Assembly: GCF_947492535.1 (NCBI RefSeq)
Contig: NZ_CANLNH010000006.1
Span: 124,001-188,000, forward strand
Direction of reading: 5' to 3'
DNA from: an uncultured Dokdonia sp.
GTDB taxonomy: Bacteria > Bacteroidota > Bacteroidia > Flavobacteriales > Flavobacteriaceae
DNA length: 64,000 nucleotides
The notes under the pieces were generated by a model that had not been told where the DNA came from, did not search any database, and saw only the letters and a program-made list of their open reading frames with translations. Both the position numbers and the translations under genes were made by a program. Of the stretch, positions 1-64,000 are shown one piece after another; within the stretch, counting starts at the first letter, position 1, and each line of letters opens with the position of its first letter.

Positions 1-897
1 TCACCACCATTGTTTGTAGGTATTACCGCAGTAATATTATCTCTCTTTAAAAGATTGCCTATTGTTTTTGAAGTACGAGATTTATGGCCTGAATCGGCAA
101 TAGATACAGGAGTTTTGAAAAATAAACTCATTATAAAAATGGCGTATTGGTTTGAAAACTATATTTATAAAAAAGCAAAACTAATTAATGTCCTAACACC
201 CGCTTTTAAAACTAAATTAATAGAAAAAGGAGTCCCAGAAGAAAAAATTATTTTTATTCCTAATGCGGCAGATTTTACATTAGCTGAGCAAATTCAAAAA
301 AGTGATTTTGATGCCGATACATTTAAAAAAGAGTTAGGATTAGAAGGAAAGTTTGTAATTACATATGTAGGTGCTCATGGTGTTGCAAATCATTTGATAC
401 AATTAGTAGATGCTGCTGAGCAATTACAAGATACTTCGGTTGTTTTTCAGTTAATAGGATCTGGAATGAAGAAGCAAGAGTTACAAGACGAAGTGAAAAA
501 ACGTGGGTTATCTAATATTATTTTTAGAAATGCAGTACCTAAAGCCGAAGTTTTTAAATATATCCTAGCATCCGATATGGGAGCTTCTGTTCTTAAAAAT
601 GTAGATACTTTTAAAACTATTTATTCGAATAAAACCTTTGATTATATGTCATGTAAACGTCCTGTTTTTTTAGCTATAGATGGTGTTTCTAGAGAACTTG
701 TAGAAAAGGCAGATTGTGGTATTTATGTAGAACCAGAAAATATAGATGATATCGTATTAAAGTTAAAAAAGATACTTCAAGATAAAGAGTCGCTTTCTTT
801 GAGTGGGATTAATGGCTATGAGTATGCAAAAAAACACTTTGATAGAGGGGTGCTTGCTCAACAATACGTTAATCATCTGCAAACCGTTGCACGATAA
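1..897 (+). CDS. Glycosyltransferase family 4, 5'-truncated by window edge
   Basis: C-terminal 298 residues of a GT-B fold glycosyltransferase of the WcaI/WbuB kind that adds a sugar to a lipid-linked surface-glycan intermediate at the cytoplasmic membrane. The frame is open from base 1 (it reads SPPLFVG), so the TTG at base 10 is internal and the true start lies upstream of the window. Seen: the FEVRDLWPESAI segment typical of this subfamily near the start, and the donor-site region SNKTFDYMSCKRPVF about residue 210. It is followed by a PglC-like transferase in the same direction after 38 nt, which suggests a shared operon. The acceptor and donor sugars cannot be told from sequence. Confidence 0.85.
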   Translation, partial: SPPLFVGITAVILSLFKRLPIVFEVRDLWPESAIDTGVLKNKLIIKMAYWFENYIYKKAKLINVLTPAFKTKLIEKGVPEEKIIFIPNAADFTLAEQIQKSDFDADTFKKELGLEGKFVITYVGAHGVANHLIQLVDAAEQLQDTSVVFQLIGSGMKKQELQDEVKKRGLSNIIFRNAVPKAEVFKYILASDMGASVLKNVDTFKTIYSNKTFDYMSCKRPVFLAIDGVSRELVEKADCGIYVEPENIDDIVLKLKKILQDKESLSLSGINGYEYAKKHFDRGVLAQQYVNHLQTVAR

Positions 898-935
898 AAA
901 ATAGAAGCGTTACTTTGCACTAAGAGTATATAGCG

Positions 936-1541
936 ATGTATAAAAATTTCTTTAAACCTTTATTTGATATAATCACAGCGTTTATTGTCCTGTTGTTAGT
1001 GAGTCCTATATTCATTTTTGCGATGCTTAGTTTACTTGTTGTGAATGCGGGTTCTCCGTTTTTTATACAAAAGCGACCCGGAAAAAATGGACGTATTTTT
1101 AGTATTGTTAAACTAAAAACAATGACCGATGCTAAAGATGAGAATGGTAATTTGTTACCAGATGCCGATCGACTTACAAAAGTAGGACGTATTATACGTA
1201 AAACATCTTTAGATGAAATCCCTCAACTGTTTAACGTACTTAAAGGCGACATGAGTCTTGTTGGACCTAGGCCATTATTACCATCTTATTTAGAACTATA
1301 TTCTCAAGAACAAGCAAGAAGACATCATGTAAAACCAGGAATCACTGGTTGGGCGCAAGTAAATGGAAGAAATTCTATAAGTTGGGAAAAGAAATTTGAG
1401 TTAGACGTTTGGTATGTAGATCACCTTTCGTTTTTATTAGATTTTAAAATTATGCTGCTTACTGTAAAAAAAGTATTTTTAAGTGAAGACATTAATACAG
1501 AAGGAGTAGCAACAACAAAACCATTTAAAGGCAGCTTATGA
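936..1541 (+). CDS. PglC-like initiating sugar-1-phosphate transferase
   Basis: 201-residue monotopic phosphoglycosyltransferase that moves a sugar phosphate from a UDP-sugar onto undecaprenyl phosphate, the first membrane step of glycan assembly. Seen: one hydrophobic re-entrant N-terminal helix (about residues 9-36) and a cytoplasmic domain with QKRPGKNGRIF, the catalytic Asp-Glu pair in TSLDEIPQL (residues 93-94) and LVGPRPLLP. The length is that of the small PglC form, not the long WcaJ/WbaP form with extra membrane segments. It overlaps the next acetyltransferase gene by 4 nt (ATGA), so translation is probably coupled. With its three downstream neighbours it matches the set that makes and loads diacetylbacillosamine in Campylobacter; the exact sugar is inferred. 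Confidence 0.9.
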   Translation: MYKNFFKPLFDIITAFIVLLLVSPIFIFAMLSLLVVNAGSPFFIQKRPGKNGRIFSIVKLKTMTDAKDENGNLLPDADRLTKVGRIIRKTSLDEIPQLFNVLKGDMSLVGPRPLLPSYLELYSQEQARRHHVKPGITGWAQVNGRNSISWEKKFELDVWYVDHLSFLLDFKIMLLTVKKVFLSEDINTEGVATTKPFKGSL

Positions 1542-2143
1542 TCACACTATATGGAGCAAGCGGACATGCTAAGGTGATTATAGATATTATTCATAGTAAT
1601 AATGAGTCTATACACCATATCATGGATGACAATAAAAATATAGAAGAGCTTATAGGATACCCAGTACTGACACCATGTGAGAAAAAATGCAAAAATGTAA
1701 TTATAGCTATAGGTGATAATAAAATACGCAAACGTATAGTAACTACATTAAATGCTACATATAGTAAAGCTGTTGTTCATAAAAGTGCTATCGTAGGTTC
1801 TCATGTAATTATAAACGAAGGTACTGTAGTTATGGCCAAGGCAGTTATAAACTCTAGTGCAAAAATAGGTAAGCATAGTATTGTAAACACCGCTGCTATT
1901 ATAGAGCATGATGTCATTATAGAAGATTATGTTCATGTTTCACCGGGCGCTATTATAACGGGTGGAGTTACAATAGGTGAAGGGAGTCATATAGGAGCTG
2001 GAGCGGTTATACTTCCTAATATAAAAATTGGCAAAAATGTTATTATAGGAGCTGGAGCAGTAGTCGTTAAGGATATAGAAGAAGAGGTGGTAGCTATAGG
2101 TAATCCAGCAAGAATTCTTAAAAAGAATACAAACAATGAATGA
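1538..2143 (+). CDS. PglD-like sugar O/N-acetyltransferase
   Basis: 201-residue acetyltransferase of the NeuD/PglD family. Seen: an N-terminal nucleotide-sugar binding Rossmann-like part starting MITLYGASGHAKV, then left-handed beta-helix hexapeptide repeats from about residue 80. The general base His of PglD-type enzymes fits His124 in AAIIEHD. The family acetylates the 4-amino group of a UDP-4-amino sugar using acetyl-CoA. It starts within the end of the PglC-like gene and overlaps the following aminotransferase gene by 8 nt, so the genes are tightly coupled. The downstream aminotransferase would make its substrate. Confidence 0.88.
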   Translation: MITLYGASGHAKVIIDIIHSNNESIHHIMDDNKNIEELIGYPVLTPCEKKCKNVIIAIGDNKIRKRIVTTLNATYSKAVVHKSAIVGSHVIINEGTVVMAKAVINSSAKIGKHSIVNTAAIIEHDVIIEDYVHVSPGAIITGGVTIGEGSHIGAGAVILPNIKIGKNVIIGAGAVVVKDIEEEVVAIGNPARILKKNTNNE

Positions 2144-3275
2144 AACAAAAATATGGTTGTCTTCTCCACATATGGGAGGAACAGAACAGAACTATGTAAA
2201 TGAAGCTTTCGATACAAATTGGATCGCTCCATTGGGCCCTAATGTAAATGGTTTTGAAAACGATTTAAGTGCCTATCTTAATAACAACCCTGTAGCTGCA
2301 TTGAGTTCTGGAACTGCCGCACTTCATCTAGCATTATTACAGTGTGGTGTTGGACAAGGAGATGAAGTGATTTGTCAATCATTTACATTTTCTGCAAGTG
2401 CAAATCCAATTACATATTTAGGGGCTACTCCAGTTTTTGTAGATAGTGAAGACGTAACGTGGAATATTTCTCCTAAATATTTAGAAGAAGCTATTACTGA
2501 TCGCATAGCAAAAGGGAAAAAACCAAAAGCAATAGTTGCTGTGCATTTATATGGTATGCCTTATTTAGTAGACGAAATACATGCAATTGCCAATAAATAT
2601 GTAATCCCTGTTGTAGAAGATAGTGCCGAAGCATTAGGGTCTACCTATAAAGGAAGAAACTGTGGTACTTTTGGTACTTATGGTGTTTTATCTTTTAACG
2701 GAAATAAAATTATTACTACAAGTGGAGGCGGAGCTCTTGTTTGTCCATCAGAAGAAGCAAAACAGCATACTGTATTTTTAGCAACACAAGCCCGTGACGA
2801 TGCTCCGCATTACCAGCATAGTAGTATAGGCTATAACTATAGGTTAAGTAATATATCTGCCGGAATAGGCAGAGGACAAATGGAAGTGCTGGATAAGCAC
2901 ATAAACCTTCGTAGACAGATGAATTCTTTTTATCAAGAGCTTTTTGAAAAATACGATGGTATTACTGTATTTACAGAACCTAATGAAGATTTTTATAGCA
3001 ACCATTGGTTATCAGCAATTTTAGTAGATCCTGAAAAAACTAATGGCATAACTAGGGAAGATATTCGTCTCGCTTTCGCGAAAGCAAATATAGAATCTAG
3101 ACCACTTTGGAAACCGATGCATATGCAACCAATATTCGAAAACTGTGCTTTTTATGGAGAAAATGTAGCATTTCGTCTATTTAAAAACGGATTATGCGTA
3201 CCTTCGGGCTCAAATTTGATGTTGAATGATAAGCAAAGAATAGAAAAGGTTATCTTTGAATTGCTATCCAGATAG
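2136..3275 (+). CDS. PglE-like PLP-dependent sugar aminotransferase (DegT/DnrJ/EryC1)
   Basis: 379-residue fold-type I aminotransferase that converts a UDP-4-keto-6-deoxy sugar to the 4-amino sugar with glutamate as amino donor. Seen: the pocket ALSSGTAALHLAL, Asp162 in VVEDSAEALG, which contacts the PLP ring nitrogen, and the PLP-binding Lys191 in SFNGNKIITTSGGG. Length fits the family. A full copy of the dispersed palindrome GCTTTCGCGAAAGC lies inside the coding sequence at 3072-3085 and is read as Ala-Phe-Ala-Lys-Ala within LAFAKANIESRP. The gene sits between the acetyltransferase (8-nt overlap) and the dehydratase (9-nt gap). Confidence 0.9.
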   Translation: MNETKIWLSSPHMGGTEQNYVNEAFDTNWIAPLGPNVNGFENDLSAYLNNNPVAALSSGTAALHLALLQCGVGQGDEVICQSFTFSASANPITYLGATPVFVDSEDVTWNISPKYLEEAITDRIAKGKKPKAIVAVHLYGMPYLVDEIHAIANKYVIPVVEDSAEALGSTYKGRNCGTFGTYGVLSFNGNKIITTSGGGALVCPSEEAKQHTVFLATQARDDAPHYQHSSIGYNYRLSNISAGIGRGQMEVLDKHINLRRQMNSFYQELFEKYDGITVFTEPNEDFYSNHWLSAILVDPEKTNGITREDIRLAFAKANIESRPLWKPMHMQPIFENCAFYGENVAFRLFKNGLCVPSGSNLMLNDKQRIEKVIFELLSR

Positions 3276-3284
3276 GATCAATAA

Positions 3285-5264
3285 ATGCATATGAAGAATA
3301 AATTACAAATCGCTATTGAGAATTTATTTTCTGATGACAATAAGTTAGATATTAGGAATATTAGATATCTTCCTCGATGGGCAGTACTATTTATTGATAC
3401 ATTATTAGTTACTTCAAGTTTGTTTCTTACTTATTTCCTTCTTAAGGATCTAAATATTGTTCCTTTAAAAACATTAAGAGTTTCTCAACAGGTAGGACTT
3501 ATAGTTGGTATTAACTTTATCTTCTTATTATTATTTAAGACATATGCAGGGTTAATAAGGCATTCCTCATATATGGATGCATTGAAACTCTTTTTTGCAT
3601 CTGTTTCTACTTTCTTGACATTACTAATAATAAATATCATAAGTATAGCTGTAATTGGGAATAAAATTTTTATTGGCACAGGTCTAATTGTATTTTTATT
3701 TATCTCCTTTTCTGCCTTATTTATTTTTAGATTATCTGTAAAACAATTATATGAATATTTTAAAGTAGCTCAACAGGAAGAAGAACTTATAACTGCTGTT
3801 ATTGTTGGTGTAGATGATGGTGCTATTTCAATAGCAGCTGCATTAGATATAGAGCATCCACAGCGTTTTAAAATACAGGGTTTTGCTTCTAGCAGACAGA
3901 ACAAGAGCTTACGTATTCTAGGAAAACCAGTTTTAGAAATGAATACTTCTATTAGTAGTTTGGTTCATAAATTAGATGCTCAGGCTATTATATTTTCGGG
4001 TAATACACTAAATGCAGAAGAGCGTTATGCATTAGTAAAAGATTGTTTAGAGAATGATATTAAAGTATATAACTCTCCTTTAGTTATAAATTGGTCAGAA
4101 AACACAACAGTAACAGATCAGTTAAAATCTTTACAAATTGAAGATTTATTAAATAGAGATCCTATAGTCCTTAATGCTAAGAATAAAACTGCTCAGATTA
4201 GTAATAAAAATATACTAGTAACAGGAGGGGCAGGTTCTATAGGAAGTGAAATTGTAAGACAAGTTGCTACATATAGTCCTAAAAGACTTATTATCTTAGA
4301 TCAAGCAGAATCTCCATTACATGCATTACATATAGAGCTTAAAGACAAATTCCCAGATCTTACAGTGACTTATGTTATATGTGATGTGGTAAATAGAAAA
4401 CGTCTTAGAGTTCTTTTTGAAACATATAAAATAGATGTGATATATCATGCCGCTGCATACAAGCATGTTCCTTTAATGGAGGATAATCCCTCTGAAGCTA
4501 TACATACTAATGTATTAGGAACAAAATTGATGGCTGACCTCGCAACAGAATTTGGAGTAGGACATTTCGTTATGGTAAGCACTGATAAAGCTGTAAACCC
4601 TAGTAATGTAATGGGAGCTTCAAAAAGGGCTGCAGAAATGTATGTACAATCATTATATTTTGAACAAAAAGAATTAGCTCCTGGAAATACAAAAATCACT
4701 AAATTTATTACTACCCGATTTGGTAACGTATTAGGCTCTAATGGGTCAGTAGTACCGTTATTTAAAAAACAGATAGAAGCTGGTGGCCCAGTAACCATTA
4801 CACACCCAGATATTATTCGTTACTTCATGACTATTCCAGAAGCTTGTCAACTTGTACTTGAAGCTGGCGCTATGGGCAAAGGAGGAGAAATTTTTATTTT
4901 TGACATGGGTGAACCTGTAAAAATTATGGATCTTGCCGAAAAGATGATAAAACTTGCTGGGCATATTCCAAATGAAGATATTGATGTTAAAATCACTGGA
5001 TTACGACCTGGAGAAAAACTATATGAAGAATTATTAAGTGATAAAAGTAAAACGCTTCCTACACACCATACAAAGATTATGATTAGTGAAGATGAAACAA
5101 AAGAATACCTCTTTGTAAATGAATCTATTAAATCTATAGTCAAAGCAGCAAAAGAAAATATGAATAATAAAACTGTTGCAAAGCTTAAACAATTAATCCC
5201 TGAATTTAAAAGTAATAATTCTGAATATGAAATATTAGATATTCAAGTTGAAAAACAAAAATAG
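3285..5264 (+). CDS. PglF/WbpM-like membrane nucleotide-sugar 4,6-dehydratase
   Basis: 659-residue membrane-anchored extended SDR that dehydrates a UDP-HexNAc to the 4-keto-6-deoxy form, first step of the bacillosamine-type path. Seen: four hydrophobic segments in residues 30-150, a first nucleotide-binding-like domain, then a second with ILVTGGAGSIGSEI (about 307-320). The catalytic region STDKAVNPSNVMGASK shows Ser-Met-Lys in place of the usual Ser-Tyr-Lys, as in WbpM/PglF-type dehydratases. A second ATG lies two codons in (3291). Last of the four Pgl-like genes; a promoter follows before the export genes. Confidence 0.9.
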   Translation: MHMKNKLQIAIENLFSDDNKLDIRNIRYLPRWAVLFIDTLLVTSSLFLTYFLLKDLNIVPLKTLRVSQQVGLIVGINFIFLLLFKTYAGLIRHSSYMDALKLFFASVSTFLTLLIINIISIAVIGNKIFIGTGLIVFLFISFSALFIFRLSVKQLYEYFKVAQQEEELITAVIVGVDDGAISIAAALDIEHPQRFKIQGFASSRQNKSLRILGKPVLEMNTSISSLVHKLDAQAIIFSGNTLNAEERYALVKDCLENDIKVYNSPLVINWSENTTVTDQLKSLQIEDLLNRDPIVLNAKNKTAQISNKNILVTGGAGSIGSEIVRQVATYSPKRLIILDQAESPLHALHIELKDKFPDLTVTYVICDVVNRKRLRVLFETYKIDVIYHAAAYKHVPLMEDNPSEAIHTNVLGTKLMADLATEFGVGHFVMVSTDKAVNPSNVMGASKRAAEMYVQSLYFEQKELAPGNTKITKFITTRFGNVLGSNGSVVPLFKKQIEAGGPVTITHPDIIRYFMTIPEACQLVLEAGAMGKGGEIFIFDMGEPVKIMDLAEKMIKLAGHIPNEDIDVKITGLRPGEKLYEELLSDKSKTLPTHHTKIMISEDETKEYLFVNESIKSIVKAAKENMNNKTVAKLKQLIPEFKSNNSEYEILDIQVEKQK

Positions 5265-5287
5265 TTAGAAGTAACATCTTTAAAAGA

Positions 5288-5318
5288 TTGCTTCTTACAC
5301 GTTTTAAGATTACTTTTG
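5288..5318 (+). promoter_or_regulatory. Bacteroidetes-type promoter of the wza/wzc-like pair
   Basis: TTG at 5288-5290 and TACTTTTG at 5311-5318 are separated by 20 nt, a good match to the Bacteroidetes sigma-A pattern TTG-N(about 20)-TAnnTTTG. It lies in the 80-nt gap after the dehydratase gene and 26 nt before the export lipoprotein start, so the export and kinase genes can be transcribed apart from the sugar genes. Confidence 0.7.
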
Positions 5319-5344
5319 CAAACTAATTTTTAGAAAGACAACCA

Positions 5345-6124
5345 TTGAAATCATATATTAGATATAGCTACATTTTACTATCGATAACGTTACTGCTAAC
5401 TTCTTGTGTATCCAAAAAGAAAATACTCTATTTACAAGATTTAGATCAAATAGTTGAAAATCCTGCTAACACAAATTATAATATTAGCATAAAAGCTAAT
5501 GACTTATTAACTATCAATATATCAGCTGTAAACCCAGAAGCTGTACTCCCTTTCAATCAACCTATAGTAGCCAGAGCTTCTACAAATGGTAATGTACAAG
5601 GAGCACAACAATTACAAACATATTTAGTAAATGTTGATGGTACAATTGAATTCCCACTTGTTGGAACTATAAATATAGCAGGACTTACCCGTAGTGAGGC
5701 TACTATAAAGGTAAAAGAGTTGGTTTCTGAGTATGTTAAAGACCCAATAGTAAATATAAGAATTCTTAATTTTAAAGTTTCTGTATTAGGTGAAGTTGCT
5801 AGTCCAGGTACATTTAATTTACAAGATGAACGAATTACCATATTAGAAGCATTAGGTCTTGCTGGCGATATGACTATTTTTGGAGATCGAAGTAATGTTA
5901 AGATAATTAGAGAGGTAGATGGAGTTAAAACATATGGTGAATTAGATTTTACTTCTTCTACTATTATAAATTCGCCTTTCTACTATTTACAACAAAATGA
6001 TGTTGTTATTGTTTCTCCAAATAAAGCACAGGTGCAAAGTTCAAGTTTTAATAGAAATACCAGTGTGTTTATATCTGTTGCAGGTATAATTATATCTGTA
6101 ATTAGTGTACTAACTCGGATTTAA
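5345..6124 (+). CDS. Wza-like polysaccharide export lipoprotein (OPX family)
   Basis: 259-residue outer-membrane lipoprotein that forms the exit channel for capsule or exopolysaccharide. Seen: a signal peptide ending in LLLTSC with Cys21 as the lipidation site, a poly-export domain (about residues 45-145), an SLBB-type domain containing VLGEVASPGTFNL (about 150-235) and a hydrophobic C-terminal helix. The start codon is TTG; no ATG fits, and AGAAAGA lies 6-12 nt upstream. It is followed after 11 nt by the Wzc-like kinase gene, the usual partner that couples polymerisation to export. Confidence 0.9.
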   Translation: MKSYIRYSYILLSITLLLTSCVSKKKILYLQDLDQIVENPANTNYNISIKANDLLTINISAVNPEAVLPFNQPIVARASTNGNVQGAQQLQTYLVNVDGTIEFPLVGTINIAGLTRSEATIKVKELVSEYVKDPIVNIRILNFKVSVLGEVASPGTFNLQDERITILEALGLAGDMTIFGDRSNVKIIREVDGVKTYGELDFTSSTIINSPFYYLQQNDVVIVSPNKAQVQSSSFNRNTSVFISVAGIIISVISVLTRI

Positions 6125-6135
6125 TTTTACGTTTT

Positions 6136-8523
6136 ATGAAAGAAACTAATAAAATAACGGGTCAGGAAGAAATCAATATAAAAGATCAAATTCAACAATA
6201 TCTCCAGTATTGGCCTTGGTTTATATTATCTCTAATTATATGTTATTCGTCTGCTTGGTTTTATTTAAGATATAGCACGTATAGTTACGTGACAGAAGCT
6301 ACAATACTTATAAAAGATGATAATAATGCTTCTCTTTCAGAGATTGCCATTTTCGAAGATTTAGGATTAACAGGATCAGGATTAAACGTTTCTGAATTTG
6401 AAAATGAAATTGAACTTTTAAGATCTAGAAGTTTACTTGCAAGTGTAGTTGAAAATCTAAATTCAAATATCTCTTATTATAAAGAGGGTAATATAAAAAC
6501 TTCAGAAATCTATGAAGATTTACCTTTTACAATAGATATCATTGATAAATCATTTATCAATGATGAAAACTCTACTACGTTTTATGTAGAAATACAATTA
6601 GATGATAATAGTTTTAATTTCAAAGAAGGAGAACAAGGGATAGCTAAATCTCATAAGTTTGGAGAAACTTTTTCTACACGTAAATTAGGGAATGTTGCAT
6701 TAAATAAAAAAGCACTTAACTCGAAAAATATTGATATTAAAGGTAACTATTTAATTCATATAAATAGCGTCGAAAAAGCTGTAAATAAATTAAGATCAAC
6801 AATTAATATTCAATCTGTTAGTAAGAATAGTAGTATACTCAAACTTTCTTTAGTATATCCTGAAAAAAAGAAAGCAGAAATTACCCTTAATACTATTATT
6901 GATGCTTACAATACAGATGCAATAAAAGATAGAAATTTAATTTCAAAAAATACAGCTGATTTTATTGTTAATAGATTGGCTATTATAACTAAAGAATTAG
7001 ATTCTGTAGAAACTAATAAAGTTGTTTTCAAAGAAGATAATAATGTAACAGATCTTGAAACTGAAGGTAAGTTGTTTATAGAGAACTCAAACGAGTTAAA
7101 TAAGCAACAAATTGAAATAGCTACTCAGAAACAACTTTTAGAATCTATGTTGGAGTATCTAAAGTCGAGTGAACAATATTCACTATTACCTTCTAATTTA
7201 GGTGTCCAAAATTCAAATATTTCACAATCCATTAATGATTATAATGAATTAATTCTTACAAGACAACGTTTATTAAGGAGTTCAACAGAAGCAAACCCAG
7301 TTGTATTAGAATCATCTAGTAAAATAGTACAGTCTAAAGAGAATATTAGAGAAAATATTAAAACTGTTATTCTGTCTTTAGACATAGAGATTAAAGATTT
7401 AAGAAAACAACAGAGTAGGGTTGGAGGCAAAATATCTCAAATCCCAAGTATTTCAAAATCTTCTAGAGACATTGAGAGACAACAAACAATAAAAGAGACG
7501 TTATATCTTTATTTATTACAGAAAAGAGAAGAAACTGCTATTTCTCTTGCTGTCACAACACCAAAAGCTAAAATAGTAGATAGAGCGTATAGTTTAAACG
7601 CACCAATATCTCCAAAACCTAAAATCATATATTTAGCATCTATTATTTTAGGATTATTAGTGCCTTTTGGAATATTTTTTATTAAAAAAATATTTGATAC
7701 AAAAATCCATAATAGAATTGACCTTGAGAAAGAAATCCCTTCCTTACCTATATTAGGTGAAATACCAATTATAGAAAGTAAAGAAAGCGAGGTTATTAAA
7801 AATAATGATAGATCAGTTTTAGCTGAAGCATTTAGGATTTTAAGAACAAACCTTAGCTACTTTATAAAAGCAAAAGAAAATGGGAATGTCATTTTTGTTA
7901 CTTCTACCATTAAAGGAGAGGGTAAAACGTTTGTAGCTTATAACTTAGCAATAACCCTTACAAGTACAGGGAAATCAGTACTTCTTATAGGAGCAGATGT
8001 TCGTAATCCACAAATACATAGGTATATCGATAAAAATGAATGGACTATTGGACTTTCTGAATATTTATATGATTCTTCTGTAGATGTAGCGTCAATTACT
8101 AATAGGACAGAAACTGAAGGCCAAGATTTTGATGTAATATTATCAGGAAGAATACCGCCAAACCCTGCCGAATTATTAATGAGTGAACGTTTTGAGAATA
8201 TCATTGAAGAAGTAAGAGGGAAGTATGATTATGTTATTGTAGATACAGCTCCTACCTTATTAGTAACAGATACACTACTTATAAGTCAACTTGCAGATAC
8301 TACTGTATATGTATGTCGTGCTGAATATACGGATAAGAAATTATTACAATACCCAAAAGAGTTATATGAAGAAGGGAAACTAAAGAATATAGCTTTTGCT
8401 ATCAATGGAATTAAAATCACAAATTTTGGTTACGGTAGTAAATATGGATATGGATATGGATATGGACAAGAACAACCAAGCGTATTTAATCGAATAAAAA
8501 GATTATTAAGATTAAAAAAATAG
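6136..8523 (+). CDS. Wzc-like chain-length co-polymerase and BY tyrosine kinase
   Basis: 795-residue inner-membrane protein that controls capsule polymer length. Seen: N-terminal membrane helix in a Wzz domain, long coiled-coil-rich periplasmic part, second membrane helix about residues 495-513, then a cytoplasmic bacterial tyrosine kinase. Walker A is STIKGEGKTF (about 588-597), Walker A' is VLLIGADVRNP, where Gly replaces the first Asp of the usual motif, and Walker B is VIVDTAP (about 700). The C-terminal tail holds five clustered tyrosines around residues 765-777, the autophosphorylation region. Four of the Tyr-Gly pairs are coded by a perfect 6-bp tandem repeat. The opposing phosphatase gene downstream is the probable antagonist. 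Confidence 0.92.
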   Translation: MKETNKITGQEEINIKDQIQQYLQYWPWFILSLIICYSSAWFYLRYSTYSYVTEATILIKDDNNASLSEIAIFEDLGLTGSGLNVSEFENEIELLRSRSLLASVVENLNSNISYYKEGNIKTSEIYEDLPFTIDIIDKSFINDENSTTFYVEIQLDDNSFNFKEGEQGIAKSHKFGETFSTRKLGNVALNKKALNSKNIDIKGNYLIHINSVEKAVNKLRSTINIQSVSKNSSILKLSLVYPEKKKAEITLNTIIDAYNTDAIKDRNLISKNTADFIVNRLAIITKELDSVETNKVVFKEDNNVTDLETEGKLFIENSNELNKQQIEIATQKQLLESMLEYLKSSEQYSLLPSNLGVQNSNISQSINDYNELILTRQRLLRSSTEANPVVLESSSKIVQSKENIRENIKTVILSLDIEIKDLRKQQSRVGGKISQIPSISKSSRDIERQQTIKETLYLYLLQKREETAISLAVTTPKAKIVDRAYSLNAPISPKPKIIYLASIILGLLVPFGIFFIKKIFDTKIHNRIDLEKEIPSLPILGEIPIIESKESEVIKNNDRSVLAEAFRILRTNLSYFIKAKENGNVIFVTSTIKGEGKTFVAYNLAITLTSTGKSVLLIGADVRNPQIHRYIDKNEWTIGLSEYLYDSSVDVASITNRTETEGQDFDVILSGRIPPNPAELLMSERFENIIEEVRGKYDYVIVDTAPTLLVTDTLLISQLADTTVYVCRAEYTDKKLLQYPKELYEEGKLKNIAFAINGIKITNFGYGSKYGYGYGYGQEQPSVFNRIKRLLRLKK
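8443..8466 (+). repeat. Hexanucleotide tandem repeat (TATGGA)4 in the Tyr tail
   Basis: Four perfect tandem copies of TATGGA, in frame and encoding Tyr-Gly four times, form most of the tyrosine cluster of the Wzc-like kinase. Slippage would add or remove whole phosphorylatable tyrosines without breaking the frame. Confidence 0.9.
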
Positions 8524-8535
8524 ACTCAATATAAA

Positions 8536-8577
8536 AAATAAAAGACCCTGCATTAACAAGTGCAGGGTCTTTTATTT
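8536..8577 (+). terminator. Terminator of the capsule operon
   Basis: Perfect 17-bp stem (8536-8552 with 8561-8577) with an 8-nt loop; core AAAGACCCTGCA / TGCAGGGTCTTT. A/T flanks on both sides let it work in both directions. It sits 12 nt after the kinase stop codon. Confidence 0.88.
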
Positions 8578-8753
8578 AAATCAAGTCTAGTTCTGAAATA
8601 ACTTCCTTTCATTTGTATAGATTAAACATCGTTTAGAGAATCTATAAATCAAAATAGCTAAATGATTATATCATCTTTGAGTTCGATTATACTACTTTAT
8701 ATCGTAAATAACTTTAGAAAATTATTTTACAACATACATATTAGCTTATTTCA

Positions 8754-9479
8754 TCAGCCAAACGTAATCTTTGTATTCTCACATACCGTTTTTAAAGAAG
8801 AAACGTAAGCACTTCCTAACTTCATACGTTCTATCTTATTTAGATGCTCTATTTTATGGGTATCTATTCCTATAAAATCATAGGCACCCTCTTTTAATAA
8901 TTTAAAAGCTATTTTTTGACATGATTCTCCATAATGTTCTGAAAGCGAAAGCGCATTCAATTGTAAAAGACATCCTCTAGATTTAAAATCTTGAAATATT
9001 TCAGGTTTATTATGATAGTATGCATATCGTTCTGGATGTGCTAATATTGGAATATAACCTTGCGTGCCAATTTTAAAGATAATTTCTTTAATATTCTCTG
9101 GTGGTTGAAAATAAGACATTTCTATAAGCACATAGTTTCCATGTAATGGAATGATGTTTTTAGAGTCGAGTAATGCGTCAAAATTATCATCTATCATATA
9201 TTCAGATGAATAGCTAAGTTTTATATCATTAATCTCCTCTTTAATGCTATCATATGCACTTTTAATGATACTAGGTGTGTTATCATAAATACCATGCATT
9301 GTATGTGGTGTTGCGATAATGTTAGGACATCCTAAGTCTTTATATTTTTCAATAATAATAAGACTCATATCCTTGTCCTTTGCACCATCATCTATTCCTG
9401 GTAATACATGGCAATGCATTTCGGGAGTACCACTCCATATATCAATAAATGAGGTTTTCTTTTTAAAAAATTGTAGCAT
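8754..9479 (-). CDS. CpsB/YwqE-type tyrosine-protein phosphatase (PHP domain)
   Basis: 241-residue manganese-dependent phosphatase that dephosphorylates the tyrosine tail of Wzc-like kinases. Seen: PHP metal-binding motifs HCHVLPGIDDGAKD near the N-terminus, ATPHTM, HPERY and GIDTHKIEH. The start is placed at the ATG giving MLQFFKKK; the open frame extends 11 codons further up to a TTG, but that TTG and the following sequence form the promoter. It faces the capsule operon across the shared terminator, which supports a role in regulating that kinase. Confidence 0.88.
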   Translation of the reverse strand: MLQFFKKKTSFIDIWSGTPEMHCHVLPGIDDGAKDKDMSLIIIEKYKDLGCPNIIATPHTMHGIYDNTPSIIKSAYDSIKEEINDIKLSYSSEYMIDDNFDALLDSKNIIPLHGNYVLIEMSYFQPPENIKEIIFKIGTQGYIPILAHPERYAYYHNKPEIFQDFKSRGCLLQLNALSLSEHYGESCQKIAFKLLKEGAYDFIGIDTHKIEHLNKIERMKLGSAYVSSLKTVCENTKITFG

Positions 9480-9483
9480 ATCA

Positions 9484-9512
9484 CAAAAATAAACCAATTT
9501 TAAAAGAGGCAA
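9484..9512 (-). promoter_or_regulatory. Promoter of the PHP phosphatase gene
   Basis: On the minus strand TTG (9512-9510) is followed after 18 nt by TATTTTTG (9491-9484), fitting the Bacteroidetes promoter pattern. Its position rules out the upstream TTG as a start codon. Confidence 0.65.
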
Positions 9513-9572
9513 TATTTTAAAACATAAAATACGTTCAATTAATTATTTCCTATTCATAAAAGTGATTCTTTA

Positions 9573-9592
9573 TACGCTTTCGCGAAAGCGTA
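9573..9592. repeat. Dispersed palindrome, 20-bp copy
   Basis: Perfect 20-bp palindrome built on the core GCTTTCGCGAAAGC (9576-9589), between the phosphatase promoter and the terminator of the M14 peptidase gene. One of 11 exact core copies in the window. Confidence 0.95.
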
Positions 9593-9613
9593 CATTAAAA
9601 ATATATCAAAGAA

Positions 9614-9642
9614 AAAGGCTGTCTAGAGAATAGACAGCCTTT
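9614..9642 (-). terminator. Terminator of the secreted M14 peptidase gene
   Basis: Perfect 12-bp stem (9614-9625 with 9631-9642), 5-nt loop, followed on the minus strand by a short T run. It lies 20 nt past the stop codon of the peptidase gene. Confidence 0.85.
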
Positions 9643-9661
9643 AGTATAATAATAGTAGGCT

Positions 9662-12600
9662 TTATTTGATGATAAAACGTTTTATCGTACTGATAGAATT
9701 ATCCTTTTTAAAATGCACAAAATAGATTCCAGATCGAAGACGTTGTGTATTTATAAAAGACTCTTTGTTTGTACTTCTATAGACGAGTTTCCCTTGAACG
9801 GTAAAAACATCAAAGTCAAGAGGAGTCGCTGATTGAATATGAATACGAGCTCCATTTTCTGCAGGATTTGGATATAAAGTAATATTCTGCATATCTAGAT
9901 TAATAGTATTTTCTTGGATGCGTTGCGACTTTTCTGAGCTATTTTTAAATGAAGGAATAGCTCCGTTCAATTCCATATTATCTAAAGCAAAATCTGCTTG
10001 CCAAGTACCTCCCGTAATTCTATTAAATCGCAATTGCACGGAACCTCCATCATAAGTAGTTAAATCAATTACTTGTGTATTCCATTGATTTCCTTGATCT
10101 CCTGTAAGTGACCATAGCACTTGCCAAGTATCTCCATTATCTACACTAGCTTCTAGAGCAATGCTACCAAAATCGTTACTACCAAACATATGATAGTCAA
10201 AAGTAAATGTGCTGCCATTTAAAGTAGACAAATCAAAGCATGGAGAGTTTAGAATCGCTTGTTTGTTAGGAAATCCAGTCCCATTTCCCGATGCTTCCAC
10301 ATAAAGATAGGTAGCACCATCACTAGCACTACTTGGACCTGTATTATTAGACGGTGTCCCATTGGCATCTCTCGTCCAGTTAAGATCATCTGTAGTGCTT
10401 TGTGTCCATTCATTCAAATCTATTTCAAAACTTGCAGCATAGGGATAGGTGTTTTCTGTGGCATTACACGATTGTACAGGTGGTATCGTACCTTGAATAA
10501 TCTGTATGTCATCTAAAGCAACATCGCCTCTAAAATCTGTGCCTGTAACTCTATTATATCGTAAAAGGATAGGGAATCCTACATATGGGTCTAGACTTAT
10601 ATTTCTAGTATTCCATTGATTTCCTAGATTTTGATTTTCATTCCATATAGAAAACCAGCTAGCTCCTCCATTGAGACTTACTTCTAAATCTATAGAACCA
10701 AGATTATTACTCGTACCATACATATGATATTTAAAACTAATATATGCATTTATACTCCCAGTTAAATCAATACATGGTGATGTAATAATGGCTTGTTTAT
10801 TAGGAAATCCAGTGCCATTTCCAGAAGCCTCGGTATATATATAATTCTGGCCCTCTATAGCACTATTAGGTCCTGTTCCATTAGAAGGTGTGCCATTTGC
10901 ATCTAGTCTCCAATCGATATCATCGTCTGTATTTTGAATCCAAATATCAAAACCATTTTCAAAACCTAAGAAGTAGGGTAATGCAGTAATCCCTTCAATA
11001 CATCCATTTGTCGTTTCAAGCGTTTGTACTTGAACCGTATTACTTTGATTTGAAATATTACCTGCTTGATCGTTTGCTTCGACGGCAAATGAATATACCG
11101 TATCTGGTGATAAACCAATGACCGTATATGTAGTTCCTACCACTGTGGCAATAGCTTGCCCGTCTTGATATACCGTATAATTAGTAACTCCTACATTATC
11201 TGTAGATGTATCCCAAGATAGCGTAGTTGCAATCTGTGTAATATCAAAAGCAATAAGATTGGTAGGAGCAGTAGGTGCTTCTGTATCTGGAATCCCCTGA
11301 GAAATCACTACAGTATAATCTTCTACTTCTCCAAAATCATAACCCCCACAACTTGTTGGAATTGTATTGTAACGCATACTAACACGTAATCGAGTAGATC
11401 CTATAGGTATATTGTTTGGAATAGTAAAACTTCCTGTAATTGGTGAATTTGTTGTTGGTGTTTGCGTAAATATACGTTCTGTACTATCATCAAAAAGACC
11501 ATCTTGATTATAATCTATCCATATTGCATATCCTTCAGGGAATGTATTGCCAGTCCAAGTAGGTTCAATGGTAAAATTATACGTTTGATTCATCTCTAAC
11601 CCTGTAGAAATTGCTGTAAAGTCACTATAATTTTGACCTCCAGAACTGTTATTTATCGTATTGAGTTCAAATCTGCTGATAAATTCTTCTGTAGCATTGT
11701 TACTAGAAGCATCACAATAGGTAATAGGAGGCGTTAGCGTTGTAAATGAAATCACAGTACTGTATACCGAAGAAGAACCATCAGAACACGTACTATTCAC
11801 TTCTACTTCATAAATCGTATCACTCGCAAGATTGAGTAAATCTGTTTGTAACGCTGTAGTTGTAATAGTTTGAAATGTGTTGTTTCCGCTTTCGCGAAAG
11901 CGTACTTCATACGAAACCCCATTGGTAGCGTCCCATTGTACGGTAGCAGCGTTATCGGTAATAGCATTCACGGTCACATTTTGAGGAATCTCAGTGTCGC
12001 ATGCAGGAAGATTTACTGTAAATGAAATAGAAACAGGAGTAGCGGCTTCAAATGTAGTATTTCCATCCTGAGTTGCTTCTACCGTCACAATCCCAGCAGT
12101 TCCATCTAATGTAAGTAGATTACCAGTTATAGTAGCTGGTCCAGATGTAATCGAATAACTCACAGGAAGCCCAGAACTCGCTGTTGCATTTAATGTAATA
12201 GGTCCAGCGGTAGACAACTGATCTGTTATTGGGGGAAATGTAATGGTTTGCGAAGCGGGAGGGACTGGGACGCTATTTAGAACTTGGAAATCATCAAATG
12301 TAAACCCTTCAAAAGTAGTCGTGTACCCACTGGTAAGATTTGAAGAGTCAGAATCAAAAATAAAACGGATGAATACATTAGATGCCCCTTGTAAAAAACT
12401 GTTATTTGTAGCATCTATTACAATCTCTTCCAAAGACCATTTATCTTGTGTATCTCCATCATACAATGGTTCTCCATCAGGTTGGTGGGCTTCATCCGAA
12501 CTTGATTTCTGACTATAAGGATTGGTATCTATTGGACTTCCTGGTTTTGTGTAATTTCCTGTTAATGGAGTCCAGGATGCACCTCCATCTATAGACGCTT

Positions 12601-14545
12601 CTATTTGCGCAAAATCAAAATCACGTTCAATATCCCACTTAGCAAAAAACTGAATAGTAGTTTGTTGTGATGTCGATAAATCTATTGGATTTGCAAGTGT
12701 TAGTGTTTCAAATATATTATTTCCATAACTACTCGTAGTATTCGTAATTGCTGTAGTACCTGTAAAGGTATCAGTGGTTTCTTGCCAACCATTACTTATC
12801 CAATTAGAAAGTCCGTTGAGATCAGTGTCATCAGTAAATATAACTGCAGGCGTAAACTGTTTTTCAATAACGGCTTGATAAAGTATATAATCTTCATTTG
12901 CGACAGTTACTTCATACTGAACGGTATCGCCAGCCTGTATACTTGTATCAAGAGCATATGAAAAGTTAAGTGTAGTCTGCTCTAACTTTAAAAGACTTAT
13001 AGTTTGTGATGCTCCGATGTTATTGATGTTATTGGAAATAGGAGTAACCGTTACTGTAACAGGAGAAGGGGTTTGCCCTAGATATTCTACACCTATTTGT
13101 AACTGACCAGTAACCGAAGAAAGATTAGAAGGCGTGAGGTCTTTATACTTTGCATACTTTCCACTATAGTAAGCGGCAAGGAGGTTGACACGCATCGCAC
13201 GCTGTGCAATAGGAAGTATATTGGATGGAGAAGGGTAGAAGCCACCTTCGGCACCGCTTCCATTTTCAGGACTAAATGCTATAATATTTTTTCCAGACCC
13301 AGTAGATCCTGTTGCATCAGGGCTTGTGCCTCCCAATAACCAATCAATATGACTACCACTTGCTACAGGAGGTCCGGTTTCTGTTACTGCACCGTAACCA
13401 TATCTGTTATAAAAGCTCATATCATGACCGTATTGTGCAAATTCATCTTCTCTACCAGTTGGACTCCCAATACTTGAGTATGAATGATATAAAATATTAC
13501 TAAATGCATGATGATCGAGTGCTACTTTAAAATCTCTTGAGAGTACAAAATCGCGTACTATGCGAGATTCTGGTTCAGAAAAAGGACCGGTACCTCTAAA
13601 GTCTTGAGCACAAGGATTTGATGAAGCACCACCATTATTCCAGAAATATCCACTATTGCGATTTAAATCAACCCCATCATTATCGCCACCACATCCACTT
13701 GTAACTCTTCTGTTTTTACGTTGTAAACCTCCACCATTAGGGTTGTTATCAATATTAAATTGATATCCATCAGGATTTAAAATGGGAATAAAATATAGCT
13801 CATGGTTATCTACCAAGTTTTTGATTCCTGGATCAGTATCATAGTTTTCCAATAAATACCACATATAATAAAGCTGATTCATAAGACTAGAGATCTCCCT
13901 AGCATGAATGAGTGAATTATATAGTGTCTCTGGTTCATCTTCATCTATATCTGGATTATCAGATATTTTTACATAATAAACAGTACGTCCCTCTATGGTT
14001 GTTTCTGAAGCAGCAGCTGTTCTGGCTGTAATAAGAGTAGGATATTGCGCACGCATAGCATCTAGTTCTGCAAGTGCTTCATCTAACGTTAATGAACCTG
14101 CATAGCTTCCTAGATTAAAGTTTTGCGGTACTGTCCAATTGATCTCATTTTCGCCTATATATTGCCCAATATTTGTAACACTCTCTGAAGTGACACTGGA
14201 TATTTGCTGATACGGTTCAACGGGTATAGATTTCATAGCATTCAATCCTGTTGTGGCTACGCTCATATCTGAGAGTGCCCTATCGGCATAAAAGGTAGAA
14301 AGATCTTCTATAAGTGTTTCAGAATTAAAAGCAAGAGAAGCCATGAGATCTTGTTCATAAGGAGTTAGTTCCAAAATAAGATCATTACCGTCTTGATATA
14401 CCCCACAATGCATATCAATACCTACATTGCTTAATTGTACTATTTGTTGTTGTGTAATGTTTGAAATTTTCACCCTTTTGTTAGTTTGAGCGTGGGTAGA
14501 AATTACGCATAAGAGAAGTACTCCATAAAATAATTTACGAATCAT
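9662..14545 (-). CDS. Secreted multidomain M14 zinc carboxypeptidase with T9SS sorting domain
   Basis: 1627-residue exported peptidase. Seen in order: signal peptide ending STHAQ (1-20); M14 domain about 145-460 with zinc ligands in HARE (His214, Glu217) and His346 in DHHAFSN, substrate residues in DLNRN, and a catalytic Glu candidate in FSPENG (427); a beta-sandwich region; two fibronectin type III-like domains; between them a GEVED-like domain (YAIWIDYNQDG, DFGEVEDYTV); two MAM-like repeats of about 160 residues with shared motifs DANGTPSN and EASGNGTGFPNKQAI; and a type A sorting domain (about 1560-1627) ending in FIIK. The protein should be secreted by the type IX system and released or anchored at the surface. 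A palindrome copy (11888-11901) is read as VRFRESG. Confidence 0.92.
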   Translation of the reverse strand: MIRKLFYGVLLLCVISTHAQTNKRVKISNITQQQIVQLSNVGIDMHCGVYQDGNDLILELTPYEQDLMASLAFNSETLIEDLSTFYADRALSDMSVATTGLNAMKSIPVEPYQQISSVTSESVTNIGQYIGENEINWTVPQNFNLGSYAGSLTLDEALAELDAMRAQYPTLITARTAAASETTIEGRTVYYVKISDNPDIDEDEPETLYNSLIHAREISSLMNQLYYMWYLLENYDTDPGIKNLVDNHELYFIPILNPDGYQFNIDNNPNGGGLQRKNRRVTSGCGGDNDGVDLNRNSGYFWNNGGASSNPCAQDFRGTGPFSEPESRIVRDFVLSRDFKVALDHHAFSNILYHSYSSIGSPTGREDEFAQYGHDMSFYNRYGYGAVTETGPPVASGSHIDWLLGGTSPDATGSTGSGKNIIAFSPENGSGAEGGFYPSPSNILPIAQRAMRVNLLAAYYSGKYAKYKDLTPSNLSSVTGQLQIGVEYLGQTPSPVTVTVTPISNNINNIGASQTISLLKLEQTTLNFSYALDTSIQAGDTVQYEVTVANEDYILYQAVIEKQFTPAVIFTDDTDLNGLSNWISNGWQETTDTFTGTTAITNTTSSYGNNIFETLTLANPIDLSTSQQTTIQFFAKWDIERDFDFAQIEASIDGGASWTPLTGNYTKPGSPIDTNPYSQKSSSDEAHQPDGEPLYDGDTQDKWSLEEIVIDATNNSFLQGASNVFIRFIFDSDSSNLTSGYTTTFEGFTFDDFQVLNSVPVPPASQTITFPPITDQLSTAGPITLNATASSGLPVSYSITSGPATITGNLLTLDGTAGIVTVEATQDGNTTFEAATPVSISFTVNLPACDTEIPQNVTVNAITDNAATVQWDATNGVSYEVRFRESGNNTFQTITTTALQTDLLNLASDTIYEVEVNSTCSDGSSSVYSTVISFTTLTPPITYCDASSNNATEEFISRFELNTINNSSGGQNYSDFTAISTGLEMNQTYNFTIEPTWTGNTFPEGYAIWIDYNQDGLFDDSTERIFTQTPTTNSPITGSFTIPNNIPIGSTRLRVSMRYNTIPTSCGGYDFGEVEDYTVVISQGIPDTEAPTAPTNLIAFDITQIATTLSWDTSTDNVGVTNYTVYQDGQAIATVVGTTYTVIGLSPDTVYSFAVEANDQAGNISNQSNTVQVQTLETTNGCIEGITALPYFLGFENGFDIWIQNTDDDIDWRLDANGTPSNGTGPNSAIEGQNYIYTEASGNGTGFPNKQAIITSPCIDLTGSINAYISFKYHMYGTSNNLGSIDLEVSLNGGASWFSIWNENQNLGNQWNTRNISLDPYVGFPILLRYNRVTGTDFRGDVALDDIQIIQGTIPPVQSCNATENTYPYAASFEIDLNEWTQSTTDDLNWTRDANGTPSNNTGPSSASDGATYLYVEASGNGTGFPNKQAILNSPCFDLSTLNGSTFTFDYHMFGSNDFGSIALEASVDNGDTWQVLWSLTGDQGNQWNTQVIDLTTYDGGSVQLRFNRITGGTWQADFALDNMELNGAIPSFKNSSEKSQRIQENTINLDMQNITLYPNPAENGARIHIQSATPLDFDVFTVQGKLVYRSTNKESFINTQRLRSGIYFVHFKKDNSISTIKRFIIK
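11887..11902. repeat. Dispersed palindrome inside the peptidase gene
   Basis: 16-bp perfect palindrome CGCTTTCGCGAAAGCG in the minus-strand coding sequence, read as Arg-Phe-Arg-Glu-Ser in a fibronectin-like domain. This frame differs from the coding copies at 3072 and 35968. Confidence 0.95.
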
Positions 14546-14850
14546 AAAAATTGATTTTAATTAATAATTACAATAAGGGGGGAGAACCTAAATTTAATCA
14601 AAAATTACTGATAATCAAACGGTTATAAATACGTGTTTTTAAAACCAGTTATAATCCCTAGTAGTTTTGTAGGGTTTTAGTTTTAAAAACTTAATTTTCG
14701 TAAGCAATCTCTTACAAAATTGTATGTTCTGATCAAAAGAGATTATAGTATTCTTTAAAACAGACATTTATAAAAGCTCATTTTTGTTTACTCATAGGAG
14801 AATATTTCTATAACTTTGAATAGAACAATGCAAATTTTTAAAATATCCCT
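14546..14850. other. 305-nt divergent intergenic region
   Basis: No gene seen. It separates the minus-strand peptidase from the plus-strand cyclase. It holds an 11-bp inverted repeat (GTTTTTAAAAC at 14635-14645 and GTTTTAAAAAC at 14680-14690), a TAGTTTTG box at 14662-14669 and the better-placed box TAACTTTG at 14811-14818. Confidence 0.6.
14811..14818 (+). promoter_or_regulatory. -7 box of the cyclase gene
   Basis: TAACTTTG matches the Bacteroidetes -7 element; the nearest TTG (14784-14786) is 24 nt upstream, slightly far. Transcription would begin near 14825, leaving about 25 nt before the TTG start of the cyclase. Confidence 0.5.
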
Positions 14851-15894
14851 TTGAGCTTTAGGAATAAACATAGATTATCAATTATAGCAACGTATTGTGT
14901 AGGTTGGACCTTAGCTTTTATATTTCTTAGTATCGTAAGAGGTATTGGTGCTACAGAAAATGGGGCGTATGATTTTGATTTTACAACAAGCTTGCTTTAT
15001 TCTGTTATTATGGGACCTATCTTTGGTGCTATTTCTGGATATGCACAAATTTATATCTATGAGCGTATTTATAAAAGAGCCTCAGCTCGTGAATTGATAT
15101 TTATCAGGATGTTATTGTCAATTATTTTCATCATCATACTGATTTTAATTTCGTATTTGATTTTACCATTACTTTTTGAAGTACGTATAGGTTTATGGGA
15201 GTTTATCACTGATGAAGGAAGTTTTCCTATTTATTTTTATGTCTTCTGTGTAGATATCTTTATGGGAGCTTTATCACAAATCAATTTAATGCTTGGAGGA
15301 AATAATTTGTGGAAAATACTACGAGGTAAATTTTATATCCCACATGAAGAAAATAGGATCTTTATGTTTTTAGATTTACAATCTTCTACAGAATATGCAG
15401 AACGGTTAGGTCATATTGAATATAGTATGCTTATACGAGATTGTTTTAATGATCTAGGCGTTGTCATAGAAAATGAAGCAGAAATTTATCAATATGTTGG
15501 TGATGAAGCAATTCTCACTTGGCAGTTAAGAGATGGTTTGCGAAATCAAAATTGTATCAATGCCTTTTTTAATTTTAAGAATCAGCTTCTTAAAAAGAAA
15601 GAGTATTATAAAGAAAAATACAATGTTGTACCCTTCTTTAAAGCGGGACTCAATGATGGTATTGTAGTTGCTACTGAGGTAGGTAAGTATAAAAAAGAAA
15701 TAGCATATCACGGGGATACTATTAACACTGCAGCTAGAATACAAGGGAAGTGTAATGAGTTTCAACAAGAATTATTACTCTCAGAAAGCTTAAAAAATAA
15801 ACTAAACCCAGCAGGTATTACCTTTGAACGATTAGGCAACATTACTTTACGAGGTAAACGTTCAGACGTAAATATTTACACTGCTTTTAAGTAG
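14851..15894 (+). CDS. Membrane class III adenylate/guanylate cyclase
   Basis: 347-residue protein with four hydrophobic segments in residues 10-150 followed by a cytoplasmic class III nucleotidyl cyclase domain. Seen: the metal-binding FLDLQSST, a second metal region YQYVGDEAI, GLNDGIVVATEV and the transition-state region INTAARIQ. The substrate-specifying lysine and aspartate cannot be assigned with certainty by eye. The start is a TTG; no suitable ATG exists, and an 8-codon ORF (14828-14854) ends across this TTG, so its translation could feed into the cyclase start. A palindrome copy lies 13 nt after the stop. Confidence 0.85.
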   Translation: MSFRNKHRLSIIATYCVGWTLAFIFLSIVRGIGATENGAYDFDFTTSLLYSVIMGPIFGAISGYAQIYIYERIYKRASARELIFIRMLLSIIFIIILILISYLILPLLFEVRIGLWEFITDEGSFPIYFYVFCVDIFMGALSQINLMLGGNNLWKILRGKFYIPHEENRIFMFLDLQSSTEYAERLGHIEYSMLIRDCFNDLGVVIENEAEIYQYVGDEAILTWQLRDGLRNQNCINAFFNFKNQLLKKKEYYKEKYNVVPFFKAGLNDGIVVATEVGKYKKEIAYHGDTINTAARIQGKCNEFQQELLLSESLKNKLNPAGITFERLGNITLRGKRSDVNIYTAFK

Positions 15895-15906
15895 TATTAT
15901 GGAGTC

Positions 15907-15922
15907 CGCTTTCGCGAAAGCG
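15907..15922. repeat. Dispersed palindrome after the cyclase gene
   Basis: 16-bp perfect palindrome with core GCTTTCGCGAAAGC, just downstream of the cyclase stop codon and upstream of two GC-rich hairpins. Confidence 0.95.
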
Positions 15923-15951
15923 TATTTTAAAAATATCAACTCAGTAAACTA

Positions 15952-16036
15952 CCTTGGGGCAAGCCCCAGGGAATTTATACGAAACTGAATTTTAATTTCG
16001 AGGCAAGCCTCGGGGTATTAAACCCTTTGGCGGTGC
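15952..16036. repeat. REP-like pair of GC-rich mini hairpins
   Basis: Two short hairpins share a GGC-AA-GCC core: CCTTGGGGC-AA-GCCCCAGGG (15952-15971) and CGAGGC-AA-GCCTCG (15999-16012), about 30 nt apart and followed by a GC-rich tail. They stand out from the AT-rich background between convergent genes and look like an extragenic repeat rather than a normal terminator. Confidence 0.6.
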
Positions 16037-16064
16037 CAATAAATGTTGCTCAGTTATCTAAAAA

Positions 16065-16589
16065 TCACGACAAATGCTTAGTGATTTTACTACTCGTAGG
16101 ACTCGTGATGGAGTAGTAGTAATCAACCAGTTGACCAGATTCATTTACTAAATATTTCTGAAAATTCCATTTTACACTGGAGTTTTTCTTAGTATTTAAT
16201 TCTTTGGATGTAAGCCATTTATACAATGGATGCTGTTTGCTTCCTTTAACATCTATTTTTTCAGTGAGTAAAAAGGTAACACCAAAATTTCGTTCACAAA
16301 AGGTTTGTATTTCTTGCGCATTTCCAGGCTCTTGTTTTCCAAATTGATTACAAGGTGACCCTATCACTACAAGTTGTGTAGGATAGGCATCACTTAATTT
16401 TTGAAGATCTTTATATTGCTTTGTAAAGCCACATTCTGATGCAACATTTACAAATAATATCTTTTGTCCTTTATACTCAGATAAGTCTATTTGTTTTCCG
16501 TCCAAACTATTAATCGAAATATCATACAATGATTGCTTGATATCACTTAGTTTTGAAGCAGCAGTTTTAGCTTTATTGATTAAGTTCAT
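16065..16589 (-). CDS. Glutathione peroxidase family, Cys type
   Basis: 174-residue peroxidase of the GPx family that reduces hydroperoxides, probably with thioredoxin in bacteria. Seen: peroxidatic Cys53 in NVASECGFT, Gln86 in NQFGKQEPG, the Trp of VKWNFQKYL near residue 142, and a possible resolving Cys in QTFCERNFG. No export signal. It is the last gene of a three-gene minus-strand set with folE (8-nt gap) and a PTPS/QueD-family gene. Confidence 0.92.
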   Translation of the reverse strand: MNLINKAKTAASKLSDIKQSLYDISINSLDGKQIDLSEYKGQKILFVNVASECGFTKQYKDLQKLSDAYPTQLVVIGSPCNQFGKQEPGNAQEIQTFCERNFGVTFLLTEKIDVKGSKQHPLYKWLTSKELNTKKNSSVKWNFQKYLVNESGQLVDYYYSITSPTSSKITKHLS

Positions 16590-16597
16590 ATAATATC

Positions 16598-17299
16598 TTA
16601 TTGATTCAAATAGTTTTGTAATTCTGCAATTTTAGTAGCAGTGTTAAATGCTCCACCATAATATGAGGTTACAGTAGCTGATGTGTCATCCTTAATACCT
16701 CTCGAAGATACACAAAGATGTTTAGCATCTATAATTACAGCTATATCTTCTGTATCTAAAATAGATTTTAATTCTGCTGCTATTTGATTGGTAAGACGCT
16801 CTTGTACTTGTGGTCTTTTTGCATAATATTGAACAATTCTGTTGAGTTTAGAAAGTCCAATTACTTTTCCTGACGAGATATAAGCTATATGTGCTTTACC
16901 AATAATAGGTACAAAATGATGTTCGCAATTAGAATAAAAGGTAATATTCTTTTCAACCAACATCTGGTTGTATTGGTATTTATTATCAAATAAGGCAACT
17001 TTAGGCTTATTTGCTGGATTAAGACCTGAAAATATTTCTTCAATGTACATTTTTGCTACTCTATTAGGAGTTCCTTTTAGAGAGTCATCGGTACGATCTA
17101 GTCCCATTACATCCATAATTTGCCCAAATAAGTGTGCTATTTTTTCTTTCTTTTCTTGATCAGATATATCAAAAGCATCTGGTCGCATAGGAGTTTCTAA
17201 ACCAGTATATATATGATCGTCTCCTATTTCTTCTTCAGAAAAGCCATTAAGACCATTCTCTTTAATAAGGGTATTCAACATAGTTTCTTGGTGTTTCAT
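16598..17299 (-). CDS. folE: GTP cyclohydrolase I
   Basis: 233-residue enzyme that turns GTP into 7,8-dihydroneopterin triphosphate, entry to folate and pterins. Seen: zinc-site CEHHFVPIIG, GLSKLNRIVQYYAKRPQVQE and the second zinc Cys in HLCVSSRGI, followed by the family signature around SATVTSYYGG. The ATG start at 17299 lies inside the end of the upstream PTPS/QueD gene (38-nt overlap; a second ATG six codons in still overlaps), so the two are translationally coupled. The pairing supports pterin synthesis beyond simple folate. Confidence 0.95.
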   Translation of the reverse strand: MKHQETMLNTLIKENGLNGFSEEEIGDDHIYTGLETPMRPDAFDISDQEKKEKIAHLFGQIMDVMGLDRTDDSLKGTPNRVAKMYIEEIFSGLNPANKPKVALFDNKYQYNQMLVEKNITFYSNCEHHFVPIIGKAHIAYISSGKVIGLSKLNRIVQYYAKRPQVQERLTNQIAAELKSILDTEDIAVIIDAKHLCVSSRGIKDDTSATVTSYYGGAFNTATKIAELQNYLNQ

Positions 17300-17672
17300 A
17301 TAATTTTATTTTTAATTCTAAACCTGATGCTAGTTCAGGTTGTAAAAGGTCATAAATGACCATCGCAATATTTTCTGCAGTAGGGTTTAGGTCTTTGAAT
17401 TCTTGTGTATCCAGATTTAGATTTTTGTGATCAAACCGATCTAGAACTTTATTCTTTATAAGATTAGATAAGATTTTAGTATCGATTACATATCCAGTAT
17501 CTGGATCACAAATACCAATTACTTTTACTTCTAAATCATAGTTATGGCCATGGTAATTAGGATTATTACACTTTCCAAAGATCTCTTTGTTTTTTGCATC
17601 ACTCCATTTTTTGTTATGCAATCTGTGTGCAGCATTAAAATGTTCACAACGAACAATAGCAATTTTATTCAT
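17262..17672 (-). CDS. 6-pyruvoyl/6-carboxytetrahydropterin synthase
   Basis: 136-residue T-fold enzyme acting on dihydroneopterin triphosphate, the folE product. Seen: zinc ligands in HFNAAHRL and HGHNY, catalytic Cys in GKCNNPNYHGHNY and the pterin-anchoring Glu region PTAENIAM. The Cys motif resembles animal-type 6-pyruvoyltetrahydropterin synthases more than the QueD pattern, so a reduced-pterin product is possible; queuosine synthesis is the alternative, but no other queuosine gene is nearby. Start placed at the second ATG (MNKIAIVRCEHF); a first ATG lies five codons upstream. Confidence 0.85.
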   Translation of the reverse strand: MNKIAIVRCEHFNAAHRLHNKKWSDAKNKEIFGKCNNPNYHGHNYDLEVKVIGICDPDTGYVIDTKILSNLIKNKVLDRFDHKNLNLDTQEFKDLNPTAENIAMVIYDLLQPELASGLELKIKLYETPRNYVEYPY

Positions 17673-17711
17673 AGTTAATAGACTCATGTTTTTTACGACA
17701 TGTTAAAGGTA

Positions 17712-17761
17712 TTTTAATTTTTGTTTAATTTTTAATTTATTTTGTTAAACAAAAATTAAAA
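17712..17761. promoter_or_regulatory. 17-bp inverted repeat in divergent promoter region (candidate operator)
   Basis: Perfect inverted repeat, arms 17712-17728 and 17745-17761 with 16 nt between. The right arm also overlaps a smaller palindrome TTTTGTT-A-AACAAAA (17740-17754). It lies midway between the pterin/peroxidase operon and the FAD oxidoreductase gene, so one regulator could act on both. Confidence 0.6.
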
Positions 17762-17773
17762 CTGTTATTTTTA
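17742..17773 (+). promoter_or_regulatory. Promoter of the FAD oxidoreductase gene
   Basis: TTG at 17742-17744 and TATTTTTA at 17766-17773 are 21 nt apart; the second box differs from TAnnTTTG only at its last base. The -33 region lies in the right arm of the inverted repeat, so a bound protein would block or recruit polymerase. Confidence 0.5.
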
Positions 17774-17808
17774 CAAAAATTACTAGCATTTACTAAGGAA
17801 TCATTTCT

Positions 17809-19050
17809 ATGAAAAAATCAGATGTAAGCATACATATTATAGGTGCAGGCGTAAGTGGCTTAATAGCTGCTCAAGTATTAGAAAATAATGGATATCGCCC
17901 TATTATCATTGAAGCAACAGATAGAGTAGGTGGACGTTTAAAAACTGATATTATTGAAAATTATCAGTTAGATCATGGTTTTCAAGTATTATTAACGTCG
18001 TATCCAGCAGCTAGAAAGTATTTAGATTTTGAAGCCTTAGAACTACAACAATTTTTACCAGGTGCTTCTATCTTTAAAGAAGGGAAACAAGCTGTATTAG
18101 GAGATCCCTTAAGAAATATATCGTTACTATTTCCTACGTTGTTTTCAGGAATCGGATCTATACAGGACAAACTAAAAGTACTTTCGCTTAACGCGAAATT
18201 AAAAAACAAAAGCTTATTAGAAATATTTGATACTAAAGAGATCACAACACTCGCATATTTAAAAGAGTTTGGTTTTTCTTCTCAGATGATTGATACATTT
18301 TTTAAACCCTTTTTTAGTGGTATTTTCCTAGAATCAGCATTAAAGACATCAAGTAGAATGTTTGAATTTGTATATAAAATGTTTGGAGATGGTCATGCGG
18401 CTTTACCAAAAGCTGGTATTGAAGCCATCCCACAACAATTGTTAGAAAAACTTATACATACCAACATACGGTATAACACGATTGTTTCTTCTATACATGA
18501 TAAAGAGATTATAGTATCTAATGGCGAGAAAATTACAACTGATATAATAATTATAGCTACAGACCCAACCTATCTTATTAAAGACTTTCAAAAGAATCCG
18601 GTTATATGGAAATCATGTGATACCTTATATTTTGAAACTATAAATAGAACTATTTCAAAACCATTGATAGGTCTTTTGCCAGACGCAGGTGATACGTACG
18701 TAAATAATATTTTCTATCATACGAGTATTGCTACTCATAAAGAAACTGCTCACGAATTATTATCTGTGACAGTTGTTAAAGATCATACGCTTTCTGATCA
18801 AGAACTTATAAATAGGGTAGAAGCTGAATTAAAACAATACGTCGGTATTGATTCTTGTCATTTTCTTAAGAAGTATAAGATATCTAAAGCATTACCACAG
18901 TTGCAGAATATTAAATACAATATAAAACCCTTAGATACTCGTTATTCATCAACAATATTTTTAGCAGGAGACACACAACTTAATGGATCACTAAATGCTG
19001 CAATGCTTGCAGGAGAAGCTGCCGCATTAGGTGTTATGGAAACTTTATAA
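17809..19050 (+). CDS. FAD-dependent amine oxidase/phytoene desaturase-like oxidoreductase
   Basis: 413-residue flavoprotein. Seen: N-terminal dinucleotide-binding site HIIGAGVSGLIAA (Gly12, 14, 17), the following acidic and Arg-rich FAD motif IIIEATDRVGGRLKTD, and the C-terminal FAD-binding segment IFLAGDTQLNGSLNAAM. The substrate cannot be told from sequence; an amine or polyene are both possible. It is divergent from glutathione peroxidase, folE and the PTPS-family gene, which suggests a shared oxidative or light stress response (inference). A 12-bp hairpin follows the stop. Confidence 0.85.
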   Translation: MKKSDVSIHIIGAGVSGLIAAQVLENNGYRPIIIEATDRVGGRLKTDIIENYQLDHGFQVLLTSYPAARKYLDFEALELQQFLPGASIFKEGKQAVLGDPLRNISLLFPTLFSGIGSIQDKLKVLSLNAKLKNKSLLEIFDTKEITTLAYLKEFGFSSQMIDTFFKPFFSGIFLESALKTSSRMFEFVYKMFGDGHAALPKAGIEAIPQQLLEKLIHTNIRYNTIVSSIHDKEIIVSNGEKITTDIIIIATDPTYLIKDFQKNPVIWKSCDTLYFETINRTISKPLIGLLPDAGDTYVNNIFYHTSIATHKETAHELLSVTVVKDHTLSDQELINRVEAELKQYVGIDSCHFLKKYKISKALPQLQNIKYNIKPLDTRYSSTIFLAGDTQLNGSLNAAMLAGEAAALGVMETL

Positions 19051-19055
19051 AATAA

Positions 19056-19085
19056 GAAACACTTCTACGTTTATAGAAGTGTTTC
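19056..19085 (+). terminator. Terminator of the FAD oxidoreductase gene
   Basis: Perfect 12-bp stem GAAACACTTCTA / TAGAAGTGTTTC with a 6-nt loop, 5 nt after the stop codon, followed shortly by a T run. Confidence 0.8.
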
Positions 19086-19124
19086 AAACTTTTTATAGCA
19101 ATTTTATTTGTAATAATAATTCCT

Positions 19125-19352
19125 TTATATACCAGAATCTGGTCTACCTTTTAATCGTACTTCGATTTTTTTCTTTTTTGCTGTAAGACGCTTCATCATA
19201 TCCATGAGTTCAGAATCTTTGGTTTTTTTGTAAATTTCATTAATGGCAAGGATAAGACGCTTTGCTTCTCTAGAGGCAACTACACGATCACTTGTTGACA
19301 TATGACTCATCTTTGCATTTTCGAAATCTAAAGCTTCTTGTAAAATATCCAT
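19125..19352 (-). CDS. Small helical hypothetical protein, 75 aa
   Basis: I do not recognise the family. The 75-residue product is charged and predicted helical throughout, with no signal peptide or membrane segment, and has a basic stretch (LTAKKKKIEVRLKG) near the C-terminus. It starts at an ATG giving MDILQEAL. It stands alone between the FAD oxidoreductase terminator and the peptide island. Confidence 0.6.
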   Translation of the reverse strand: MDILQEALDFENAKMSHMSTSDRVVASREAKRLILAINEIYKKTKDSELMDMMKRLTAKKKKIEVRLKGRPDSGI

Positions 19353-19655
19353 ACTTAAAATGTTTAATATTGAATAAAATTAGTTAAACATTTTTGATTT
19401 TACAAATTTATATTATAAAATACATTTATAGAATCTATAAGGTATTAATTCCTATGATAACTATCTATTTTATAGAGTTTTGTTAAAAACAAGGTGTCTT
19501 ACAGAAATAATATTTATATTTAAAACTTAGTAAGAAAAGGTCTTTTAGCGATAGAAGGCTTTTTCTTATTTGTAGAGGACTCATTATTATTTAAAATACA
19601 AAGAAAGCGAACTGTATCAGTTCGCTTTCTTAATTTTAAGATGGATTGTATATAA
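19353..19655. other. 303-nt gap before the peptide island
   Basis: No gene seen. It is very AT-rich, with an imperfect hairpin near 19529-19565 that looks like a decayed terminator, and ends with the strong hairpin at 19601-19631 belonging to the frameshifted peptide copy. Confidence 0.5.
19601..19631 (-). terminator. Terminator of the frameshifted peptide gene
   Basis: Perfect 13-bp stem AAGAAAGCGAACT / AGTTCGCTTTCTT with a 5-nt loop. The core AAGCGAACT also forms the stem of the terminator after the intact paralogue at 19979-20000, so gene and terminator were duplicated together. Confidence 0.8.
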
Positions 19656-19821
19656 TTATACTGGATCCCCAGGCGCAGTACATATACATGCTACACATGT
19701 TTGTGGGTAGCTACATTCTGCATCTGTAGTACAAAAATTTCTTCTTCCACCTTCGATTTGCTTTTGCTCAGTTTTACTTAATGGTTGAGCTCCTTGTAAT
19801 TTTTAAAATTGATTGTAACAT
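19656..19821 (-). pseudogene. Frameshifted double-glycine-leader Cys-rich peptide gene
   Basis: Decayed or shifted paralogue of the intact peptide gene 375 nt upstream on the same strand. From the ATG (19821) the frame reads MLQSILK and then runs into a stop; in the next frame the product continues as GAQPLSKTEQKQIEGG, the double-glycine leader end, and a core with five Cys closely matching the paralogue, ending CIC-TAPGDPV. The break lies in a run of five A (minus strand), where four or seven A would restore the frame. A real mutation, a slippery phase-variable tract and a sequencing error are all possible. Confidence 0.75.
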
Positions 19822-19978
19822 AATTAATTGAATTTAAGATTATACTTATAAGGGTTCGTTTTTCAATTTCATTACCCAAAAAAATAGTAGTAATCAATTA
19901 ATTTTTAAACTTTTATAATAAATGATCGTTTAAGTATTAGTAGTATTTTATCTTTTTTATCATTGTATAAGAACAAAA

Positions 19979-20000
19979 AAGCGAACTCATAAGTTCGCTT
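19979..20000 (-). terminator. Terminator of the intact peptide gene
   Basis: 9-bp perfect stem AAGCGAACT / AGTTCGCTT with a 4-nt loop, followed on the minus strand by a run of six T. It is 30 nt past the peptide stop codon. Confidence 0.8.
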
Positions 20001-20030
20001 CTGTAATCTTTAATTATAATTTGTAAATAC

Positions 20031-20201
20031 CTATACTGGATCTCCAGGTGCCGTACAAATACATGCTATACATTTTTGAGGATATGTACATTCTGCATCA
20101 GAATGACAGATGTTTCTTGGAGGTCTTCCCCCAGCGATTTGTTTTTGTTTAGTTTCACTTAAGCTTAAAGCTCCCTTTACGTTTGAAATCTTTTTTAACA
20201 T
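20031..20201 (-). CDS. Double-glycine-leader Cys-rich peptide precursor, 56 aa
   Basis: Probable bacteriocin-like or RiPP precursor. Seen: a 25-residue leader with an amphipathic pattern and the cleavage-type end SETKQKQIAGG, then a 31-residue core with five cysteines at core positions 7, 13, 19, 22 and 24, ending TAPGDPV. Start placed at the ATG giving MLKKISNVKG, which matches the leader length of the third precursor at 58514; an ATG 15 codons upstream is less likely. No C39-peptidase transporter or modification enzyme lies in the window, so export and maturation genes would have to be elsewhere. Function unknown. Confidence 0.75.
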   Translation of the reverse strand: MLKKISNVKGALSLSETKQKQIAGGRPPRNICHSDAECTYPQKCIACICTAPGDPV

Positions 20202-20394
20202 AATAATCAATTTTAAATTATACACACTCTGATCTATTAAAGACATTCAGAGTTTCTGTCTAACAAACTAGTTTTGTATAACTTAAATGTATGTGCATTC
20301 ATAACGATTCCCAAGAAGTATATTCCGATTTTCATGAATACCGATAAAGTAACTAGCTTCCCTACAAAGGTTTACGATTACATCTGTAAAAACT

Positions 20395-20538
20395 TCACTT
20401 ATTTAATGCATACTTCCGCTTAAAAATACTTCCAGCTCCAAATACGATACAAAGTACACAAAGTAGTAATAGATAATAACTAGAATGTGTATACGCACCA
20501 AAATAATCAAGTTGTGGTATTCCGTTTATATTCCCAAT
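20395..20538 (-). pseudogene. Possible 3' remnant of a membrane-protein gene
   Basis: A 47-codon open stretch on the minus strand with no start reads as a plausible C-terminus: a short polar lead (IPQLDYFGAYTHSS), one hydrophobic helix (YYLLLLCVLCIVFGAG) and a basic end (FKRKYALNK) before TGA. It overlaps the first 18 codons of the plus-strand gene that follows and is closed by a TAG upstream. It may be the end of a gene cut by a rearrangement near 20540. Family not recognised; chance is not excluded. Confidence 0.35.
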
Positions 20539-21531
20539 CTAATCTCTAAAATTAGTGAAAATGAAATCGAATTTTTAACGAAAAACAAATTTGGTTCTTT
20601 AGCTGGAATATCCATCTATCATATTTATTCTTCTAAAAACACAGAAATCATCTATGAAAATATAATTGGTTTAAGTGTTTATGAAATTGAAGATAACGAT
20701 CAAATTATTCATCATCTTTACCTTAAAGATAATACTTCGAAAGCTTTGGTGAAAAAGTTTTCAATGTTAGAGAATAAAATGGATACTCAAAATCAAGTTT
20801 TTATAGCTGACCAATATTTCAGCTCAAATCAAAGAAATAATTTAGGAATTAAAAATGTTGTTAATGTAGACCTTGATCGTGATAGACTATACAATGGGAG
20901 GAGTGAATTAAGTATGTTTAGAGCTACTACCTTGTATAAAGACATAAAATTTGGTTCTAAAAATAAAATTAACTTTTATGATACAAAATCTGCTGGTGAT
21001 TGTTGAGGAGCCTGCGATGAATCTGGAAATGGCACTTGTGATGGGGGTACTTATTGTTGCTTGGATCCAGATGGAGATTGTGATTGTCTAGAAGATGATA
21101 CAGATGATGAAGCTATCCAAAGACAATTAATTGACGAGACAACTGCGCTATCATTATTTAATTTAGATTTACATAGAGAACTTAGAAGTAATTTCTTAGC
21201 AAATTATGATATTGGTGCAAAATATATAGCATACTATTATTCATTATCTCAATTTGTTAAAGCTTCTGATTATAATACAAGTACTTTACTAAAAATGATT
21301 TCAACATTGCCCGAATTTAATAATGCTGTTAATAAAATTCTTGATCCAAATGTTTCAGAATCAGTAATTGTGATTAATCCTGACTTAAGAGATGAGCTTT
21401 TGGATATTGTTGACGAATTAAGATTAATATCATCTAATAATGATTTGCAGATAATTTTGGACGATATAGAAAATGATATAATATACTTGACAAATAAAAC
21501 GAAATTCACAATTTACAATGAAATTCATTAA
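20485..21531 (+). pseudogene. Cys-rich hypothetical gene interrupted by an in-frame TGA
   Basis: Two open stretches (20485-21006 and from 21007) lie in the same frame and are separated only by the TGA at 21004-21006. Reading through gives about 348 residues: a polar N-terminal part, a Cys-rich Asp/Gly segment around the stop (SAGDC, stop, GACDESGNGTCDGG, then CCLDPDGDCDC), and a helical C-terminal part including LRSNFLANYDIGAKYIAYYY. The last segment vaguely resembles the tail of CFI-box proteins. No signal peptide or promoter box precedes the ATG at 20485, and the first codons overlap a foreign-looking remnant, so the 5' end may also be lost. Nonsense mutation is most likely; selenocysteine is a remote alternative. 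Function unknown. Confidence 0.6.
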
Positions 21532-22000
21532 AGGTATATTATTATTATCTTTAGGATTAGCCTTACTTTATATATTAAGTAAGGCTAATTTAATAGTAGG
21601 GAGGAATGCATTTGCAATAGTAAACAGATATATATTACATATAGATTCCTTATCCCCCAATTTAGTTAAATTTAGAGTACTTACTGAAGTCCTAGTACAA
21701 CTAACTTTTGTTATCCTTGGTATTTTAATCTATAAAAAATGGAATAAAACTTTAGTATTTTTTATTGCTATTTTGATTTTATACCCAATCTTTTTTGATT
21801 TAAGTAATATGATTTCAGATTCATCTTGTATAAAAGCTTGGAAAAATCCTGAAAAATTGATTTGGTATTTACCTATTAGAATTATCGTTTTATTAATTAG
21901 TTTTTATTTTTTTGCTAAAATTAAAGACAAGATTACTACTCTTCATTTAATTTTATTATTTATAATTCTAATATTATATCAGATAATAAGACCTTATTAA
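21518..22000 (+). CDS. Four-helix membrane protein, hypothetical
   Basis: 160 residues with four or five strongly hydrophobic segments (about 5-22, 55-72, 78-96, 118-137, 142-157) and little else. Family not recognised. It starts with an ATG 14 nt inside the end of the Cys-rich gene, so it was probably translated with that gene; its fate is unclear now that the upstream gene is interrupted. Very AT-rich, like the rest of this island. Confidence 0.6.
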   Translation: MKFIKGILLLSLGLALLYILSKANLIVGRNAFAIVNRYILHIDSLSPNLVKFRVLTEVLVQLTFVILGILIYKKWNKTLVFFIAILILYPIFFDLSNMISDSSCIKAWKNPEKLIWYLPIRIIVLLISFYFFAKIKDKITTLHLILLFIILILYQIIRPY

Positions 22001-22092
22001 TTCGAGTAATGAATTATTTTATAAAATAAAATACTCTCCTGTTATAGGATAATGGTTGATAAAAAGAAAACAAACGTCAACCAAAGACAATT

Positions 22093-23535
22093 CTATTTCC
22101 CAATACAAAAATTTGCAAAAATATTCCCAAGTAATTCATCATTGGTTACTTGTCCTGTGATTTCTCCAAAGTGATATAAAGCCTGACGAATGTCTATAGC
22201 CATGAGATCTCCAGAAAGATTAGTATCAAGACCATATTGTACTTTTTCAATCTCTTCGAGTGCTTTTAATAAGGCATCATAATGGCGAGAATTGGTCACG
22301 ATGGTTTCATCATTACGTAACGCCCCTGTGTTTACAAAGTCTAATAATTTCGCTTTAAGCGCATCTACACCCATATTTTGTTTAGCAGAGAGGAGGTGTA
22401 AATTGGAGATCGTAGATTGAAGATTAGCGATTTCTGATTCGCTAAGTTGATCTACTTTATTTGCGACAACAACGAGTGGCTTGAGTGGAAACTGATTCTT
22501 GATCTTTTCTATTTCGATAGTAATGGAGGAGAAATTCTCTCCCTCTGGGAGAGATGCCGAAGGCAGAGAGGGCTCATCTGGCAGAGATGCCCGAAAGGCA
22601 GAGAGGGAATCAAACAAATAAATAACCACTTGTGCTTGCCCTATTTTTTCAAAAGTTTTTTGAATACCAAGGCCTTCAATTACATCTTTTGTCTCTCGAA
22701 TACCTGCTGTATCTATAAACCGGAAACCAATCCCACCAATAGTAAGCTCATCTTCTATGGTATCACGAGTCGTACCTGCAATATCAGATACAATGGCTCT
22801 TTCTTCATTTAACAACGCATTGAGTAGGGTAGACTTTCCAACATTAGGTTCCCCAACAATCGCTACAGGAATTCCATTCTTAATCACATTACCTGTCGCA
22901 AACGAATCAATAAGACGTTTGAGTACTTTGGTAATACGAGCGACAAGTTCTTTAAATTGTGTGCGATCTGCAAATTCTACATCTTCCTCAGAAAAATCCA
23001 ATTCTAACTCAATAAGTGAAGCAAAATTGAGTAGTTCTTGGCGTAATTGTGCAATTTCATTAGAAAACCCACCACGCATTTGTTGCATCGCTATCTGATG
23101 ACTTGCTTCATTATCACTTGCAATAAGATCAGCGACCGCTTCGGCTTGTGAGAGATCCATCTTTCCGTTGATAAAAGAACGTAGTGTAAATTCTCCTGCT
23201 TGTGCTGCACGACAGCCTTCACGAAGTAATAACTGAATAATCTCTTGTTGAATATAAGGAGAACCATGACACGAAATCTCTACCGTAGGCTCGCCTGTAT
23301 ACGAATTGGTTCCTTTAAAAAGAGAAACTAAAACTTCATCAAGCACACGTTGCCCATCTATAATATGTCCTAAATGAATCGTATGGGTTCTTTGCTTGGA
23401 TAAATCTTTTCCTCGTTTCGACTTAAATAGAGGCGTGCATATCGTGATTGCATCTGGTCCAGATACGCGTATCACTGCGATAGCTCCAGCTCCCGCAGGA
23501 CTGGCAAGTGCAACAATGGTGTCTTGTGTGTTCAT
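22093..23535 (-). CDS. mnmE: tRNA modification GTPase MnmE
   Basis: About 480 residues; with MnmG it installs the aminomethyl-type modification at U34 of certain tRNAs. Seen: the N-terminal tetrahydrofolate-binding domain (SPAGAGAIAVIRVSG), the G domain with P-loop GEPNVGKS (about 229-236), switch GTTRDT, DTAG and NKVD, and the C-terminal FCIGK with the catalytic Cys. Between the DTAG and NKVD motifs an extra stretch (about 311-337, rich in Ser, Leu and Pro) is coded by a repeated GC-rich element and looks like an in-frame insertion. Start is the ATG at 23535; the TTG just before it is not needed. TAATTTTG lies only 5 nt upstream on the minus strand. Confidence 0.95.
   Translation of the reverse strand: MNTQDTIVALASPAGAGAIAVIRVSGPDAITICTPLFKSKRGKDLSKQRTHTIHLGHIIDGQRVLDEVLVSLFKGTNSYTGEPTVEISCHGSPYIQQEIIQLLLREGCRAAQAGEFTLRSFINGKMDLSQAEAVADLIASDNEASHQIAMQQMRGGFSNEIAQLRQELLNFASLIELELDFSEEDVEFADRTQFKELVARITKVLKRLIDSFATGNVIKNGIPVAIVGEPNVGKSTLLNALLNEERAIVSDIAGTTRDTIEDELTIGGIGFRFIDTAGIRETKDVIEGLGIQKTFEKIGQAQVVIYLFDSLSAFRASLPDEPSLPSASLPEGENFSSITIEIEKIKNQFPLKPLVVVANKVDQLSESEIANLQSTISNLHLLSAKQNMGVDALKAKLLDFVNTGALRNDETIVTNSRHYDALLKALEEIEKVQYGLDTNLSGDLMAIDIRQALYHFGEITGQVTNDELLGNIFANFCIGK
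22537..22607. repeat. In-frame GC-rich repeat inserted in mnmE
   Basis: Two near-identical units in tandem, TGGGAGAGATGCCGAAGGCA-GAGAGGG (22547-22573) and a variant with CAGAGATGCCCGAAAGGCA (from 22579), each able to fold through TGCC/GGCA and CCCTCT/AGAGGG pairing. They are more GC-rich than the gene around them and add about 25 residues between G3 and G4 of the G domain without breaking the frame. Confidence 0.7.
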
Positions 23536-23616
23536 CAAGACAAAATTACGTAAACCTGTAACATTTTATAGAAAAGTACTACTGATATATTGTAAATCAA
23601 TCAAAAAATCAAAAAA

Positions 23617-23982
23617 ATGGAAATTGTACATCACGAAGCAGCACTCAGAGAAGATAAACAGCTATTAGTCCTGACACACTTATCACAATTATTAGATTAT
23701 GTGACAGGATTTGGAGGTTTTATCGTGCCACTTGTTTTATGGGTTGTCAATAAAGATAGAGTGGTAGACATGGATGAGCATGGAAAATCGATCCTCAACT
23801 TCCAGATAAGTATATTCATTTATGCTTTATTATGTATACCCGCTATATTCCTTATCGGATTAGGAATCGTAGGTTTGATAGCAATTGGAATTCTCGCATT
23901 TGTATTACCTATCGTAAATGCAGTAAAAGCTAGCAATGGCGAAAAACCAAACTATTATATAAGTATTCCTTTCTTTAGTTAG
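23617..23982 (+). CDS. DUF4870-family membrane protein
   Basis: 121-residue small membrane protein of the Tic20/DUF4870 type: an N-terminal soluble stretch with LTHLSQLLDYVTGFGGFIVPLVLW, the conserved asparagine-containing middle (DEHGKSILNFQISIFIY) and two further hydrophobic segments ending in NYYISIPFF. Function of the family is unknown. Its stop overlaps the stop of the opposing DUF3817 gene by 2 nt. Confidence 0.85.
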   Translation: MEIVHHEAALREDKQLLVLTHLSQLLDYVTGFGGFIVPLVLWVVNKDRVVDMDEHGKSILNFQISIFIYALLCIPAIFLIGLGIVGLIAIGILAFVLPIVNAVKASNGEKPNYYISIPFFS

Positions 23983-24257
23983 GAATCTCTCAGGTATTTT
24001 TTATCCATCCAAAAAGTTCCAAATGGGATGATAGAGCATAGCAATACAATCGCTACTGTTTTATTGTCCCATTTTCGTTCTGGCTTCATCAGTATTGCCA
24101 TCACAATATAGGCAAGAAAAAGAAAACCGTGTGCCATTCCTATTACTTTATTTGGATACCCATTATCCCATATATACTTGAGTGGCATGGTTACAAATAA
24201 GATCAAGAGATAAGAAACTCCTTCTAAAAAGCTTAAAATTCGGAATGATTTGAGCAT
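23979..24257 (-). CDS. DUF3817-family membrane protein
   Basis: 92-residue integral membrane protein with about three helices and the family pattern FLEGVSYLLILFVTMPLKY followed by GMAHGFLFLAYI. The start is the ATG giving MLKSFRIL; the longer frame begins at a TTG that is the end of the promoter box TATCTTTG (24280-24273). Role unknown. Convergent and overlapping with the DUF4870 gene. Confidence 0.85.
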   Translation of the reverse strand: MLKSFRILSFLEGVSYLLILFVTMPLKYIWDNGYPNKVIGMAHGFLFLAYIVMAILMKPERKWDNKTVAIVLLCSIIPFGTFWMDKKYLRDS

Positions 24258-24272
24258 TGTTTTATTTTTTTG

Positions 24273-24280
24273 CAAAGATA
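24273..24280 (-). promoter_or_regulatory. -7 box of the DUF3817 gene
   Basis: TATCTTTG on the minus strand matches TAnnTTTG and lies 15 nt before the ATG at 24257. No clear TTG was found at the -33 position. Confidence 0.5.
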
Positions 24281-24300
24281 ATTATCTCCTTAGGCTCACG

Positions 24301-24332
24301 AAAAAAAGCCATGATAAAAGATGGCTTTTTTT
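24301..24332 (-). terminator. Terminator of the phytase-like lipoprotein gene
   Basis: Perfect 12-bp stem AAAAAAAGCCAT / ATGGCTTTTTTT with an 8-nt loop, 18 nt past the stop codon of the minus-strand gene, ending in a T run on that strand. Confidence 0.88.
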
Positions 24333-24350
24333 AAAGATTTTTTCAAAAGG

Positions 24351-25469
24351 TTATAAAACTTCAAAAAGTATAAATTGATTTAATTGTGGTCTAAATGAAC
24401 TAAAATTATTATCGGCGACAACTAGTAAAGATCTATGTCCATTTTCGAGCATAGGTCCGAAGGTAATCCCTTCTGTATTATCTACAATTCCTCCAGTAAG
24501 TTGGTCTCTAATATCATTAAAATCAAACAATAGTGTCTTGGTGACAGGTGTAAAAGAAGCCGTTGACAAATTATCTATCGTACTCACATCTGTAGCTTCA
24601 TGAGTGGATACTTCATAAATTTTCACATCATTACCACCATCATCAAAACCTGTTGCAAATGAGCGTTCTAAAACCAAAAATCTATTTTTAGTATAGGAAA
24701 GTATTTCTACAACACCATTTACTTCAAATCCACCCTCTCTAGCAACTGGATCAAGCTGGTAGGCAAACTCTTTTTCAAAAAGACCCGTTTGTTCATTTAT
24801 AAACGCGATACGAATAGGGGAGTCTGCTTCTTGACTTGTAGGAGCAATACCATCTTGAATTAAAGGTAGTTCCATCGCTACCCAAAAGTTCTCTCCTAAA
24901 AAATCTCGTGTGATTCCTTCAAAAACTCCATTTTGACGAGGTCCTGTTGTTGAATCTGTATCTATAGTATATCTAGTAGGTAAGGTGATATCAGAAATAA
25001 AAGTCCCATCATTCATTGATCTTCTCACAAAAGGATTAATCCCATTCGAAATATTACCCTCGCTAGTCCAAATGAAACCTCCACTATAACGATCAAATCG
25101 TATAGATTCTGGATCTACCGTTCCCGATTCAAAAGGTTGATTGTCTTGGTTTAGCAAGGGAGTTACTTGTGTTATTGTAATATCATTAAACCCCTGTAAA
25201 TCAAAATCAATAGTTGCATTATAATAACGTGAATTACTAGAATCATCGCATATTAAAATCCAATCTTCTGCCACATAATCAATCCCAGAAAGCCCACCAA
25301 CAAGCGTTTCGTTAAACTCAAATCCATCATCTATAATTGCTTCATCTATAAATCGTAATCCTTCAATAGGGCGTATATCGCCGCCACTGGCAGAAAAATC
25401 ATCAAAGAAGTCGCAAGAACTTATAGATAAAGTGGTCAAAAAACCTAAAAGTAGTGTTGTTGTTTTCAT
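24351..25469 (-). CDS. Lipoprotein with esterase-like phytase domain
   Basis: 372-residue predicted lipoprotein: signal peptide ending in LSISSC (Cys19), then a beta-propeller-like domain of the esterase-like activity of phytase family (PF13449 type). Seen: LSGIDYV near the start, DPESIRF, SEGN, NGVFEGI and the closing NTEGITFGPMLENGHRSLLVVADNN. The family is thought to act on phosphate esters, but the substrate here is unknown. It probably sits in the cell envelope. Confidence 0.82.
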   Translation of the reverse strand: MKTTTLLLGFLTTLSISSCDFFDDFSASGGDIRPIEGLRFIDEAIIDDGFEFNETLVGGLSGIDYVAEDWILICDDSSNSRYYNATIDFDLQGFNDITITQVTPLLNQDNQPFESGTVDPESIRFDRYSGGFIWTSEGNISNGINPFVRRSMNDGTFISDITLPTRYTIDTDSTTGPRQNGVFEGITRDFLGENFWVAMELPLIQDGIAPTSQEADSPIRIAFINEQTGLFEKEFAYQLDPVAREGGFEVNGVVEILSYTKNRFLVLERSFATGFDDGGNDVKIYEVSTHEATDVSTIDNLSTASFTPVTKTLLFDFNDIRDQLTGGIVDNTEGITFGPMLENGHRSLLVVADNNFSSFRPQLNQFILFEVL

Positions 25470-25578
25470 TTCATCACGTATTAATTGGTTCCGAAAAATA
25501 GGAATAACGTCTTTAGTATAGTTTACATAATAATGGTATGATTATTAACACTATGTTAAATAGATGTTAGTTGGTTAC

Positions 25579-25592
25579 GCTTTCGCGAAAGC
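25579..25592. repeat. Dispersed palindrome upstream of the SDR gene
   Basis: Exact core GCTTTCGCGAAAGC in the divergent region, 25 nt before the SDR start codon. It lies inside a longer false open frame that reads through it as AFAKA. Confidence 0.95.
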
Positions 25593-25617
25593 TATCGTAA
25601 ATTTACTCCAAAATATA

Positions 25618-26331
25618 ATGAAAATGAGTCAATTAAAGGATAAAGTAGTACTGATCACTGGCGGAACCAAAGGAATAGGATATGGTATTGCTGAAGCGTT
25701 ATTGAGTAAAGGAATGAAAGTGGCTATTACAGGACGTAGTATAGAATCGGCAGCACAGGCAGCAGCAACTTTAGGACCTAATGCTATTGGTATTCAGGCT
25801 GATGTAAAAAGTCTTGAGAGCCAAGAGAAAGCAGTTGCAGAAGTTATTGAAACTTTTGGACAGCTAGATGTATTACTTGCCAATGCTGGTGTTGGTCATT
25901 TTGCTTCTATAGAAGATATGAGTGTCTCACAATGGCAAGATACGATAGATACAAATCTTACAGGCGTGTTTTTATCTGTAAAAGCAAGTCTAGATGCTAT
26001 TAAAAAAACAAAAGGATATATCATCACCATTTCTAGCCTTGCCGGAACCAATTTCTTTGCAAAAGGAACTGCATATAACGCTAGTAAATTTGGATTAACT
26101 GGTTTTACACAAGCATTAATGCTAGATGTGCGTAATGATGATGTAAAAGTTACTACCATCATGCCTGGCTCTGTAAGTAGTCATTTTGGAGGACGCTCAC
26201 CAGAAGATGGAAAAGACTGGCGTATTCAACCAGAAGACCTTGGACAAATGGTCGTAGATTTACTACAAATACATCCTAGAACATTACCTAGTAAAATAGA
26301 GGTAAGACCTAGTAAAACAGCTAGTTCATAA
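25618..26331 (+). CDS. Short-chain dehydrogenase/reductase
   Basis: 237-residue classical SDR. Seen: cofactor site LITGGTKGIGYGIAEA near the N-terminus, NAGVGH, catalytic Ser in TISSLAG and Tyr-x3-Lys in AYNASKFG. NADP preference is suggested by the Arg in TGRS. The true start is the ATG giving MKMSQLKDKV (or the next ATG two codons on); the frame upstream runs through the palindrome and is not coding. Substrate unknown. Confidence 0.9.
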   Translation: MKMSQLKDKVVLITGGTKGIGYGIAEALLSKGMKVAITGRSIESAAQAAATLGPNAIGIQADVKSLESQEKAVAEVIETFGQLDVLLANAGVGHFASIEDMSVSQWQDTIDTNLTGVFLSVKASLDAIKKTKGYIITISSLAGTNFFAKGTAYNASKFGLTGFTQALMLDVRNDDVKVTTIMPGSVSSHFGGRSPEDGKDWRIQPEDLGQMVVDLLQIHPRTLPSKIEVRPSKTASS

Positions 26332-26340
26332 TATAAAAGA

Positions 26341-26465
26341 GAGTGTCTAAAAAGTAACTAACGTCATTCTGAATTTATTTCAGAATCCCATTATAATAAT
26401 TATAAATATTATGAAAAACTGAAACAAGTTCAGTTTGACTAAAATTAATAACTTTTTAGACATTC
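26341..26465. mobile_element. Small MITE-like element enclosing a REPIN-like hairpin pair
   Basis: A 125-bp non-coding block bounded by near-perfect 15-bp terminal inverted repeats (GAGTGTCTAAAAAGT at 26341 and ACTTTTTAGACATTC ending 26465, one mismatch). Inside, 26363-26439 holds two inward-facing hairpins, GTCATTCTGAATTTATTTCA... and the reverse complement of GTCAAACTGAACTTGTTTCA..., the same pair seen at 45169-45250. No transposase is coded. Confidence 0.6.
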
Positions 26466-26487
26466 ACTTTTATTTTCGAAAATAATT

Positions 26488-27381
26488 CTAAAAGCCGCTA
26501 AAGTCAGGAAGACTAGCAGTATCTATAGTAGACGTTCCTTGTATTCCATTCCAAGTCCAAGTAGCTAACGTAATATTAAGAGTAGTGCTAGGCGTTATTC
26601 TACAGCCTGCATTAGTACCTTCTAATCTATTGGCAACAAAGGTAAAGTTTAAGTTGCTGTTTCCTAAAGGTACATTGTTTGAACTTTGTATATTAAAAAA
26701 ACTAGAATTTACGACACCAATGGGAACAGGAGTTCCAGGAGCACTACATAAACGCTGATAATTGCCTGAAATATCAAGCACAAATGTTTCACTATTTTGA
26801 TTAATAAAAATAGTCGTTGTTGTTATTGAATATCCTAAGGAACTTGCTGGAGTAAATGTAAAATCCCATGTTCCTGTAATAGAATTATCATCACTAGAAA
26901 ATGTTCCTAAAGATGGTATCATTCTTTGAAAACTTTGATCTTTAAATACAGTAGCAACAGCATCTTTATTATTAATTGTAACATTAGAAAAATGTACTGT
27001 GTCATCCTCTAGAAACTGAACGTTAAATGATCCTCGATCACCTTCAAAATATAAAATATTAGATTCTATAGTGTCTTGACTCATAAACAAATACTCTTCG
27101 TTAATTGAAGTGATTATTTTAGCGTTATAGAGTCCGTTATCACCTAGATTTAGAGTTATTTTTTCATGAAAATCAAGGTCTTGTGTTACAATCGTTCCTT
27201 GATAAAGTCCTTGTCTAGAATAATCATTTTCTGGATTTGGAGCATCAGGAATGATTTGGGTTTCTACTATTGTGACACTTTCTTCTGTAGCTGTTGTTGT
27301 CGTGTCCTCATCTACAGAGCAACTGATTATTATGAGTGTGAGACAACAAATCGTAAATAGATTTCTTTTTATGGTTTTCAT
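26488..27381 (-). CDS. Hypothetical lipoprotein, 297 aa
   Basis: Predicted outer-membrane or surface lipoprotein: signal peptide with LIIISCSVDE (Cys21), a Thr-rich linker, and a beta-rich body with GTWDFTFTP and a C-terminal half rich in Asn, Thr and Ser. Family not recognised; the GTW-type pattern resembles lipocalin-like envelope proteins only loosely. It stands alone with a short 5' region. Confidence 0.65.
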   Translation of the reverse strand: MKTIKRNLFTICCLTLIIISCSVDEDTTTTATEESVTIVETQIIPDAPNPENDYSRQGLYQGTIVTQDLDFHEKITLNLGDNGLYNAKIITSINEEYLFMSQDTIESNILYFEGDRGSFNVQFLEDDTVHFSNVTINNKDAVATVFKDQSFQRMIPSLGTFSSDDNSITGTWDFTFTPASSLGYSITTTTIFINQNSETFVLDISGNYQRLCSAPGTPVPIGVVNSSFFNIQSSNNVPLGNSNLNFTFVANRLEGTNAGCRITPSTTLNITLATWTWNGIQGTSTIDTASLPDFSGF

Positions 27382-27500
27382 TTTTAAAAGAGGTTATAAA
27401 ATTACGGCATAAACCTAGTACTTTAAAAAAACGTGTAAAATACCCACAAGCGGGTATTTTTATGGATTTACCGTAACCACACTACGGTTTATAGTATAAA

Positions 27501-27534
27501 AAAGACCAACAATACGGATGTATTATTGGTCTTT
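27501..27534 (-). terminator. Terminator of the 122-aa hypothetical gene
   Basis: 15-bp stem with one mismatch (27501-27515 with 27520-27534), 4-nt loop, T run on the minus strand; 23 nt past the stop codon. Confidence 0.8.
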
Positions 27535-27556
27535 TAAAATGTTGTTTATAAGAGTT

Positions 27557-27925
27557 TTAGTACTCGTTTAATGCTTTTACATATTCTCTTAGTTCTTCTT
27601 CGTTTACTTTCTTATTGATATCACGTATCAAACAGAAAAAATAATGTAAACTTTCTTTTGGATCGCTTTCTACAGCTTCAATTTCTTCACCTTCTTCGAT
27701 AGGGTCATCTTGAGGAATCGGAATAGAAAACGTGCCATATTGGTCTATATGTTCGGCAGAAAGGCGTGTAGCTTTTGCTAATAGTGGCAATTGCTCATCT
27801 ATTGTATAAGGGCGTAAAGCCTTTAGATCTTCTACTACAGTATTTGTAATAATACCATTCTGAGCGACATCTTCAATGAGTTTATTAATCAATTTTACGG
27901 CTTTAGAATTCTGAAGTGTTTTCAT
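27557..27925 (-). CDS. Hypothetical acidic cytoplasmic protein, 122 aa
   Basis: Family not recognised. The product is helical, acidic in the C-terminal half (DDPIEEGEEIEAVESD) and has no signal or membrane segment. Start set at the ATG giving MKTLQNSKAV; the frame continues upstream to a TTG that belongs to the promoter box TAAATTTG (27966-27959). Confidence 0.6.
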   Translation of the reverse strand: MKTLQNSKAVKLINKLIEDVAQNGIITNTVVEDLKALRPYTIDEQLPLLAKATRLSAEHIDQYGTFSIPIPQDDPIEEGEEIEAVESDPKESLHYFFCLIRDINKKVNEEELREYVKALNEY

Positions 27926-27958
27926 ATGGTGATGTAGATTTTTGTATTTAGTGGTTTG

Positions 27959-27966
27959 CAAATTTA
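27959..27966 (-). promoter_or_regulatory. -7 box of the 122-aa hypothetical gene
   Basis: TAAATTTG on the minus strand fits TAnnTTTG and lies 33 nt before the ATG. It overlaps the false TTG start of the longer frame. Confidence 0.5.
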
Positions 27967-28031
27967 AGTTTTTGTATCGCCTTTTACCAGTAAAATTTGT
28001 TATAAATTCGTTTGTATTTCAATATTAGTTT

Positions 28032-28547
28032 ATGAGTAAACGAGCACTGAAAAAATATATAGAAGAGTTAGACCAAGAGGCTCTTAAAGAACAGATTATA
28101 GATTTGTATGAGCGTATTCCACAAGTAAAGACATTTTACGATTTTGTCTTTAACCCCAAAGAAGATACACTTATTGAAGATGCGAAAATTAAAATTAGCA
28201 ACGAATATTTCCCTACTAAGCGTAAGCGAGCTCGTAAAAGAAGATCGGTTGCTCAGAAATATATCAAACAATTTAAATTACTAGGAGTAGACCCTAAGTT
28301 ACTAGGTGATCTTATGTTTTTTAATATTGAAATTGCACAAACCTTTAGTGAATCGGCAACACGTATGCCTGATGCATTCTTTAAAAGCATGCTCGTTTCT
28401 TTTAAAGAGGCCTTACAATATTTGAGTTATCACCAACTTAAAGAAGAGTTTAGTGATAGAATAGAAGGAGTTATAGATCAATCCGAGTCCCAAGAATGGC
28501 CAAATACAGACCTTTTTGATGAAGTTGCTAACGATTTTGTTGATTAA
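28032..28547 (+). CDS. Hypothetical protein resembling DUF6155
   Basis: 171-residue soluble helical protein beginning MSKRALKKYIEELDQEAL and containing FYDFVFNPKED and a basic cluster TKRKRARKRR. The N-terminal pattern (KKYI..L...L...I..LY......Y..F..NP) fits the DUF6155 family as I recall it; function unknown. It precedes the helicase gene in the same direction with a palindrome between them. Confidence 0.6.
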   Translation: MSKRALKKYIEELDQEALKEQIIDLYERIPQVKTFYDFVFNPKEDTLIEDAKIKISNEYFPTKRKRARKRRSVAQKYIKQFKLLGVDPKLLGDLMFFNIEIAQTFSESATRMPDAFFKSMLVSFKEALQYLSYHQLKEEFSDRIEGVIDQSESQEWPNTDLFDEVANDFVD

Positions 28548-28580
28548 TTGTTGATAGCCCTCGTGAGATTTATCAATTAT

Positions 28581-28594
28581 GCTTTCGCGAAAGC
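28581..28594. repeat. Dispersed palindrome before the helicase gene
   Basis: Exact core copy; symmetry extends to 22 bp (28577-28598). It lies upstream of the helicase promoter box. An ATG within it opens a longer helicase frame, which is probably not used. Confidence 0.95.
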
Positions 28595-28606
28595 ATAAAA
28601 ATCACT

Positions 28607-28614
28607 TAGTTTTG
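28607..28614 (+). promoter_or_regulatory. -7 box of the helicase gene
   Basis: TAGTTTTG fits TAnnTTTG, 36 nt before the TTG at 28651. It would lie inside the coding sequence if the ATG in the palindrome were the start. Confidence 0.5.
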
Positions 28615-28650
28615 CAAGATTCATATTTAATCACACTAAAAACTCCATTT

Positions 28651-30174
28651 TTGAGTCAGATTTTACAAGAAAATAAAGCGCCAGAAAAAGAATTATACGA
28701 TTATCAATTAAAAGACCTTGATGCTATTTTTGATTGCATGGATAGATGTAATGAGGATTATAACTTATTATATCAACTTCCAACTGGAGGAGGAAAGACT
28801 GTCATTTTCTCTGAAATTATTAGAAGGTATATAGAAAAAAAGAATAAAAAAGTTGTTATTCTTACGCATCGTATTGAACTCTCTGTACAAACGTCACGTA
28901 TGCTTACAGAGTTTAAAGTACCCAATATGGTTATCTCTAGTGATGTTAAATCTTTAGAAGGTGCCAAAGACTATATGTGTTATGTAGCTATGGTAGAAAC
29001 GCTTACCAATAGATTGCAAGAAGAGCAAATTAGTTTTGAAGATGTAGGACTTGTCATTATAGATGAGGCGCATTATAATTCTTTTAGAAAACTATTTAGT
29101 TATTTTCATAAATCTTTTATCCTTGGCGTAACGGCAACACCTTTAAGTTCTAATATCAAGTTGCCTATGAAAGATAACTATGATGAGCTTTTGATAGGCG
29201 AGAGTATTCCTGCACTTATTGAAAAAGGATTCTTGGCACGTGCAAAAACAATCTCATATAACGTAGGTCTTTCTTCTTTAAAATTAGGTATTAACGGTGA
29301 TTATACGGTAAAGTCTTCAGATATCTTATATACAGATACTTCTATGCAAGAGAAATTACTTGCAGCTTATGAGGATCAATCTAAAGGAAAGAAAACATTA
29401 ATATTTAATAACGGGATTAATACCTCGCGATACGTCCAGGAAACCTTTATAGAGGCTGGATATGCAATACGTCACTTAGATAATACAAATAGCGCTAAAG
29501 AGCGAAAAGAGATCTTAGAGTGGTTTAAACACACGCCAGATGCTATCCTTACCTCAGTAAGTATTCTTACTACTGGGTTTGATGAGCCAACAGTAGATAC
29601 GATTATATTAAATAGAGCAACAAAATCATTGACACTATATTTCCAAATGATAGGTCGTGGGTCTCGAATTCTGCCAAATAAAAAAGACTTTAAAGTATTA
29701 GACTTAGGAAATAATGCTGCTCGTTTTGGTTTGTGGGAAGCGCCTATAGATTGGAAAGAGATTTTCCAATTCCCAGATTTCTATTTAGAAAACTTAATAG
29801 GAGATGAAGAGATCGAGCGTAATTTTGCATATGTCATGCCTCCAGACTTACGTAAAGAGTTTGCTAATACCGATAAAGTATATTTTGACATCAAGAAAGA
29901 GTATAAGAAGGTAGTCGCAGAAGGAAAGAAAGCAAAAGTAGCTTTAGATAATGCTGTAGAGCAACACGCCCTTATGGTTGTAGATAATAGTGAGGATGTA
30001 TTTGATGCACGTATTCTTGCCAGGAAGCTGAAAGAAGATATTGCTTATCGTGTACGCCAATATTCATATAGTATTATGAATAATACACAAAACTACAGAG
30101 ACTGGTTACAAGAAGACTACGAACGAAAATTACGCCTTCGTATCAATCAGATTTGTACTGAAAGGGATATGTAA
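28651..30174 (+). CDS. DEAD/DEAH-box superfamily 2 helicase
   Basis: About 507-residue SF2 helicase that uses ATP to remodel nucleic acid. Seen: Gln-containing lead DYQLKDLDAIF, Walker A LPTGGGKT (about 43-50), DEAH box VIIDEAHYN (about 135), motif III GVTATP, motif V LTTGFDEPTVD and motif VI QMIGRGSRI. The start is uncertain: the open frame begins at an ATG inside the dispersed palindrome (28579), but a promoter box lies after it, so I place the start at the in-frame TTG giving MSQILQENK. Partner proteins are not evident. Confidence 0.85.
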   Translation: MSQILQENKAPEKELYDYQLKDLDAIFDCMDRCNEDYNLLYQLPTGGGKTVIFSEIIRRYIEKKNKKVVILTHRIELSVQTSRMLTEFKVPNMVISSDVKSLEGAKDYMCYVAMVETLTNRLQEEQISFEDVGLVIIDEAHYNSFRKLFSYFHKSFILGVTATPLSSNIKLPMKDNYDELLIGESIPALIEKGFLARAKTISYNVGLSSLKLGINGDYTVKSSDILYTDTSMQEKLLAAYEDQSKGKKTLIFNNGINTSRYVQETFIEAGYAIRHLDNTNSAKERKEILEWFKHTPDAILTSVSILTTGFDEPTVDTIILNRATKSLTLYFQMIGRGSRILPNKKDFKVLDLGNNAARFGLWEAPIDWKEIFQFPDFYLENLIGDEEIERNFAYVMPPDLRKEFANTDKVYFDIKKEYKKVVAEGKKAKVALDNAVEQHALMVVDNSEDVFDARILARKLKEDIAYRVRQYSYSIMNNTQNYRDWLQEDYERKLRLRINQICTERDM

Positions 30175-30183
30175 GACTTTTGT

Positions 30184-30465
30184 TTATACTAAATCTATAT
30201 CTAAATATTTTACTAGCGTTAAAAGAAAAAAAATAACGATAGCATAAAAAAGGAGTCCTAGTCCTCTTGCTTTTTTAGCTTGTTTTAATTTAGCATCAAA
30301 CCCATACTTTGTAAATCGCTCATCTTCAGATTGATTATAGCTTTTGGTGAAGCTTCCAAATCTTCCGGTATCGGTATAAGGAAAAAAGAAAAACGTAAGA
30401 TATTCCTCAGTTGTTAGCGGGGTCGTCTTACGTTTTTCTTTGTTTTTTAATTCTTCTTCTGTCAA
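30184..30465 (-). CDS. Hypothetical single-pass membrane protein, 93 aa
   Basis: A charged N-terminal part (MTEEELKNKEKRK) followed by LTFFFFPYTDTGRFGSF and one C-terminal membrane helix (about 70-88). Family not recognised. The start is a TTG 12 nt after the dipeptidase stop codon; no in-frame ATG exists nearby, so it may depend on translation of the upstream gene. Confidence 0.6.
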   Translation of the reverse strand: MTEEELKNKEKRKTTPLTTEEYLTFFFFPYTDTGRFGSFTKSYNQSEDERFTKYGFDAKLKQAKKARGLGLLFYAIVIFFLLTLVKYLDIDLV

Positions 30466-30477
30466 AATAATGTATAA

Positions 30478-31797
30478 TTACCCTTTTTGTATTTCTTGAG
30501 CAATGGCTTGTACTTCATCAAGTACACGTAAAAGATTGCCGCTCCACAGTTTTTCTATTTGTTCTTCTGTATATCCGCGACGTACTAACTCTATAGTGAC
30601 ATTCATAGTTTCGGAAGCATCTTCCCAACCTTCTATACCGCCACCACCATCAAAATCAGAAGAGATACCTACATGTTCTAATCCCATTTTTTCAACGAGA
30701 TAGTCGATATGATCTACAAAGTCAGATACATCTACAGCAGGAGGGAGGTTATCCATTGTTTTCATTTTCTCACGACGTATCGCAGCCATCGTACCAAGGA
30801 AATCAAAGTATTTTTCTCTTGCTTCGTTATCTAATGCCATCACAGCAGCTCTTCCGTCTAACCAAGTAACGCCCATAGAATCAGCAATCTTTTTTGCGAT
30901 TTCAACTTCATGTGTTACTCTTGTCTCGAATTTCTCTGTATTTAAGTAGCTTTTAAAAGCGACCGTTTGTACAACACCCCCATTTTCTTTCATCCATTGT
31001 AACTGCTCATCATCTAGATTTCGACTATGATCACATAAAGCTCTCGCCGAAGAGTGTGATGCAATAATTGGCGCTTTGGTAAGTTCAATCATTTGACGCA
31101 TTGCTTCTTTACTAGGATGTGATACATCGATCATCATCCCAACACGATTCATTTCGGCAACCACTTCTTTTCCTAAAGCACTCAATCCATTATGTAGCCA
31201 AATACTATCAGCTTCCCCCGTGTTACTATCGCTTAATTGACTATGTCCATTATGGGCTAAAGACATATAGCGTCCACCTAGATTATAGAATTTTTCTACA
31301 TTACTGACATCTTCTCCTACTGGATATCCATTCTCAATACCAATCATTGCTACTTTTTTACCAGATTTCCAGATACGTCTGGCTTCTTCTGAAGTTGTTG
31401 CTAATTGAATTTGATCAGGAGCGATCTCTTCACAAAGTTTATGAATTGCGTCAAATTTTGATATGGCGTTCTCATAGGCAGCTTCATATCCTTTTGCGTT
31501 TAGAGAATCCTGTCCCGTATACACAATAAACCAAGGTACATCAAGGCCGCCTTCTTGCATTTTAGGGAGATTCACCTGTGATGTGAGTTTCTGTGTATAA
31601 TTAATAGAATCTGTGAAGTTTTTGACGTTGATATCACAATGTGTATCTAACGTCATCACATTTTTATGAATTTCTTTGGCTTTAGCAAGAATTTCTGCTT
31701 CCGTCATAGGCGTTGTCATTTCTGATGATTCTGTTGTACTTTCTTTACAAGCAATAGATAATACTAAAAGGGCAACAAGGATGATTGATTTGTTCAT
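30478..31797 (-). CDS. Membrane dipeptidase-like lipoprotein (M19)
   Basis: 439-residue renal-dipeptidase family hydrolase, probably periplasmic and lipid-anchored. Seen: signal peptide MNKSIILVALLVLSIAC with lipidation Cys17, metal ligands in DTHCDIN, a bridging-Glu region IGIENGYPVG, DVSHPSKEAM, SHSSARALCDHSRNL and DFDGGGG. The start is set at this signal peptide; the open frame extends 54 codons further through the palindrome at 31888 and is not coding. TATCTTTA (31829-31822), one base from consensus, lies 25 nt before the ATG. The 93-aa membrane protein gene follows. Confidence 0.92.
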   Translation of the reverse strand: MNKSIILVALLVLSIACKESTTESSEMTTPMTEAEILAKAKEIHKNVMTLDTHCDINVKNFTDSINYTQKLTSQVNLPKMQEGGLDVPWFIVYTGQDSLNAKGYEAAYENAISKFDAIHKLCEEIAPDQIQLATTSEEARRIWKSGKKVAMIGIENGYPVGEDVSNVEKFYNLGGRYMSLAHNGHSQLSDSNTGEADSIWLHNGLSALGKEVVAEMNRVGMMIDVSHPSKEAMRQMIELTKAPIIASHSSARALCDHSRNLDDEQLQWMKENGGVVQTVAFKSYLNTEKFETRVTHEVEIAKKIADSMGVTWLDGRAAVMALDNEAREKYFDFLGTMAAIRREKMKTMDNLPPAVDVSDFVDHIDYLVEKMGLEHVGISSDFDGGGGIEGWEDASETMNVTIELVRRGYTEEQIEKLWSGNLLRVLDEVQAIAQEIQKG

Positions 31798-31881
31798 AGT
31801 TAGTTTCTGAAATTTGATTCCTAAAGATACGTAATGTGTATAAATCATATATAGAACTGCTTTATCGTTTTTAATATACAA

Positions 31882-31907
31882 TGATACGCTTTCGCGAAAG
31901 CGTATCA
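31882..31907. repeat. Dispersed palindrome, longest copy (26 bp)
   Basis: Perfect 26-bp palindrome around the core GCTTTCGCGAAAGC (31888-31901), between the dipeptidase gene and the Arg/Ser-rich protein gene. Followed at 31913-31950 by a hairpin-forming repeat of GGAAGTCCCCAGT and ACTGGGGACTTCC. Confidence 0.95.
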
Positions 31908-31911
31908 AGAG

Positions 31912-31949
31912 GAAGTCCCCAGTGCTTTGAAACAACTGGGGACTTCCCA
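31912..31949 (-). terminator. Hairpin terminator of the Arg/Ser-rich protein gene
   Basis: GGAAGTCCCCAGT and ACTGGGGACTTCC pair as a 13-bp perfect stem around a loop of about 12 nt, 28 nt past the stop codon of the minus-strand gene. The GC-rich stem fits a terminator, though the T run after it on the minus strand is weak. Confidence 0.6.
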
Positions 31950-31976
31950 AACTAACCAACCAAAATTCTATATTTT

Positions 31977-33296
31977 TTATCCTCTACGAGATCTGCTTGA
32001 AGATGCTCTTCCTTTTGAAGAAGAACTAGAGCGACTACTTGTACTTCTAGATGCACTGCTTGATCTTTTAGTAGAAGAACTACTTCTTGATGCTTTAGGA
32101 GCGCTAGATCTTTGCGATCTTGAGCTTTTTGCACGGTTACTAGAAGAAGATGGTCTTGAAGCACTACTTGATCTCTTTGTAGATCTAGAGGCTACTCCTT
32201 TTGAATTTCCACTTCTTGAAGTAGACTTTGATGTTCTACTCGATGTTCCTCTTGAATTTCCTTTAGATGCATTTCTATTGCTTCTACTAGTAACTCCTCT
32301 TGACTTCCCTTTAGATGTACTTCTATCAGTTCTGCTTGTAACTCCTCTTGAATTTCCTCTAGATGTATTTCTATCTGTTCTACTCGCGATACCTCTTGAG
32401 TTTCCATTAGATGTATTTCTATCCGTTCTACTTGCGATACTTCTTGAGTTTCCATTAGATGTATTTCTATCTGTTCTACTCGCGATACCTCTTGAGTTTC
32501 TATTAGTTGTATTTCTGTCATTTCTGTTAGCAATACCTCTTGAATTATTTCTAGATGTAGTAGCTGCGCTTCTGAAACGTGCATTATTGCGATCTACATT
32601 ATCACGACGTCCATTATTATGAGCTACACGTCCTGTTGATGGGCGTCTAAAATCACGTCTTGAATTGTGATATCCATTTGCATATCCTCTATAGTAATTG
32701 TTTCTGTGGTATGTATAGCTATAACGAACTGGTGTATAAAATCTTCTATATGGTGTTGTATATACTAGACATCTATTAAATATAGGTCTGTAAAAATAAG
32801 CGTGAAATGGGCTATATGTGTAATATCTGTTATATACGTTTATAAATCCTGTGTAATGTGAATACACTCCAAAGTTATTATAATGTACGTATAGACCACC
32901 TACTTGTACTAATCTATTATTTCTGTAATTGATACGTACATCTCCAGCTTGTGTTAAACGTCCATAGTAATCATAAAATAATGGCGTTCCTTCTATCTGT
33001 ATAACAGCTCCGTAATCATCATACTGAATGTATGGGTCATAATCAAAACCTGTATTAAAGCTTATGCCTACTGGTCCTGCATTTACACTTACGGCAAGAC
33101 CGTCTGTGTATTGAGGAATGTAAAAGTCAAATTCTCCGTCAGGGAAAACTGAAAATTCAATTCCATTTTCTACAAATATATACTTACTACCGTCATAAAC
33201 AGTTCCGCGACGAACGGTGTTTGTAGTTTCTGCTGCAACATATGTAGTAGATCCTATAGTAAGTAGACCGATGAGTAATAAAGCAAACTTTTTCAT
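31977..33296 (-). CDS. Exported Arg/Ser-rich repeat protein
   Basis: About 439 residues. Seen: signal peptide MKKFALLLIGLLTIGSTTYVAA; a Tyr-rich N-terminal domain (about 25-200) with VYDGSKYIFVENGIEFSVF and DYYGRLTQAGDVRINY; then a very basic, low-complexity C-terminal half. The latter starts with six 16-residue repeats of the type TDRNTSNGNSRGIASR and ends in Ser/Arg/Lys tracts. Start placed at the ATG of the signal peptide (other ATGs lie 7 and 16 codons upstream). The basic tail could bind nucleic acid or acidic polysaccharide outside the cell (inference). Family of the N-terminal domain not identified. Confidence 0.75.
   Translation of the reverse strand: MKKFALLLIGLLTIGSTTYVAAETTNTVRRGTVYDGSKYIFVENGIEFSVFPDGEFDFYIPQYTDGLAVSVNAGPVGISFNTGFDYDPYIQYDDYGAVIQIEGTPLFYDYYGRLTQAGDVRINYRNNRLVQVGGLYVHYNNFGVYSHYTGFINVYNRYYTYSPFHAYFYRPIFNRCLVYTTPYRRFYTPVRYSYTYHRNNYYRGYANGYHNSRRDFRRPSTGRVAHNNGRRDNVDRNNARFRSAATTSRNNSRGIANRNDRNTTNRNSRGIASRTDRNTSNGNSRSIASRTDRNTSNGNSRGIASRTDRNTSRGNSRGVTSRTDRSTSKGKSRGVTSRSNRNASKGNSRGTSSRTSKSTSRSGNSKGVASRSTKRSSSASRPSSSSNRAKSSRSQRSSAPKASRSSSSTKRSSSASRSTSSRSSSSSKGRASSSRSRRG
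32235..32522 (-). repeat. Six tandem 48-bp repeats coding Arg/Asn/Ser units
   Basis: Six in-frame 48-bp units, each coding 16 residues around (T/N)DRN(T/A)SxxNSRG(I/V)(A/T)SR. Neighbouring units 2 and 3 are almost identical, pointing to recent unequal crossing-over or slippage. The same composition makes long false ORFs in other frames on both strands. Confidence 0.9.
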
Positions 33297-33426
33297 AATA
33301 CGAGTTTTTAGATTCATAACTGTGTGTTTGATTGATGAACACATTTTCTATATAACAAGTTGCGTGCCAAAAAACATAAAATACTGTTTTTCAGATATTT
33401 AATATTATTTTAAGTTGAATCAACAA

Positions 33427-33458
33427 AAAAAGCGACTATGATTTCATAGCCGCTTTTT
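33427..33458 (-). terminator. Terminator of the TerC operon
   Basis: 14-bp stem with one mismatch (33427-33440 with 33445-33458), 4-nt loop and T run on the minus strand, 19 nt past the TerC stop codon. Confidence 0.82.
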
Positions 33459-33477
33459 AAAATTTTATGTGTTTTTC

Positions 33478-34275
33478 TTATTTTTTTGAGACTGCTTTTT
33501 TTCGAAATTGAAAATTAAGAAACTCTACAAGAAGTGAGAATGCAATCGTAAAATAAAGATACCCTTTAGGAATGCTTCCAATTTCAGATCCAAACACATT
33601 AAGGTGTGATAAATGTGCAGCCTCAGCAATAAGCATAAACCCTATAAGGATCAAAAATGAAAGACCTAATATTTGTAATGAAGGGTGTTTATTTATAAAC
33701 TCACCCACTGGATTTGCAAATATCATCATAATGAAAATAGAAATAACAACCGCTATTACCATAATGATAAGTGCATCATTAGGGTTTGATGATAATCCGC
33801 TTGTCATTCCTACCGCTGTAAGAATAGAATCAAAGGAGAATACAATATTGATAACTGCAATTTGTATAATGGCTTTTGTGAGAGAAGAAGAGCTTTTATC
33901 TTTTATTTCTTGTTCTTCAACACCAGCTTCGTCTACCTTTTCATGAATTTCGTGAACACTTTTCCATAATAAGAAAATACCACCTGCAAAGAGAATAATC
34001 GCTTGCCAACTTATGCCTGCAGTCATCCAGGAAGTATTAATATGCCAGAAAGGAACACTTAATGCTATTAAATATGAAATGCCAAATAATAAGCCTATAC
34101 GCATGATCATGGCTAGTAACAGACCTATATTAGTTGCTTTCTTTCTATTATTTTCTGGAAGTTTATCTGAGGCTAGTGTGATAAAGATAATATTATCGAT
34201 TCCAAGGATGACTTCAAGAAAAGTAAGAGTCAATAAAGCAATCCATGCATCTGATGAAGCAAAAATATCGAACAT
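33478..34275 (-). CDS. TerC-family integral membrane protein
   Basis: 265 residues with about seven membrane helices. Seen: the family signature LEVILGIDNIIFI with its buried acidic residue, a matching VFSFDSILTAVGMT in the second half, and an acidic cytoplasmic loop (HEKVDEAGVEEQEIKDKSSS). TerC-type proteins are linked to metal-ion (manganese) export and metal loading of exported proteins. Its ATG overlaps the stop of the upstream lipoprotein gene by one base (TAATG), so the pair is translationally coupled. Confidence 0.92.
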   Translation of the reverse strand: MFDIFASSDAWIALLTLTFLEVILGIDNIIFITLASDKLPENNRKKATNIGLLLAMIMRIGLLFGISYLIALSVPFWHINTSWMTAGISWQAIILFAGGIFLLWKSVHEIHEKVDEAGVEEQEIKDKSSSSLTKAIIQIAVINIVFSFDSILTAVGMTSGLSSNPNDALIIMVIAVVISIFIMMIFANPVGEFINKHPSLQILGLSFLILIGFMLIAEAAHLSHLNVFGSEIGSIPKGYLYFTIAFSLLVEFLNFQFRKKAVSKK

Positions 34276-34652
34276 TAGTTTAGTTTTTTGGCGGTTCCTC
34301 TTTGTTTTTTAGTTTTCCCTACGAGGGAATACTCAAAGGTATAAAATTCTCCTTCAGTGTATAAAATCTTCATATGAACTGCTTTTTCTTCGCTCATACT
34401 CTTTGGATGTATCTTTTTGACAATCCATTCGCAATCATTGATCCATCGTACACTAGATGAATCTACAGTTTCATTAAAATAAGCTACTTCTAAGGTGTCA
34501 TTACGTGTAAAGCGTGTAGTTATAAGTTGGCCATCAATAAGTTCTTCATAGCTAAATTCACCAACTTTAAAAGCATTACAATCTCTCTGAGGTGTTTTAC
34601 AAGCTATAATAACCAGCAGAAGGGCCCCTAAAAATAGTATATTTTTAATCAT
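34275..34652 (-). CDS. Small lipoprotein, hypothetical
   Basis: 125-residue predicted lipoprotein: signal MIKNILFLGALLLVIIAC (Cys18) and a small beta-rich domain with TTRFTRNDTLEVAYF and VRWINDCEWIVKK. Such proteins recur in Flavobacteria next to TerC-like or housekeeping genes, but I know no function. Start placed at the ATG of the signal peptide, not the TTG five codons upstream. Coupled to the TerC gene through TAATG. Confidence 0.7.
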   Translation of the reverse strand: MIKNILFLGALLLVIIACKTPQRDCNAFKVGEFSYEELIDGQLITTRFTRNDTLEVAYFNETVDSSSVRWINDCEWIVKKIHPKSMSEEKAVHMKILYTEGEFYTFEYSLVGKTKKQRGTAKKLN

Positions 34653-34678
34653 ACCGTAAAAGTACAAAAATGGATACG

Positions 34679-35098
34679 TTATGACATTTCATAACTTTCA
34701 AAAGTACCATCTTCCATAAAAATGATAATACGTTTTATTTTCTTGCTTGAAGTTTGTATTTCTGTATTTATAATCGTGCTTGAATCTTGTTGCGAAGTAT
34801 TTCTTTTTTTAGAAGAACGATCATCTTGATTCCTTTTTGAAAGGGTAGTGGCAGTAGCGGTAAATTCTTCTGTTTTTGGAAAAGATCCTTTTCCTTCTAA
34901 TAACCAATATAAATCTACTTGTGGAAACGTGTGAACAATCTTCAAAACAAAATCTAAACTCGGTTTATTTCTCCCAGATAAAATATGAGAAATCGTAGCA
35001 CGACCCACATGTATTTTATCTGCAAAATTTGCTGCAGTTAATTCGTATTCTTTAAGGATTTTATCAAGCCTTTGTATGAAATCTTTATTGTTTACCAT
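34679..35098 (-). CDS. XRE-family HTH transcriptional regulator
   Basis: 139-residue DNA-binding protein. Seen: a Cro/C1-type HTH at about residues 8-62 (LTAANFADKIHVGRATISHI, LSGRNKPSLDFVLKIVHTFP), a linker and a basic C-terminal half ending in a short beta segment (IKRIIIFMEDGTFESYEMS). No ligand domain is recognised. The sequence TTGTAAA overlaps its start codon and related palindromes recur through the divergent region, so autoregulation is likely. Confidence 0.85.
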   Translation of the reverse strand: MVNNKDFIQRLDKILKEYELTAANFADKIHVGRATISHILSGRNKPSLDFVLKIVHTFPQVDLYWLLEGKGSFPKTEEFTATATTLSKRNQDDRSSKKRNTSQQDSSTIINTEIQTSSKKIKRIIIFMEDGTFESYEMS

Positions 35099-35375
35099 TG
35101 TAAATCATGTCTTCTCTTATATATACGTTACAAATGTAAATTTTTGATGTTTCCTTTGCAATTTATATGCAAATAAACTTTTAAAATAAATAAATAACCA
35201 CTTTATATAAAACTTATAAATAATTGAAAATAAATACATTAATATATTCTAAATGATTATTTGGATTTTTTCCGAATATAATAGTAAGATAACCTGCATT
35301 CTTTGTTTACAATTGGAGTTATTTCAATAAATTCAATGATTTACAATTGTAAATTTTATAAAGTTTAACTTTGTA
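35096..35375. promoter_or_regulatory. Cluster of TTTACAATTGTAAA-type sites (candidate XRE operators)
   Basis: Related palindromic sites recur: TTGTAAA at the regulator start (35099), TTACAAATGTAAA (35130-35142), TTTACAATTG (35306-35315), the perfect 16-bp ATTTACAATTGTAAAT (35339-35354) and TTTGTAAAC by the -7 box. They span the 297-nt divergent region between the XRE regulator and the M14 peptidase gene, which otherwise holds no gene. Confidence 0.6.
35366..35373 (+). promoter_or_regulatory. -7 box of the M14 peptidase gene
   Basis: TAACTTTG matches TAnnTTTG, 22 nt before the TTG start. The nearest TTG upstream (35347-35349) is 16 nt away and lies within the 16-bp palindrome, so a bound regulator would cover the -33 region. 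Confidence 0.55.
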
Positions 35376-35395
35376 AACGTAAAACTAGATACAAC

Positions 35396-36517
35396 TTGGA
35401 AACACTTTTAAATTGGCATAAAAAGAATCATGAAAAAAGACTCTATGGTCGTTATATTCATGTAGCTAATATCCTTGAAATATTACAGGAATTACCTTCA
35501 GATTTTGAAGTTAAAAAACAAGGTGTTTCTGTAGAAAATAAACCTATTCATACAGTCACGATTGGTACTGGAAAAATCAAAATATTACTTTGGTCGCAAA
35601 TGCACGGTAATGAAAGTACAACGACCAAAGCATTATTTGATCTTTTTCTAGCTTTTCAAGATCCGAATGCAGTTTATGATTTCACCGCTATTTTATCCTC
35701 TTGTACATTGTGTATTGTTCCTATTTTAAATCCTGACGGTGCTGCAGCCTATACACGTGTAAATGCTAATCAGGTAGATTTGAATAGAGATGCACAAAAT
35801 AGATCTCAGCCAGAAAGTAACTTATTATGGAGTATATATAAAGAATTCGAACCTGATTTTTGCTTTAATCTTCATGGACAACGAACTATATTTGGTTTTG
35901 AAGACACAGGAAAACCATCTATACTTTCTTTTTTAGCTCCTTCTGCAAATGTAGAAAGGAGTGTTACGCTTTCGCGAAAGCGGTCTATGCAAGTTATAGC
36001 GCATATCCACAATGTATTATCTCCGTATTTACCAGGTAATATTGGACTTTATGATGATGGATTTAATCATAATTGTGCGGGTGATACTTTTCAGGCAGAT
36101 GGAACCCCAACTATTCTTTTTGAAGCGGGCCACTATCCAAATGATTATGATAGAGAAATCACAAGACAATTTGTATTTATGGCTATTGTAGCTGCATTAG
36201 AGCATATATCTAGTCCAGTATTTGTAGATGAAAATATGTATTTTACCATTCCAGAACATCAAAAGTGCTATTGTGATATTTTATTTAAGAACTCATTAGA
36301 TGGAGACATCGGAATTCAGTATACAGAAAAATTGACTAGAAATACGATTGCATTTATTCCAGAATTTTCTTCAAAAGATACGACCTCTTCAATGTTTGGA
36401 CATCGGGTTATTGATGCTTCTGGATTAAAAATCAAAAAACTTTTAGAAGAAAAGGTAATTGGAAAACCCGATATAAGACATTTAACTTTAGACGAGGGGG
36501 TTACGATAACGTTGTAG
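35396..36517 (+). CDS. Cytoplasmic M14-family zinc carboxypeptidase
   Basis: 373-residue metallopeptidase without a signal peptide. Seen: zinc motif QMHGNEST (His-x2-Glu), LNPDGAAAYTR, VDLNRDAQN, the third zinc His in FNLHGQRTIFG and a catalytic Glu candidate in LFEAGHYPND. The start is TTG (METLLNWHKK); no ATG is usable before the zinc motif. A palindrome copy inside the gene is read as TLSRKR. Divergent from the XRE regulator, which may control it. Substrate unknown; a small peptide or amide is likely. Confidence 0.85.
   Translation: METLLNWHKKNHEKRLYGRYIHVANILEILQELPSDFEVKKQGVSVENKPIHTVTIGTGKIKILLWSQMHGNESTTTKALFDLFLAFQDPNAVYDFTAILSSCTLCIVPILNPDGAAAYTRVNANQVDLNRDAQNRSQPESNLLWSIYKEFEPDFCFNLHGQRTIFGFEDTGKPSILSFLAPSANVERSVTLSRKRSMQVIAHIHNVLSPYLPGNIGLYDDGFNHNCAGDTFQADGTPTILFEAGHYPNDYDREITRQFVFMAIVAALEHISSPVFVDENMYFTIPEHQKCYCDILFKNSLDGDIGIQYTEKLTRNTIAFIPEFSSKDTTSSMFGHRVIDASGLKIKKLLEEKVIGKPDIRHLTLDEGVTITL
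35967..35982. repeat. Dispersed palindrome inside the M14 peptidase gene
   Basis: 16-bp perfect palindrome read as Leu-Ser-Arg-Lys in the coding frame; it lies in a variable loop after SANVERSV, away from catalytic motifs. Confidence 0.95.
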
Positions 36518-36537
36518 TGCCAAATAACCATAACTAA

Positions 36538-36571
36538 TTGCACATTATTCAATAAAAATGATTTAATTTTG
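36538..36571 (+). promoter_or_regulatory. Promoter of the Lrp/AsnC regulator gene
   Basis: TTG (36538-36540) and TAATTTTG (36564-36571) are 23 nt apart. The position favours the second ATG (36598) as the start, because the first ATG is only 11 nt after the box. Confidence 0.5.
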
Positions 36572-36597
36572 AATTAAATTCAATGAATCATACAATA

Positions 36598-37080
36598 ATG
36601 GCAAAATTCAAACTTGACGAAGTTGATCACCAAATACTGGATATGCTCATAGAGAATACCAGAATCCCTTTTACAGATATTGCAAAAAAATTACTTATAT
36701 CTGCTGGAACTGTACATGTGAGAGTAAAAAAAATGGAAGAAGCAGGAATCATTATAGGCTCTTCTCTTAGTCTTGATTACGCAAAATTAGGATACTCTTT
36801 TATTGCATATGTAGGGGTCTTTTTGAACAAAACATCACAAACAACATTTGTATTAGAACGTATTGCTCAAATCCCATTTGTAACAGTAGCACATGTAACC
36901 ACTGGAAAATTTAATATTTTTTGTAAAATACGTGCAAGAGATACAAATCATGCAAAAAATGTCATCTTTCAATTAGATGATATAGAAGGAGTATATCGTA
37001 CAGAAACAATGATTTCTCTAGAAGAAAGTATCAATGATAAAAAACGATTAATGCATTCTATATTTCAAGATTTGATTTAA
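36598..37080 (+). CDS. Lrp/AsnC-family transcriptional regulator
   Basis: 160-residue regulator. Seen: N-terminal winged HTH (LDEVDHQILDMLIENTRIPF, LLISAGTVHVRVKKMEEAG) and a C-terminal RAM ligand-binding domain from about residue 60 (YSFIAYVGVFLN, VTTGKFNIFCKI). Such proteins respond to amino acids. It follows the M14 peptidase gene by about 80 nt on the same strand; a link between peptide breakdown and this sensor is possible but inferred. An alternative ATG five codons upstream exists. Confidence 0.92.
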   Translation: MAKFKLDEVDHQILDMLIENTRIPFTDIAKKLLISAGTVHVRVKKMEEAGIIIGSSLSLDYAKLGYSFIAYVGVFLNKTSQTTFVLERIAQIPFVTVAHVTTGKFNIFCKIRARDTNHAKNVIFQLDDIEGVYRTETMISLEESINDKKRLMHSIFQDLI

Positions 37081-37098
37081 TATAATGTATAATAATAT

Positions 37099-37132
37099 AA
37101 AAAACCCTTCTAGTGTTCTAGAAGGGTTTTTT
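37099..37132 (+). terminator. Terminator of the Lrp/AsnC regulator gene
   Basis: Perfect 15-bp stem (37099-37113 with 37118-37132), 4-nt loop, ending in a T run; 19 nt past the stop codon. Confidence 0.9.
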
Positions 37133-37154
37133 AGTACCTTTACTTAAAAAAGTT

Positions 37155-37673
37155 ATGTATACTACAGATTTAGATACTTCAGAATACAATCCATATTATG
37201 CGCCTTTTGTAAATATGATCCCTGAAGATATATCACTCGTTGACATCCTTACTAGTAGTAAAAATGAGGTGATATCATTTTTTAAAGAAATCTCTGAAGA
37301 TAAACTTAGTTATCGATATGATGTGGACAAATGGACGCCAAAAGAAGTCCTAATGCATATTATAGATACAGAACGTATATTTTCATACAGAGCATTACGT
37401 TTTGCTAGAAAAGATAAACTAGATCTTCTTGGATTTGATCAAAATGATTTTATCCCTCCTTCAAAGGCTGACTCTCGATCTATTGACTCTCTAATAGAAG
37501 AATATGAAGCCGTAAGAAATGCGACTATTGTACTTTTTAAAAACTTAGATGATACGATGCTCAAAGAAGTTGGTACGGGAAGCGGAAGTCCTATGTCAGT
37601 ACGAGCATTAGGCTTTATAACTGTGGGTCATGAAAAACATCATGTTTTGCTTATTAAAGAGCGTTATTTATAA
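37155..37673 (+). CDS. DinB-family protein
   Basis: 172-residue four-helix bundle of the DinB/YfiT superfamily, often metal-dependent thiol-linked transferases. Seen: the conserved WTPKEVLMHIIDTERIF with the first metal His and the C-terminal pair GHEKHHVLLIKER. Substrate unknown. It is convergent with aroB, the stop codons being 13 nt apart. Confidence 0.88.
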   Translation: MYTTDLDTSEYNPYYAPFVNMIPEDISLVDILTSSKNEVISFFKEISEDKLSYRYDVDKWTPKEVLMHIIDTERIFSYRALRFARKDKLDLLGFDQNDFIPPSKADSRSIDSLIEEYEAVRNATIVLFKNLDDTMLKEVGTGSGSPMSVRALGFITVGHEKHHVLLIKERYL

Positions 37674-37686
37674 AGGGTAAAATACT

Positions 37687-38763
37687 TTAGTTAGAATTTG
37701 CAGCATAAAAATCAAATGCGTCATAGATTAGTGCATTAGGCACTTCTTTATCTATACTTCCTTTTCCAATAGATTCTAATAAGACAAAATTAACTTTACC
37801 ATTAGCGTTTTTCTTGTCATATTTTAGTAGTTCAATGATATGATCAATATCTTCTTTAGAAAAGGGGATAGGGTCGTACATATTAGATAATGTATTATTG
37901 ATCTGGTCTAGTTGCGTTTCTGACAATCCAGCTAGTTTAGTAGAAATATAACTTTCTAAAATCATACCTATTGCAATAGCTTCTCCATGCAATAACGTAG
38001 TTCGTTGTTCATGGCTTAAACAATAAGATTCTATAGCGTGACCTAGTGTATGACCGTAGTTTAGTGTTTTGCGAAGATTTTTTTCTGTAGGGTCTTTAAG
38101 TACGACATCATTTTTGATCACAACACTGTCATAAATTAATTGGTTAAGATCATCTGTAGTCATTGTAGTTAAATCTGATAATTGTTGCCAGTAGGTTTCA
38201 CTTGCAATAAGACCATGTTTGTACATTTCAGCCAAACCAGAACGCATTTCTACTTTAGGAAGTGTAGCTAGAAACCCAGTATCAATAACCACTAATTGTG
38301 GATTATTAATAACTCCAATTAGATTTTTTAAATTCCCTAAATCAACACCTGTTTTACCTCCTACAGATGCATCTACCATAGAAAGTAAAGTTGTAGGGAT
38401 ATTTATAAAATCCATACCTCTTTTAAAAGTACTAGCAACAAACCCGCCTAAATCTGTTACAACACCACCTCCTACATTAATAATCAGTCCTTTTCGGTCT
38501 GCATCAAGGTCAGCTAAGGCATCCCATACACCAGAACATGTTTCTATTGTTTTGTTTTCTTCTCCAGGAGTAATCTCTATAACTTCTATGGCTATAGACG
38601 TCTCTAGTAGATTTAAAAAGCCTGCTAAACAATGTTCTTGCGTATTACTATCAACAATTATAAATAATTTAGAATAGGATGACGCCTTTAAAATAGTGTT
38701 GAGACGCTCATATCCAGAGGTGTTAAAAACAATTTCATAGCTCGAAGCTTTGATAGGCTGCAT
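37687..38763 (-). CDS. aroB: 3-dehydroquinate synthase
   Basis: 358-residue NAD- and metal-dependent enzyme of the shikimate pathway that cyclises DAHP to 3-dehydroquinate. Seen: NVGGGVVTDLGGFVAS, the phosphate and NAD region IPTTLLSMVDASVGGKTGVD, metal ligands in EMYKHGLIAS, NYGHTLGHAIE and LLHGEAIAIGM. Length and motif order are normal. Confidence 0.95.
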   Translation of the reverse strand: MQPIKASSYEIVFNTSGYERLNTILKASSYSKLFIIVDSNTQEHCLAGFLNLLETSIAIEVIEITPGEENKTIETCSGVWDALADLDADRKGLIINVGGGVVTDLGGFVASTFKRGMDFINIPTTLLSMVDASVGGKTGVDLGNLKNLIGVINNPQLVVIDTGFLATLPKVEMRSGLAEMYKHGLIASETYWQQLSDLTTMTTDDLNQLIYDSVVIKNDVVLKDPTEKNLRKTLNYGHTLGHAIESYCLSHEQRTTLLHGEAIAIGMILESYISTKLAGLSETQLDQINNTLSNMYDPIPFSKEDIDHIIELLKYDKKNANGKVNFVLLESIGKGSIDKEVPNALIYDAFDFYAANSN

Positions 38764-38822
38764 AGATTTTATTTTAAGGTGCCAAATTACATCTTTTTAT
38801 GTAATTCACATTCAGTTTGAAT

Positions 38823-38830
38823 TATATTTG
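38823..38830 (+). promoter_or_regulatory. -7 box of the proline dehydrogenase gene
   Basis: TATATTTG matches TAnnTTTG, 19 nt before the ATG at 38850. It lies within the longer open frame, which therefore starts too early. Confidence 0.5.
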
Positions 38831-38849
38831 TAATACTAAATATAACACT

Positions 38850-40019
38850 ATGTCTTCTTCTATTTTTGATAATACAGAACGAGCTTTTGTGCTTAAATCT
38901 GATAGCGAACTTGAACGCGCGTACTTTCTATTTAAAATGATTTCAAAAGAACCTCTTGTACGCATAGGTACTGCTATGACTAAGTTTGCATTAAATGCAA
39001 ACCTTCCAGTTGAAGGTTTGATTCGTTCTACTGTATTTGACCATTTTTGCGGCGGTGTAAGTGAAGATGATTGTATTCCTGTGATGGATAAATTGTTTGA
39101 AGCTGGCGTATGTTCTGTATTGGATTATTCGGTAGAAGGAAAAGAAGATGAAAAGCAATTTGATGCATGTCTAACGAAGGTATTGGAACTTACTGATTTT
39201 GCTGAAGAAAAAGATGCGATGCCTATATCTGTGTTTAAACCTACTGGTTTAGGACGTTTTGCTATATGGCAAAAAAAGACAGAGGGAAAAGCATTTACAC
39301 CTGAAGAACAAGAAGAATGGGATAAAATTGTAGATCGTTTTGATCAAATATGCAAAAAAGCAAAAGAAACAGATGTTGCTGTTTTAATTGATGCTGAAGA
39401 GAGTTGGATGCAAGATGCCGCTGATGATCTTGTAGCAGAAATGATGGCAACATACAATACAGAAAAAGCGATTGTATTCAATACATTGCAATGCTATCGT
39501 TGGGACCGATTGAATTATCTTAAAAAACTTCACGTAGATGCAAGAGTGAAAGGTTTTAAAATAGGAGTGAAGATTGTACGCGGCGCGTATATGGAAAAAG
39601 AAAATGATAGAGCTCAAGAAAAGGACTACCCAACACCTATATGTGAAAGTAAAGATGCTACTGATCAGAATTTCGATACTACCTTAGGGTATATTTTTGA
39701 CAATTTAAATGATATCTCAGTATTCTTAGGGACTCATAATGAAGCCAGTTGTTTATTGGCGATTGAGATTATGAAAAATAAGTCCATTACAATTAATGAC
39801 AAACGCGTTTGGTTTGGACAATTATATGGAATGAGTGATCATATAAGTTTTAATCTAGCATTAGGGGGATATAATGTGGCTAAATATATGCCATTTGGTC
39901 CTGTAAAAGATGTAATGCCTTATTTGATTAGAAGAGCAGAAGAAAACACCTCTGTAGCTGGACAAACAAATCGCGAATTAGAATTAATTAAGTCTGAGCG
40001 CAAACGCAGAAAAATATAA
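38850..40019 (+). CDS. Proline dehydrogenase
   Basis: 389-residue FAD-dependent enzyme that oxidises proline to pyrroline-5-carboxylate, passing electrons to quinone. Seen: the beta-barrel motifs AVLIDAEESWMQ, VKIGVKIVRGAYMEKE, FLGTHNEAS, WFGQLYGMSD and the substrate-binding end PYLIRRAEEN. Monofunctional: no aldehyde dehydrogenase domain. The start is the ATG giving MSSSIFDNT. Alanine dehydrogenase lies just beyond on the other strand, so this is an amino-acid catabolism corner. Confidence 0.92.
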   Translation: MSSSIFDNTERAFVLKSDSELERAYFLFKMISKEPLVRIGTAMTKFALNANLPVEGLIRSTVFDHFCGGVSEDDCIPVMDKLFEAGVCSVLDYSVEGKEDEKQFDACLTKVLELTDFAEEKDAMPISVFKPTGLGRFAIWQKKTEGKAFTPEEQEEWDKIVDRFDQICKKAKETDVAVLIDAEESWMQDAADDLVAEMMATYNTEKAIVFNTLQCYRWDRLNYLKKLHVDARVKGFKIGVKIVRGAYMEKENDRAQEKDYPTPICESKDATDQNFDTTLGYIFDNLNDISVFLGTHNEASCLLAIEIMKNKSITINDKRVWFGQLYGMSDHISFNLALGGYNVAKYMPFGPVKDVMPYLIRRAEENTSVAGQTNRELELIKSERKRRKI

Positions 40020-40032
40020 GGAATACCGCCAT

Positions 40033-40410
40033 TTATTTTACAAGGCTTACCTCTTTTATAAGTACTTCATCTTCACAATTTTCAAGAATCAATTTAAGTT
40101 CTTGTTCTTTTGACGTTTCTCCATACATAATGTATTCACCACAGGGTTCCTTTCTGGGTTGGCTTTCGCCAAAATTTATATCTCCATTTTGTAACACGTG
40201 ATTAATGGTGACGGTATCTAATTGTAATTGGGTTAAAGACGTATTTGCTTTTCGCGAAAGCGTATAAGACTTTGTGTTGATATTTTTTAGGACTCGAGCT
40301 TCTGGAAAGTAAGCACAACTTGTTTTTTTGCCACTAAAGAAGAAGGCTAAAACAATCAAACCTAAAGAGAAACCACCTAAATAGTACCCTATTCGATGTA
40401 ATAAACGCAT
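40033..40410 (-). CDS. Conserved membrane-anchored hypothetical protein
   Basis: 125 residues: one N-terminal membrane helix (about 8-26, YLGGFSLGLIVLAFFFSG) and a small soluble domain with paired Cys (KTSCAYF, EPCGEY, ENCEDE). It resembles DUF4258-type proteins found next to alanine dehydrogenase in Flavobacteria, from memory only. A degenerate palindrome (one base extra, near 40247-40264) is coded as TLSRKA. The gene follows ald by 5 nt, so they form an operon. Confidence 0.65.
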   Translation of the reverse strand: MRLLHRIGYYLGGFSLGLIVLAFFFSGKKTSCAYFPEARVLKNINTKSYTLSRKANTSLTQLQLDTVTINHVLQNGDINFGESQPRKEPCGEYIMYGETSKEQELKLILENCEDEVLIKEVSLVK

Positions 40411-40415
40411 ATATT

Positions 40416-41615
40416 TTAGAATATAAGAAGATTGATATCTCGGTAATGCAAATTAAACCAATTTGCAACCGACTTGTTGGTCAAAACGCCATGGTAAAAA
40501 TACAAACCGTTTTTCAATCCTTTGTCAAATCTTAGTTTATTTTCTATACCACCTTCTTCACCAATATCTAGAAGATAGGGTGTGAATATATTACTCAGTG
40601 ATATAGAGGCAGTTCTGGCAAAACGTGCAGGAATATTTGGCACACAATAATGAGTAACTCCGTGTTTTACAAATGTAGGTTTGTCATGCGAGGTCACATC
40701 ACTAGTTTCAAAGCATCCGCCCATATCAATACTTACGTCTATAATAACAGCACCCGTTTTCATACCCTCAATCATAGGTTCTGTCACAATTACCGGAGAT
40801 CTATTTGTACCGCGTACAGCACCAATAGCGACATCACATCTCTTTAGCGCCTTGACTAAGTTTTTAGGCTGTAAGGTAGAGGTATACATCGGTCTACCTA
40901 TATTAGTTTGTATACAACGGAGTTTCGTAATTGAATTGTCAAATATTTTTACATTAGCCCCAAGACCAATAGCAGATCGAGCAGCAAATTCCCCAACGGT
41001 ACCTGCACCAATAATAACAACTTCCGCAGGAGGAACACCACTTATATTACCTAAAAGGGTTCCTGTGCCTAATTCTGCACTACTCATGAGTTCTGCGGCT
41101 ACTTGGACAGCAGCAGTGCCTGCTATTTCTGAAAGCGTACGCACAGCAGGGTAGGTGCCATCATCATCTTTAATAAACTCAAATGCAATAGCGGTGATTC
41201 GTTTACTCGCTAATTTTTCAAAATAACTTTTAGTTTGTGTTTTTAATTGTAAGGCAGAGATGAGCACCGTTTGTGGATTTACCATATCCAATTCTTCAAT
41301 AGAAGGTGGCTCTACTTTTAAAATCATAGGGCAAGAAAATACCTTTGCAGTATCATTGGTGACTTCTGCACCCGCTTCACTATAATCTTTGTCTGAATAT
41401 CGAGCTCCTTTTCCCGCTTTTGATTCTATAAGGACGCGATGGCCATTTGCCGTAAGTGCTGCCACGGCATCGGGAGTAAGACATACGCGACGTTCTTGAA
41501 AATGTGCTTCTCTGGGGATTCCTATAAATAAGTTACCTTTTTTCTTAGCAATTTCAAGGGTTTCTTCTTGAGGTAATAATTGTGCTCTGGTAAAAGGACT
41601 ATTTGGTGTATCCAT
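40416..41615 (-). CDS. ald: Alanine dehydrogenase
   Basis: 399-residue NAD-dependent enzyme interconverting alanine and pyruvate plus ammonia. Seen: N-terminal catalytic domain with PREAHFQERRVCLTPDAV and the substrate Lys in LILKVEPP-like CPMILKVEPPS, and the NAD domain with VIIGAGTVGEFAAR. The C-terminal VTHYCVPNIPARFARTAS carries the active-site His/Asn region. The transhydrogenase alpha chain is similar, but no beta subunit is present. Confidence 0.9.
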   Translation of the reverse strand: MDTPNSPFTRAQLLPQEETLEIAKKKGNLFIGIPREAHFQERRVCLTPDAVAALTANGHRVLIESKAGKGARYSDKDYSEAGAEVTNDTAKVFSCPMILKVEPPSIEELDMVNPQTVLISALQLKTQTKSYFEKLASKRITAIAFEFIKDDDGTYPAVRTLSEIAGTAAVQVAAELMSSAELGTGTLLGNISGVPPAEVVIIGAGTVGEFAARSAIGLGANVKIFDNSITKLRCIQTNIGRPMYTSTLQPKNLVKALKRCDVAIGAVRGTNRSPVIVTEPMIEGMKTGAVIIDVSIDMGGCFETSDVTSHDKPTFVKHGVTHYCVPNIPARFARTASISLSNIFTPYLLDIGEEGGIENKLRFDKGLKNGLYFYHGVLTNKSVANWFNLHYRDINLLIF

Positions 41616-41689
41616 AGATTGATGTCAGGTTGTTACCCAAAAATACGGATTTAAAAAGGAATTTCTAAAATGCACTACGATAGAGGTTA

Positions 41690-42265
41690 TTATTCTCTAC
41701 TCATATACATAGGTTCTTCGTCCTCATCTTCATCATCTATAGACTTATACGATTGTAATTCTCCTTTCCAATTCACCCGACTTAATTCACTTAAATCAAT
41801 GCCGTGAATTTTATCAAAAATTTTAGTTCTAATGGTATAGGAAAATATAGCCATTATTAAGACTAATGGTGCTAAAACATAAATATCATTTACATCTGGA
41901 AAAACAATGTCATCATTTAATATTCCATAAATTTGCCATGTATATAGACATATCGGAACCAAAATTGCATGATACCACCAATGCTTACAGGTGAAAAACC
42001 ATAACAAAAGAAAATATAAAGGTATTAATTTTCCAAAAAGAGTCCATGCAGCAACGTTTACACTTTCATAATATGTACTTGTATAGGTGCCAAAAGGAGA
42101 TTCCCAGACGATATCGTCTGGGAATAAATCATACAGAGTGAATAAATAAGGTGAAATAATAAGTGATAATGCTATTAGAGTACCACTAATTAAAATCCTA
42201 TTTTTAGTTTTTTTATTCGCCGCTTGGAACTTTGATCTTTCTTTTATCAACTGCTTGGTCTCCAT
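41690..42265 (-). CDS. Hypothetical membrane protein, four or five helices
   Basis: 191 residues with hydrophobic segments near 25-42, 72-90, 98-116 and 124-142 and an acidic cytoplasmic tail (DDEDEDEEPMYMSRE). Family not recognised. The start is the ATG giving METKQLIKERSKF; it lies within the end of a 43-codon peptide gene in another frame (53-nt overlap), suggesting coupled translation. Confidence 0.65.
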   Translation of the reverse strand: METKQLIKERSKFQAANKKTKNRILISGTLIALSLIISPYLFTLYDLFPDDIVWESPFGTYTSTYYESVNVAAWTLFGKLIPLYFLLLWFFTCKHWWYHAILVPICLYTWQIYGILNDDIVFPDVNDIYVLAPLVLIMAIFSYTIRTKIFDKIHGIDLSELSRVNWKGELQSYKSIDDEDEDEEPMYMSRE

Positions 42266-42344
42266 TAGTTTCGTTGGTTGCAGTGTACATAAGTGCTGTA
42301 GCACCTGCTATAAGCAGTGCTAATAGTAAAGCTTTAACTTTCAT
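42213..42344 (-). CDS. Tiny exported or membrane peptide, 43 aa
   Basis: Starts MKVKALLLALLIAGATALMY, a clear signal or anchor helix, followed by a short polar tail ending KRKIKVPSGE. It overlaps the start of the following membrane-protein gene in a different frame. The reading frame choice is supported by the strong hydrophobic helix after a basic start and by an ATG with space upstream. Function unknown; the tail could be the mature peptide. Confidence 0.6.
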   Translation of the reverse strand: MKVKALLLALLIAGATALMYTATNETNGDQAVDKRKIKVPSGE

Positions 42345-42624
42345 AATCGTGAGTGTTTAATATTAATGATTTGTTAAGACAAAAATCATTAAACACACCA
42401 GAAGTTACACTATACCATTTTTTTTGTATATTCGCGCGCTTTTATCTGAAAAGCGGTGATTTTCTTATTCGTACACTTGGTTTATGAATTATCCTTCAAA
42501 AACATTTTTTCCGTTAAAGAGAATTTTAATTTGTTTTTCATCGCATAATAATGAAAAAAAATCAGAAAGCTCTTACAAAATATTCCTACCTGTTCATTTA
42601 AATTTTAACATTTTTTTAACACTT
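42345..42624. other. 280-nt AT-rich gap
   Basis: No gene, repeat or convincing hairpin seen between the tiny peptide gene and tsaE, both on the minus strand. CAAAAATC near 42378-42385 is a weak -7-like box for the peptide gene on the minus strand. Confidence 0.4.
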
Positions 42625-43032
42625 TTAAGTCAATTTTATTAATCTTTCGCCAATTTCATTCATCGAAATGTGTATTTTTTGGTTATTCTTTGGTATAAAG
42701 CTTCGTATTTTTTCAGGCCATTCTATAAAAATCCAATCACCTTGTTCTATATATTCTTCAAATCCAATGTCCAGAATCTCTTCTTCCTGTTCTATTCTGT
42801 AGGCATCAAAATGAAAGATTCTTTTTCCTTCACTGGTTTGATACTCGTTAACTATTGAAAAAGTGGGACTTGAGACGTTTTCTGTAACACCTAATTGTTT
42901 TGCTAGAGAAGTGATTAGGGTTGTTTTTCCAACACCCATATCGCCATAAAAAAGTAAAACAGTACTTTTTGTAGCTTCAATAATACGCGCAGAAATACTA
43001 TCTATTTGTGATAGTATGTAGGTTATTTCCAT
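42625..43032 (-). CDS. tsaE: tRNA threonylcarbamoyladenosine biosynthesis ATPase TsaE
   Basis: 135-residue P-loop ATPase needed with TsaB and TsaD for t6A at position 37 of ANN-decoding tRNAs. Seen: Walker A LFYGDMGVGKTTL (about 28-40), SSPTFSIVNEY, FHFDAYRI and IFIEWPEKI. Length is normal. It stands alone on the minus strand. Confidence 0.95.
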   Translation of the reverse strand: MEITYILSQIDSISARIIEATKSTVLLFYGDMGVGKTTLITSLAKQLGVTENVSSPTFSIVNEYQTSEGKRIFHFDAYRIEQEEEILDIGFEEYIEQGDWIFIEWPEKIRSFIPKNNQKIHISMNEIGERLIKLT

Positions 43033-43377
43033 TATATAAATTTCAACTTGGGACTCTAAATATAGGAAAAATGGCTTAGAAGTATAATTGAGTGGTAACT
43101 ATCATAAAAATTATTTACTAAAAATAGAAATATTAATTTAATACAGGTCCCAGTTTTAGAATCATGCACCACACAAAAAGATTTAAAACTGGGATTGTAT
43201 CATTTTTTTATTTTCATCAATAATTAATTATTTAAAAACCCAAGGGCTTTGTATTTTGCATTTCAAAATTGCAACCAATCTCCTTAATGAACAAGTTACA
43301 CACAGGAACATTTATAAATATTCAAGTGATTTTTATAAATATTCCAATAATTAATGACTTTATATAGTTTTCATTTT
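43033..43377. other. 345-nt divergent region with orphan hairpin and direct repeat
   Basis: No gene found. It holds an 11-bp inverted repeat TCCCAGTTTTA / TAAAACTGGGA (43148-43158, 43184-43194) followed by a T-rich run on the plus strand, and the direct repeat TTTATAAATATTC at 43311-43323 and 43332-43344, two helical turns apart, just before the AraC-type gene. Confidence 0.6.
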
Positions 43378-45138
43378 ATGAAACTTACTCATATATGGAC
43401 TTATGTACTCATAAGTTTTTCTTCTTTAACAAGCATACATGCTCAAGAACTCATTCTAGGTGGTTATATACCTATTGACTCTTTAAAAAATAAAGAGTAT
43501 AAAGTGTATATAGACCATTTTAATAGAACGGCGCCTTATTATGATAGAGAGCCAGATAGTCTCTTTGCGCATGAAATAGCAATGACCTATTTATGGACTG
43601 CCTATCAAAAAAATGATTCTTTGAATATGGGTAAGGCTTATAGTATGTTAGGGCAATTGGAAAATTATCGATTAGATTATTTTGATAAAGCCATTGTTTA
43701 TACAGAAAAATATAATGATAAATTCCAACCTGCTCTAGCCTATATCAATAAATCAGATAAATTTTATTTTGATGGTAATTATAAAAAATCTGTAGAAATG
43801 CTATTTAAAGCATTAGAATACACAAAAAAGAACAAAAATGATTATCTACAATATTATATAATAGGTAACATCAATTTACTTAGATCTGAATGGGGAGATA
43901 AAAAAGTAGCAATAAAAAAATATATCGAGATACTTGAAAAAGAAAAAAATAACATAAATAACTATAATACAAGTTCATCTCGGCATTCATTAAAATATCA
44001 TAAAAACTCATATGCTAGCATTCAGTATAGTTTAGCACAAGTTTATTATGAAATAAAAGAATTAAAAAATGCTTCAATCTATTTAGATTCTGTGTATCAA
44101 TATGGAATTAAAAATAATCTTAAAGAATATAAGCTTAATTATTACGGACTTAAAGGAGGTATTTTATATAGAGAAAAAAACTATAAAGAAGCTTTAGTGC
44201 ACACAAATAAATTTTTAGAATTAAAGGACCCTGAAGATTTATATAGTATTAGTCGCTCTTCAATAATAAAAAGCCTCACTTTATGGAAACTCAATCGTAA
44301 AGAAGAAGCCATCCAATTCATAAAAAAAGCAGATAGTTTGTACCAAATTACGGATGATGAATTTGAAGAATTAGGTGAGGGATACCAACTATTAATTAAC
44401 CATTATAAAGAAGTAGAGGATGCTGATAATCAATTGTTGTATCTCAATAAGCTTATTGAATTTGATCGAAAAATTTCTTCCAATTATATTGAAATAGGGA
44501 ATCGTATCGAACAAGAATATACCATGCCGCAATTACTCGCAGAGAAAGATGAAGTCATTCTAAAACTCAATATTAAAAATAAATCTGAAAAAAGAAATAA
44601 GTATACTATAATCTTAGTATTAGTAATTTTATTAGTAGTCATAGTCTATTATATACGTACCAACTATCTCAATAAAAAACGATTTAAAACACTCCAAGAA
44701 AGATTTAAAGAACAAAAGACTACAATTGAAACACTAAAAAGGGTTCCAGAAAAAGAGAAAGTAGCTTTGGATCTTGAAGAAAAACAAATAAAATTAATTT
44801 CAAATGGTTTATTAGAGTTCGAACAAGCACATGGTTTTCTAGATGATACCGTTACCTTAAAATCCTTAGCAGAGACGTTAAAAACGAACTCTTCTTATTT
44901 ATCTAAGTATATCAATAGCGTAAAAGAAACTAACTTTACAACTTATATCAGTGATTTACGTGTTCACTATGCAACACATAAACTACAAGAGGATGCAAAA
45001 TTTCGATCCTATACCATAGAGGCGATTGCCAGTGAGGTTGGCTTTTCAAATACACGTTCTTTTACTAATCATTTTAAGAGGGTTACAGGGATTACAGTAT
45101 CTTATTTTATGAAGAAACTTTCTTCACCCTCATCCTAA
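43378..45138 (+). CDS. TPR sensor with membrane helix and AraC-type HTH
   Basis: About 586-residue one-component regulator of a type common in Flavobacteria. Seen: signal peptide MKLTHIWTYVLISFSSLTSIHA, periplasmic TPR-like repeats (about 30-390), a membrane helix TIILVLVILLVVIVYYI (about 405-425), a coiled linker, and a cytoplasmic AraC HTH at the end (YTIEAIASEVGFSNTRSFT, FKRVTGITVSYF). It probably senses an envelope signal and binds DNA directly. The ATG of the signal peptide is chosen over one eight codons upstream. A pair of direct repeats upstream may be its own binding site. Confidence 0.85.
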   Translation: MKLTHIWTYVLISFSSLTSIHAQELILGGYIPIDSLKNKEYKVYIDHFNRTAPYYDREPDSLFAHEIAMTYLWTAYQKNDSLNMGKAYSMLGQLENYRLDYFDKAIVYTEKYNDKFQPALAYINKSDKFYFDGNYKKSVEMLFKALEYTKKNKNDYLQYYIIGNINLLRSEWGDKKVAIKKYIEILEKEKNNINNYNTSSSRHSLKYHKNSYASIQYSLAQVYYEIKELKNASIYLDSVYQYGIKNNLKEYKLNYYGLKGGILYREKNYKEALVHTNKFLELKDPEDLYSISRSSIIKSLTLWKLNRKEEAIQFIKKADSLYQITDDEFEELGEGYQLLINHYKEVEDADNQLLYLNKLIEFDRKISSNYIEIGNRIEQEYTMPQLLAEKDEVILKLNIKNKSEKRNKYTIILVLVILLVVIVYYIRTNYLNKKRFKTLQERFKEQKTTIETLKRVPEKEKVALDLEEKQIKLISNGLLEFEQAHGFLDDTVTLKSLAETLKTNSSYLSKYINSVKETNFTTYISDLRVHYATHKLQEDAKFRSYTIEAIASEVGFSNTRSFTNHFKRVTGITVSYFMKKLSSPSS

Positions 45139-45168
45139 CCTTTTCCCAAAGGAAGAAGTAGCCTCCTT

Positions 45169-45250
45169 GTCAATCTGAACTTGTTTCAGATTCTCATGAG
45201 TATAATCTACTTTATGTTTTACTGAGATTCCGAAATAAATTCGGAATGAC
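45169..45250. repeat. REPIN-like hairpin pair, second copy
   Basis: 82-bp block with two outward-starting GTCA hairpins: GTCAATCTGAACTTGTTTCA... and the reverse complement of GTCATTCCGAATTTATTTCG.... Both match the pair at 26363-26439. Flanked by CCTCATCC- and GATGAG-type sequence. Located between the AraC-type gene and the porX terminator. Confidence 0.65.
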
Positions 45251-45330
45251 ATTCTCTTCATCTTAATCTTTACCAGGGAGAAGATGAGTTTTTCTGTACA
45301 ATCAAGCGTAGTAGAGATGTACTTTAAAAC

Positions 45331-45371
45331 AAAATAGCGTAGTACTCTAATTTAGAATACTACTCTATTTT
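45331..45371 (-). terminator. Terminator of porX
   Basis: Long imperfect stem (45331-45349 with 45353-45371, two mismatches) beginning AAAATAG and ending CTATTTT, with T-rich sequence following on the minus strand. It lies about 60 nt past the porX stop codon. Confidence 0.7.
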
Positions 45372-45433
45372 ATTAACACGATAATATTGATGCGATTTTG
45401 TATGAGAATCAATCAATTATCGTATTTAAGGCA

Positions 45434-46981
45434 TTACCTAGGCTCCAATATAGCTATAGGAATAATCATTTCTTCTAATGAAACACCTCCATGCTGATAG
45501 GTATTTCTATAATAACTCACATAGTGATTGTAGTTGTTTGGGTATGCAAAAAACAAGTCACTTTTAGCAAAAATAAACGAACTACTCATATTAATCGTAG
45601 GAAGATGAATGGTGCGAGGGTCTTTTGCTGCGAGTACATCTTTGTCTTCATACGTAAGACTTCTTCCTGTCTTATAGCGTAAATTTAAACTTGTATTCTT
45701 ATCCCCAATCACCTTTGAAGGATTCTTTACATTAATAGTCCCATGATCTGTAGTGATAATTAACTTAAAGCCCATTTGTTGTGCTTGCTGTATCATATCT
45801 AACAACGGAGAGTTTTTAAACCAACTTTCTGTAAGTGATCTATACGATTTATCGGTACTTGCGAGCTCTTTGATCACTTCCATTTCTGTTTTAGAATGTG
45901 AAAGCATATCCACAAAGTTGTATACGACTACCGTAAGATCATTATTCTTTTGGGATTTAAAATTTTCAGCCAACTTTTTACCATTCTTTAAATTGGTAAT
46001 TTTATGATATTCCCACGTAATATCTATATGTAGTCGTTTCAGTTGTTCTCTTAAAAAATCGGCTTCATGCATATTTTTACCACCTTCATCTGTATCATCC
46101 AACCAATAGTTTGGATGTCTCTTTTTCATCTCACTAGGCATTAAACCTGAGAAAATAGCATTACGCGCATATTGTGTAGCGGTAGGAAGAATACTGTAAT
46201 ACGCATCTTCTTCTCTTTTTTTATAATAAGATGATAAGTGCGGTTCGAATGCTTTCCATTGATCGTATCTAAGATTATCGATGACTACAAATAGCGTAGG
46301 TTCTCCTTTTTTAATTTCTGGCGCTACTTTTTCTTTAAAAAGCGTATGAGACATAATAGGCCCATCATGTGATGTAAACCAATCTGGATAATTTCTATCT
46401 ACAAATTTACAGAACTGATGATTTGCCTCTGCTTTTTGAGACTCTAAAATCTCAAACATGCTAGGATCTTCAATGGTTTCTAATTCCATTTCCCAGTAAA
46501 TCAATTTTTGATATAATTCAGACCATTCATCAAAAGAATTTACCATCGAAAGGTCCATCGCAATTTTTCTAAATTCTTGTTGATATGAAGAAGCTGTTTT
46601 TTGAGATACCAAACGGCTATGATCCAAGTTTTTCTTTAAACTCAGCAAAATCTGATTAGGATTCACGGGTTTAATAAGGTAGTCGGCAATTTTAGAACCA
46701 ATTGCTTCTTCCATAATATACTCCTCTTCACTTTTGGTAATCATCACTACAGGTACACTCTCGCGTTTGTTTTTGATCTCATTAAGTGTTTCCAACCCTG
46801 TTAAACCTGGCATGTTTTCATCAAGAAAAACAATATCAAAATTTTGTTCATCGATGATTTCAATAGCCTCGGTACCGCTCGTACATTTGGTTACAGAATA
46901 GTTCTTTTTCTCTAAAAAAAGGATATGTGGTTTTAATAAATCAATTTCGTCATCTACCCAAAGAATGTTGATTGTACTCAT
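45434..46981 (-). CDS. porX: PorX: response regulator with PglZ domain, T9SS regulator
   Basis: 515-residue two-domain regulator. Seen: an N-terminal receiver with Asp10, Asp11, phospho-acceptor Asp54 in VFLDENMPG and Lys83 in MITKSEE; a helical linker; and a C-terminal PglZ/alkaline-phosphatase-like domain with LFVVIDNLRYDQW, TATQYARNAIFSG and ITTDHGTINV, the metal-site motifs. In Porphyromonas and Flavobacteria PorX works with PorY to control type IX secretion. This fits the T9SS-sorted peptidase at 9.6-14.5 kb. A palindrome lies 21 nt upstream of the start. Confidence 0.92.
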   Translation of the reverse strand: MSTINILWVDDEIDLLKPHILFLEKKNYSVTKCTSGTEAIEIIDEQNFDIVFLDENMPGLTGLETLNEIKNKRESVPVVMITKSEEEYIMEEAIGSKIADYLIKPVNPNQILLSLKKNLDHSRLVSQKTASSYQQEFRKIAMDLSMVNSFDEWSELYQKLIYWEMELETIEDPSMFEILESQKAEANHQFCKFVDRNYPDWFTSHDGPIMSHTLFKEKVAPEIKKGEPTLFVVIDNLRYDQWKAFEPHLSSYYKKREEDAYYSILPTATQYARNAIFSGLMPSEMKKRHPNYWLDDTDEGGKNMHEADFLREQLKRLHIDITWEYHKITNLKNGKKLAENFKSQKNNDLTVVVYNFVDMLSHSKTEMEVIKELASTDKSYRSLTESWFKNSPLLDMIQQAQQMGFKLIITTDHGTINVKNPSKVIGDKNTSLNLRYKTGRSLTYEDKDVLAAKDPRTIHLPTINMSSSFIFAKSDLFFAYPNNYNHYVSYYRNTYQHGGVSLEEMIIPIAILEPR

Positions 46982-47002
46982 GTATTGTGTGGTGTTTTAT
47001 AC

Positions 47003-47016
47003 GCTTTCGCGAAAGC
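47003..47016. repeat. Dispersed palindrome upstream of porX
   Basis: Exact core GCTTTCGCGAAAGC in the divergent region between porX and the HD hydrolase gene. Confidence 0.95.
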
Positions 47017-47053
47017 AAAAAATAACTCTCCTAAAAGCTAGTGTGATTAGTGG

Positions 47054-47061
47054 TATATTTG
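47054..47061 (+). promoter_or_regulatory. -7 box of the HD hydrolase gene
   Basis: TATATTTG matches TAnnTTTG, 23 nt before the GTG start. No clear TTG at -33. Confidence 0.5.
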
Positions 47062-47084
47062 TTTAAACTCTTTTAAAATTCTCT

Positions 47085-48314
47085 GTGATAAAACAGTCTA
47101 CCAAAGTTACTATAATTAACGATCCTATTTATGGTTTTATTACCATACCTAATGGTGTTATTTTTAATTTGATTCAGCATCCCTATTTCCAACGCTTACG
47201 TCGTATTACACAAATGGGCCTTTCATATTTGGTATATCCAGGGGCACATCACACACGTTTTCACCATGCAATAGGGTGTTTGCATATTATGCAAAAAGCA
47301 CTGATAACCCTTAAAAATAAAGGTGTTCTTATTTCTAAAGAAGAAGAAGAAGCAACGCTTATTGCCATATTATTACACGATATAGGACATGGGCCTTTTT
47401 CACATGCCATGGAAGAAAGTATCATAGAAAACGTGCATCATGAGCAGATTTCTATCGCTTTTATGGAAGCTTTAAACGAAGAGTTTAACGGAAGTTTAAC
47501 GCTAGCACTCCAAATATTTCAAGGCACTTATACACGTAAATTTTTAAATCAACTTGTATCGGGTCAATTAGACATGGATCGTACTGACTATTTGAAAAGG
47601 GATAGTTTTTATACAGGTATGGCAGAAGGGAACATTAATACAGATCGTATTATTGCGATGCTTAATGTATTTGAAGACCAACTTGTCGTGGAAGAAAAAG
47701 GAGTCTATACTGTCGAAAAGTTTTTAGTAGCTAGGCGTCTTATGTATTGGCAAGTATATCTACATAAAACGGGGGTCGTGGCAGAACAGTTAATTACGCG
47801 AGTTTTAAAACGAGCCAAAGAAGTATCACATACAGGAGTAGATCTGCCTGCGAGTAGTGCGTTATCCTATTTTTTAAAGAATAAAATTGATCAACATAAT
47901 TTTAAGGAAGCCTTAAATACGTTTTCAAAATTGGATGATTATGATATTATTTCGGCTATGAAAGAGTGGTGTTATACTGACGACTTTGTACTTAGAGAAT
48001 TATCAAAATCTATTATCAATAGAGATTTATTAAAAGTAAAAATTCGAAAAAAACCATTTTCAGAAGAGAAACAACAAAAGCATATTAATTCATTAATAGC
48101 GCGTTATAATATAAGTTCTTACGAAGCTTCTTATTTTGTTTTTACAGGAAAAATATCAAATCAAGGATATAATTATACACAAGGAGGCATCAATATAGTC
48201 TTACCAAATGGCAAGATTGTAGACGTAGTAAAAGCTAGTGATCAATTAAGTTTAAAATCGTTAACAAAAGAAGTAGTTAAAAACTATATATGCTACCCCA
48301 AACCTAAAGACTAA
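47085..48314 (+). CDS. HD-domain phosphohydrolase
   Basis: 409-residue metal-dependent hydrolase of the dNTPase-like HD family. Seen: [42 protein letters not shown] with the first metal His, the HD motif [15 protein letters not shown], and [15 protein letters not shown]. Such proteins hydrolyse nucleotides; this subgroup is widespread in Bacteroidetes beside lpxD. The start is GTG (MIKQSTKV); no ATG fits. It heads the lipid A gene run. Confidence 0.88.
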
Positions 48315-48337
48315 GTTTTTTGTTATTTTTGCCACAC

Positions 48338-49360
48338 ATGAAATTTACAGCAGCCCAAATAGCAGGAATATTAGAAGGAACAGTAGAGGGTAATCCTGAA
48401 GTTCAAGTTTCTAAGCTTGCAAAAATAGAAGAAGGAACATCTGGATCACTTACTTTTTTAGCTAATCCTAAATATACCTCATACCTATACACGACAAAAG
48501 CATCTATTGCTATTGTTAATACCGACTTTGAATTAGAAAATGAAATAGAGACTACACTTATACGAGTGGAAGATGCTTATAAATCTTTTTCAAAACTATT
48601 GGAATATTATAATCAGGTAAAACTTAATAAATTAGGTATAGAGCAACCAAGTTATATTTCTGAGTCTGCTATCTATGGAGAAGGACTTTATTTAGGGGCA
48701 TTTTCATACTTAGGTGATAATGTAAAAATTGGAAGTAATGTCAAGATTTATCCTAATGCATATGTAGGAGATAATGTTGTTATCGGTGATAATAGTGTAT
48801 TGTTTTCTGGAGCAAAAGTATATTCTGATTGTATTATAGGAGAATCCGTATACATCCATAGTGGTGCTATTGTAGGTGCCGATGGATTTGGTTTTACACC
48901 TAATGAAAAAGGAGAATATAGTAAAGTGCCTCAAACAGGAAATGTCATTATAGAAGATTATGTAGATATTGGAGCGGGAACTACCATAGACAGAGCGACC
49001 TTAGGATCTACAATAATTAGACAAGGCGTAAAGCTAGATAATCAAATACAGATTGCTCATAATGTAGAAATAGGAGCTCATACGGCTATTGCAGCACAAA
49101 CAGGAGTTGCTGGTTCTACAAAAATCGGAAAAAATTGCCTCATTGGTGGACAAGTAGGAATTGCTGGTCATATCACAATAGGGGATCGTGTTCGTATTCA
49201 AGCACAGTCTGGAATTGGACGTAATATAAAGGATGACGAAGTTTTACAAGGATCTCCGTCATTTGGATATGCAGATTGGAACCGATCATATGTGCATTTT
49301 AAAAACTTACCTAAAATAGTTCAAAAGGTTAATCAACTCGAAAAAAAGATAAATCAATGA
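48338..49360 (+). CDS. lpxD: UDP-3-O-acylglucosamine N-acyltransferase
   Basis: 340-residue third enzyme of lipid A synthesis, moving a hydroxyacyl chain from ACP to UDP-3-O-acyl-GlcN. Seen: N-terminal uridine-binding domain ([31 protein letters not shown]), hexapeptide beta-helix from about residue 105, and the catalytic His region [12 protein letters not shown]. The ATG giving MKFTAAQ is chosen; the frame continues to a TTG six codons upstream that is part of TATTTTTG (48324-48331), a possible promoter only 6 nt from the ATG, which would make the mRNA nearly leaderless. Confidence 0.93.
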
Positions 49361-50763
49361 GTGAAGCTAGAACTCAACAATGTACAATAGCTAAGGAAGT
49401 TACGTTGACTGGTGTAGGATTACATACAGGAGATAACGTAACAATGACTTTTAAACCAGCTAATGAAAATCACGGATATAAATTTCAACGTGTAGATCTT
49501 GAAGGAAGCCCTATTATTGATGCAGATGCTTCATTAGTAACAAACACCCAACGAGGAACCAATCTTGAAAAAAATGGTGTTACTATTCAAACAACAGAAC
49601 ACGTCCTTGCTGCTTGTGTAGGCTTAGAAATAGATAATATTTTAATAGAACTCAATGCATCTGAGCCTCCTATCATGGATGGTTCTTCAAAATTCTTTGT
49701 AGAAGCATTAGAAAAAGCAGGAATTAAAGAGCAAGAAGAATGTCGTAATGAATATGTAGTAAAAGAAGTAATTTCTTATGTAGATGAAGATTCTGGAAGC
49801 GAGATTATTTTAATGCCTGCAAATGAGTATCAAGTTACAACCATGGTTGACTTTGGTACTAAAGTATTAGGCACTCAAAATGCAAGTATAAAACACCTTT
49901 CAGAATTTAAAGAAGAAATCTCTGATAGTCGTACGTTTAGTTTTTTACACGAAATAGAAATGCTCTTAGAGCATGGATTAATTAAAGGAGGAGATCTTAA
50001 TAATGCCATTGTCTATGTAGATAAAGAATTATCTCCTGAAACAATGGAAAAGCTACGTGTAGCTTTTAATAAAGAACACATCTCTGTAAAACCTAATGGA
50101 ATTTTAGACAATCTTACATTACATCACCCTAATGAGGCAGCACGCCATAAATTATTAGATGTTATAGGAGATTTAGCCTTAATAGGAACGCGTATAAAAG
50201 GAAAGGTTATTGCAAATAAGCCTGGACATTATGTAAATACCCAGTTTGCAAAGAAACTTCAAAAAATTATAAAGGCAGAACGTCGTAATCATGTGCCAGA
50301 TGTAGATTTACACGCACCTCCAGTGAAGGATGTAAATCAAATTATGGAAATGCTACCGCATCGTCCTCCATTTTTATTGGTTGATAAAATATTAGAGCTT
50401 ACTGATACGTATGTAATAGGAATGAAAAATGTAACGATGAACGAACCGTTTTTCGTAGGTCATTTTCCTGGAGCACCAGTAATGCCAGGTGTTTTGCAAA
50501 TTGAAGCCATGGCACAAACAGGAGGAATTCTTGTACTTAGTACAGTACCTGATCCAGAAAATTACCTTACGTACTTATTAAAAATTGATAAAGTACGTTA
50601 TAAACAACAAGTAGTACCTGGCGATACTCTTATTTTTAAACTAGATTTGATGTCTCCTATACGAAGAGGAATATGCCAAATGCAAGCAAGAGCCTATGCA
50701 AATGGCAAACTAGTATCAGAAGCCGAAATTATGGCGCAAATTGTTAAAGTAAAGAACAACTAA
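49357..50763 (+). CDS. lpxC-fabZ: Fused UDP-3-O-acyl-GlcNAc deacetylase / 3-hydroxyacyl-ACP dehydratase
   Basis: 468-residue bifunctional protein usual in Bacteroidetes. LpxC part (about 1-305): [12 protein letters not shown], zinc His in [10 protein letters not shown] and the second site [18 protein letters not shown]. FabZ part (about 325-468): [14 protein letters not shown] and catalytic His in [19 protein letters not shown]. It joins the committed step of lipid A with the competing fatty-acid elongation step. Overlaps lpxD by 4 nt (ATGA) and precedes lpxA by 6 nt. Confidence 0.96.
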
Positions 50764-50769
50764 CTATAT

Positions 50770-51555
50770 ATGAACCAACCACTCGCATATGTGCACCCAG
50801 GTGCTAAAATTGCAAAAAATGTAGTTATAGAACCTTTTACTACTATTCATAATAATGTAGTGATAGGAGAAGGAAGCTGGATAGGATCTAATGTTACTAT
50901 CATGGAAGGAGCCCGCATCGGTAAAAACGTAAGTATTTTCCCAGGAGCGGTGATATCAGCCATTCCACAAGACAAAAAATTTAATGATGAAGATACAGTC
51001 ACGATTATAGGTGATAACACAACCATCAGGGAGTGTGTTACTATAAATAGAGGTACTTCAGATCGTATGAAAACAGAAGTTGGAAAAAACTGTTGGATTA
51101 TGGCCTATTGTCATATAGCACATGACTGTATTGTAGGAGATAATTGTATTTTTTCAAATAATAGTACACTAGCAGGACATATTACTGTTGGTGAGCATGT
51201 GGTTTTAGCAGGAATGGCTGCGGTACAACAATTCTGTACGATTGGGAGTCATGCCTTTGTTACAGGTGGTTCTCTTGTGAGAAAAGATGTACCTCCATTT
51301 GTAAAAGCAGGTAGAGAGCCGTTAAGTTATGTAGGGATTAACTCTATAGGACTTCGTCGTCGTGGATTTACCACAGAAAAAATACGTGAGATTCAAAATA
51401 TTTTTAGAATTCTATACCAAAAGAACTATAATAATACACAAGCGGTAGAAATTATAGAAGCAGAAATGGAAGCTACTCCAGAAAGAGATGAGATATTGCA
51501 ATTTATCAGAAATTCTCAACGTGGTATTATGAAAGGATATTTTAGCTCTAATTAA
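50770..51555 (+). CDS. lpxA: UDP-N-acetylglucosamine acyltransferase
   Basis: 261-residue first enzyme of lipid A synthesis. Seen: hexapeptide-repeat beta-helix from the start (HPGAKIAKNVVIEPFTTI), catalytic His in AYCHIAHDCIVGD, NNSTLAGH and the helical C-terminus GLRRRGFTTEKIREIQNIF. Length is normal. It ends the lpxD / lpxC-fabZ / lpxA set and is followed by a 24-bp palindrome copy. Confidence 0.96.
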   Translation: MNQPLAYVHPGAKIAKNVVIEPFTTIHNNVVIGEGSWIGSNVTIMEGARIGKNVSIFPGAVISAIPQDKKFNDEDTVTIIGDNTTIRECVTINRGTSDRMKTEVGKNCWIMAYCHIAHDCIVGDNCIFSNNSTLAGHITVGEHVVLAGMAAVQQFCTIGSHAFVTGGSLVRKDVPPFVKAGREPLSYVGINSIGLRRRGFTTEKIREIQNIFRILYQKNYNNTQAVEIIEAEMEATPERDEILQFIRNSQRGIMKGYFSSN

Positions 51556-51568
51556 TAGACTATTTCTG

Positions 51569-51592
51569 TATACGCTTTCGCGAAAGCGTATA
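51569..51592. repeat. Dispersed palindrome, 24-bp copy between lpxA and efp
   Basis: Perfect 24-bp palindrome with core GCTTTCGCGAAAGC (51574-51587), 14 nt past the lpxA stop. It could form a strong hairpin in the transcript. Confidence 0.95.
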
Positions 51593-51676
51593 TAACCAGA
51601 TCTTTAGATCATATAATAATCGTTTAACCTTAAATAGCAGTATAGATAAACAATACAATCTGTACGCAACACAAAT

Positions 51677-52243
51677 ATGGCAACAACATCAGACATTCGT
51701 AACGGATTATGTATTCATTATAATCATGATATTTTTAAAATCATTGAGTTTTTACACGTAAAACCAGGAAAAGGACCTGCTTTTGTAAGAACAAAAATGA
51801 AAAGTGTAACCACCGGAAAAGTGATAGATAATACCTTTTCTGCGGGACATAAAATAGAAGAAGTACGTGTTGAAACGCATAAATTTCAATTTTTATATCC
51901 AGAAGGGGATACCTATCACTTTATGAATGTAGAAGACTATAATCAGATCACACTACAAAAAGAAACAATAGATGCGGCAGAATTCCTTAAGGAAGGGAAT
52001 GTAGTAACCGTATTAATTAATTCTGAAGATCAAGCGCCTTTATCTGTAGATATGCCTGCAAGTGTTATCTTAGAAGTAACACATACAGAACCTGGAGTTA
52101 AAGGGAACACTGCTACAAATGCTACAAAACCTGCAACTGTAGAAACAGGCGCAAGAGTGAATGTACCTTTATTCATTAATGAAGGAGACAAAATTAAAAT
52201 TGAAACGGCTAAAGGAACGTATAAAGAAAGAATTAAGGAGTAA
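51677..52243 (+). CDS. efp: Elongation factor P
   Basis: 188-residue translation factor that rescues ribosomes stalled at proline runs. Seen: three beta-barrel domains of normal length and the loop KPGKGPAFVR with Lys32 at the tip, the site that is modified in many species. No modifying enzyme (EpmA, EarP) is seen in the window. Confidence 0.96.
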   Translation: MATTSDIRNGLCIHYNHDIFKIIEFLHVKPGKGPAFVRTKMKSVTTGKVIDNTFSAGHKIEEVRVETHKFQFLYPEGDTYHFMNVEDYNQITLQKETIDAAEFLKEGNVVTVLINSEDQAPLSVDMPASVILEVTHTEPGVKGNTATNATKPATVETGARVNVPLFINEGDKIKIETAKGTYKERIKE

Positions 52244-52264
52244 TTCTTTTTCAAAAACACACTC

Positions 52265-53203
52265 GTGAAATTTCCACAAGCACATACATTACAACAAATT
52301 GCTACTATCATAGATGCAACTCCTATAGGAGATGCAAATTTCCCAGTGTTAGGCATGAATGAAATTCATGTAGTAACACCAGGCGATATTGTGTTTGTAG
52401 ATCATCCAAAATATTATAGTAAAGCACTAGGAAGTGCTGCCACTATTATTTTGATTAATAAAGAGGTAGACTGTCCAGAAGGAAAAACTTTATTACTATC
52501 AGATGATCCATTTAGAGATTTTAATAAACTAACCGAGTATTTTAAAGGCTTTGTTAGTGCTTCAAAAACGATTGCAGATACTGCAGTAATAGGAGAAGGC
52601 ACAGTCATACAGCCTACTGCATTTGTAGGTAATCATGTTACTATAGGTAAAAACTGTTTGATACATTCTAATGTGAGTATTTATGATCATACCGTCATAG
52701 GAGATCATGTTACGATTCATGCTGGTACTGTATTAGGAGCAGATGCTTTTTATTATAAAAAACGTCCAGAAGGATTTGACAAGCTAAAATCAGGAGGACG
52801 TGTCGTTGTAAAAGATCATGTAGATATAGGTGCGGCTTGTACCATAGACAAAGGTGTTACAGGTGATACTACGATAGGCGAAGGCACTAAGATAGATAAC
52901 CAAGTACATATAGGACATGATACTGTAATTGGCAAAAAAGTATTGATTGCTTCACAAACGGGAATTGCTGGATGTGTTATCGTAGAAGATGAAGTCACAT
53001 TATGGGGACAAGTAGGTATTACCAGCGGCATTACAATAGGAGAGAAAGCTGTAGTTTCTGCACAAAGCGGTGTAAGTAAATCGTTAGAAGGCAAAAAAAG
53101 TTATTTTGGTACGCCAGCTGGTGATTTTAGAGAAAAATATAAAGAGATAGCCAATCTTAGGATGGTTCCAGAACTTATAGAACAATTAAAGAATAAAAAA
53201 TGA
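52265..53203 (+). CDS. LpxD-like acyltransferase, second paralogue
   Basis: 312-residue protein with the LpxD layout: N-terminal domain (VTPGDIVFVDHPKYYSKAL) and hexapeptide repeats, with the catalytic-type His region NQVHIGHDTVIG. It is shorter than the first lpxD (340) and diverges from it. It may acylate another sugar or a second position; lipid A acyl-transfer is only one possibility. Start is GTG (MKFPQAHTL) 21 nt after efp. Confidence 0.85.
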   Translation: MKFPQAHTLQQIATIIDATPIGDANFPVLGMNEIHVVTPGDIVFVDHPKYYSKALGSAATIILINKEVDCPEGKTLLLSDDPFRDFNKLTEYFKGFVSASKTIADTAVIGEGTVIQPTAFVGNHVTIGKNCLIHSNVSIYDHTVIGDHVTIHAGTVLGADAFYYKKRPEGFDKLKSGGRVVVKDHVDIGAACTIDKGVTGDTTIGEGTKIDNQVHIGHDTVIGKKVLIASQTGIAGCVIVEDEVTLWGQVGITSGITIGEKAVVSAQSGVSKSLEGKKSYFGTPAGDFREKYKEIANLRMVPELIEQLKNKK

Positions 53204-53613
53204 GTACAAACGGTAAAAATATCGTAAGCAATTTTTATACTTCAGATTTTTTTAATGAAACTGAAAATGTAAAAAAATACCTTCACCCAGAGATGGAACT
53301 TTTTTGGAATGCAAGAACAGGATATTCACATATGGGTATGAATGATATTCTTACGATGGCATCTGAGGCATCAAAATCTTTTGAATCTGTACGATGTGAT
53401 ATTACTCATTTGTTAGAAGAAGGAGATCACGTAACGATACGGTTTACCTATTTTGTTAGAATGATAGAAAATCCTAATGAAGAAGTTCCTGTTGCACATT
53501 TTATAGCTATATGGGAAATAAAAGATAGCCTTATGTATCGTGGATATCAAATGAGTCAACCGGCTGAAGAAGACCAAGAAGCGATGATTTCATATCGAGG
53601 TGTAAATTTGTAA
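53200..53613 (+). CDS. NTF2/SnoaL-like protein
   Basis: 137-residue small alpha-beta barrel protein with FYTSDFFNETENVKKYLHPE at the front and VTIRFTYFVRM in the barrel. Family members are diverse and function cannot be assigned. It overlaps the LpxD-like gene by 4 nt (ATGA), so it is translated with it. Confidence 0.75.
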   Translation: MSTNGKNIVSNFYTSDFFNETENVKKYLHPEMELFWNARTGYSHMGMNDILTMASEASKSFESVRCDITHLLEEGDHVTIRFTYFVRMIENPNEEVPVAHFIAIWEIKDSLMYRGYQMSQPAEEDQEAMISYRGVNL

Positions 53614-53643
53614 AAATACCTTCGACAAAAGCCTATAAAAAAC

Positions 53644-53651
53644 TATTTTTG
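53644..53651 (+). promoter_or_regulatory. -7 box of sucD
   Basis: TATTTTTG matches TAnnTTTG, 24 nt before the sucD ATG. A TTC rather than TTG lies near the -33 position. Confidence 0.5.
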
Positions 53652-53675
53652 CAAAGCAAAACTTAAAAACAAACA

Positions 53676-54548
53676 ATGAGCGTTTTAGTAAATAAAGATT
53701 CGAAAATTATTGTTCAAGGATTTACAGGTAGTGAAGGAACTTTTCACGCTGGTCAAATGATTGAATATGGTACAAATGTAGTAGGAGGTGTTACCCCTGG
53801 AAAAGGAGGACAAACACATCTTGATCGTCCTGTTTTTAATACTGTAGAAGAAGCGGTTCAAAAACTAGGAGCAGATACAACTATTATCTTTGTCCCACCA
53901 GCTTTTGCAGCCGATGCAATTATGGAAGCTGCAGATGCGGGTATTAAAGTTATTATAACAATCACAGAAGGTATTCCTGTTGCAGACATGATCAAAGCAT
54001 CAGATTATATAAAAAATATCGATTGTCGTTTAGTTGGACCTAACTGTCCAGGAGTTATTACTCCGGGAGAAGCTAAGGTAGGAATCATGCCTGGGTTTGT
54101 ATTTAAGAAAGGTCGTGTAGGAATTGTTTCTAAATCAGGAACACTTACGTATGAGGCAGCAGACCAAGTTGTAAAACAAGGTCTTGGAATTACTACGGCT
54201 ATCGGAATAGGAGGAGATCCAATTATTGGAACTACGACAAAAGAAGCTGTAGAATTATTAATTAATGATCCAGAGACAGAAGCTGTTGTAATGATCGGAG
54301 AAATCGGAGGTCAGTTAGAAGCAGATGCTGCAAACTGGTATAAAGATAGCGGTAGCACAAAACCTGTAGTAGGATTTATAGCTGGAGAAACTGCTCCTGC
54401 AGGACGTACCATGGGGCATGCAGGTGCGATTGTAGGTGGAAGTGATGACACGGCACAAGCAAAAAAAGCAATCATGAGAGCATGTGGAATTCATGTGGTA
54501 GATAGTCCAGCTGAGATTGGAAAAAAGATTGCTGAAGTTTTAGGATAA
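53676..54548 (+). CDS. sucD: Succinyl-CoA ligase, alpha subunit
   Basis: 290-residue TCA-cycle enzyme subunit that binds CoA and carries the phosphohistidine. Seen: [19 protein letters not shown], the CoA-binding Rossmann part, [15 protein letters not shown], and the active His in [13 protein letters not shown]. The beta subunit (sucC) is not adjacent, which is usual in Flavobacteria. Ends with a good terminator. Confidence 0.96.
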
Positions 54549-54585
54549 TAGCTCAACATATTATGATAAAAGTATCATAAACTTT

Positions 54586-54615
54586 AAAAACCTCTTGAAT
54601 TTTCAAGAGGTTTTT
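54586..54615 (+). terminator. Terminator of sucD
   Basis: Perfect 13-bp stem (54586-54598 with 54603-54615) with core ACCTCTTGA / TCAAGAGGT, 4-nt loop and a run of seven T. Confidence 0.9.
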
Positions 54616-54648
54616 TTGTGCAACCCCTTACGCATTTCCTTATATTTG
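54616..54648 (+). promoter_or_regulatory. Promoter of fabG
   Basis: TTG at 54616-54618 (within the terminator T run) and TATATTTG at 54641-54648, 22 nt apart. It lies inside the longer open frame, so the real fabG start is the ATG at 54687. Confidence 0.6.
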
Positions 54649-54686
54649 ATACTATAGAAAAGACTAAGATTAAACGACCAACATAT

Positions 54687-55433
54687 ATGAAATTATTAGA
54701 AGGAAAAACAGCCATTATTACCGGAGCCAGTCGTGGTATTGGGAAAGGTATTGCCGAAGTTTTTGCTCAGCATGGAGCAAATGTAGCTTTTACATACAGT
54801 TCTTCTGTAGATGCAGCAAATGCACTAGAAGATACGCTTAATGCAACAGGTGTGAAGGCAAAAGGATATAAAAGTAATGCAGCCGATTTTGATCAAGCAC
54901 AACAACTTGTAAAAGATGTAGCCGCAGATTTTGGAGGTATTGATATTCTTATCAATAATGCAGGAATTACAAAAGATAATCTCTTAATGCGTATGTCTGA
55001 AGAAGATTTTGACAAAGTGATCGAAGTAAATCTTAAATCTATCTTTAATATGACAAAGGCAGTGCAACGCACAATGCTTAAACAACGTCATGGAAGTATT
55101 GTAAATATGAGTTCTGTAGTAGGAGTGAAAGGAAATGCTGGTCAAGCAAATTATGCTGCCTCAAAAGCAGGTATGATTGGATTTTCAAAATCTATGGCAT
55201 TAGAATTAGGATCACGTAACATACGTACCAATGTCATTGCACCTGGATTTATAGAAACTGAGATGACGGCAAAACTTGATGAAGATACCGTAAATAGCTG
55301 GCGTAACGCTATTCCATTAAAACGAGGAGGAAGTCCAGAAGATATTGCAAATGCATGTGTATTCTTAGCTAGTGATTTAAGTGCATATGTTACAGGACAA
55401 GTACTTAATGTAGATGGAGGAATGTTAACCTAA
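54687..55433 (+). CDS. fabG: 3-oxoacyl-ACP reductase
   Basis: 248-residue SDR that reduces 3-oxoacyl-ACP with NADPH in fatty-acid elongation. Seen: AIITGASRGIGKGIAE, NNAGITKDNLLMRM, catalytic Ser and Tyr-x3-Lys in MSSVVGVKGNAGQANYAASKAG, and the FabG-type end VTGQVLNVDGGM. Start is the ATG giving MKLLEGKTA. Confidence 0.94.
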   Translation: MKLLEGKTAIITGASRGIGKGIAEVFAQHGANVAFTYSSSVDAANALEDTLNATGVKAKGYKSNAADFDQAQQLVKDVAADFGGIDILINNAGITKDNLLMRMSEEDFDKVIEVNLKSIFNMTKAVQRTMLKQRHGSIVNMSSVVGVKGNAGQANYAASKAGMIGFSKSMALELGSRNIRTNVIAPGFIETEMTAKLDEDTVNSWRNAIPLKRGGSPEDIANACVFLASDLSAYVTGQVLNVDGGMLT

Positions 55434-55457
55434 GACTCTTTCTAAGAAGCCATTTAT

Positions 55458-57491
55458 ATGACAAGCACCACCTTATTATTAATTATTGGAGCCGCAATTA
55501 TCGCTTTAGCTGTTGCTCTGTTTCAATATTTTTATAAGGCTGTCTATAAGACAAAGCGAAATAGAGTATATGCTTTATTTCGCTTTTTTACTGTTTTTGG
55601 ACTTTTATTACTACTAATTAATCCAAAATACAAACAAGAAACATTCTATACAGAAAAACCTTCTTTGGCCATTGCTGTAGATAACTCTGCGAGTATTCGA
55701 TATTTAGGATATGATACTCGCGTAGAAGATGCTTTGGTACGCTTTCGCGAAAACAAAGACTTAAACAATGCCTTTGATATCCAGTATTTTGGTTTTGGAA
55801 CAGAAGTAACAACCTTAGATTCTGTAAATTTCGCCGAAAGGCAAACAAATATTGCTGACGTTTTTTCTTCATTTACTTCTTTATATAGAAATGATGTAGC
55901 ACCGGTTATACTTTTATCTGATGGAAATCAGACATTTGGAGAAGCATTTGAATACACTAGTAAAAACTTCAATCAGAATGTATATCCTATTGTTGTAGGA
56001 GATACCCTTGTATATGACGATCTTATTGTTGGTCAAGTAAATGTGAATAGATATGCCTATATCAATAATAAATTTCCAGTAGAAGTTTTTACAAATTATA
56101 ATGGAGATCGCGACGTTTCTTCTAGATTAACGATACGTTCAGGAAATACAGTGGTATATCAACAAAACATTAGTTTTTCTAATCAGAAGAAATCACAAAT
56201 CATTACCGCACTAATTCCTGCAAGTACCGTTGGCGTAAGACAATATACAGTAAGTCTTCAGGCTATTGAGAATGAAAAGAATACAAAAAATAATAGTAAA
56301 AACTTTGCGGTAGAAGTTATTGACCAAAAAACCAATGTACTTATTGTTTCTGATATCATTCATCCAGATGTTGGTATGCTTAAGAAAAGTATAGAGAGTA
56401 ATAGATTGCGTAGTGTTACCTACGCAAAACCAGCAGAAGCTGTTGGTACATTAAATGAGTACCAACTCGTTGTTTTATATCAACCTAATGGTCTTTTTCA
56501 ACCTGTATATAGAGAGCTTGAAGCTTTAGGGAAGAATAGTATGACGATCACAGGTCCAAAAACAGATTGGAATGTTGTAAATCAATTGCAAACGGAAGTA
56601 TACCATGAGGTCACAACGCAAGATGAAGATGTTCAAGGAATAAGTAATCCAAATTTCTCTACGTTTGTTCTAAATGATCTTAATTTTTCTGATTTCCCTC
56701 CACTTACCACAAGTTTTGGAGACATCACATTAAAGACTGAAGCTGATATTGCCTTATATCAAAAAATAGGAACCATTACGACAGATACTCCTTTATTGGC
56801 TACTACAGATCAAAATGGTAGGAGAGGGGTATATGTATTTGGCGAAGGACTCTGGCGTTGGAGAGCACAAAGTTATATAGATACTAAGAGTTTTGAAGAT
56901 TTTGATAATTTTATTGATAACTTAATTCAATATGCCGCTTCAAATAAACGAAAGAGTAGGCTTAACTTAGATTATGATTCTTTTTATTACGGGAATGGAT
57001 CTGTAAAACTCTACGCACAATATTTTGACAAGAATTATGTGTTTGACAATAGAGCTGCGCTTACTATAAAAGTGATTAATAAAGAGACAGAAGAGGTCTA
57101 TGATGCTCCTTTTTTACTACAACGTAATGCCTATGAAATTGATTTGAGTAATCTTGCACCTGGTGATTATTCATTTACAGTTACGGTACAAAATCAAGGA
57201 TTAGCAAGGTCTGGCACCTTTACAATAGTTCCTTTTGAAGTAGAACAACAGTTTCTAAATGCTAATGTAACGGCCTTGTCACAAGTTGCAATAAACACAG
57301 ATGGTAAACGATATACTATTTCAACGATTGACCCATTAATTACTTTTTTACTAAATGATACTAGGTATAGACCAGTGCAAAAAAGCACTGAAAATGTTGT
57401 ACCTTTAATAGACTGGAAATGGCTATTAGGTGTTTTAGCTTTACTACTTGCAATAGAGTGGTTTATGCGAAAATATAATGGTCTTACATAA
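55458..57491 (+). CDS. VWA-like membrane protein
   Basis: 677 residues conserved in Bacteroidetes. Seen: two N-terminal membrane helices (about 5-25 and 37-54), a von Willebrand A-like domain starting SLAIAVDNSASIRYLG with a MIDAS-type Asp-x-Ser-x-Ser, a beta-sandwich region, a glutamine-amidotransferase-like middle part, and a C-terminal membrane helix (WLLGVLALLLAIEWFM). Most of the protein should face the periplasm. A degenerate palindrome (55741-55754, one base changed) is read as RFREN. Function unknown. Confidence 0.8.
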   Translation: MTSTTLLLIIGAAIIALAVALFQYFYKAVYKTKRNRVYALFRFFTVFGLLLLLINPKYKQETFYTEKPSLAIAVDNSASIRYLGYDTRVEDALVRFRENKDLNNAFDIQYFGFGTEVTTLDSVNFAERQTNIADVFSSFTSLYRNDVAPVILLSDGNQTFGEAFEYTSKNFNQNVYPIVVGDTLVYDDLIVGQVNVNRYAYINNKFPVEVFTNYNGDRDVSSRLTIRSGNTVVYQQNISFSNQKKSQIITALIPASTVGVRQYTVSLQAIENEKNTKNNSKNFAVEVIDQKTNVLIVSDIIHPDVGMLKKSIESNRLRSVTYAKPAEAVGTLNEYQLVVLYQPNGLFQPVYRELEALGKNSMTITGPKTDWNVVNQLQTEVYHEVTTQDEDVQGISNPNFSTFVLNDLNFSDFPPLTTSFGDITLKTEADIALYQKIGTITTDTPLLATTDQNGRRGVYVFGEGLWRWRAQSYIDTKSFEDFDNFIDNLIQYAASNKRKSRLNLDYDSFYYGNGSVKLYAQYFDKNYVFDNRAALTIKVINKETEEVYDAPFLLQRNAYEIDLSNLAPGDYSFTVTVQNQGLARSGTFTIVPFEVEQQFLNANVTALSQVAINTDGKRYTISTIDPLITFLLNDTRYRPVQKSTENVVPLIDWKWLLGVLALLLAIEWFMRKYNGLT

Positions 57492-57518
57492 TCATTAAAA
57501 TAACCAAAAAAATAAATC

Positions 57519-58331
57519 ATGGATAAATTACCAAAAATTGGATTGCCTATAGTAATTGTTTTAATAATAGCAATTGTTTTAGTGGCAAAATCTGCTGTAA
57601 CGATAGATTCTGGATATGCTGGAGTATTACATACTTTAGGGAATGGGGTTAATTCTGATGAGCCAGCTTTAGGACAAGGTCTGAATATTATTGCACCTTG
57701 GAATAAAGTCATTGTATATGAAGTAAGACAGCAAGAAATTCCAGAAAAAATGTCTGTGTTATCTTCAAATGGATTGGACATTACTTTAGATGCCTCTGTG
57801 CAATATATGCCAGATGTCAATAACTTAGGAAGGTTGCATAACGAAAAAGGGGAAAGCTATTTAACTCGTGTCTTACAACCTGCAGTTCGTAGTGCTGCTA
57901 GAAGTGTTGTAGGACGTTATACTCCAGAACAACTGTATTCTAGTAAGCGTGATGCTATTCAAAATGAAATTTTTGAGGAAACAAAAAAGATTATTGATGA
58001 ACAGTATATTATTCTGAAAAGAGTTTTAATTAGAGACGTAACATTGCCACCTACTATCAAGCAAGCCATTGAGCGTAAGTTAAAGCAAGAGCAAGAATCA
58101 CTAGAATATGAATTTAGACTTGTAACAGCTCAAAAAGAAGCAGATAAGGCACGTATTGATGCACAAGGAAAAGCAGATGCAAACAGAATTTTAAGTGCAT
58201 CCCTTAATGATCAAATATTACGAGATAAAGGTATCGAAGCAACATTAAGACTTTCAGAATCTCCAAATGCTAAAGTAATTGTAGTAGGATCTGGAGATAG
58301 TGGTTTACCACTTATTTTAGGGAATAATTAA
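57519..58331 (+). CDS. Prohibitin/SPFH-domain membrane protein
   Basis: 270-residue protein with one N-terminal membrane helix (about 8-24) and an SPFH/band-7 domain (SGYAGVLHTLGNG, VLQPAVRSAARSVVGRYTPE), followed by a helical coiled part rich in Lys, Glu and Ala (EQESLEYEFRLVTAQKEADK). Such proteins form membrane rings or scaffold FtsH-type proteases. It lies 27 nt after the VWA-like gene. Confidence 0.9.
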   Translation: MDKLPKIGLPIVIVLIIAIVLVAKSAVTIDSGYAGVLHTLGNGVNSDEPALGQGLNIIAPWNKVIVYEVRQQEIPEKMSVLSSNGLDITLDASVQYMPDVNNLGRLHNEKGESYLTRVLQPAVRSAARSVVGRYTPEQLYSSKRDAIQNEIFEETKKIIDEQYIILKRVLIRDVTLPPTIKQAIERKLKQEQESLEYEFRLVTAQKEADKARIDAQGKADANRILSASLNDQILRDKGIEATLRLSESPNAKVIVVGSGDSGLPLILGNN

Positions 58332-58363
58332 TAATATTATATCTATAGTTCATAGATTATTTT

Positions 58364-58398
58364 ACAAAACCCATTTGGAACTCTCAAATGGGTTTTGT
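58364..58398 (+). terminator. Terminator of the prohibitin gene
   Basis: Perfect 14-bp stem ACAAAACCCATTTG / CAAATGGGTTTTGT, 7-nt loop, followed by a T run. Confidence 0.9.
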
Positions 58399-58513
58399 CT
58401 TTTTAAGATACTTATAATCGCTTTTACAATTACCCCTTGCACTTTTGAAATTGCTATTGTGTTACTTTTTAGTCCCATGTATTTTTAAGTTATAATCTTA
58501 AAACAATGAAGTT

Positions 58514-58747
58514 ATGCTAAAAAACATGTTATTTCTTAAAGGAGTTAAACAATTAAATAAAGTGCAATTAAAGAGTACAAATGGAGGCGCTATTTTTGAA
58601 GATCATGCATTTGCATGTATTCGAACAAAAGATGTCGTAAGTCATACATTTTATGGAAATCAAAGTTCAGGCTCTGCTACTGCTTGGGTTAACGCATGGG
58701 GAAGTCTAGGATGGGACGCATCTTGTGGACATCAGGCTCACAGATAA
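58514..58747 (+). CDS. Double-glycine-leader peptide precursor, 77 aa
   Basis: Predicted secreted peptide precursor: a 25-residue leader (MLKNMLFLKG... QLKSTNGG) with the same length and layout as the leader at 20031, then a 52-residue core with two Cys, several His and small residues (GNQSSGSATAWVNAWGSLGW). The core resembles class II bacteriocins in size and Gly/Ala/Trp content, but no immunity or transporter gene is adjacent. Flanked by terminators, so it is monocistronic. Confidence 0.7.
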   Translation: MLKNMLFLKGVKQLNKVQLKSTNGGAIFEDHAFACIRTKDVVSHTFYGNQSSGSATAWVNAWGSLGWDASCGHQAHR

Positions 58748-58770
58748 AATTGTTTAAAATTTCAAGATAA

Positions 58771-58808
58771 AGCAGTAATTAGTCACCGTATTAGTTACTG
58801 TTTTTTAT
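58771..58808 (+). terminator. Terminator of the 77-aa peptide gene
   Basis: Stem of about 10 bp with wobble pairs (CAGTAATTAG with TTAGTTACTG) and an 8-nt loop, followed by a run of six T. It lies 25 nt past the stop codon. Confidence 0.7.
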
Positions 58809-58822
58809 TTGGAAAGTGAATG

Positions 58823-58846
58823 TATACGCTTTCGCGAAAGCGTATA
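58823..58846. repeat. Dispersed palindrome, 24-bp copy
   Basis: Perfect 24-bp palindrome around GCTTTCGCGAAAGC (58828-58841), 12 nt from the end of the convergent glycosyltransferase gene. Confidence 0.95.
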
Positions 58847-58857
58847 AAGAGTGCATA

Positions 58858-59616
58858 TTACTTCAAACCGCGTCTATATAACCATAGTTTTGCATAACGC
58901 ATCCAGACGGCATAAGCATGTAAATAACTTATGATAAGGCCTACCACACCATCTCTAAATCCCATTTGAACAAAATAATGTTTGAAGAAACCCCAGAAAG
59001 GTTTAATCACAAAATGAAATATACCGAGACGTCCTGTTTTCTTATCATAGTCTCTAGCTTGCCAGGCAGCATATCTATTTAATTTTTTAATATGGCTATC
59101 TAAAGTGATATATGTATTATGATGAAAACGATTTTTTAAAAAACCAACTTGACCATCTGCAATGATCTCTGCATGAACCATTTTGTCTTCATATACACAT
59201 TTACTTTTTCTGAATAATCGAATTACTTTATCATTTTGCCATCCACTATATCGTACACGTTTTCCCATAAAATGGTTCGTACGATAAATCCAATACGCTA
59301 CCGTTCCGTCTGTAGGTGGGTTATTAAGAATCGATATAATTTCTTTTTGTAATTCAGGAGTCACCCTCTCATCAGCATCTACTAGTAATATCCATTCGTG
59401 CGTAGCTTGTGGGATAGCCCAATTCTTTTGCGACGCAGAATACTGATACTTACGGCGTATAATAGTGTCTGTGAATTCTTTAGCAATAGTGAGTGTATTA
59501 TCAGTGCTCATGGAGTCTACTACCATAATCTCATCTGCAAAAGATACAGATTCGAGAACTTCACGAATGTTGTGTTCTTCGTTACCTGTAGGGATTATAG
59601 CCGTTAATTTTTCCAT
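58858..59616 (-). CDS. Glycosyltransferase family 2 (WaaE/KdtX-like)
   Basis: 252-residue GT-A enzyme, probably adding a sugar to the LPS core. Seen: TAIIPTGNEEHNIREVLES, the donor site VVDSMSTDNT and the metal-binding LLVDADERVTPEL, and a basic membrane-facing C-terminus with KPFWGFFKHYFVQMGFRDG. The layout fits KdtX/WaaE-type transferases. TAGTTTTG (59640-59633) lies 16 nt upstream. Confidence 0.88.
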   Translation of the reverse strand: MEKLTAIIPTGNEEHNIREVLESVSFADEIMVVDSMSTDNTLTIAKEFTDTIIRRKYQYSASQKNWAIPQATHEWILLVDADERVTPELQKEIISILNNPPTDGTVAYWIYRTNHFMGKRVRYSGWQNDKVIRLFRKSKCVYEDKMVHAEIIADGQVGFLKNRFHHNTYITLDSHIKKLNRYAAWQARDYDKKTGRLGIFHFVIKPFWGFFKHYFVQMGFRDGVVGLIISYLHAYAVWMRYAKLWLYRRGLK

Positions 59617-59632
59617 AAATTTAGTAGGACAA

Positions 59633-59640
59633 CAAAACTA
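59633..59640 (-). promoter_or_regulatory. -7 box of the WaaE-like gene
   Basis: TAGTTTTG on the minus strand matches TAnnTTTG, 16 nt before the ATG. Confidence 0.5.
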
Positions 59641-59664
59641 CTAACTTTTTTATAATTAAAAGTT

Positions 59665-59672
59665 TATTTTTG
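59665..59672 (+). promoter_or_regulatory. -7 box of the GT2/epimerase operon
   Basis: TATTTTTG on the plus strand, 19 nt before the ATG at 59692; together with the minus-strand box it forms a compact divergent promoter in a 75-nt gap. Confidence 0.5.
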
Positions 59673-59691
59673 TACATATTATGACTCAACC

Positions 59692-60534
59692 ATGACTAAA
59701 AATCAACCAACCTTATCAGTAGTGATAAGTACATATAATGCTATAGAATGGCTTAAAAAAACATTATGGGGTTATGCTGTACAAACAACTCAAGATTTTG
59801 AAATAGTCATAGCAGATGATGGATCAGGTACTGAAACTAAAGAAGTAATTGATACTTTTAAAAAACATTTCCCTGTTCCTATTATTCACGTTTGGCAGAA
59901 AGATGATGGTTTTCAAAAGTCCCGCATTCTAAATAAAGCAATCCTTGCCTGTACGACAGATTATATTCTCATGAGTGACGGAGATTGTATTCCAAAAAAT
60001 GATTTTGTAGAACAACATATTAAATATAGAGAACCTAATTATTTTCTTTCAGGAGGATATTTTAAGCTTCCCATGAATATTTCAGAATTAATTAACCAAG
60101 AAGATATCGAACAACAAAAATGTTTTGATTTGGAATGGCTTAAAAATAATGGTTTAAAAACATCCTTCAAGAATAATAAAATTTCTGCAACAGATACATT
60201 AGCTAGCGTATTAAATTTTATAACACCTACGAATGCTAGTTGGAATGGTCATAATTCTAGTGGTTGGAAAAAAGATATTCTTAGTGTCAATGGATTTGAT
60301 GAACGTATGCAATATGGCGGACAAGATAGAGAGCTTGGAGAACGATTAATAAATATGGGATTAAAATCAAAGCAAATACGTTATAGTGCTTTGTGTTTAC
60401 ATCTTGATCACCCAAGAGGATATAAAACAAAAGAAACATTAGAACGTAATGCTGCAATTAGGAAGAATACACGTAAAAAAGGGTATGCGTACACGTATTA
60501 CGGTATTAAAAAAGATGACGATATAAAAGAATGA
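59692..60534 (+). CDS. Glycosyltransferase family 2 with galactosyltransferase-type C-terminus
   Basis: 280-residue GT-A transferase. Seen: SVVISTYNAIEWLKKTL, IADDGSGTET, the DxD-like metal site LMSDGDCIPK, and a C-terminal region WNGHNSSGWKKD, GFDERMQYGGQDRELGERL typical of the Glyco_tranf_2_7 domain. Probably part of LPS or O-antigen assembly with the neighbouring epimerase, which overlaps it by 4 nt (ATGA). Confidence 0.88.
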   Translation: MTKNQPTLSVVISTYNAIEWLKKTLWGYAVQTTQDFEIVIADDGSGTETKEVIDTFKKHFPVPIIHVWQKDDGFQKSRILNKAILACTTDYILMSDGDCIPKNDFVEQHIKYREPNYFLSGGYFKLPMNISELINQEDIEQQKCFDLEWLKNNGLKTSFKNNKISATDTLASVLNFITPTNASWNGHNSSGWKKDILSVNGFDERMQYGGQDRELGERLINMGLKSKQIRYSALCLHLDHPRGYKTKETLERNAAIRKNTRKKGYAYTYYGIKKDDDIKE

Positions 60535-61472
60535 AAATATTAGTCACTGGAGCTGCTGGTTTTATAGGTTCTCATCTTTGTGAACGTTTGGTCTCTCAAG
60601 GTCATCAAGTAGTAGGAATAGATAATTTTTCTGATTACTATGACCCTAAACTAAAAGAAATCAATGCAAATGATATTGAAAATACGGGTGTTACACTTCT
60701 TAGAGCAGATTTATTTGATGATTTAGGTTCTATTTTACCTAATGATATTGATATTATCTATCATTTTGCTGCACAACCTGGTATTTCTGCAAAGACACCA
60801 TTTACAGATTATGAACGCAATAATATCCAAGTAACTCAAAATTTGTTGCAATGGTCTATTCATCAAAATAAGAATACTCAGTTATTTATAAATATTGCCA
60901 CGTCTTCTATTTATGGATTACACGCTACATCTACAGAAGAAGAAGCACCTATGCCTGTATCTGATTATGGAGTTACAAAATTAGCCGCAGAGCAATTAGT
61001 CCTCGCATCACAACGATTGGATAAACTGAATGCGTGTTCTATTCGTTTGTTTTCAGTATATGGACCTAGAGAACGTCCAGAAAAATTATACACAAAACTT
61101 ATTAAAGCTATCTATGAAGGTACATCATTCCCATTATACGAAGGGAGTGAGCATCATGAACGTAGTTTCACCTATGTAGGCGATATTACAGATGGATTAG
61201 AAAAGATACTCGATCATAAAACTGTATGTAACGGTGAGATTATTAATCTAGGAAGTACAGATGTACATACAACAGGACAAGGTATTGCATTGATAGAAAA
61301 GATCATAGGGAAGAAGGCTCTTATCGAAAAAGCAGGAAAGCGTCCTGGAGATCAGTTAAAAACATCTGCTACAATAGATAAAGCAAAAATGCTATTAGAG
61401 TATACTCCTAAAACTGATTTTGAAGAAGGACTGCGCGCACAAGTGGCTTGGTATAAAGAGAAGTTTCTTTAA
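60531..61472 (+). CDS. NAD-dependent nucleotide-sugar epimerase (UDP-glucuronate 4-epimerase-like)
   Basis: 313-residue extended SDR. Seen: ILVTGAAGFIGSHLCERL, GIDNFSDYYDPKLK typical of the CapI/UDP-glucuronate 4-epimerase group, catalytic Ser/Thr in NIATSSIYG and Tyr-x3-Lys in SDYGVTKLAAEQL, plus RLFSVYGPRERP. It would supply a galacturonate- or galactose-type donor for the glycosyltransferases around it; the sugar is inferred. Confidence 0.88.
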   Translation: MKILVTGAAGFIGSHLCERLVSQGHQVVGIDNFSDYYDPKLKEINANDIENTGVTLLRADLFDDLGSILPNDIDIIYHFAAQPGISAKTPFTDYERNNIQVTQNLLQWSIHQNKNTQLFINIATSSIYGLHATSTEEEAPMPVSDYGVTKLAAEQLVLASQRLDKLNACSIRLFSVYGPRERPEKLYTKLIKAIYEGTSFPLYEGSEHHERSFTYVGDITDGLEKILDHKTVCNGEIINLGSTDVHTTGQGIALIEKIIGKKALIEKAGKRPGDQLKTSATIDKAKMLLEYTPKTDFEEGLRAQVAWYKEKFL

Positions 61473-61509
61473 TTATATATATTTAGATCTATCATTAATA
61501 TCATAGAAC

Positions 61510-61903
61510 ATGGGAAGATGGATGGAAGCGATTAATAAAGAAAGAAAAGTTGTTTTAGAAACAACACCTTACTTTCTTCTTGATTGTTCTAAATATCTAC
61601 CTAAAAGGATTAGAAAAGAATTTCCAATATTATTAGATTTAGATATTCATTCAGATAAGTGGATTGATGAATTACAAATATTAAATCTAGATACCGTTAA
61701 AGATTTAAATCAAGAACTATCTAGAGTTCGTAGAATACTAAATTTAGAAGAGTTTATTCCTAAAATAGATTCTAAAAAAAATATTATTTCACTGGACAAC
61801 AAGCGAGTACGAACTGAAAGATATTAATGAAGATATTGATTTCTTGATGTCTTTCTTAAAAAAGGTTATTACATTAGGATTGGAATTAAGGATTTATTTA
61901 TAA
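61510..61903 (+). pseudogene. Hypothetical gene frameshifted at an A8 run
   Basis: Family not recognised. From the ATG (MGRWMEAINKERKV) the frame is open to 61827 (105 residues), but after the run of eight A at 61774-61781 the protein-like sequence continues in another frame: FHWTTSEYELKDINEDID, then FLMSFLKKVITLGLELRIYL, ending at TAA 61903, just before the convergent GT9 gene. Seven A would join both parts into a soluble helical protein of about 130 residues. Either a mutation, a slippery tract or a sequencing error. Confidence 0.65.
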
Positions 61904-61905
61904 AA

Positions 61906-62967
61906 CTATACAACTCCTATAAACTCATTTAATTTCCCTTCAATTTTTTCAGGAGTGAGTAATGAATAATAATACGCATGTCGTTTTTTAATATCCTTAA
62001 GGCTTTTAGAAACGTAAAGATTAGATTCATAATCTTGTAGGTGAACTACATGATTTTGATCATTTTCATATAATGCCCAAGCAGCTCTACGTATCCAAGG
62101 AGAGAAGATCGTAAATGTCGGAATATCCAGTGCTTTTGCCATATTGATAGCACCACCTTCATTACCTATTAGTGCGTCACATTGTGTCGTTAACGCAATA
62201 AACTCACGTAAACTTTTTCCATAAATATCTTTTAAGATATGCTGCTGTGTTTTTTCTGAACACAATTGATACAATGCGTCTACCTGATCTATTTGTTTTG
62301 GAATATAATTAAAGAGTAACCGAGCTTCTGTCGAGTGTACAATATGATCTAATAAGGTGGCTAGGTAGGGCAGAGGGTATGTCTTATTAGAAGCACTTCC
62401 TAAAATGCCTATCATATATAATTTCTGATCAGGATGTGTTCTAGCGCCTGCTAGTATTTTTTTCGCGGAAGCGGTCTCTTCATCAGTCACATAAAGTTTA
62501 GGTTTTAATGCTTTAGGAAAATCAGTATCAATGGCTTGAAGTAGCTTCATACGATTCTCTATAGCGAGCCCTGCTTCAGTTTCTGGAGTATAGTGATATG
62601 AATATAGGTCTGTGAATACAAGTTTTGTATACCATTTTTTATACCCGATGCGTTGTGGGGCTTTCGTAATTTTAGCTATACGAGCACTTCCTATTTTTGA
62701 ATAGACATCAATACTAATATCATACATATAGGAAGCTAAAGAGGTATACAACTCTTTAAGTGCTTTATTACTTTTCTCCATTTCTGGAGTAAACACTATC
62801 TTTTTATCTATAAATGGATTGTTCTCTAATACAGGTAAAGTATGCTCATTAATAAGATAATGAACTTCTGCGGTTGGGTATTTATGTTTTATTGCTTCAC
62901 AAAGAATAGACGATGTAAGAACATCGCCTATCATTTTGTGTTGTATAATTAATATTTTTTTACCCAT
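61906..62967 (-). CDS. Glycosyltransferase family 9 (heptosyltransferase-like)
   Basis: 353-residue GT-B enzyme of the LPS heptosyltransferase family. Seen: KILIIQHKMIGDVLTSSILCEAIKHKYP (split motif GDVLTSS), IGILGSASNKTYPLPYLATLL as the donor-domain start, and the nucleotide-sugar site LIGNEGGAINMAKALDIPTF. It probably extends the LPS core; donor may be a heptose or another sugar. It is followed on the same strand by nothing and preceded by dapD after 9 nt. A weak palindrome variant lies near 62461-62474. Confidence 0.88.
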   Translation of the reverse strand: MGKKILIIQHKMIGDVLTSSILCEAIKHKYPTAEVHYLINEHTLPVLENNPFIDKKIVFTPEMEKSNKALKELYTSLASYMYDISIDVYSKIGSARIAKITKAPQRIGYKKWYTKLVFTDLYSYHYTPETEAGLAIENRMKLLQAIDTDFPKALKPKLYVTDEETASAKKILAGARTHPDQKLYMIGILGSASNKTYPLPYLATLLDHIVHSTEARLLFNYIPKQIDQVDALYQLCSEKTQQHILKDIYGKSLREFIALTTQCDALIGNEGGAINMAKALDIPTFTIFSPWIRRAAWALYENDQNHVVHLQDYESNLYVSKSLKDIKKRHAYYYSLLTPEKIEGKLNEFIGVV

Positions 62968-62976
62968 ATAGCGTGA

Positions 62977-63792
62977 TTATACTGCTACATCATATTCTCT
63001 TAGAGCGTCATTAAGAGAGGTTTTTTTATTGGTGCTTTCTTTACGTTTTCCTATAATTAAAGCACACGGCACATTATATTCTCCTGCAGCAAATTTCTTT
63101 GTATAACTTCCAGGAATCACTACAGAACGTGCAGGAACTCTTCCTTTCATTTCAACAGGCGTATCACCAGTAACATCTATGATTTTTGTACTCATGGTTA
63201 ATACAACATTTGCCCCTAAAACAGCTTCTTTTTCTACGCGTACGCCTTCTACAACGATACATCTACTCCCTATAAAAGCACCATCCTCTATAATTACCGG
63301 AGCTGCTTGTAATGGTTCTAATACACCGCCTATTCCTACACCACCACTTAAGTGTACATTTTTACCTATTTGGGCACAACTTCCTACGGTTGCCCATGTA
63401 TCTACCATCGTTCCTTCATCTACATATGCACCTATATTTACATAACTAGGCATCAAGATAACACCGCTAGAGATATACGCTCCATGGCGTGCTACAGCAT
63501 TAGGTACCACACGAATACCACGGTTTTTAAAATCTCTTTTTAGCGGAATTTTATCATGGTATTCAAAAATTCCTGCTTCTAATGTTTCCATTTGTTGAAT
63601 TGGAAAATATAATACGACTGCTTTCTTTACCCATTCATTGACTTGCCATCCAGTATCGGTAGGCTCGGCAACACGTAGTGTACCACGATCAAGCATATCT
63701 ACTACTTCACGAATGGCATTAATGGTAACTGGATTTTGTAACTCAGAACGATCGTCCCAAGCTTTTTCAATTAGATTTTGTAACTGATTCAT
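62977..63792 (-). CDS. dapD: Tetrahydrodipicolinate N-succinyltransferase
   Basis: 271-residue enzyme of the succinylase branch of lysine and diaminopimelate synthesis. Seen: N-terminal helical domain (LQNLIEKAWDDRSELQ), hexapeptide beta-helix with RVVPNAVARHGAYI, the substrate-binding VDTWATVGSCAQIG and GVGIGGVLEPLQAAPVIIED. Length is normal. It follows a thioredoxin-like gene by 14 nt and precedes the GT9 gene by 9 nt. Confidence 0.96.
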   Translation of the reverse strand: MNQLQNLIEKAWDDRSELQNPVTINAIREVVDMLDRGTLRVAEPTDTGWQVNEWVKKAVVLYFPIQQMETLEAGIFEYHDKIPLKRDFKNRGIRVVPNAVARHGAYISSGVILMPSYVNIGAYVDEGTMVDTWATVGSCAQIGKNVHLSGGVGIGGVLEPLQAAPVIIEDGAFIGSRCIVVEGVRVEKEAVLGANVVLTMSTKIIDVTGDTPVEMKGRVPARSVVIPGSYTKKFAAGEYNVPCALIIGKRKESTNKKTSLNDALREYDVAV

Positions 63793-63806
63793 TTCAATTT
63801 TTCTTA

Positions 63807-64000
63807 TTATTTTTTATTTATATAGTTCTCAAATTGAGCAAAACTGCTAAACCGAGCTTGTATACTTCCTGTATGATCTATGAGTGCGTAGGTTGGAAAC
63901 TCCCAAATAGACAAATCATAAGTCAATCGTTTTTCTAGTTTCTGTTCTCGTACATTCACCCATGGATACTCATGTTTTTCTAGATAGTTTCTCCATATGG
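63807..64000 (-). CDS. Thioredoxin-like protein, C-terminal part (cut by window edge)
   Basis: The last 64 codons of a minus-strand gene, open to the window end. Seen: WRNYLEKHEYPWVNV, then YDLSIWEFPTYALIDHTGSI with the cis-proline-type FPTYALID segment of TlpA/thioredoxin-fold proteins, ending SFAQFENYINKK. The catalytic Cys pair would lie upstream, outside the window. Adjacent to dapD (14 nt), so co-transcribed with it. Confidence 0.75.
   Translation of the reverse strand, partial: IWRNYLEKHEYPWVNVREQKLEKRLTYDLSIWEFPTYALIDHTGSIQARFSSFAQFENYINKK

Follow-up and report, generated by a model that had tools for sequence, protein, structure and literature searches.

Background

The palindromic sites parS, NBS (the site of Noc), matS and that of SlmA are bound by dimeric chromosome-binding proteins, occur in a few to tens of copies, and are clustered by chromosome domain; REP/BIME elements and MITEs are dispersed palindromic repeats often found at the 3′ ends of genes; known Chi sites are short, asymmetric and oriented; and type II sites are far shorter than 14–22 bp.

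The palindrome HIP1 of cyanobacteria was described in 1995, and by the available text of PMC4390886 what highly iterated palindromes do has stayed an open question from that time on. That text also links the core of HIP1 to two orphan methyltransferases, and gives members of the class 5–10 bases, densities of 1000–2000 per Mb and, with one exception, a G+C content of at least 75%. By the available text of PMC1939737, the non-palindromic uptake sequences of Neisseria and Haemophilus occur in hundreds of copies with an excess outside genes, and one view cited there finds them evenly spaced, although further on the paper itself describes them as not even enough for a role in compaction. The same source counts 1008 copies of Chi in the 4.64 Mb of E. 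coli.

Here we describe a palindrome first seen in a 64-kb window (the whole 64,000-nucleotide stretch analysed) from a Dokdonia genome close to D. pacifica. It resembles HIP1 in being perfect, dispersed, far above chance, lineage-restricted and of unsettled function. It differs from HIP1 in its 14 near-invariant bases within a site of about 22 bp, its AT-rich outer arms, its even spacing, its lower density (about 170 per Mb) and G+C content (8/14), and a host genome that has no methyltransferase of PF00145 or PF01555. The likeness to HIP1 drawn in the initial annotation is apt for dispersion, but the palindrome is not an octamer and is several times rarer than HIP1. A literature search by motif letters, and by genus plus palindrome, found no paper on it. 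We suggest, with about an even chance (roughly 0.5) of being right, that the palindrome is bound by a predicted sequence-specific protein, a symmetric dimer whose target is DNA resident in the chromosome.

The palindrome in the 64-kb window

The 14-mer occurs 11 times exactly in the window, at each of the positions first reported, and not once in 100 dinucleotide shuffles, bearing out the earlier estimate of less than one copy by chance; among 12- and 14-bp palindromes it is the only one in the window with more than one occurrence. Counting the 10-mer core TTTCGCGAAA instead gives 13 occurrences, the additional two being worn copies at 40250 and 55743.

By simple gene calls, 6 of the 11 copies are intergenic (about 1.2 expected) and 5 are coding, so that copies do lie in both gaps and genes as initially described. 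The intergenic copies, whose centres often lie 10–30 bp past a stop codon, are those at 9573–9592 (20 bp of perfect symmetry around the 14-mer at 9576), between genes 8754–9479 (−) and 9662–14545 (−); at 15908–15921, beginning 13 bp past the stop of 14851–15894 (+); at 31882–31907 (26 bp, 14-mer at 31888), between 30478–31848 (−) and 31977–33317 (−); at 47003–47016, between the porX-like gene 45434–46981 (−) and 47085–48314 (+); at 51569–51592 (24 bp, 14-mer at 51574), between the lpxA-like gene 50770–51555 (+) and 51677–52243 (+); and at 58823–58846 (24 bp, 14-mer at 58828), directly past the stop of 58858–59616 (−). Coding copies lie within a DegT/DnrJ/EryC1-type aminotransferase gene (3072–3085 in 2136–3275, +), a large M14 carboxypeptidase-like gene (11888–11901 in 9662–14545, −) and an M14 peptidase-like gene (35968–35981 in 35396–36517, +); the remaining two are at the starts of a short-chain dehydrogenase gene (25579–25592 in 25564–26331, +) and a helicase-like gene (28577–28598, with 22 bp of symmetry and the 14-mer at 28581, in 28579–30174, +), both with uncertain start codons. 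The five extended copies thus span the 20–26 bp of symmetry originally claimed. One worn copy (40250–40259) is within the small gene 40033–40410 (−), and D. pacifica has an identical core at that place (locus L061); the other (55743–55752), with one arm changed, is at codon 96 of gene 55458–57491 (+).

Abundance and phylogenetic range

The source genome contains 827 exact 14-mers in 4.86 Mb and none of the reversed control, so the abundance is neither a chance count nor the property of a single mobile element. All 18 Dokdonia genomes are rich in 12-mer cores (383–937 per genome), and near-complete rich genomes carry about 450–940 cores each, at mean intervals of roughly 3.5–7 kb. Only 6 of 397 genomes in a survey of Flavobacteriaceae were rich, the remaining 391 having 0–19 cores. 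The rich lineages are Dokdonia, a second genus that we take to be Nonlabens (g11; 23/23 genomes), and one single species (G190), and they do not group together in a one-gene tree. In three one-contig genomes every sampled stretch had sites, and 20-kb windows showed no gradient by eye, judged without reference to the position of the origin. This wide spread of hundreds of sites differs from the domain-restricted parS, Noc, matS and SlmA sites, and is consistent with a mark borne by the chromosome as a whole. The number of cores does not visibly scale with genome size (2.6–5.5 Mb), which would be odd for a spacing ruler and counts against our reading.

Site structure, origin and turnover

The core of the 22-bp site is almost invariant, and the Dokdonia half-site of about 11 bp is ATACGCTTTCG; beyond the left arm the sequence is T-rich, and beyond the right arm it is A-rich. 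Near-misses are few: 400 kb of the source genome has 68 exact sites and 11 one-off variants, and a long, exact, symmetric core with so few near-misses argues for a dimeric reader.

Sites between genes are about fourfold enriched, and 162 of 300 sites are coding, with all three reading frames in use. The proposal that AFAKA sites are mostly signal peptides was rejected, only a minority falling within the first 40 codons. Position past stop codons is what a transcription terminator, an RNA hairpin or a mobile palindromic repeat of the REP/MITE kind would predict, REP/BIME elements and MITEs being likewise dispersed and frequent at gene 3′ ends, and in the own-genome sample symmetric matches at outer-arm positions 9, 10 and 12 exceed those in shuffled arms (p = 0.002, 0.017 and 0.045). 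However, comparable covariation of the arms is missing in the other three samples; TTTT follows within 12 nucleotides at only 5 of 56 stop-proximal sites, where A is the commonest base; about half the sites lie within genes; and there is no sign of insertion and no longer element. In alignments of three coding sites most rows have no gap (60/70, 39/50 and 80/80, counting those of Dokdonia). Sites originate by substitution. The initial view that the palindrome is neither a terminator nor flanked by a transposon is supported, for the terminator by coding copies in all three frames and the few T-runs, and for the transposon by the mostly gapless gain. On the coding copies, the few T-runs and the mostly gapless alignments we reject both terminator and mobile repeat, a reading that we regard as extremely improbable.

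Once gained, some sites persist. The site in gene 55458–57491 is intact in 9 of 10 aligned Dokdonia species and worn only in the source genome, and in that alignment (10 rows, 2,085 columns) the longest invariant run, 13 bases, is the coding site, the next being 11. The RFRE residues there are also invariant, so protein constraint may contribute to its conservation, a point against our reading. In the syntenic comparison called for at the outset, 11 of 12 other loci in Dokdonia have a core as far from lpxC as window site 47003–47016 is, and 7 of the 11 other loci that extend far enough have one at the distance corresponding to site 51569–51592, beside the lpxA-like gene. Another site is exact in only 2 of 13 Dokdonia rows and near-exact in two further rows; sites other than the copy in gene 55458–57491 turn over, which also counts against the preferred reading. 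A biased molecular process that went on writing this sequence without advantage to the cell, be it a targeted editing enzyme or gene conversion, would account for the exactness of copies across resident DNA of varied kinds and for the scarcity of one-off forms; but retention in 9 of 10 species amid diverging flanks better fits selection, and even spacing is not delivered by such a process alone, making it very unlikely.

Spacing along the chromosome

Sites in Dokdonia and the second genus are more evenly spaced than random, and remain so after controls for gene layout. In 400 kb of the source genome the coefficient of variation (CV) is 0.73, compared with 0.95–1.00 in gene-layout controls, and 2 gaps are shorter than 1 kb, compared with 10.4–12.7; in g242 the CV is 0.45 against 0.88–1.02. 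Evenness that survives such controls would be expected of a chromosome-marking site, but it was not significant in the G190 sample (16 sites) or in 2 of 3 20-kb window tests, and was borderline in G206. The suggestion that long gaps are foreign DNA is unsupported for the largest gap in the own-genome sample, which contains a porin and genes of arginine biosynthesis; the second-largest contains SusC/SusD-like genes, and small genes in a row fill the third.

Even spacing at one site per 3.5–7 kb could also reflect a two-way signal like Chi, at which an end-processing nuclease-helicase (RecBCD or AddAB in the known systems) halts and initiates recombinational repair. The density resembles that of Chi in E. 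coli; with sites this frequent, no chromosomal break would be more than a few kb from the nearest; spacing would become more even if long gaps were selected against; and some phages and islands have sites. Against this, the site is intergenic-enriched, symmetric and about 22 bp long rather than short, asymmetric and oriented, and a self-complementary 22-mer would probably fold back on itself in the single-stranded DNA read by such enzymes. The ratio of exact to one-off copies is 68 to 11 here, with one-off variants scarce, and 1008 to 8855 for Chi, where they are plentiful; this is a weak comparison because chance alone would give 3579 of the 8855 with an 8-mer (PMC1939737, available text). 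We judge a Chi-like role unlikely.

Sites in phages and islands

Metal-efflux islands and some likely phages carry sites. Among the viral stretches listed (at least 120), at least 13 have two or more cores, some of these overlapping or near-identical, and for this subset we reject the idea that viruses lack the palindrome and that viral matches are chance. Of the 17 distinct viral records examined, drawn from 21 entries, those bearing sites include some that are Mu-like and some with an integrase, and one has sites within its terminase and portal genes; mobile stretches and phage records were chosen for holding sites. Two isolated Nonlabens phages with no annotated integrase had none (one was read in part), and the contrast between site-bearing and site-free phages depends on these two, which are related to each other. 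Sites in Mu-like and integrase-bearing records, and their absence from these two phages, are consistent with selection for the site on resident DNA.

Candidate readers

No reader protein was identified among the candidates examined, namely ParB paralogues, PF00145 and PF01555, which weighs against a dimeric protein as reader. The half-site TTTC..GAAA is somewhat similar to those of parS and NBS, and we considered a ParB or Noc paralogue. Every one of the 39 genomes tested, rich and poor alike, has a ParB of about 300 residues. The only second type, of about 616 residues, is found in 1 of the 11 rich genomes and 6 of the 28 poor ones, so that 10 of the 11 rich genomes have a single ParB. Since the longer type is spread over both rich and poor genomes, no Noc-like paralogue tracks the sites, and this candidate was rejected. 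Extra genes adjoining parB in rich genomes allowed no usable comparison because in 26 of 28 poor genomes the locus was short, eight of these loci measuring 3.3 kb.

A methylation mark like that proposed for HIP1, in which an orphan methyltransferase modifies the inner TCGCGA or CGCG and methylation favours site retention, would suit a dispersed palindrome in both coding and non-coding DNA, and the HIP1 core offers a precedent (PMC4390886, available text). However, the source genome has no match to PF00145 (C5) or PF01555 (N6/N4), and above cut-off PF00145 is absent from 6 of 11 Dokdonia genomes and PF01555 from all 11; the search was confined to these two families. The 14–22 conserved bp also greatly exceed a type II site. 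The original suggestion of a methylation site finds no backing here, and we hold it to be quite unlikely.

Natural transformation offers another precedent, a DNA uptake signal amplified by drive. Hundreds of copies, an excess outside genes and, on one cited view, even spacing are shared with uptake sequences (PMC1939737, available text). Yet those are not palindromic, and their near-misses abound: the Actinobacillus pleuropneumoniae sequence has 438 exact and 947 one-off copies (86 expected) in the same text, compared with 68 and 11 here. A search for this machinery by the PilB/PilT/GspE-type ATPase (PF00437) gave matches above cut-off in none of 7 Dokdonia genomes, not in G190 and in 2 of 6 g11 genomes, with weak sub-threshold matches in all 28 genomes tested. 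Type-IV-pilus uptake was rejected on this distribution, and a DNA uptake signal seems highly improbable. We thus disfavour the two methyltransferase families, uptake of the pilus type, and the terminator and mobile-repeat readings.

Discussion

Beyond the initial annotation, the palindrome has a consensus of about 22 bp, is evenly spaced, is restricted to three lineages, and occurs in phages and islands. It is long enough for specificity, chance copies being close to zero, so each copy is informative about gain, loss and spacing.

If a dimeric protein reads the site, we envisage that i) sites serve as marks along the chromosome, on average one per 3.5–7 kb or so; ii) selection would place a new site where a long site-free stretch offers a permissive position, often intergenic or in tolerant codons; iii) once gained, a site would tend to stay exact under selection; and iv) the job would most likely be chromosome architecture, by anchoring or bridging loops or by loading a condensing or segregating factor. 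Chromosome organisation, one of the roles raised initially, is thus supported as a possible role.

Somewhat more tentatively, at slightly less than even odds, a single protein in Dokdonia, the Nonlabens-like genus and the third lineage may read the 22-bp palindrome every 3.5–7 kb or so, with resident DNA, including Mu-like prophages and metal-efflux islands, selected to carry the mark, and with islands exporting it to genera that otherwise lack it. The reader could have reached its three lineages by transfer, or could be ancestral with loss elsewhere.

The reader could be named in a cultivable bacterium. Should the palindrome organise the chromosome, it would do so as a site that is dense, evenly spread and defined by its sequence. 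It may also have forensic use, since several copies in an island or phage would probably mean that this DNA once lived in such a host.

Abundance and lineage distribution

The initial annotation had claimed 11 copies of the palindromic 14-mer GCTTTCGCGAAAGC in the window, and all 11 were found at their positions between 3072 and 58841, the expected number being none. The 10-mer core is kept at two more window positions, no other 12- or 14-bp palindrome has more than one copy there, and alignment of the sites extends the consensus to about 22 bp, ATACGCTTTCGCGAAAGCGTAT, flanked by T-rich sequence outside the left arm and by A-rich sequence outside the right. The genome-wide count that the annotation had proposed bears it out: 827 exact copies in the 4.86 Mb genome, versus 0 for the same letters reversed.

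All 18 Dokdonia genomes are rich (383-937 cores, with no clear dependence on genome size). Exact copies number 408-857 in the 6 rich genomes among 397 of the family, 1-19 in 74 others, and zero in the remaining 317. All 23 genomes of a second genus, g11 (tentatively Nonlabens), are likewise rich, with 297-879 cores and the smallest counts in incomplete genomes. A third lineage, G190, whose genus had no other representative among the genomes searched, has 445 cores; no further genome with more than 11 cores appeared in an order sample of 296. The window LpxC-FabZ protein is 96% identical to its Dokdonia pacifica counterpart, and the first 12 of 80 named loci fetched by it (11 titled Dokdonia, and one titled Cytophagaceae yet inside the Dokdonia branch) contain the 12-mer core, versus 0 of the remaining 68. 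A quick tree of LpxC-FabZ, a single gene whose deep branches are weakly supported, does not unite Dokdonia, g11, and G190; the palindrome-rich state may nevertheless have had a single origin followed by many losses.

Several species of another genus in the order sample, g128 (for example G510, G532, G542, and G638), have about ten copies of the 12-mer core in each genome, compared with 0-2 for the reversed control, and scattered where positions were given; these may be an ordinary operator whose core is similar.

Placement and spacing

By a simple gene caller, 138 of 300 sites in seven pooled samples are intergenic, the non-coding share of sequence being 9-20%; the last G190 sample alone has little intergenic excess (4 of 27 sites). 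Sites 3′ of genes are most often centered 10-30 bp past the stop codon in the sample from this genome, and coding sites occupy all three frames, AFAKA being the commonest peptide. A core starts 39 bases past the parB stop codon in four of five Dokdonia (L331, L332, L333, and L335) and in G190 (L317), where it encodes AFAKAQ in the next gene, apparently at the end of a signal peptide; that position has no core in G206, the remaining Dokdonia, nor in five g11 genomes or 28 poor genomes. The shared position may be inherited or may reflect convergence on a permissive sequence, and it exemplifies how a tolerant peptide can accommodate the motif.

In Dokdonia and g11 the sites are spaced more regularly than a random placement would give. 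Three nulls were used (uniform; intergenic share kept; one site per intergenic gap), and under the strictest the CV gave p = 0.007 in a 400-kb sample of this genome, <0.001 in the g242 sample, 0.027 in the window, 0.052 in G206, and 0.21 in G190, where a longer list of 66 sites is even by the uniform null. Counts in 20-kb segments spread over three one-contig genomes, read along the contig rather than from a located origin, revealed no gradient by eye, and their evenness reaches significance in G685 (p = 0.0025) but not in G668 (0.13) or G190 (0.26). Even spacing has exceptions, among them a pair of sites separated by 101 bp in L068 and L069.

Gain, persistence, and loss of sites

Individual sites can persist or turn over. 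Specifically, i) from codon 96 of a 678-residue gene (window 55458-57491), CGC TTT CGC GAA AGC is found in 9 of 10 aligned Dokdonia orthologues, the window copy having one arm altered, and in none of the displayed non-Dokdonia homologues (60 of 70 alignment rows displayed); its 13 bases form the longest invariant stretch (runner-up, 11) of a 2,085-column alignment with 31% invariant columns, the RFRE residues are likewise invariant, and protein constraint may contribute something to the conservation; ii) around codon 324 in the gene that follows porX, 2 of 13 Dokdonia rows have an exact site and two more differ from it by one or two bases; and iii) judged by distance from lpxC, 11 of 12 other loci have the porX-side site, and 7 of the 11 that extend far enough have the one on the lpxA side. 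Most rows, counting those of Dokdonia, align without gaps around three coding sites (60/70, 39/50, and 80/80), and the sites were therefore written by substitution. Exact copies outnumber one-off copies by 68 to 11 in the 400-kb sample, 29 to 3 in g242, 34 to 12 in G206, 15 to 2 in G190, and 11 to 1 in the window. The conserved porX/lpx neighborhood is useful for counting gain and loss; the PorX-like response regulator adjoining the lpx cluster (window 45434-46981) has a PglZ domain.

Phages and metal-efflux islands

An IMG/VR scan with the 14-mer matched at least 120 stretches, many by single matches that may be chance; 13 stretches among the matches listed have several cores. Seventeen viral records picked from the matches have 1-8 cores each (for example, 8 within 37 kb or 5 within 27 kb). 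Two cores of L242 fall inside its terminase and portal genes; L215 encodes a MuA-like transposase and a MuB-like protein, and L253 an integrase. Neither of the isolated Nonlabens phages P12024S (whole) and P12024L (30 of 35.7 kb) has a core, even allowing two mismatches, and no integrase is annotated in the sequence covered. Because some viral records carry cores whereas these two related phages have none, a thin basis, we suggest that chromosomal residence, not cell entry, brings sites into phage DNA. G708 (L215), G718 (L203), and, by matching site spacing, G711 (L242) are Mu-like transposable phages bearing 3 to 8 palindromes over 15-37 kb; among the relatives listed, the L215 transposase is closest to one from Winogradskyella phage Peternella_1 (51% identity).

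Stretches of 6-20 kb selected around sites in seven low-count family genomes contain 1-6 ten-mer cores each, with outer arm bases like those of g242 (TTCCG, not ATACG). Six (G087, G337, G012, G215, G101, and G078) have related genes in common, including an RND pump, an outer-membrane efflux protein, a multicopper oxidase, and a heavy-metal P-type ATPase (eight proteins scanned); the seventh genome, G350, has five scattered sites, and the stretch taken from it lacks these genes. The metal-efflux islands resemble DNA exported from a host rich in the palindrome. Related islands (L008-L018) span several genera, and a 933-bp two-site spacing recurs in G078, G087, G101, and G215. A second ParB of about 616 residues (602 in G017) occurs in 7 of 39 genomes (G012, G017, G101, G144, G160, G220, and G700), in G012 inside the palindrome cluster on contig C18.

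Known systems and mechanism

We found no published description of the palindrome in the literature searched, a scope outside which lay most subscription journals and all preprints. The likeness to HIP1 drawn by the initial annotation stands in style, HIP1 being the nearest of known systems, but not in detail: HIP1 is shorter, several times denser, and GC-rich. Uptake sequences are likewise over-represented outside genes; they differ in not being palindromic and in having numerous one-off copies. Because of these differences we do not count the palindrome as a HIP1 member; it is a distinct form among highly iterated palindromes.

Candidate families tested one at a time yielded no putative protein recognizing the palindrome: methyltransferases PF00145 (C5) and PF01555 (N6/N4) have no match in this genome, no pilus-type ATPase (PF00437) was above cut-off in the seven Dokdonia tested, and no ParB paralogue tracks the sites. 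A Chi-like role in repair seems improbable. The length, exactness, symmetry, even spacing, and frame independence of the site, carried by varied resident DNA, are best accounted for by a dedicated dimeric protein; the palindrome would be the target through which that protein acts on the chromosome, with an architectural role taking about half of the probability.
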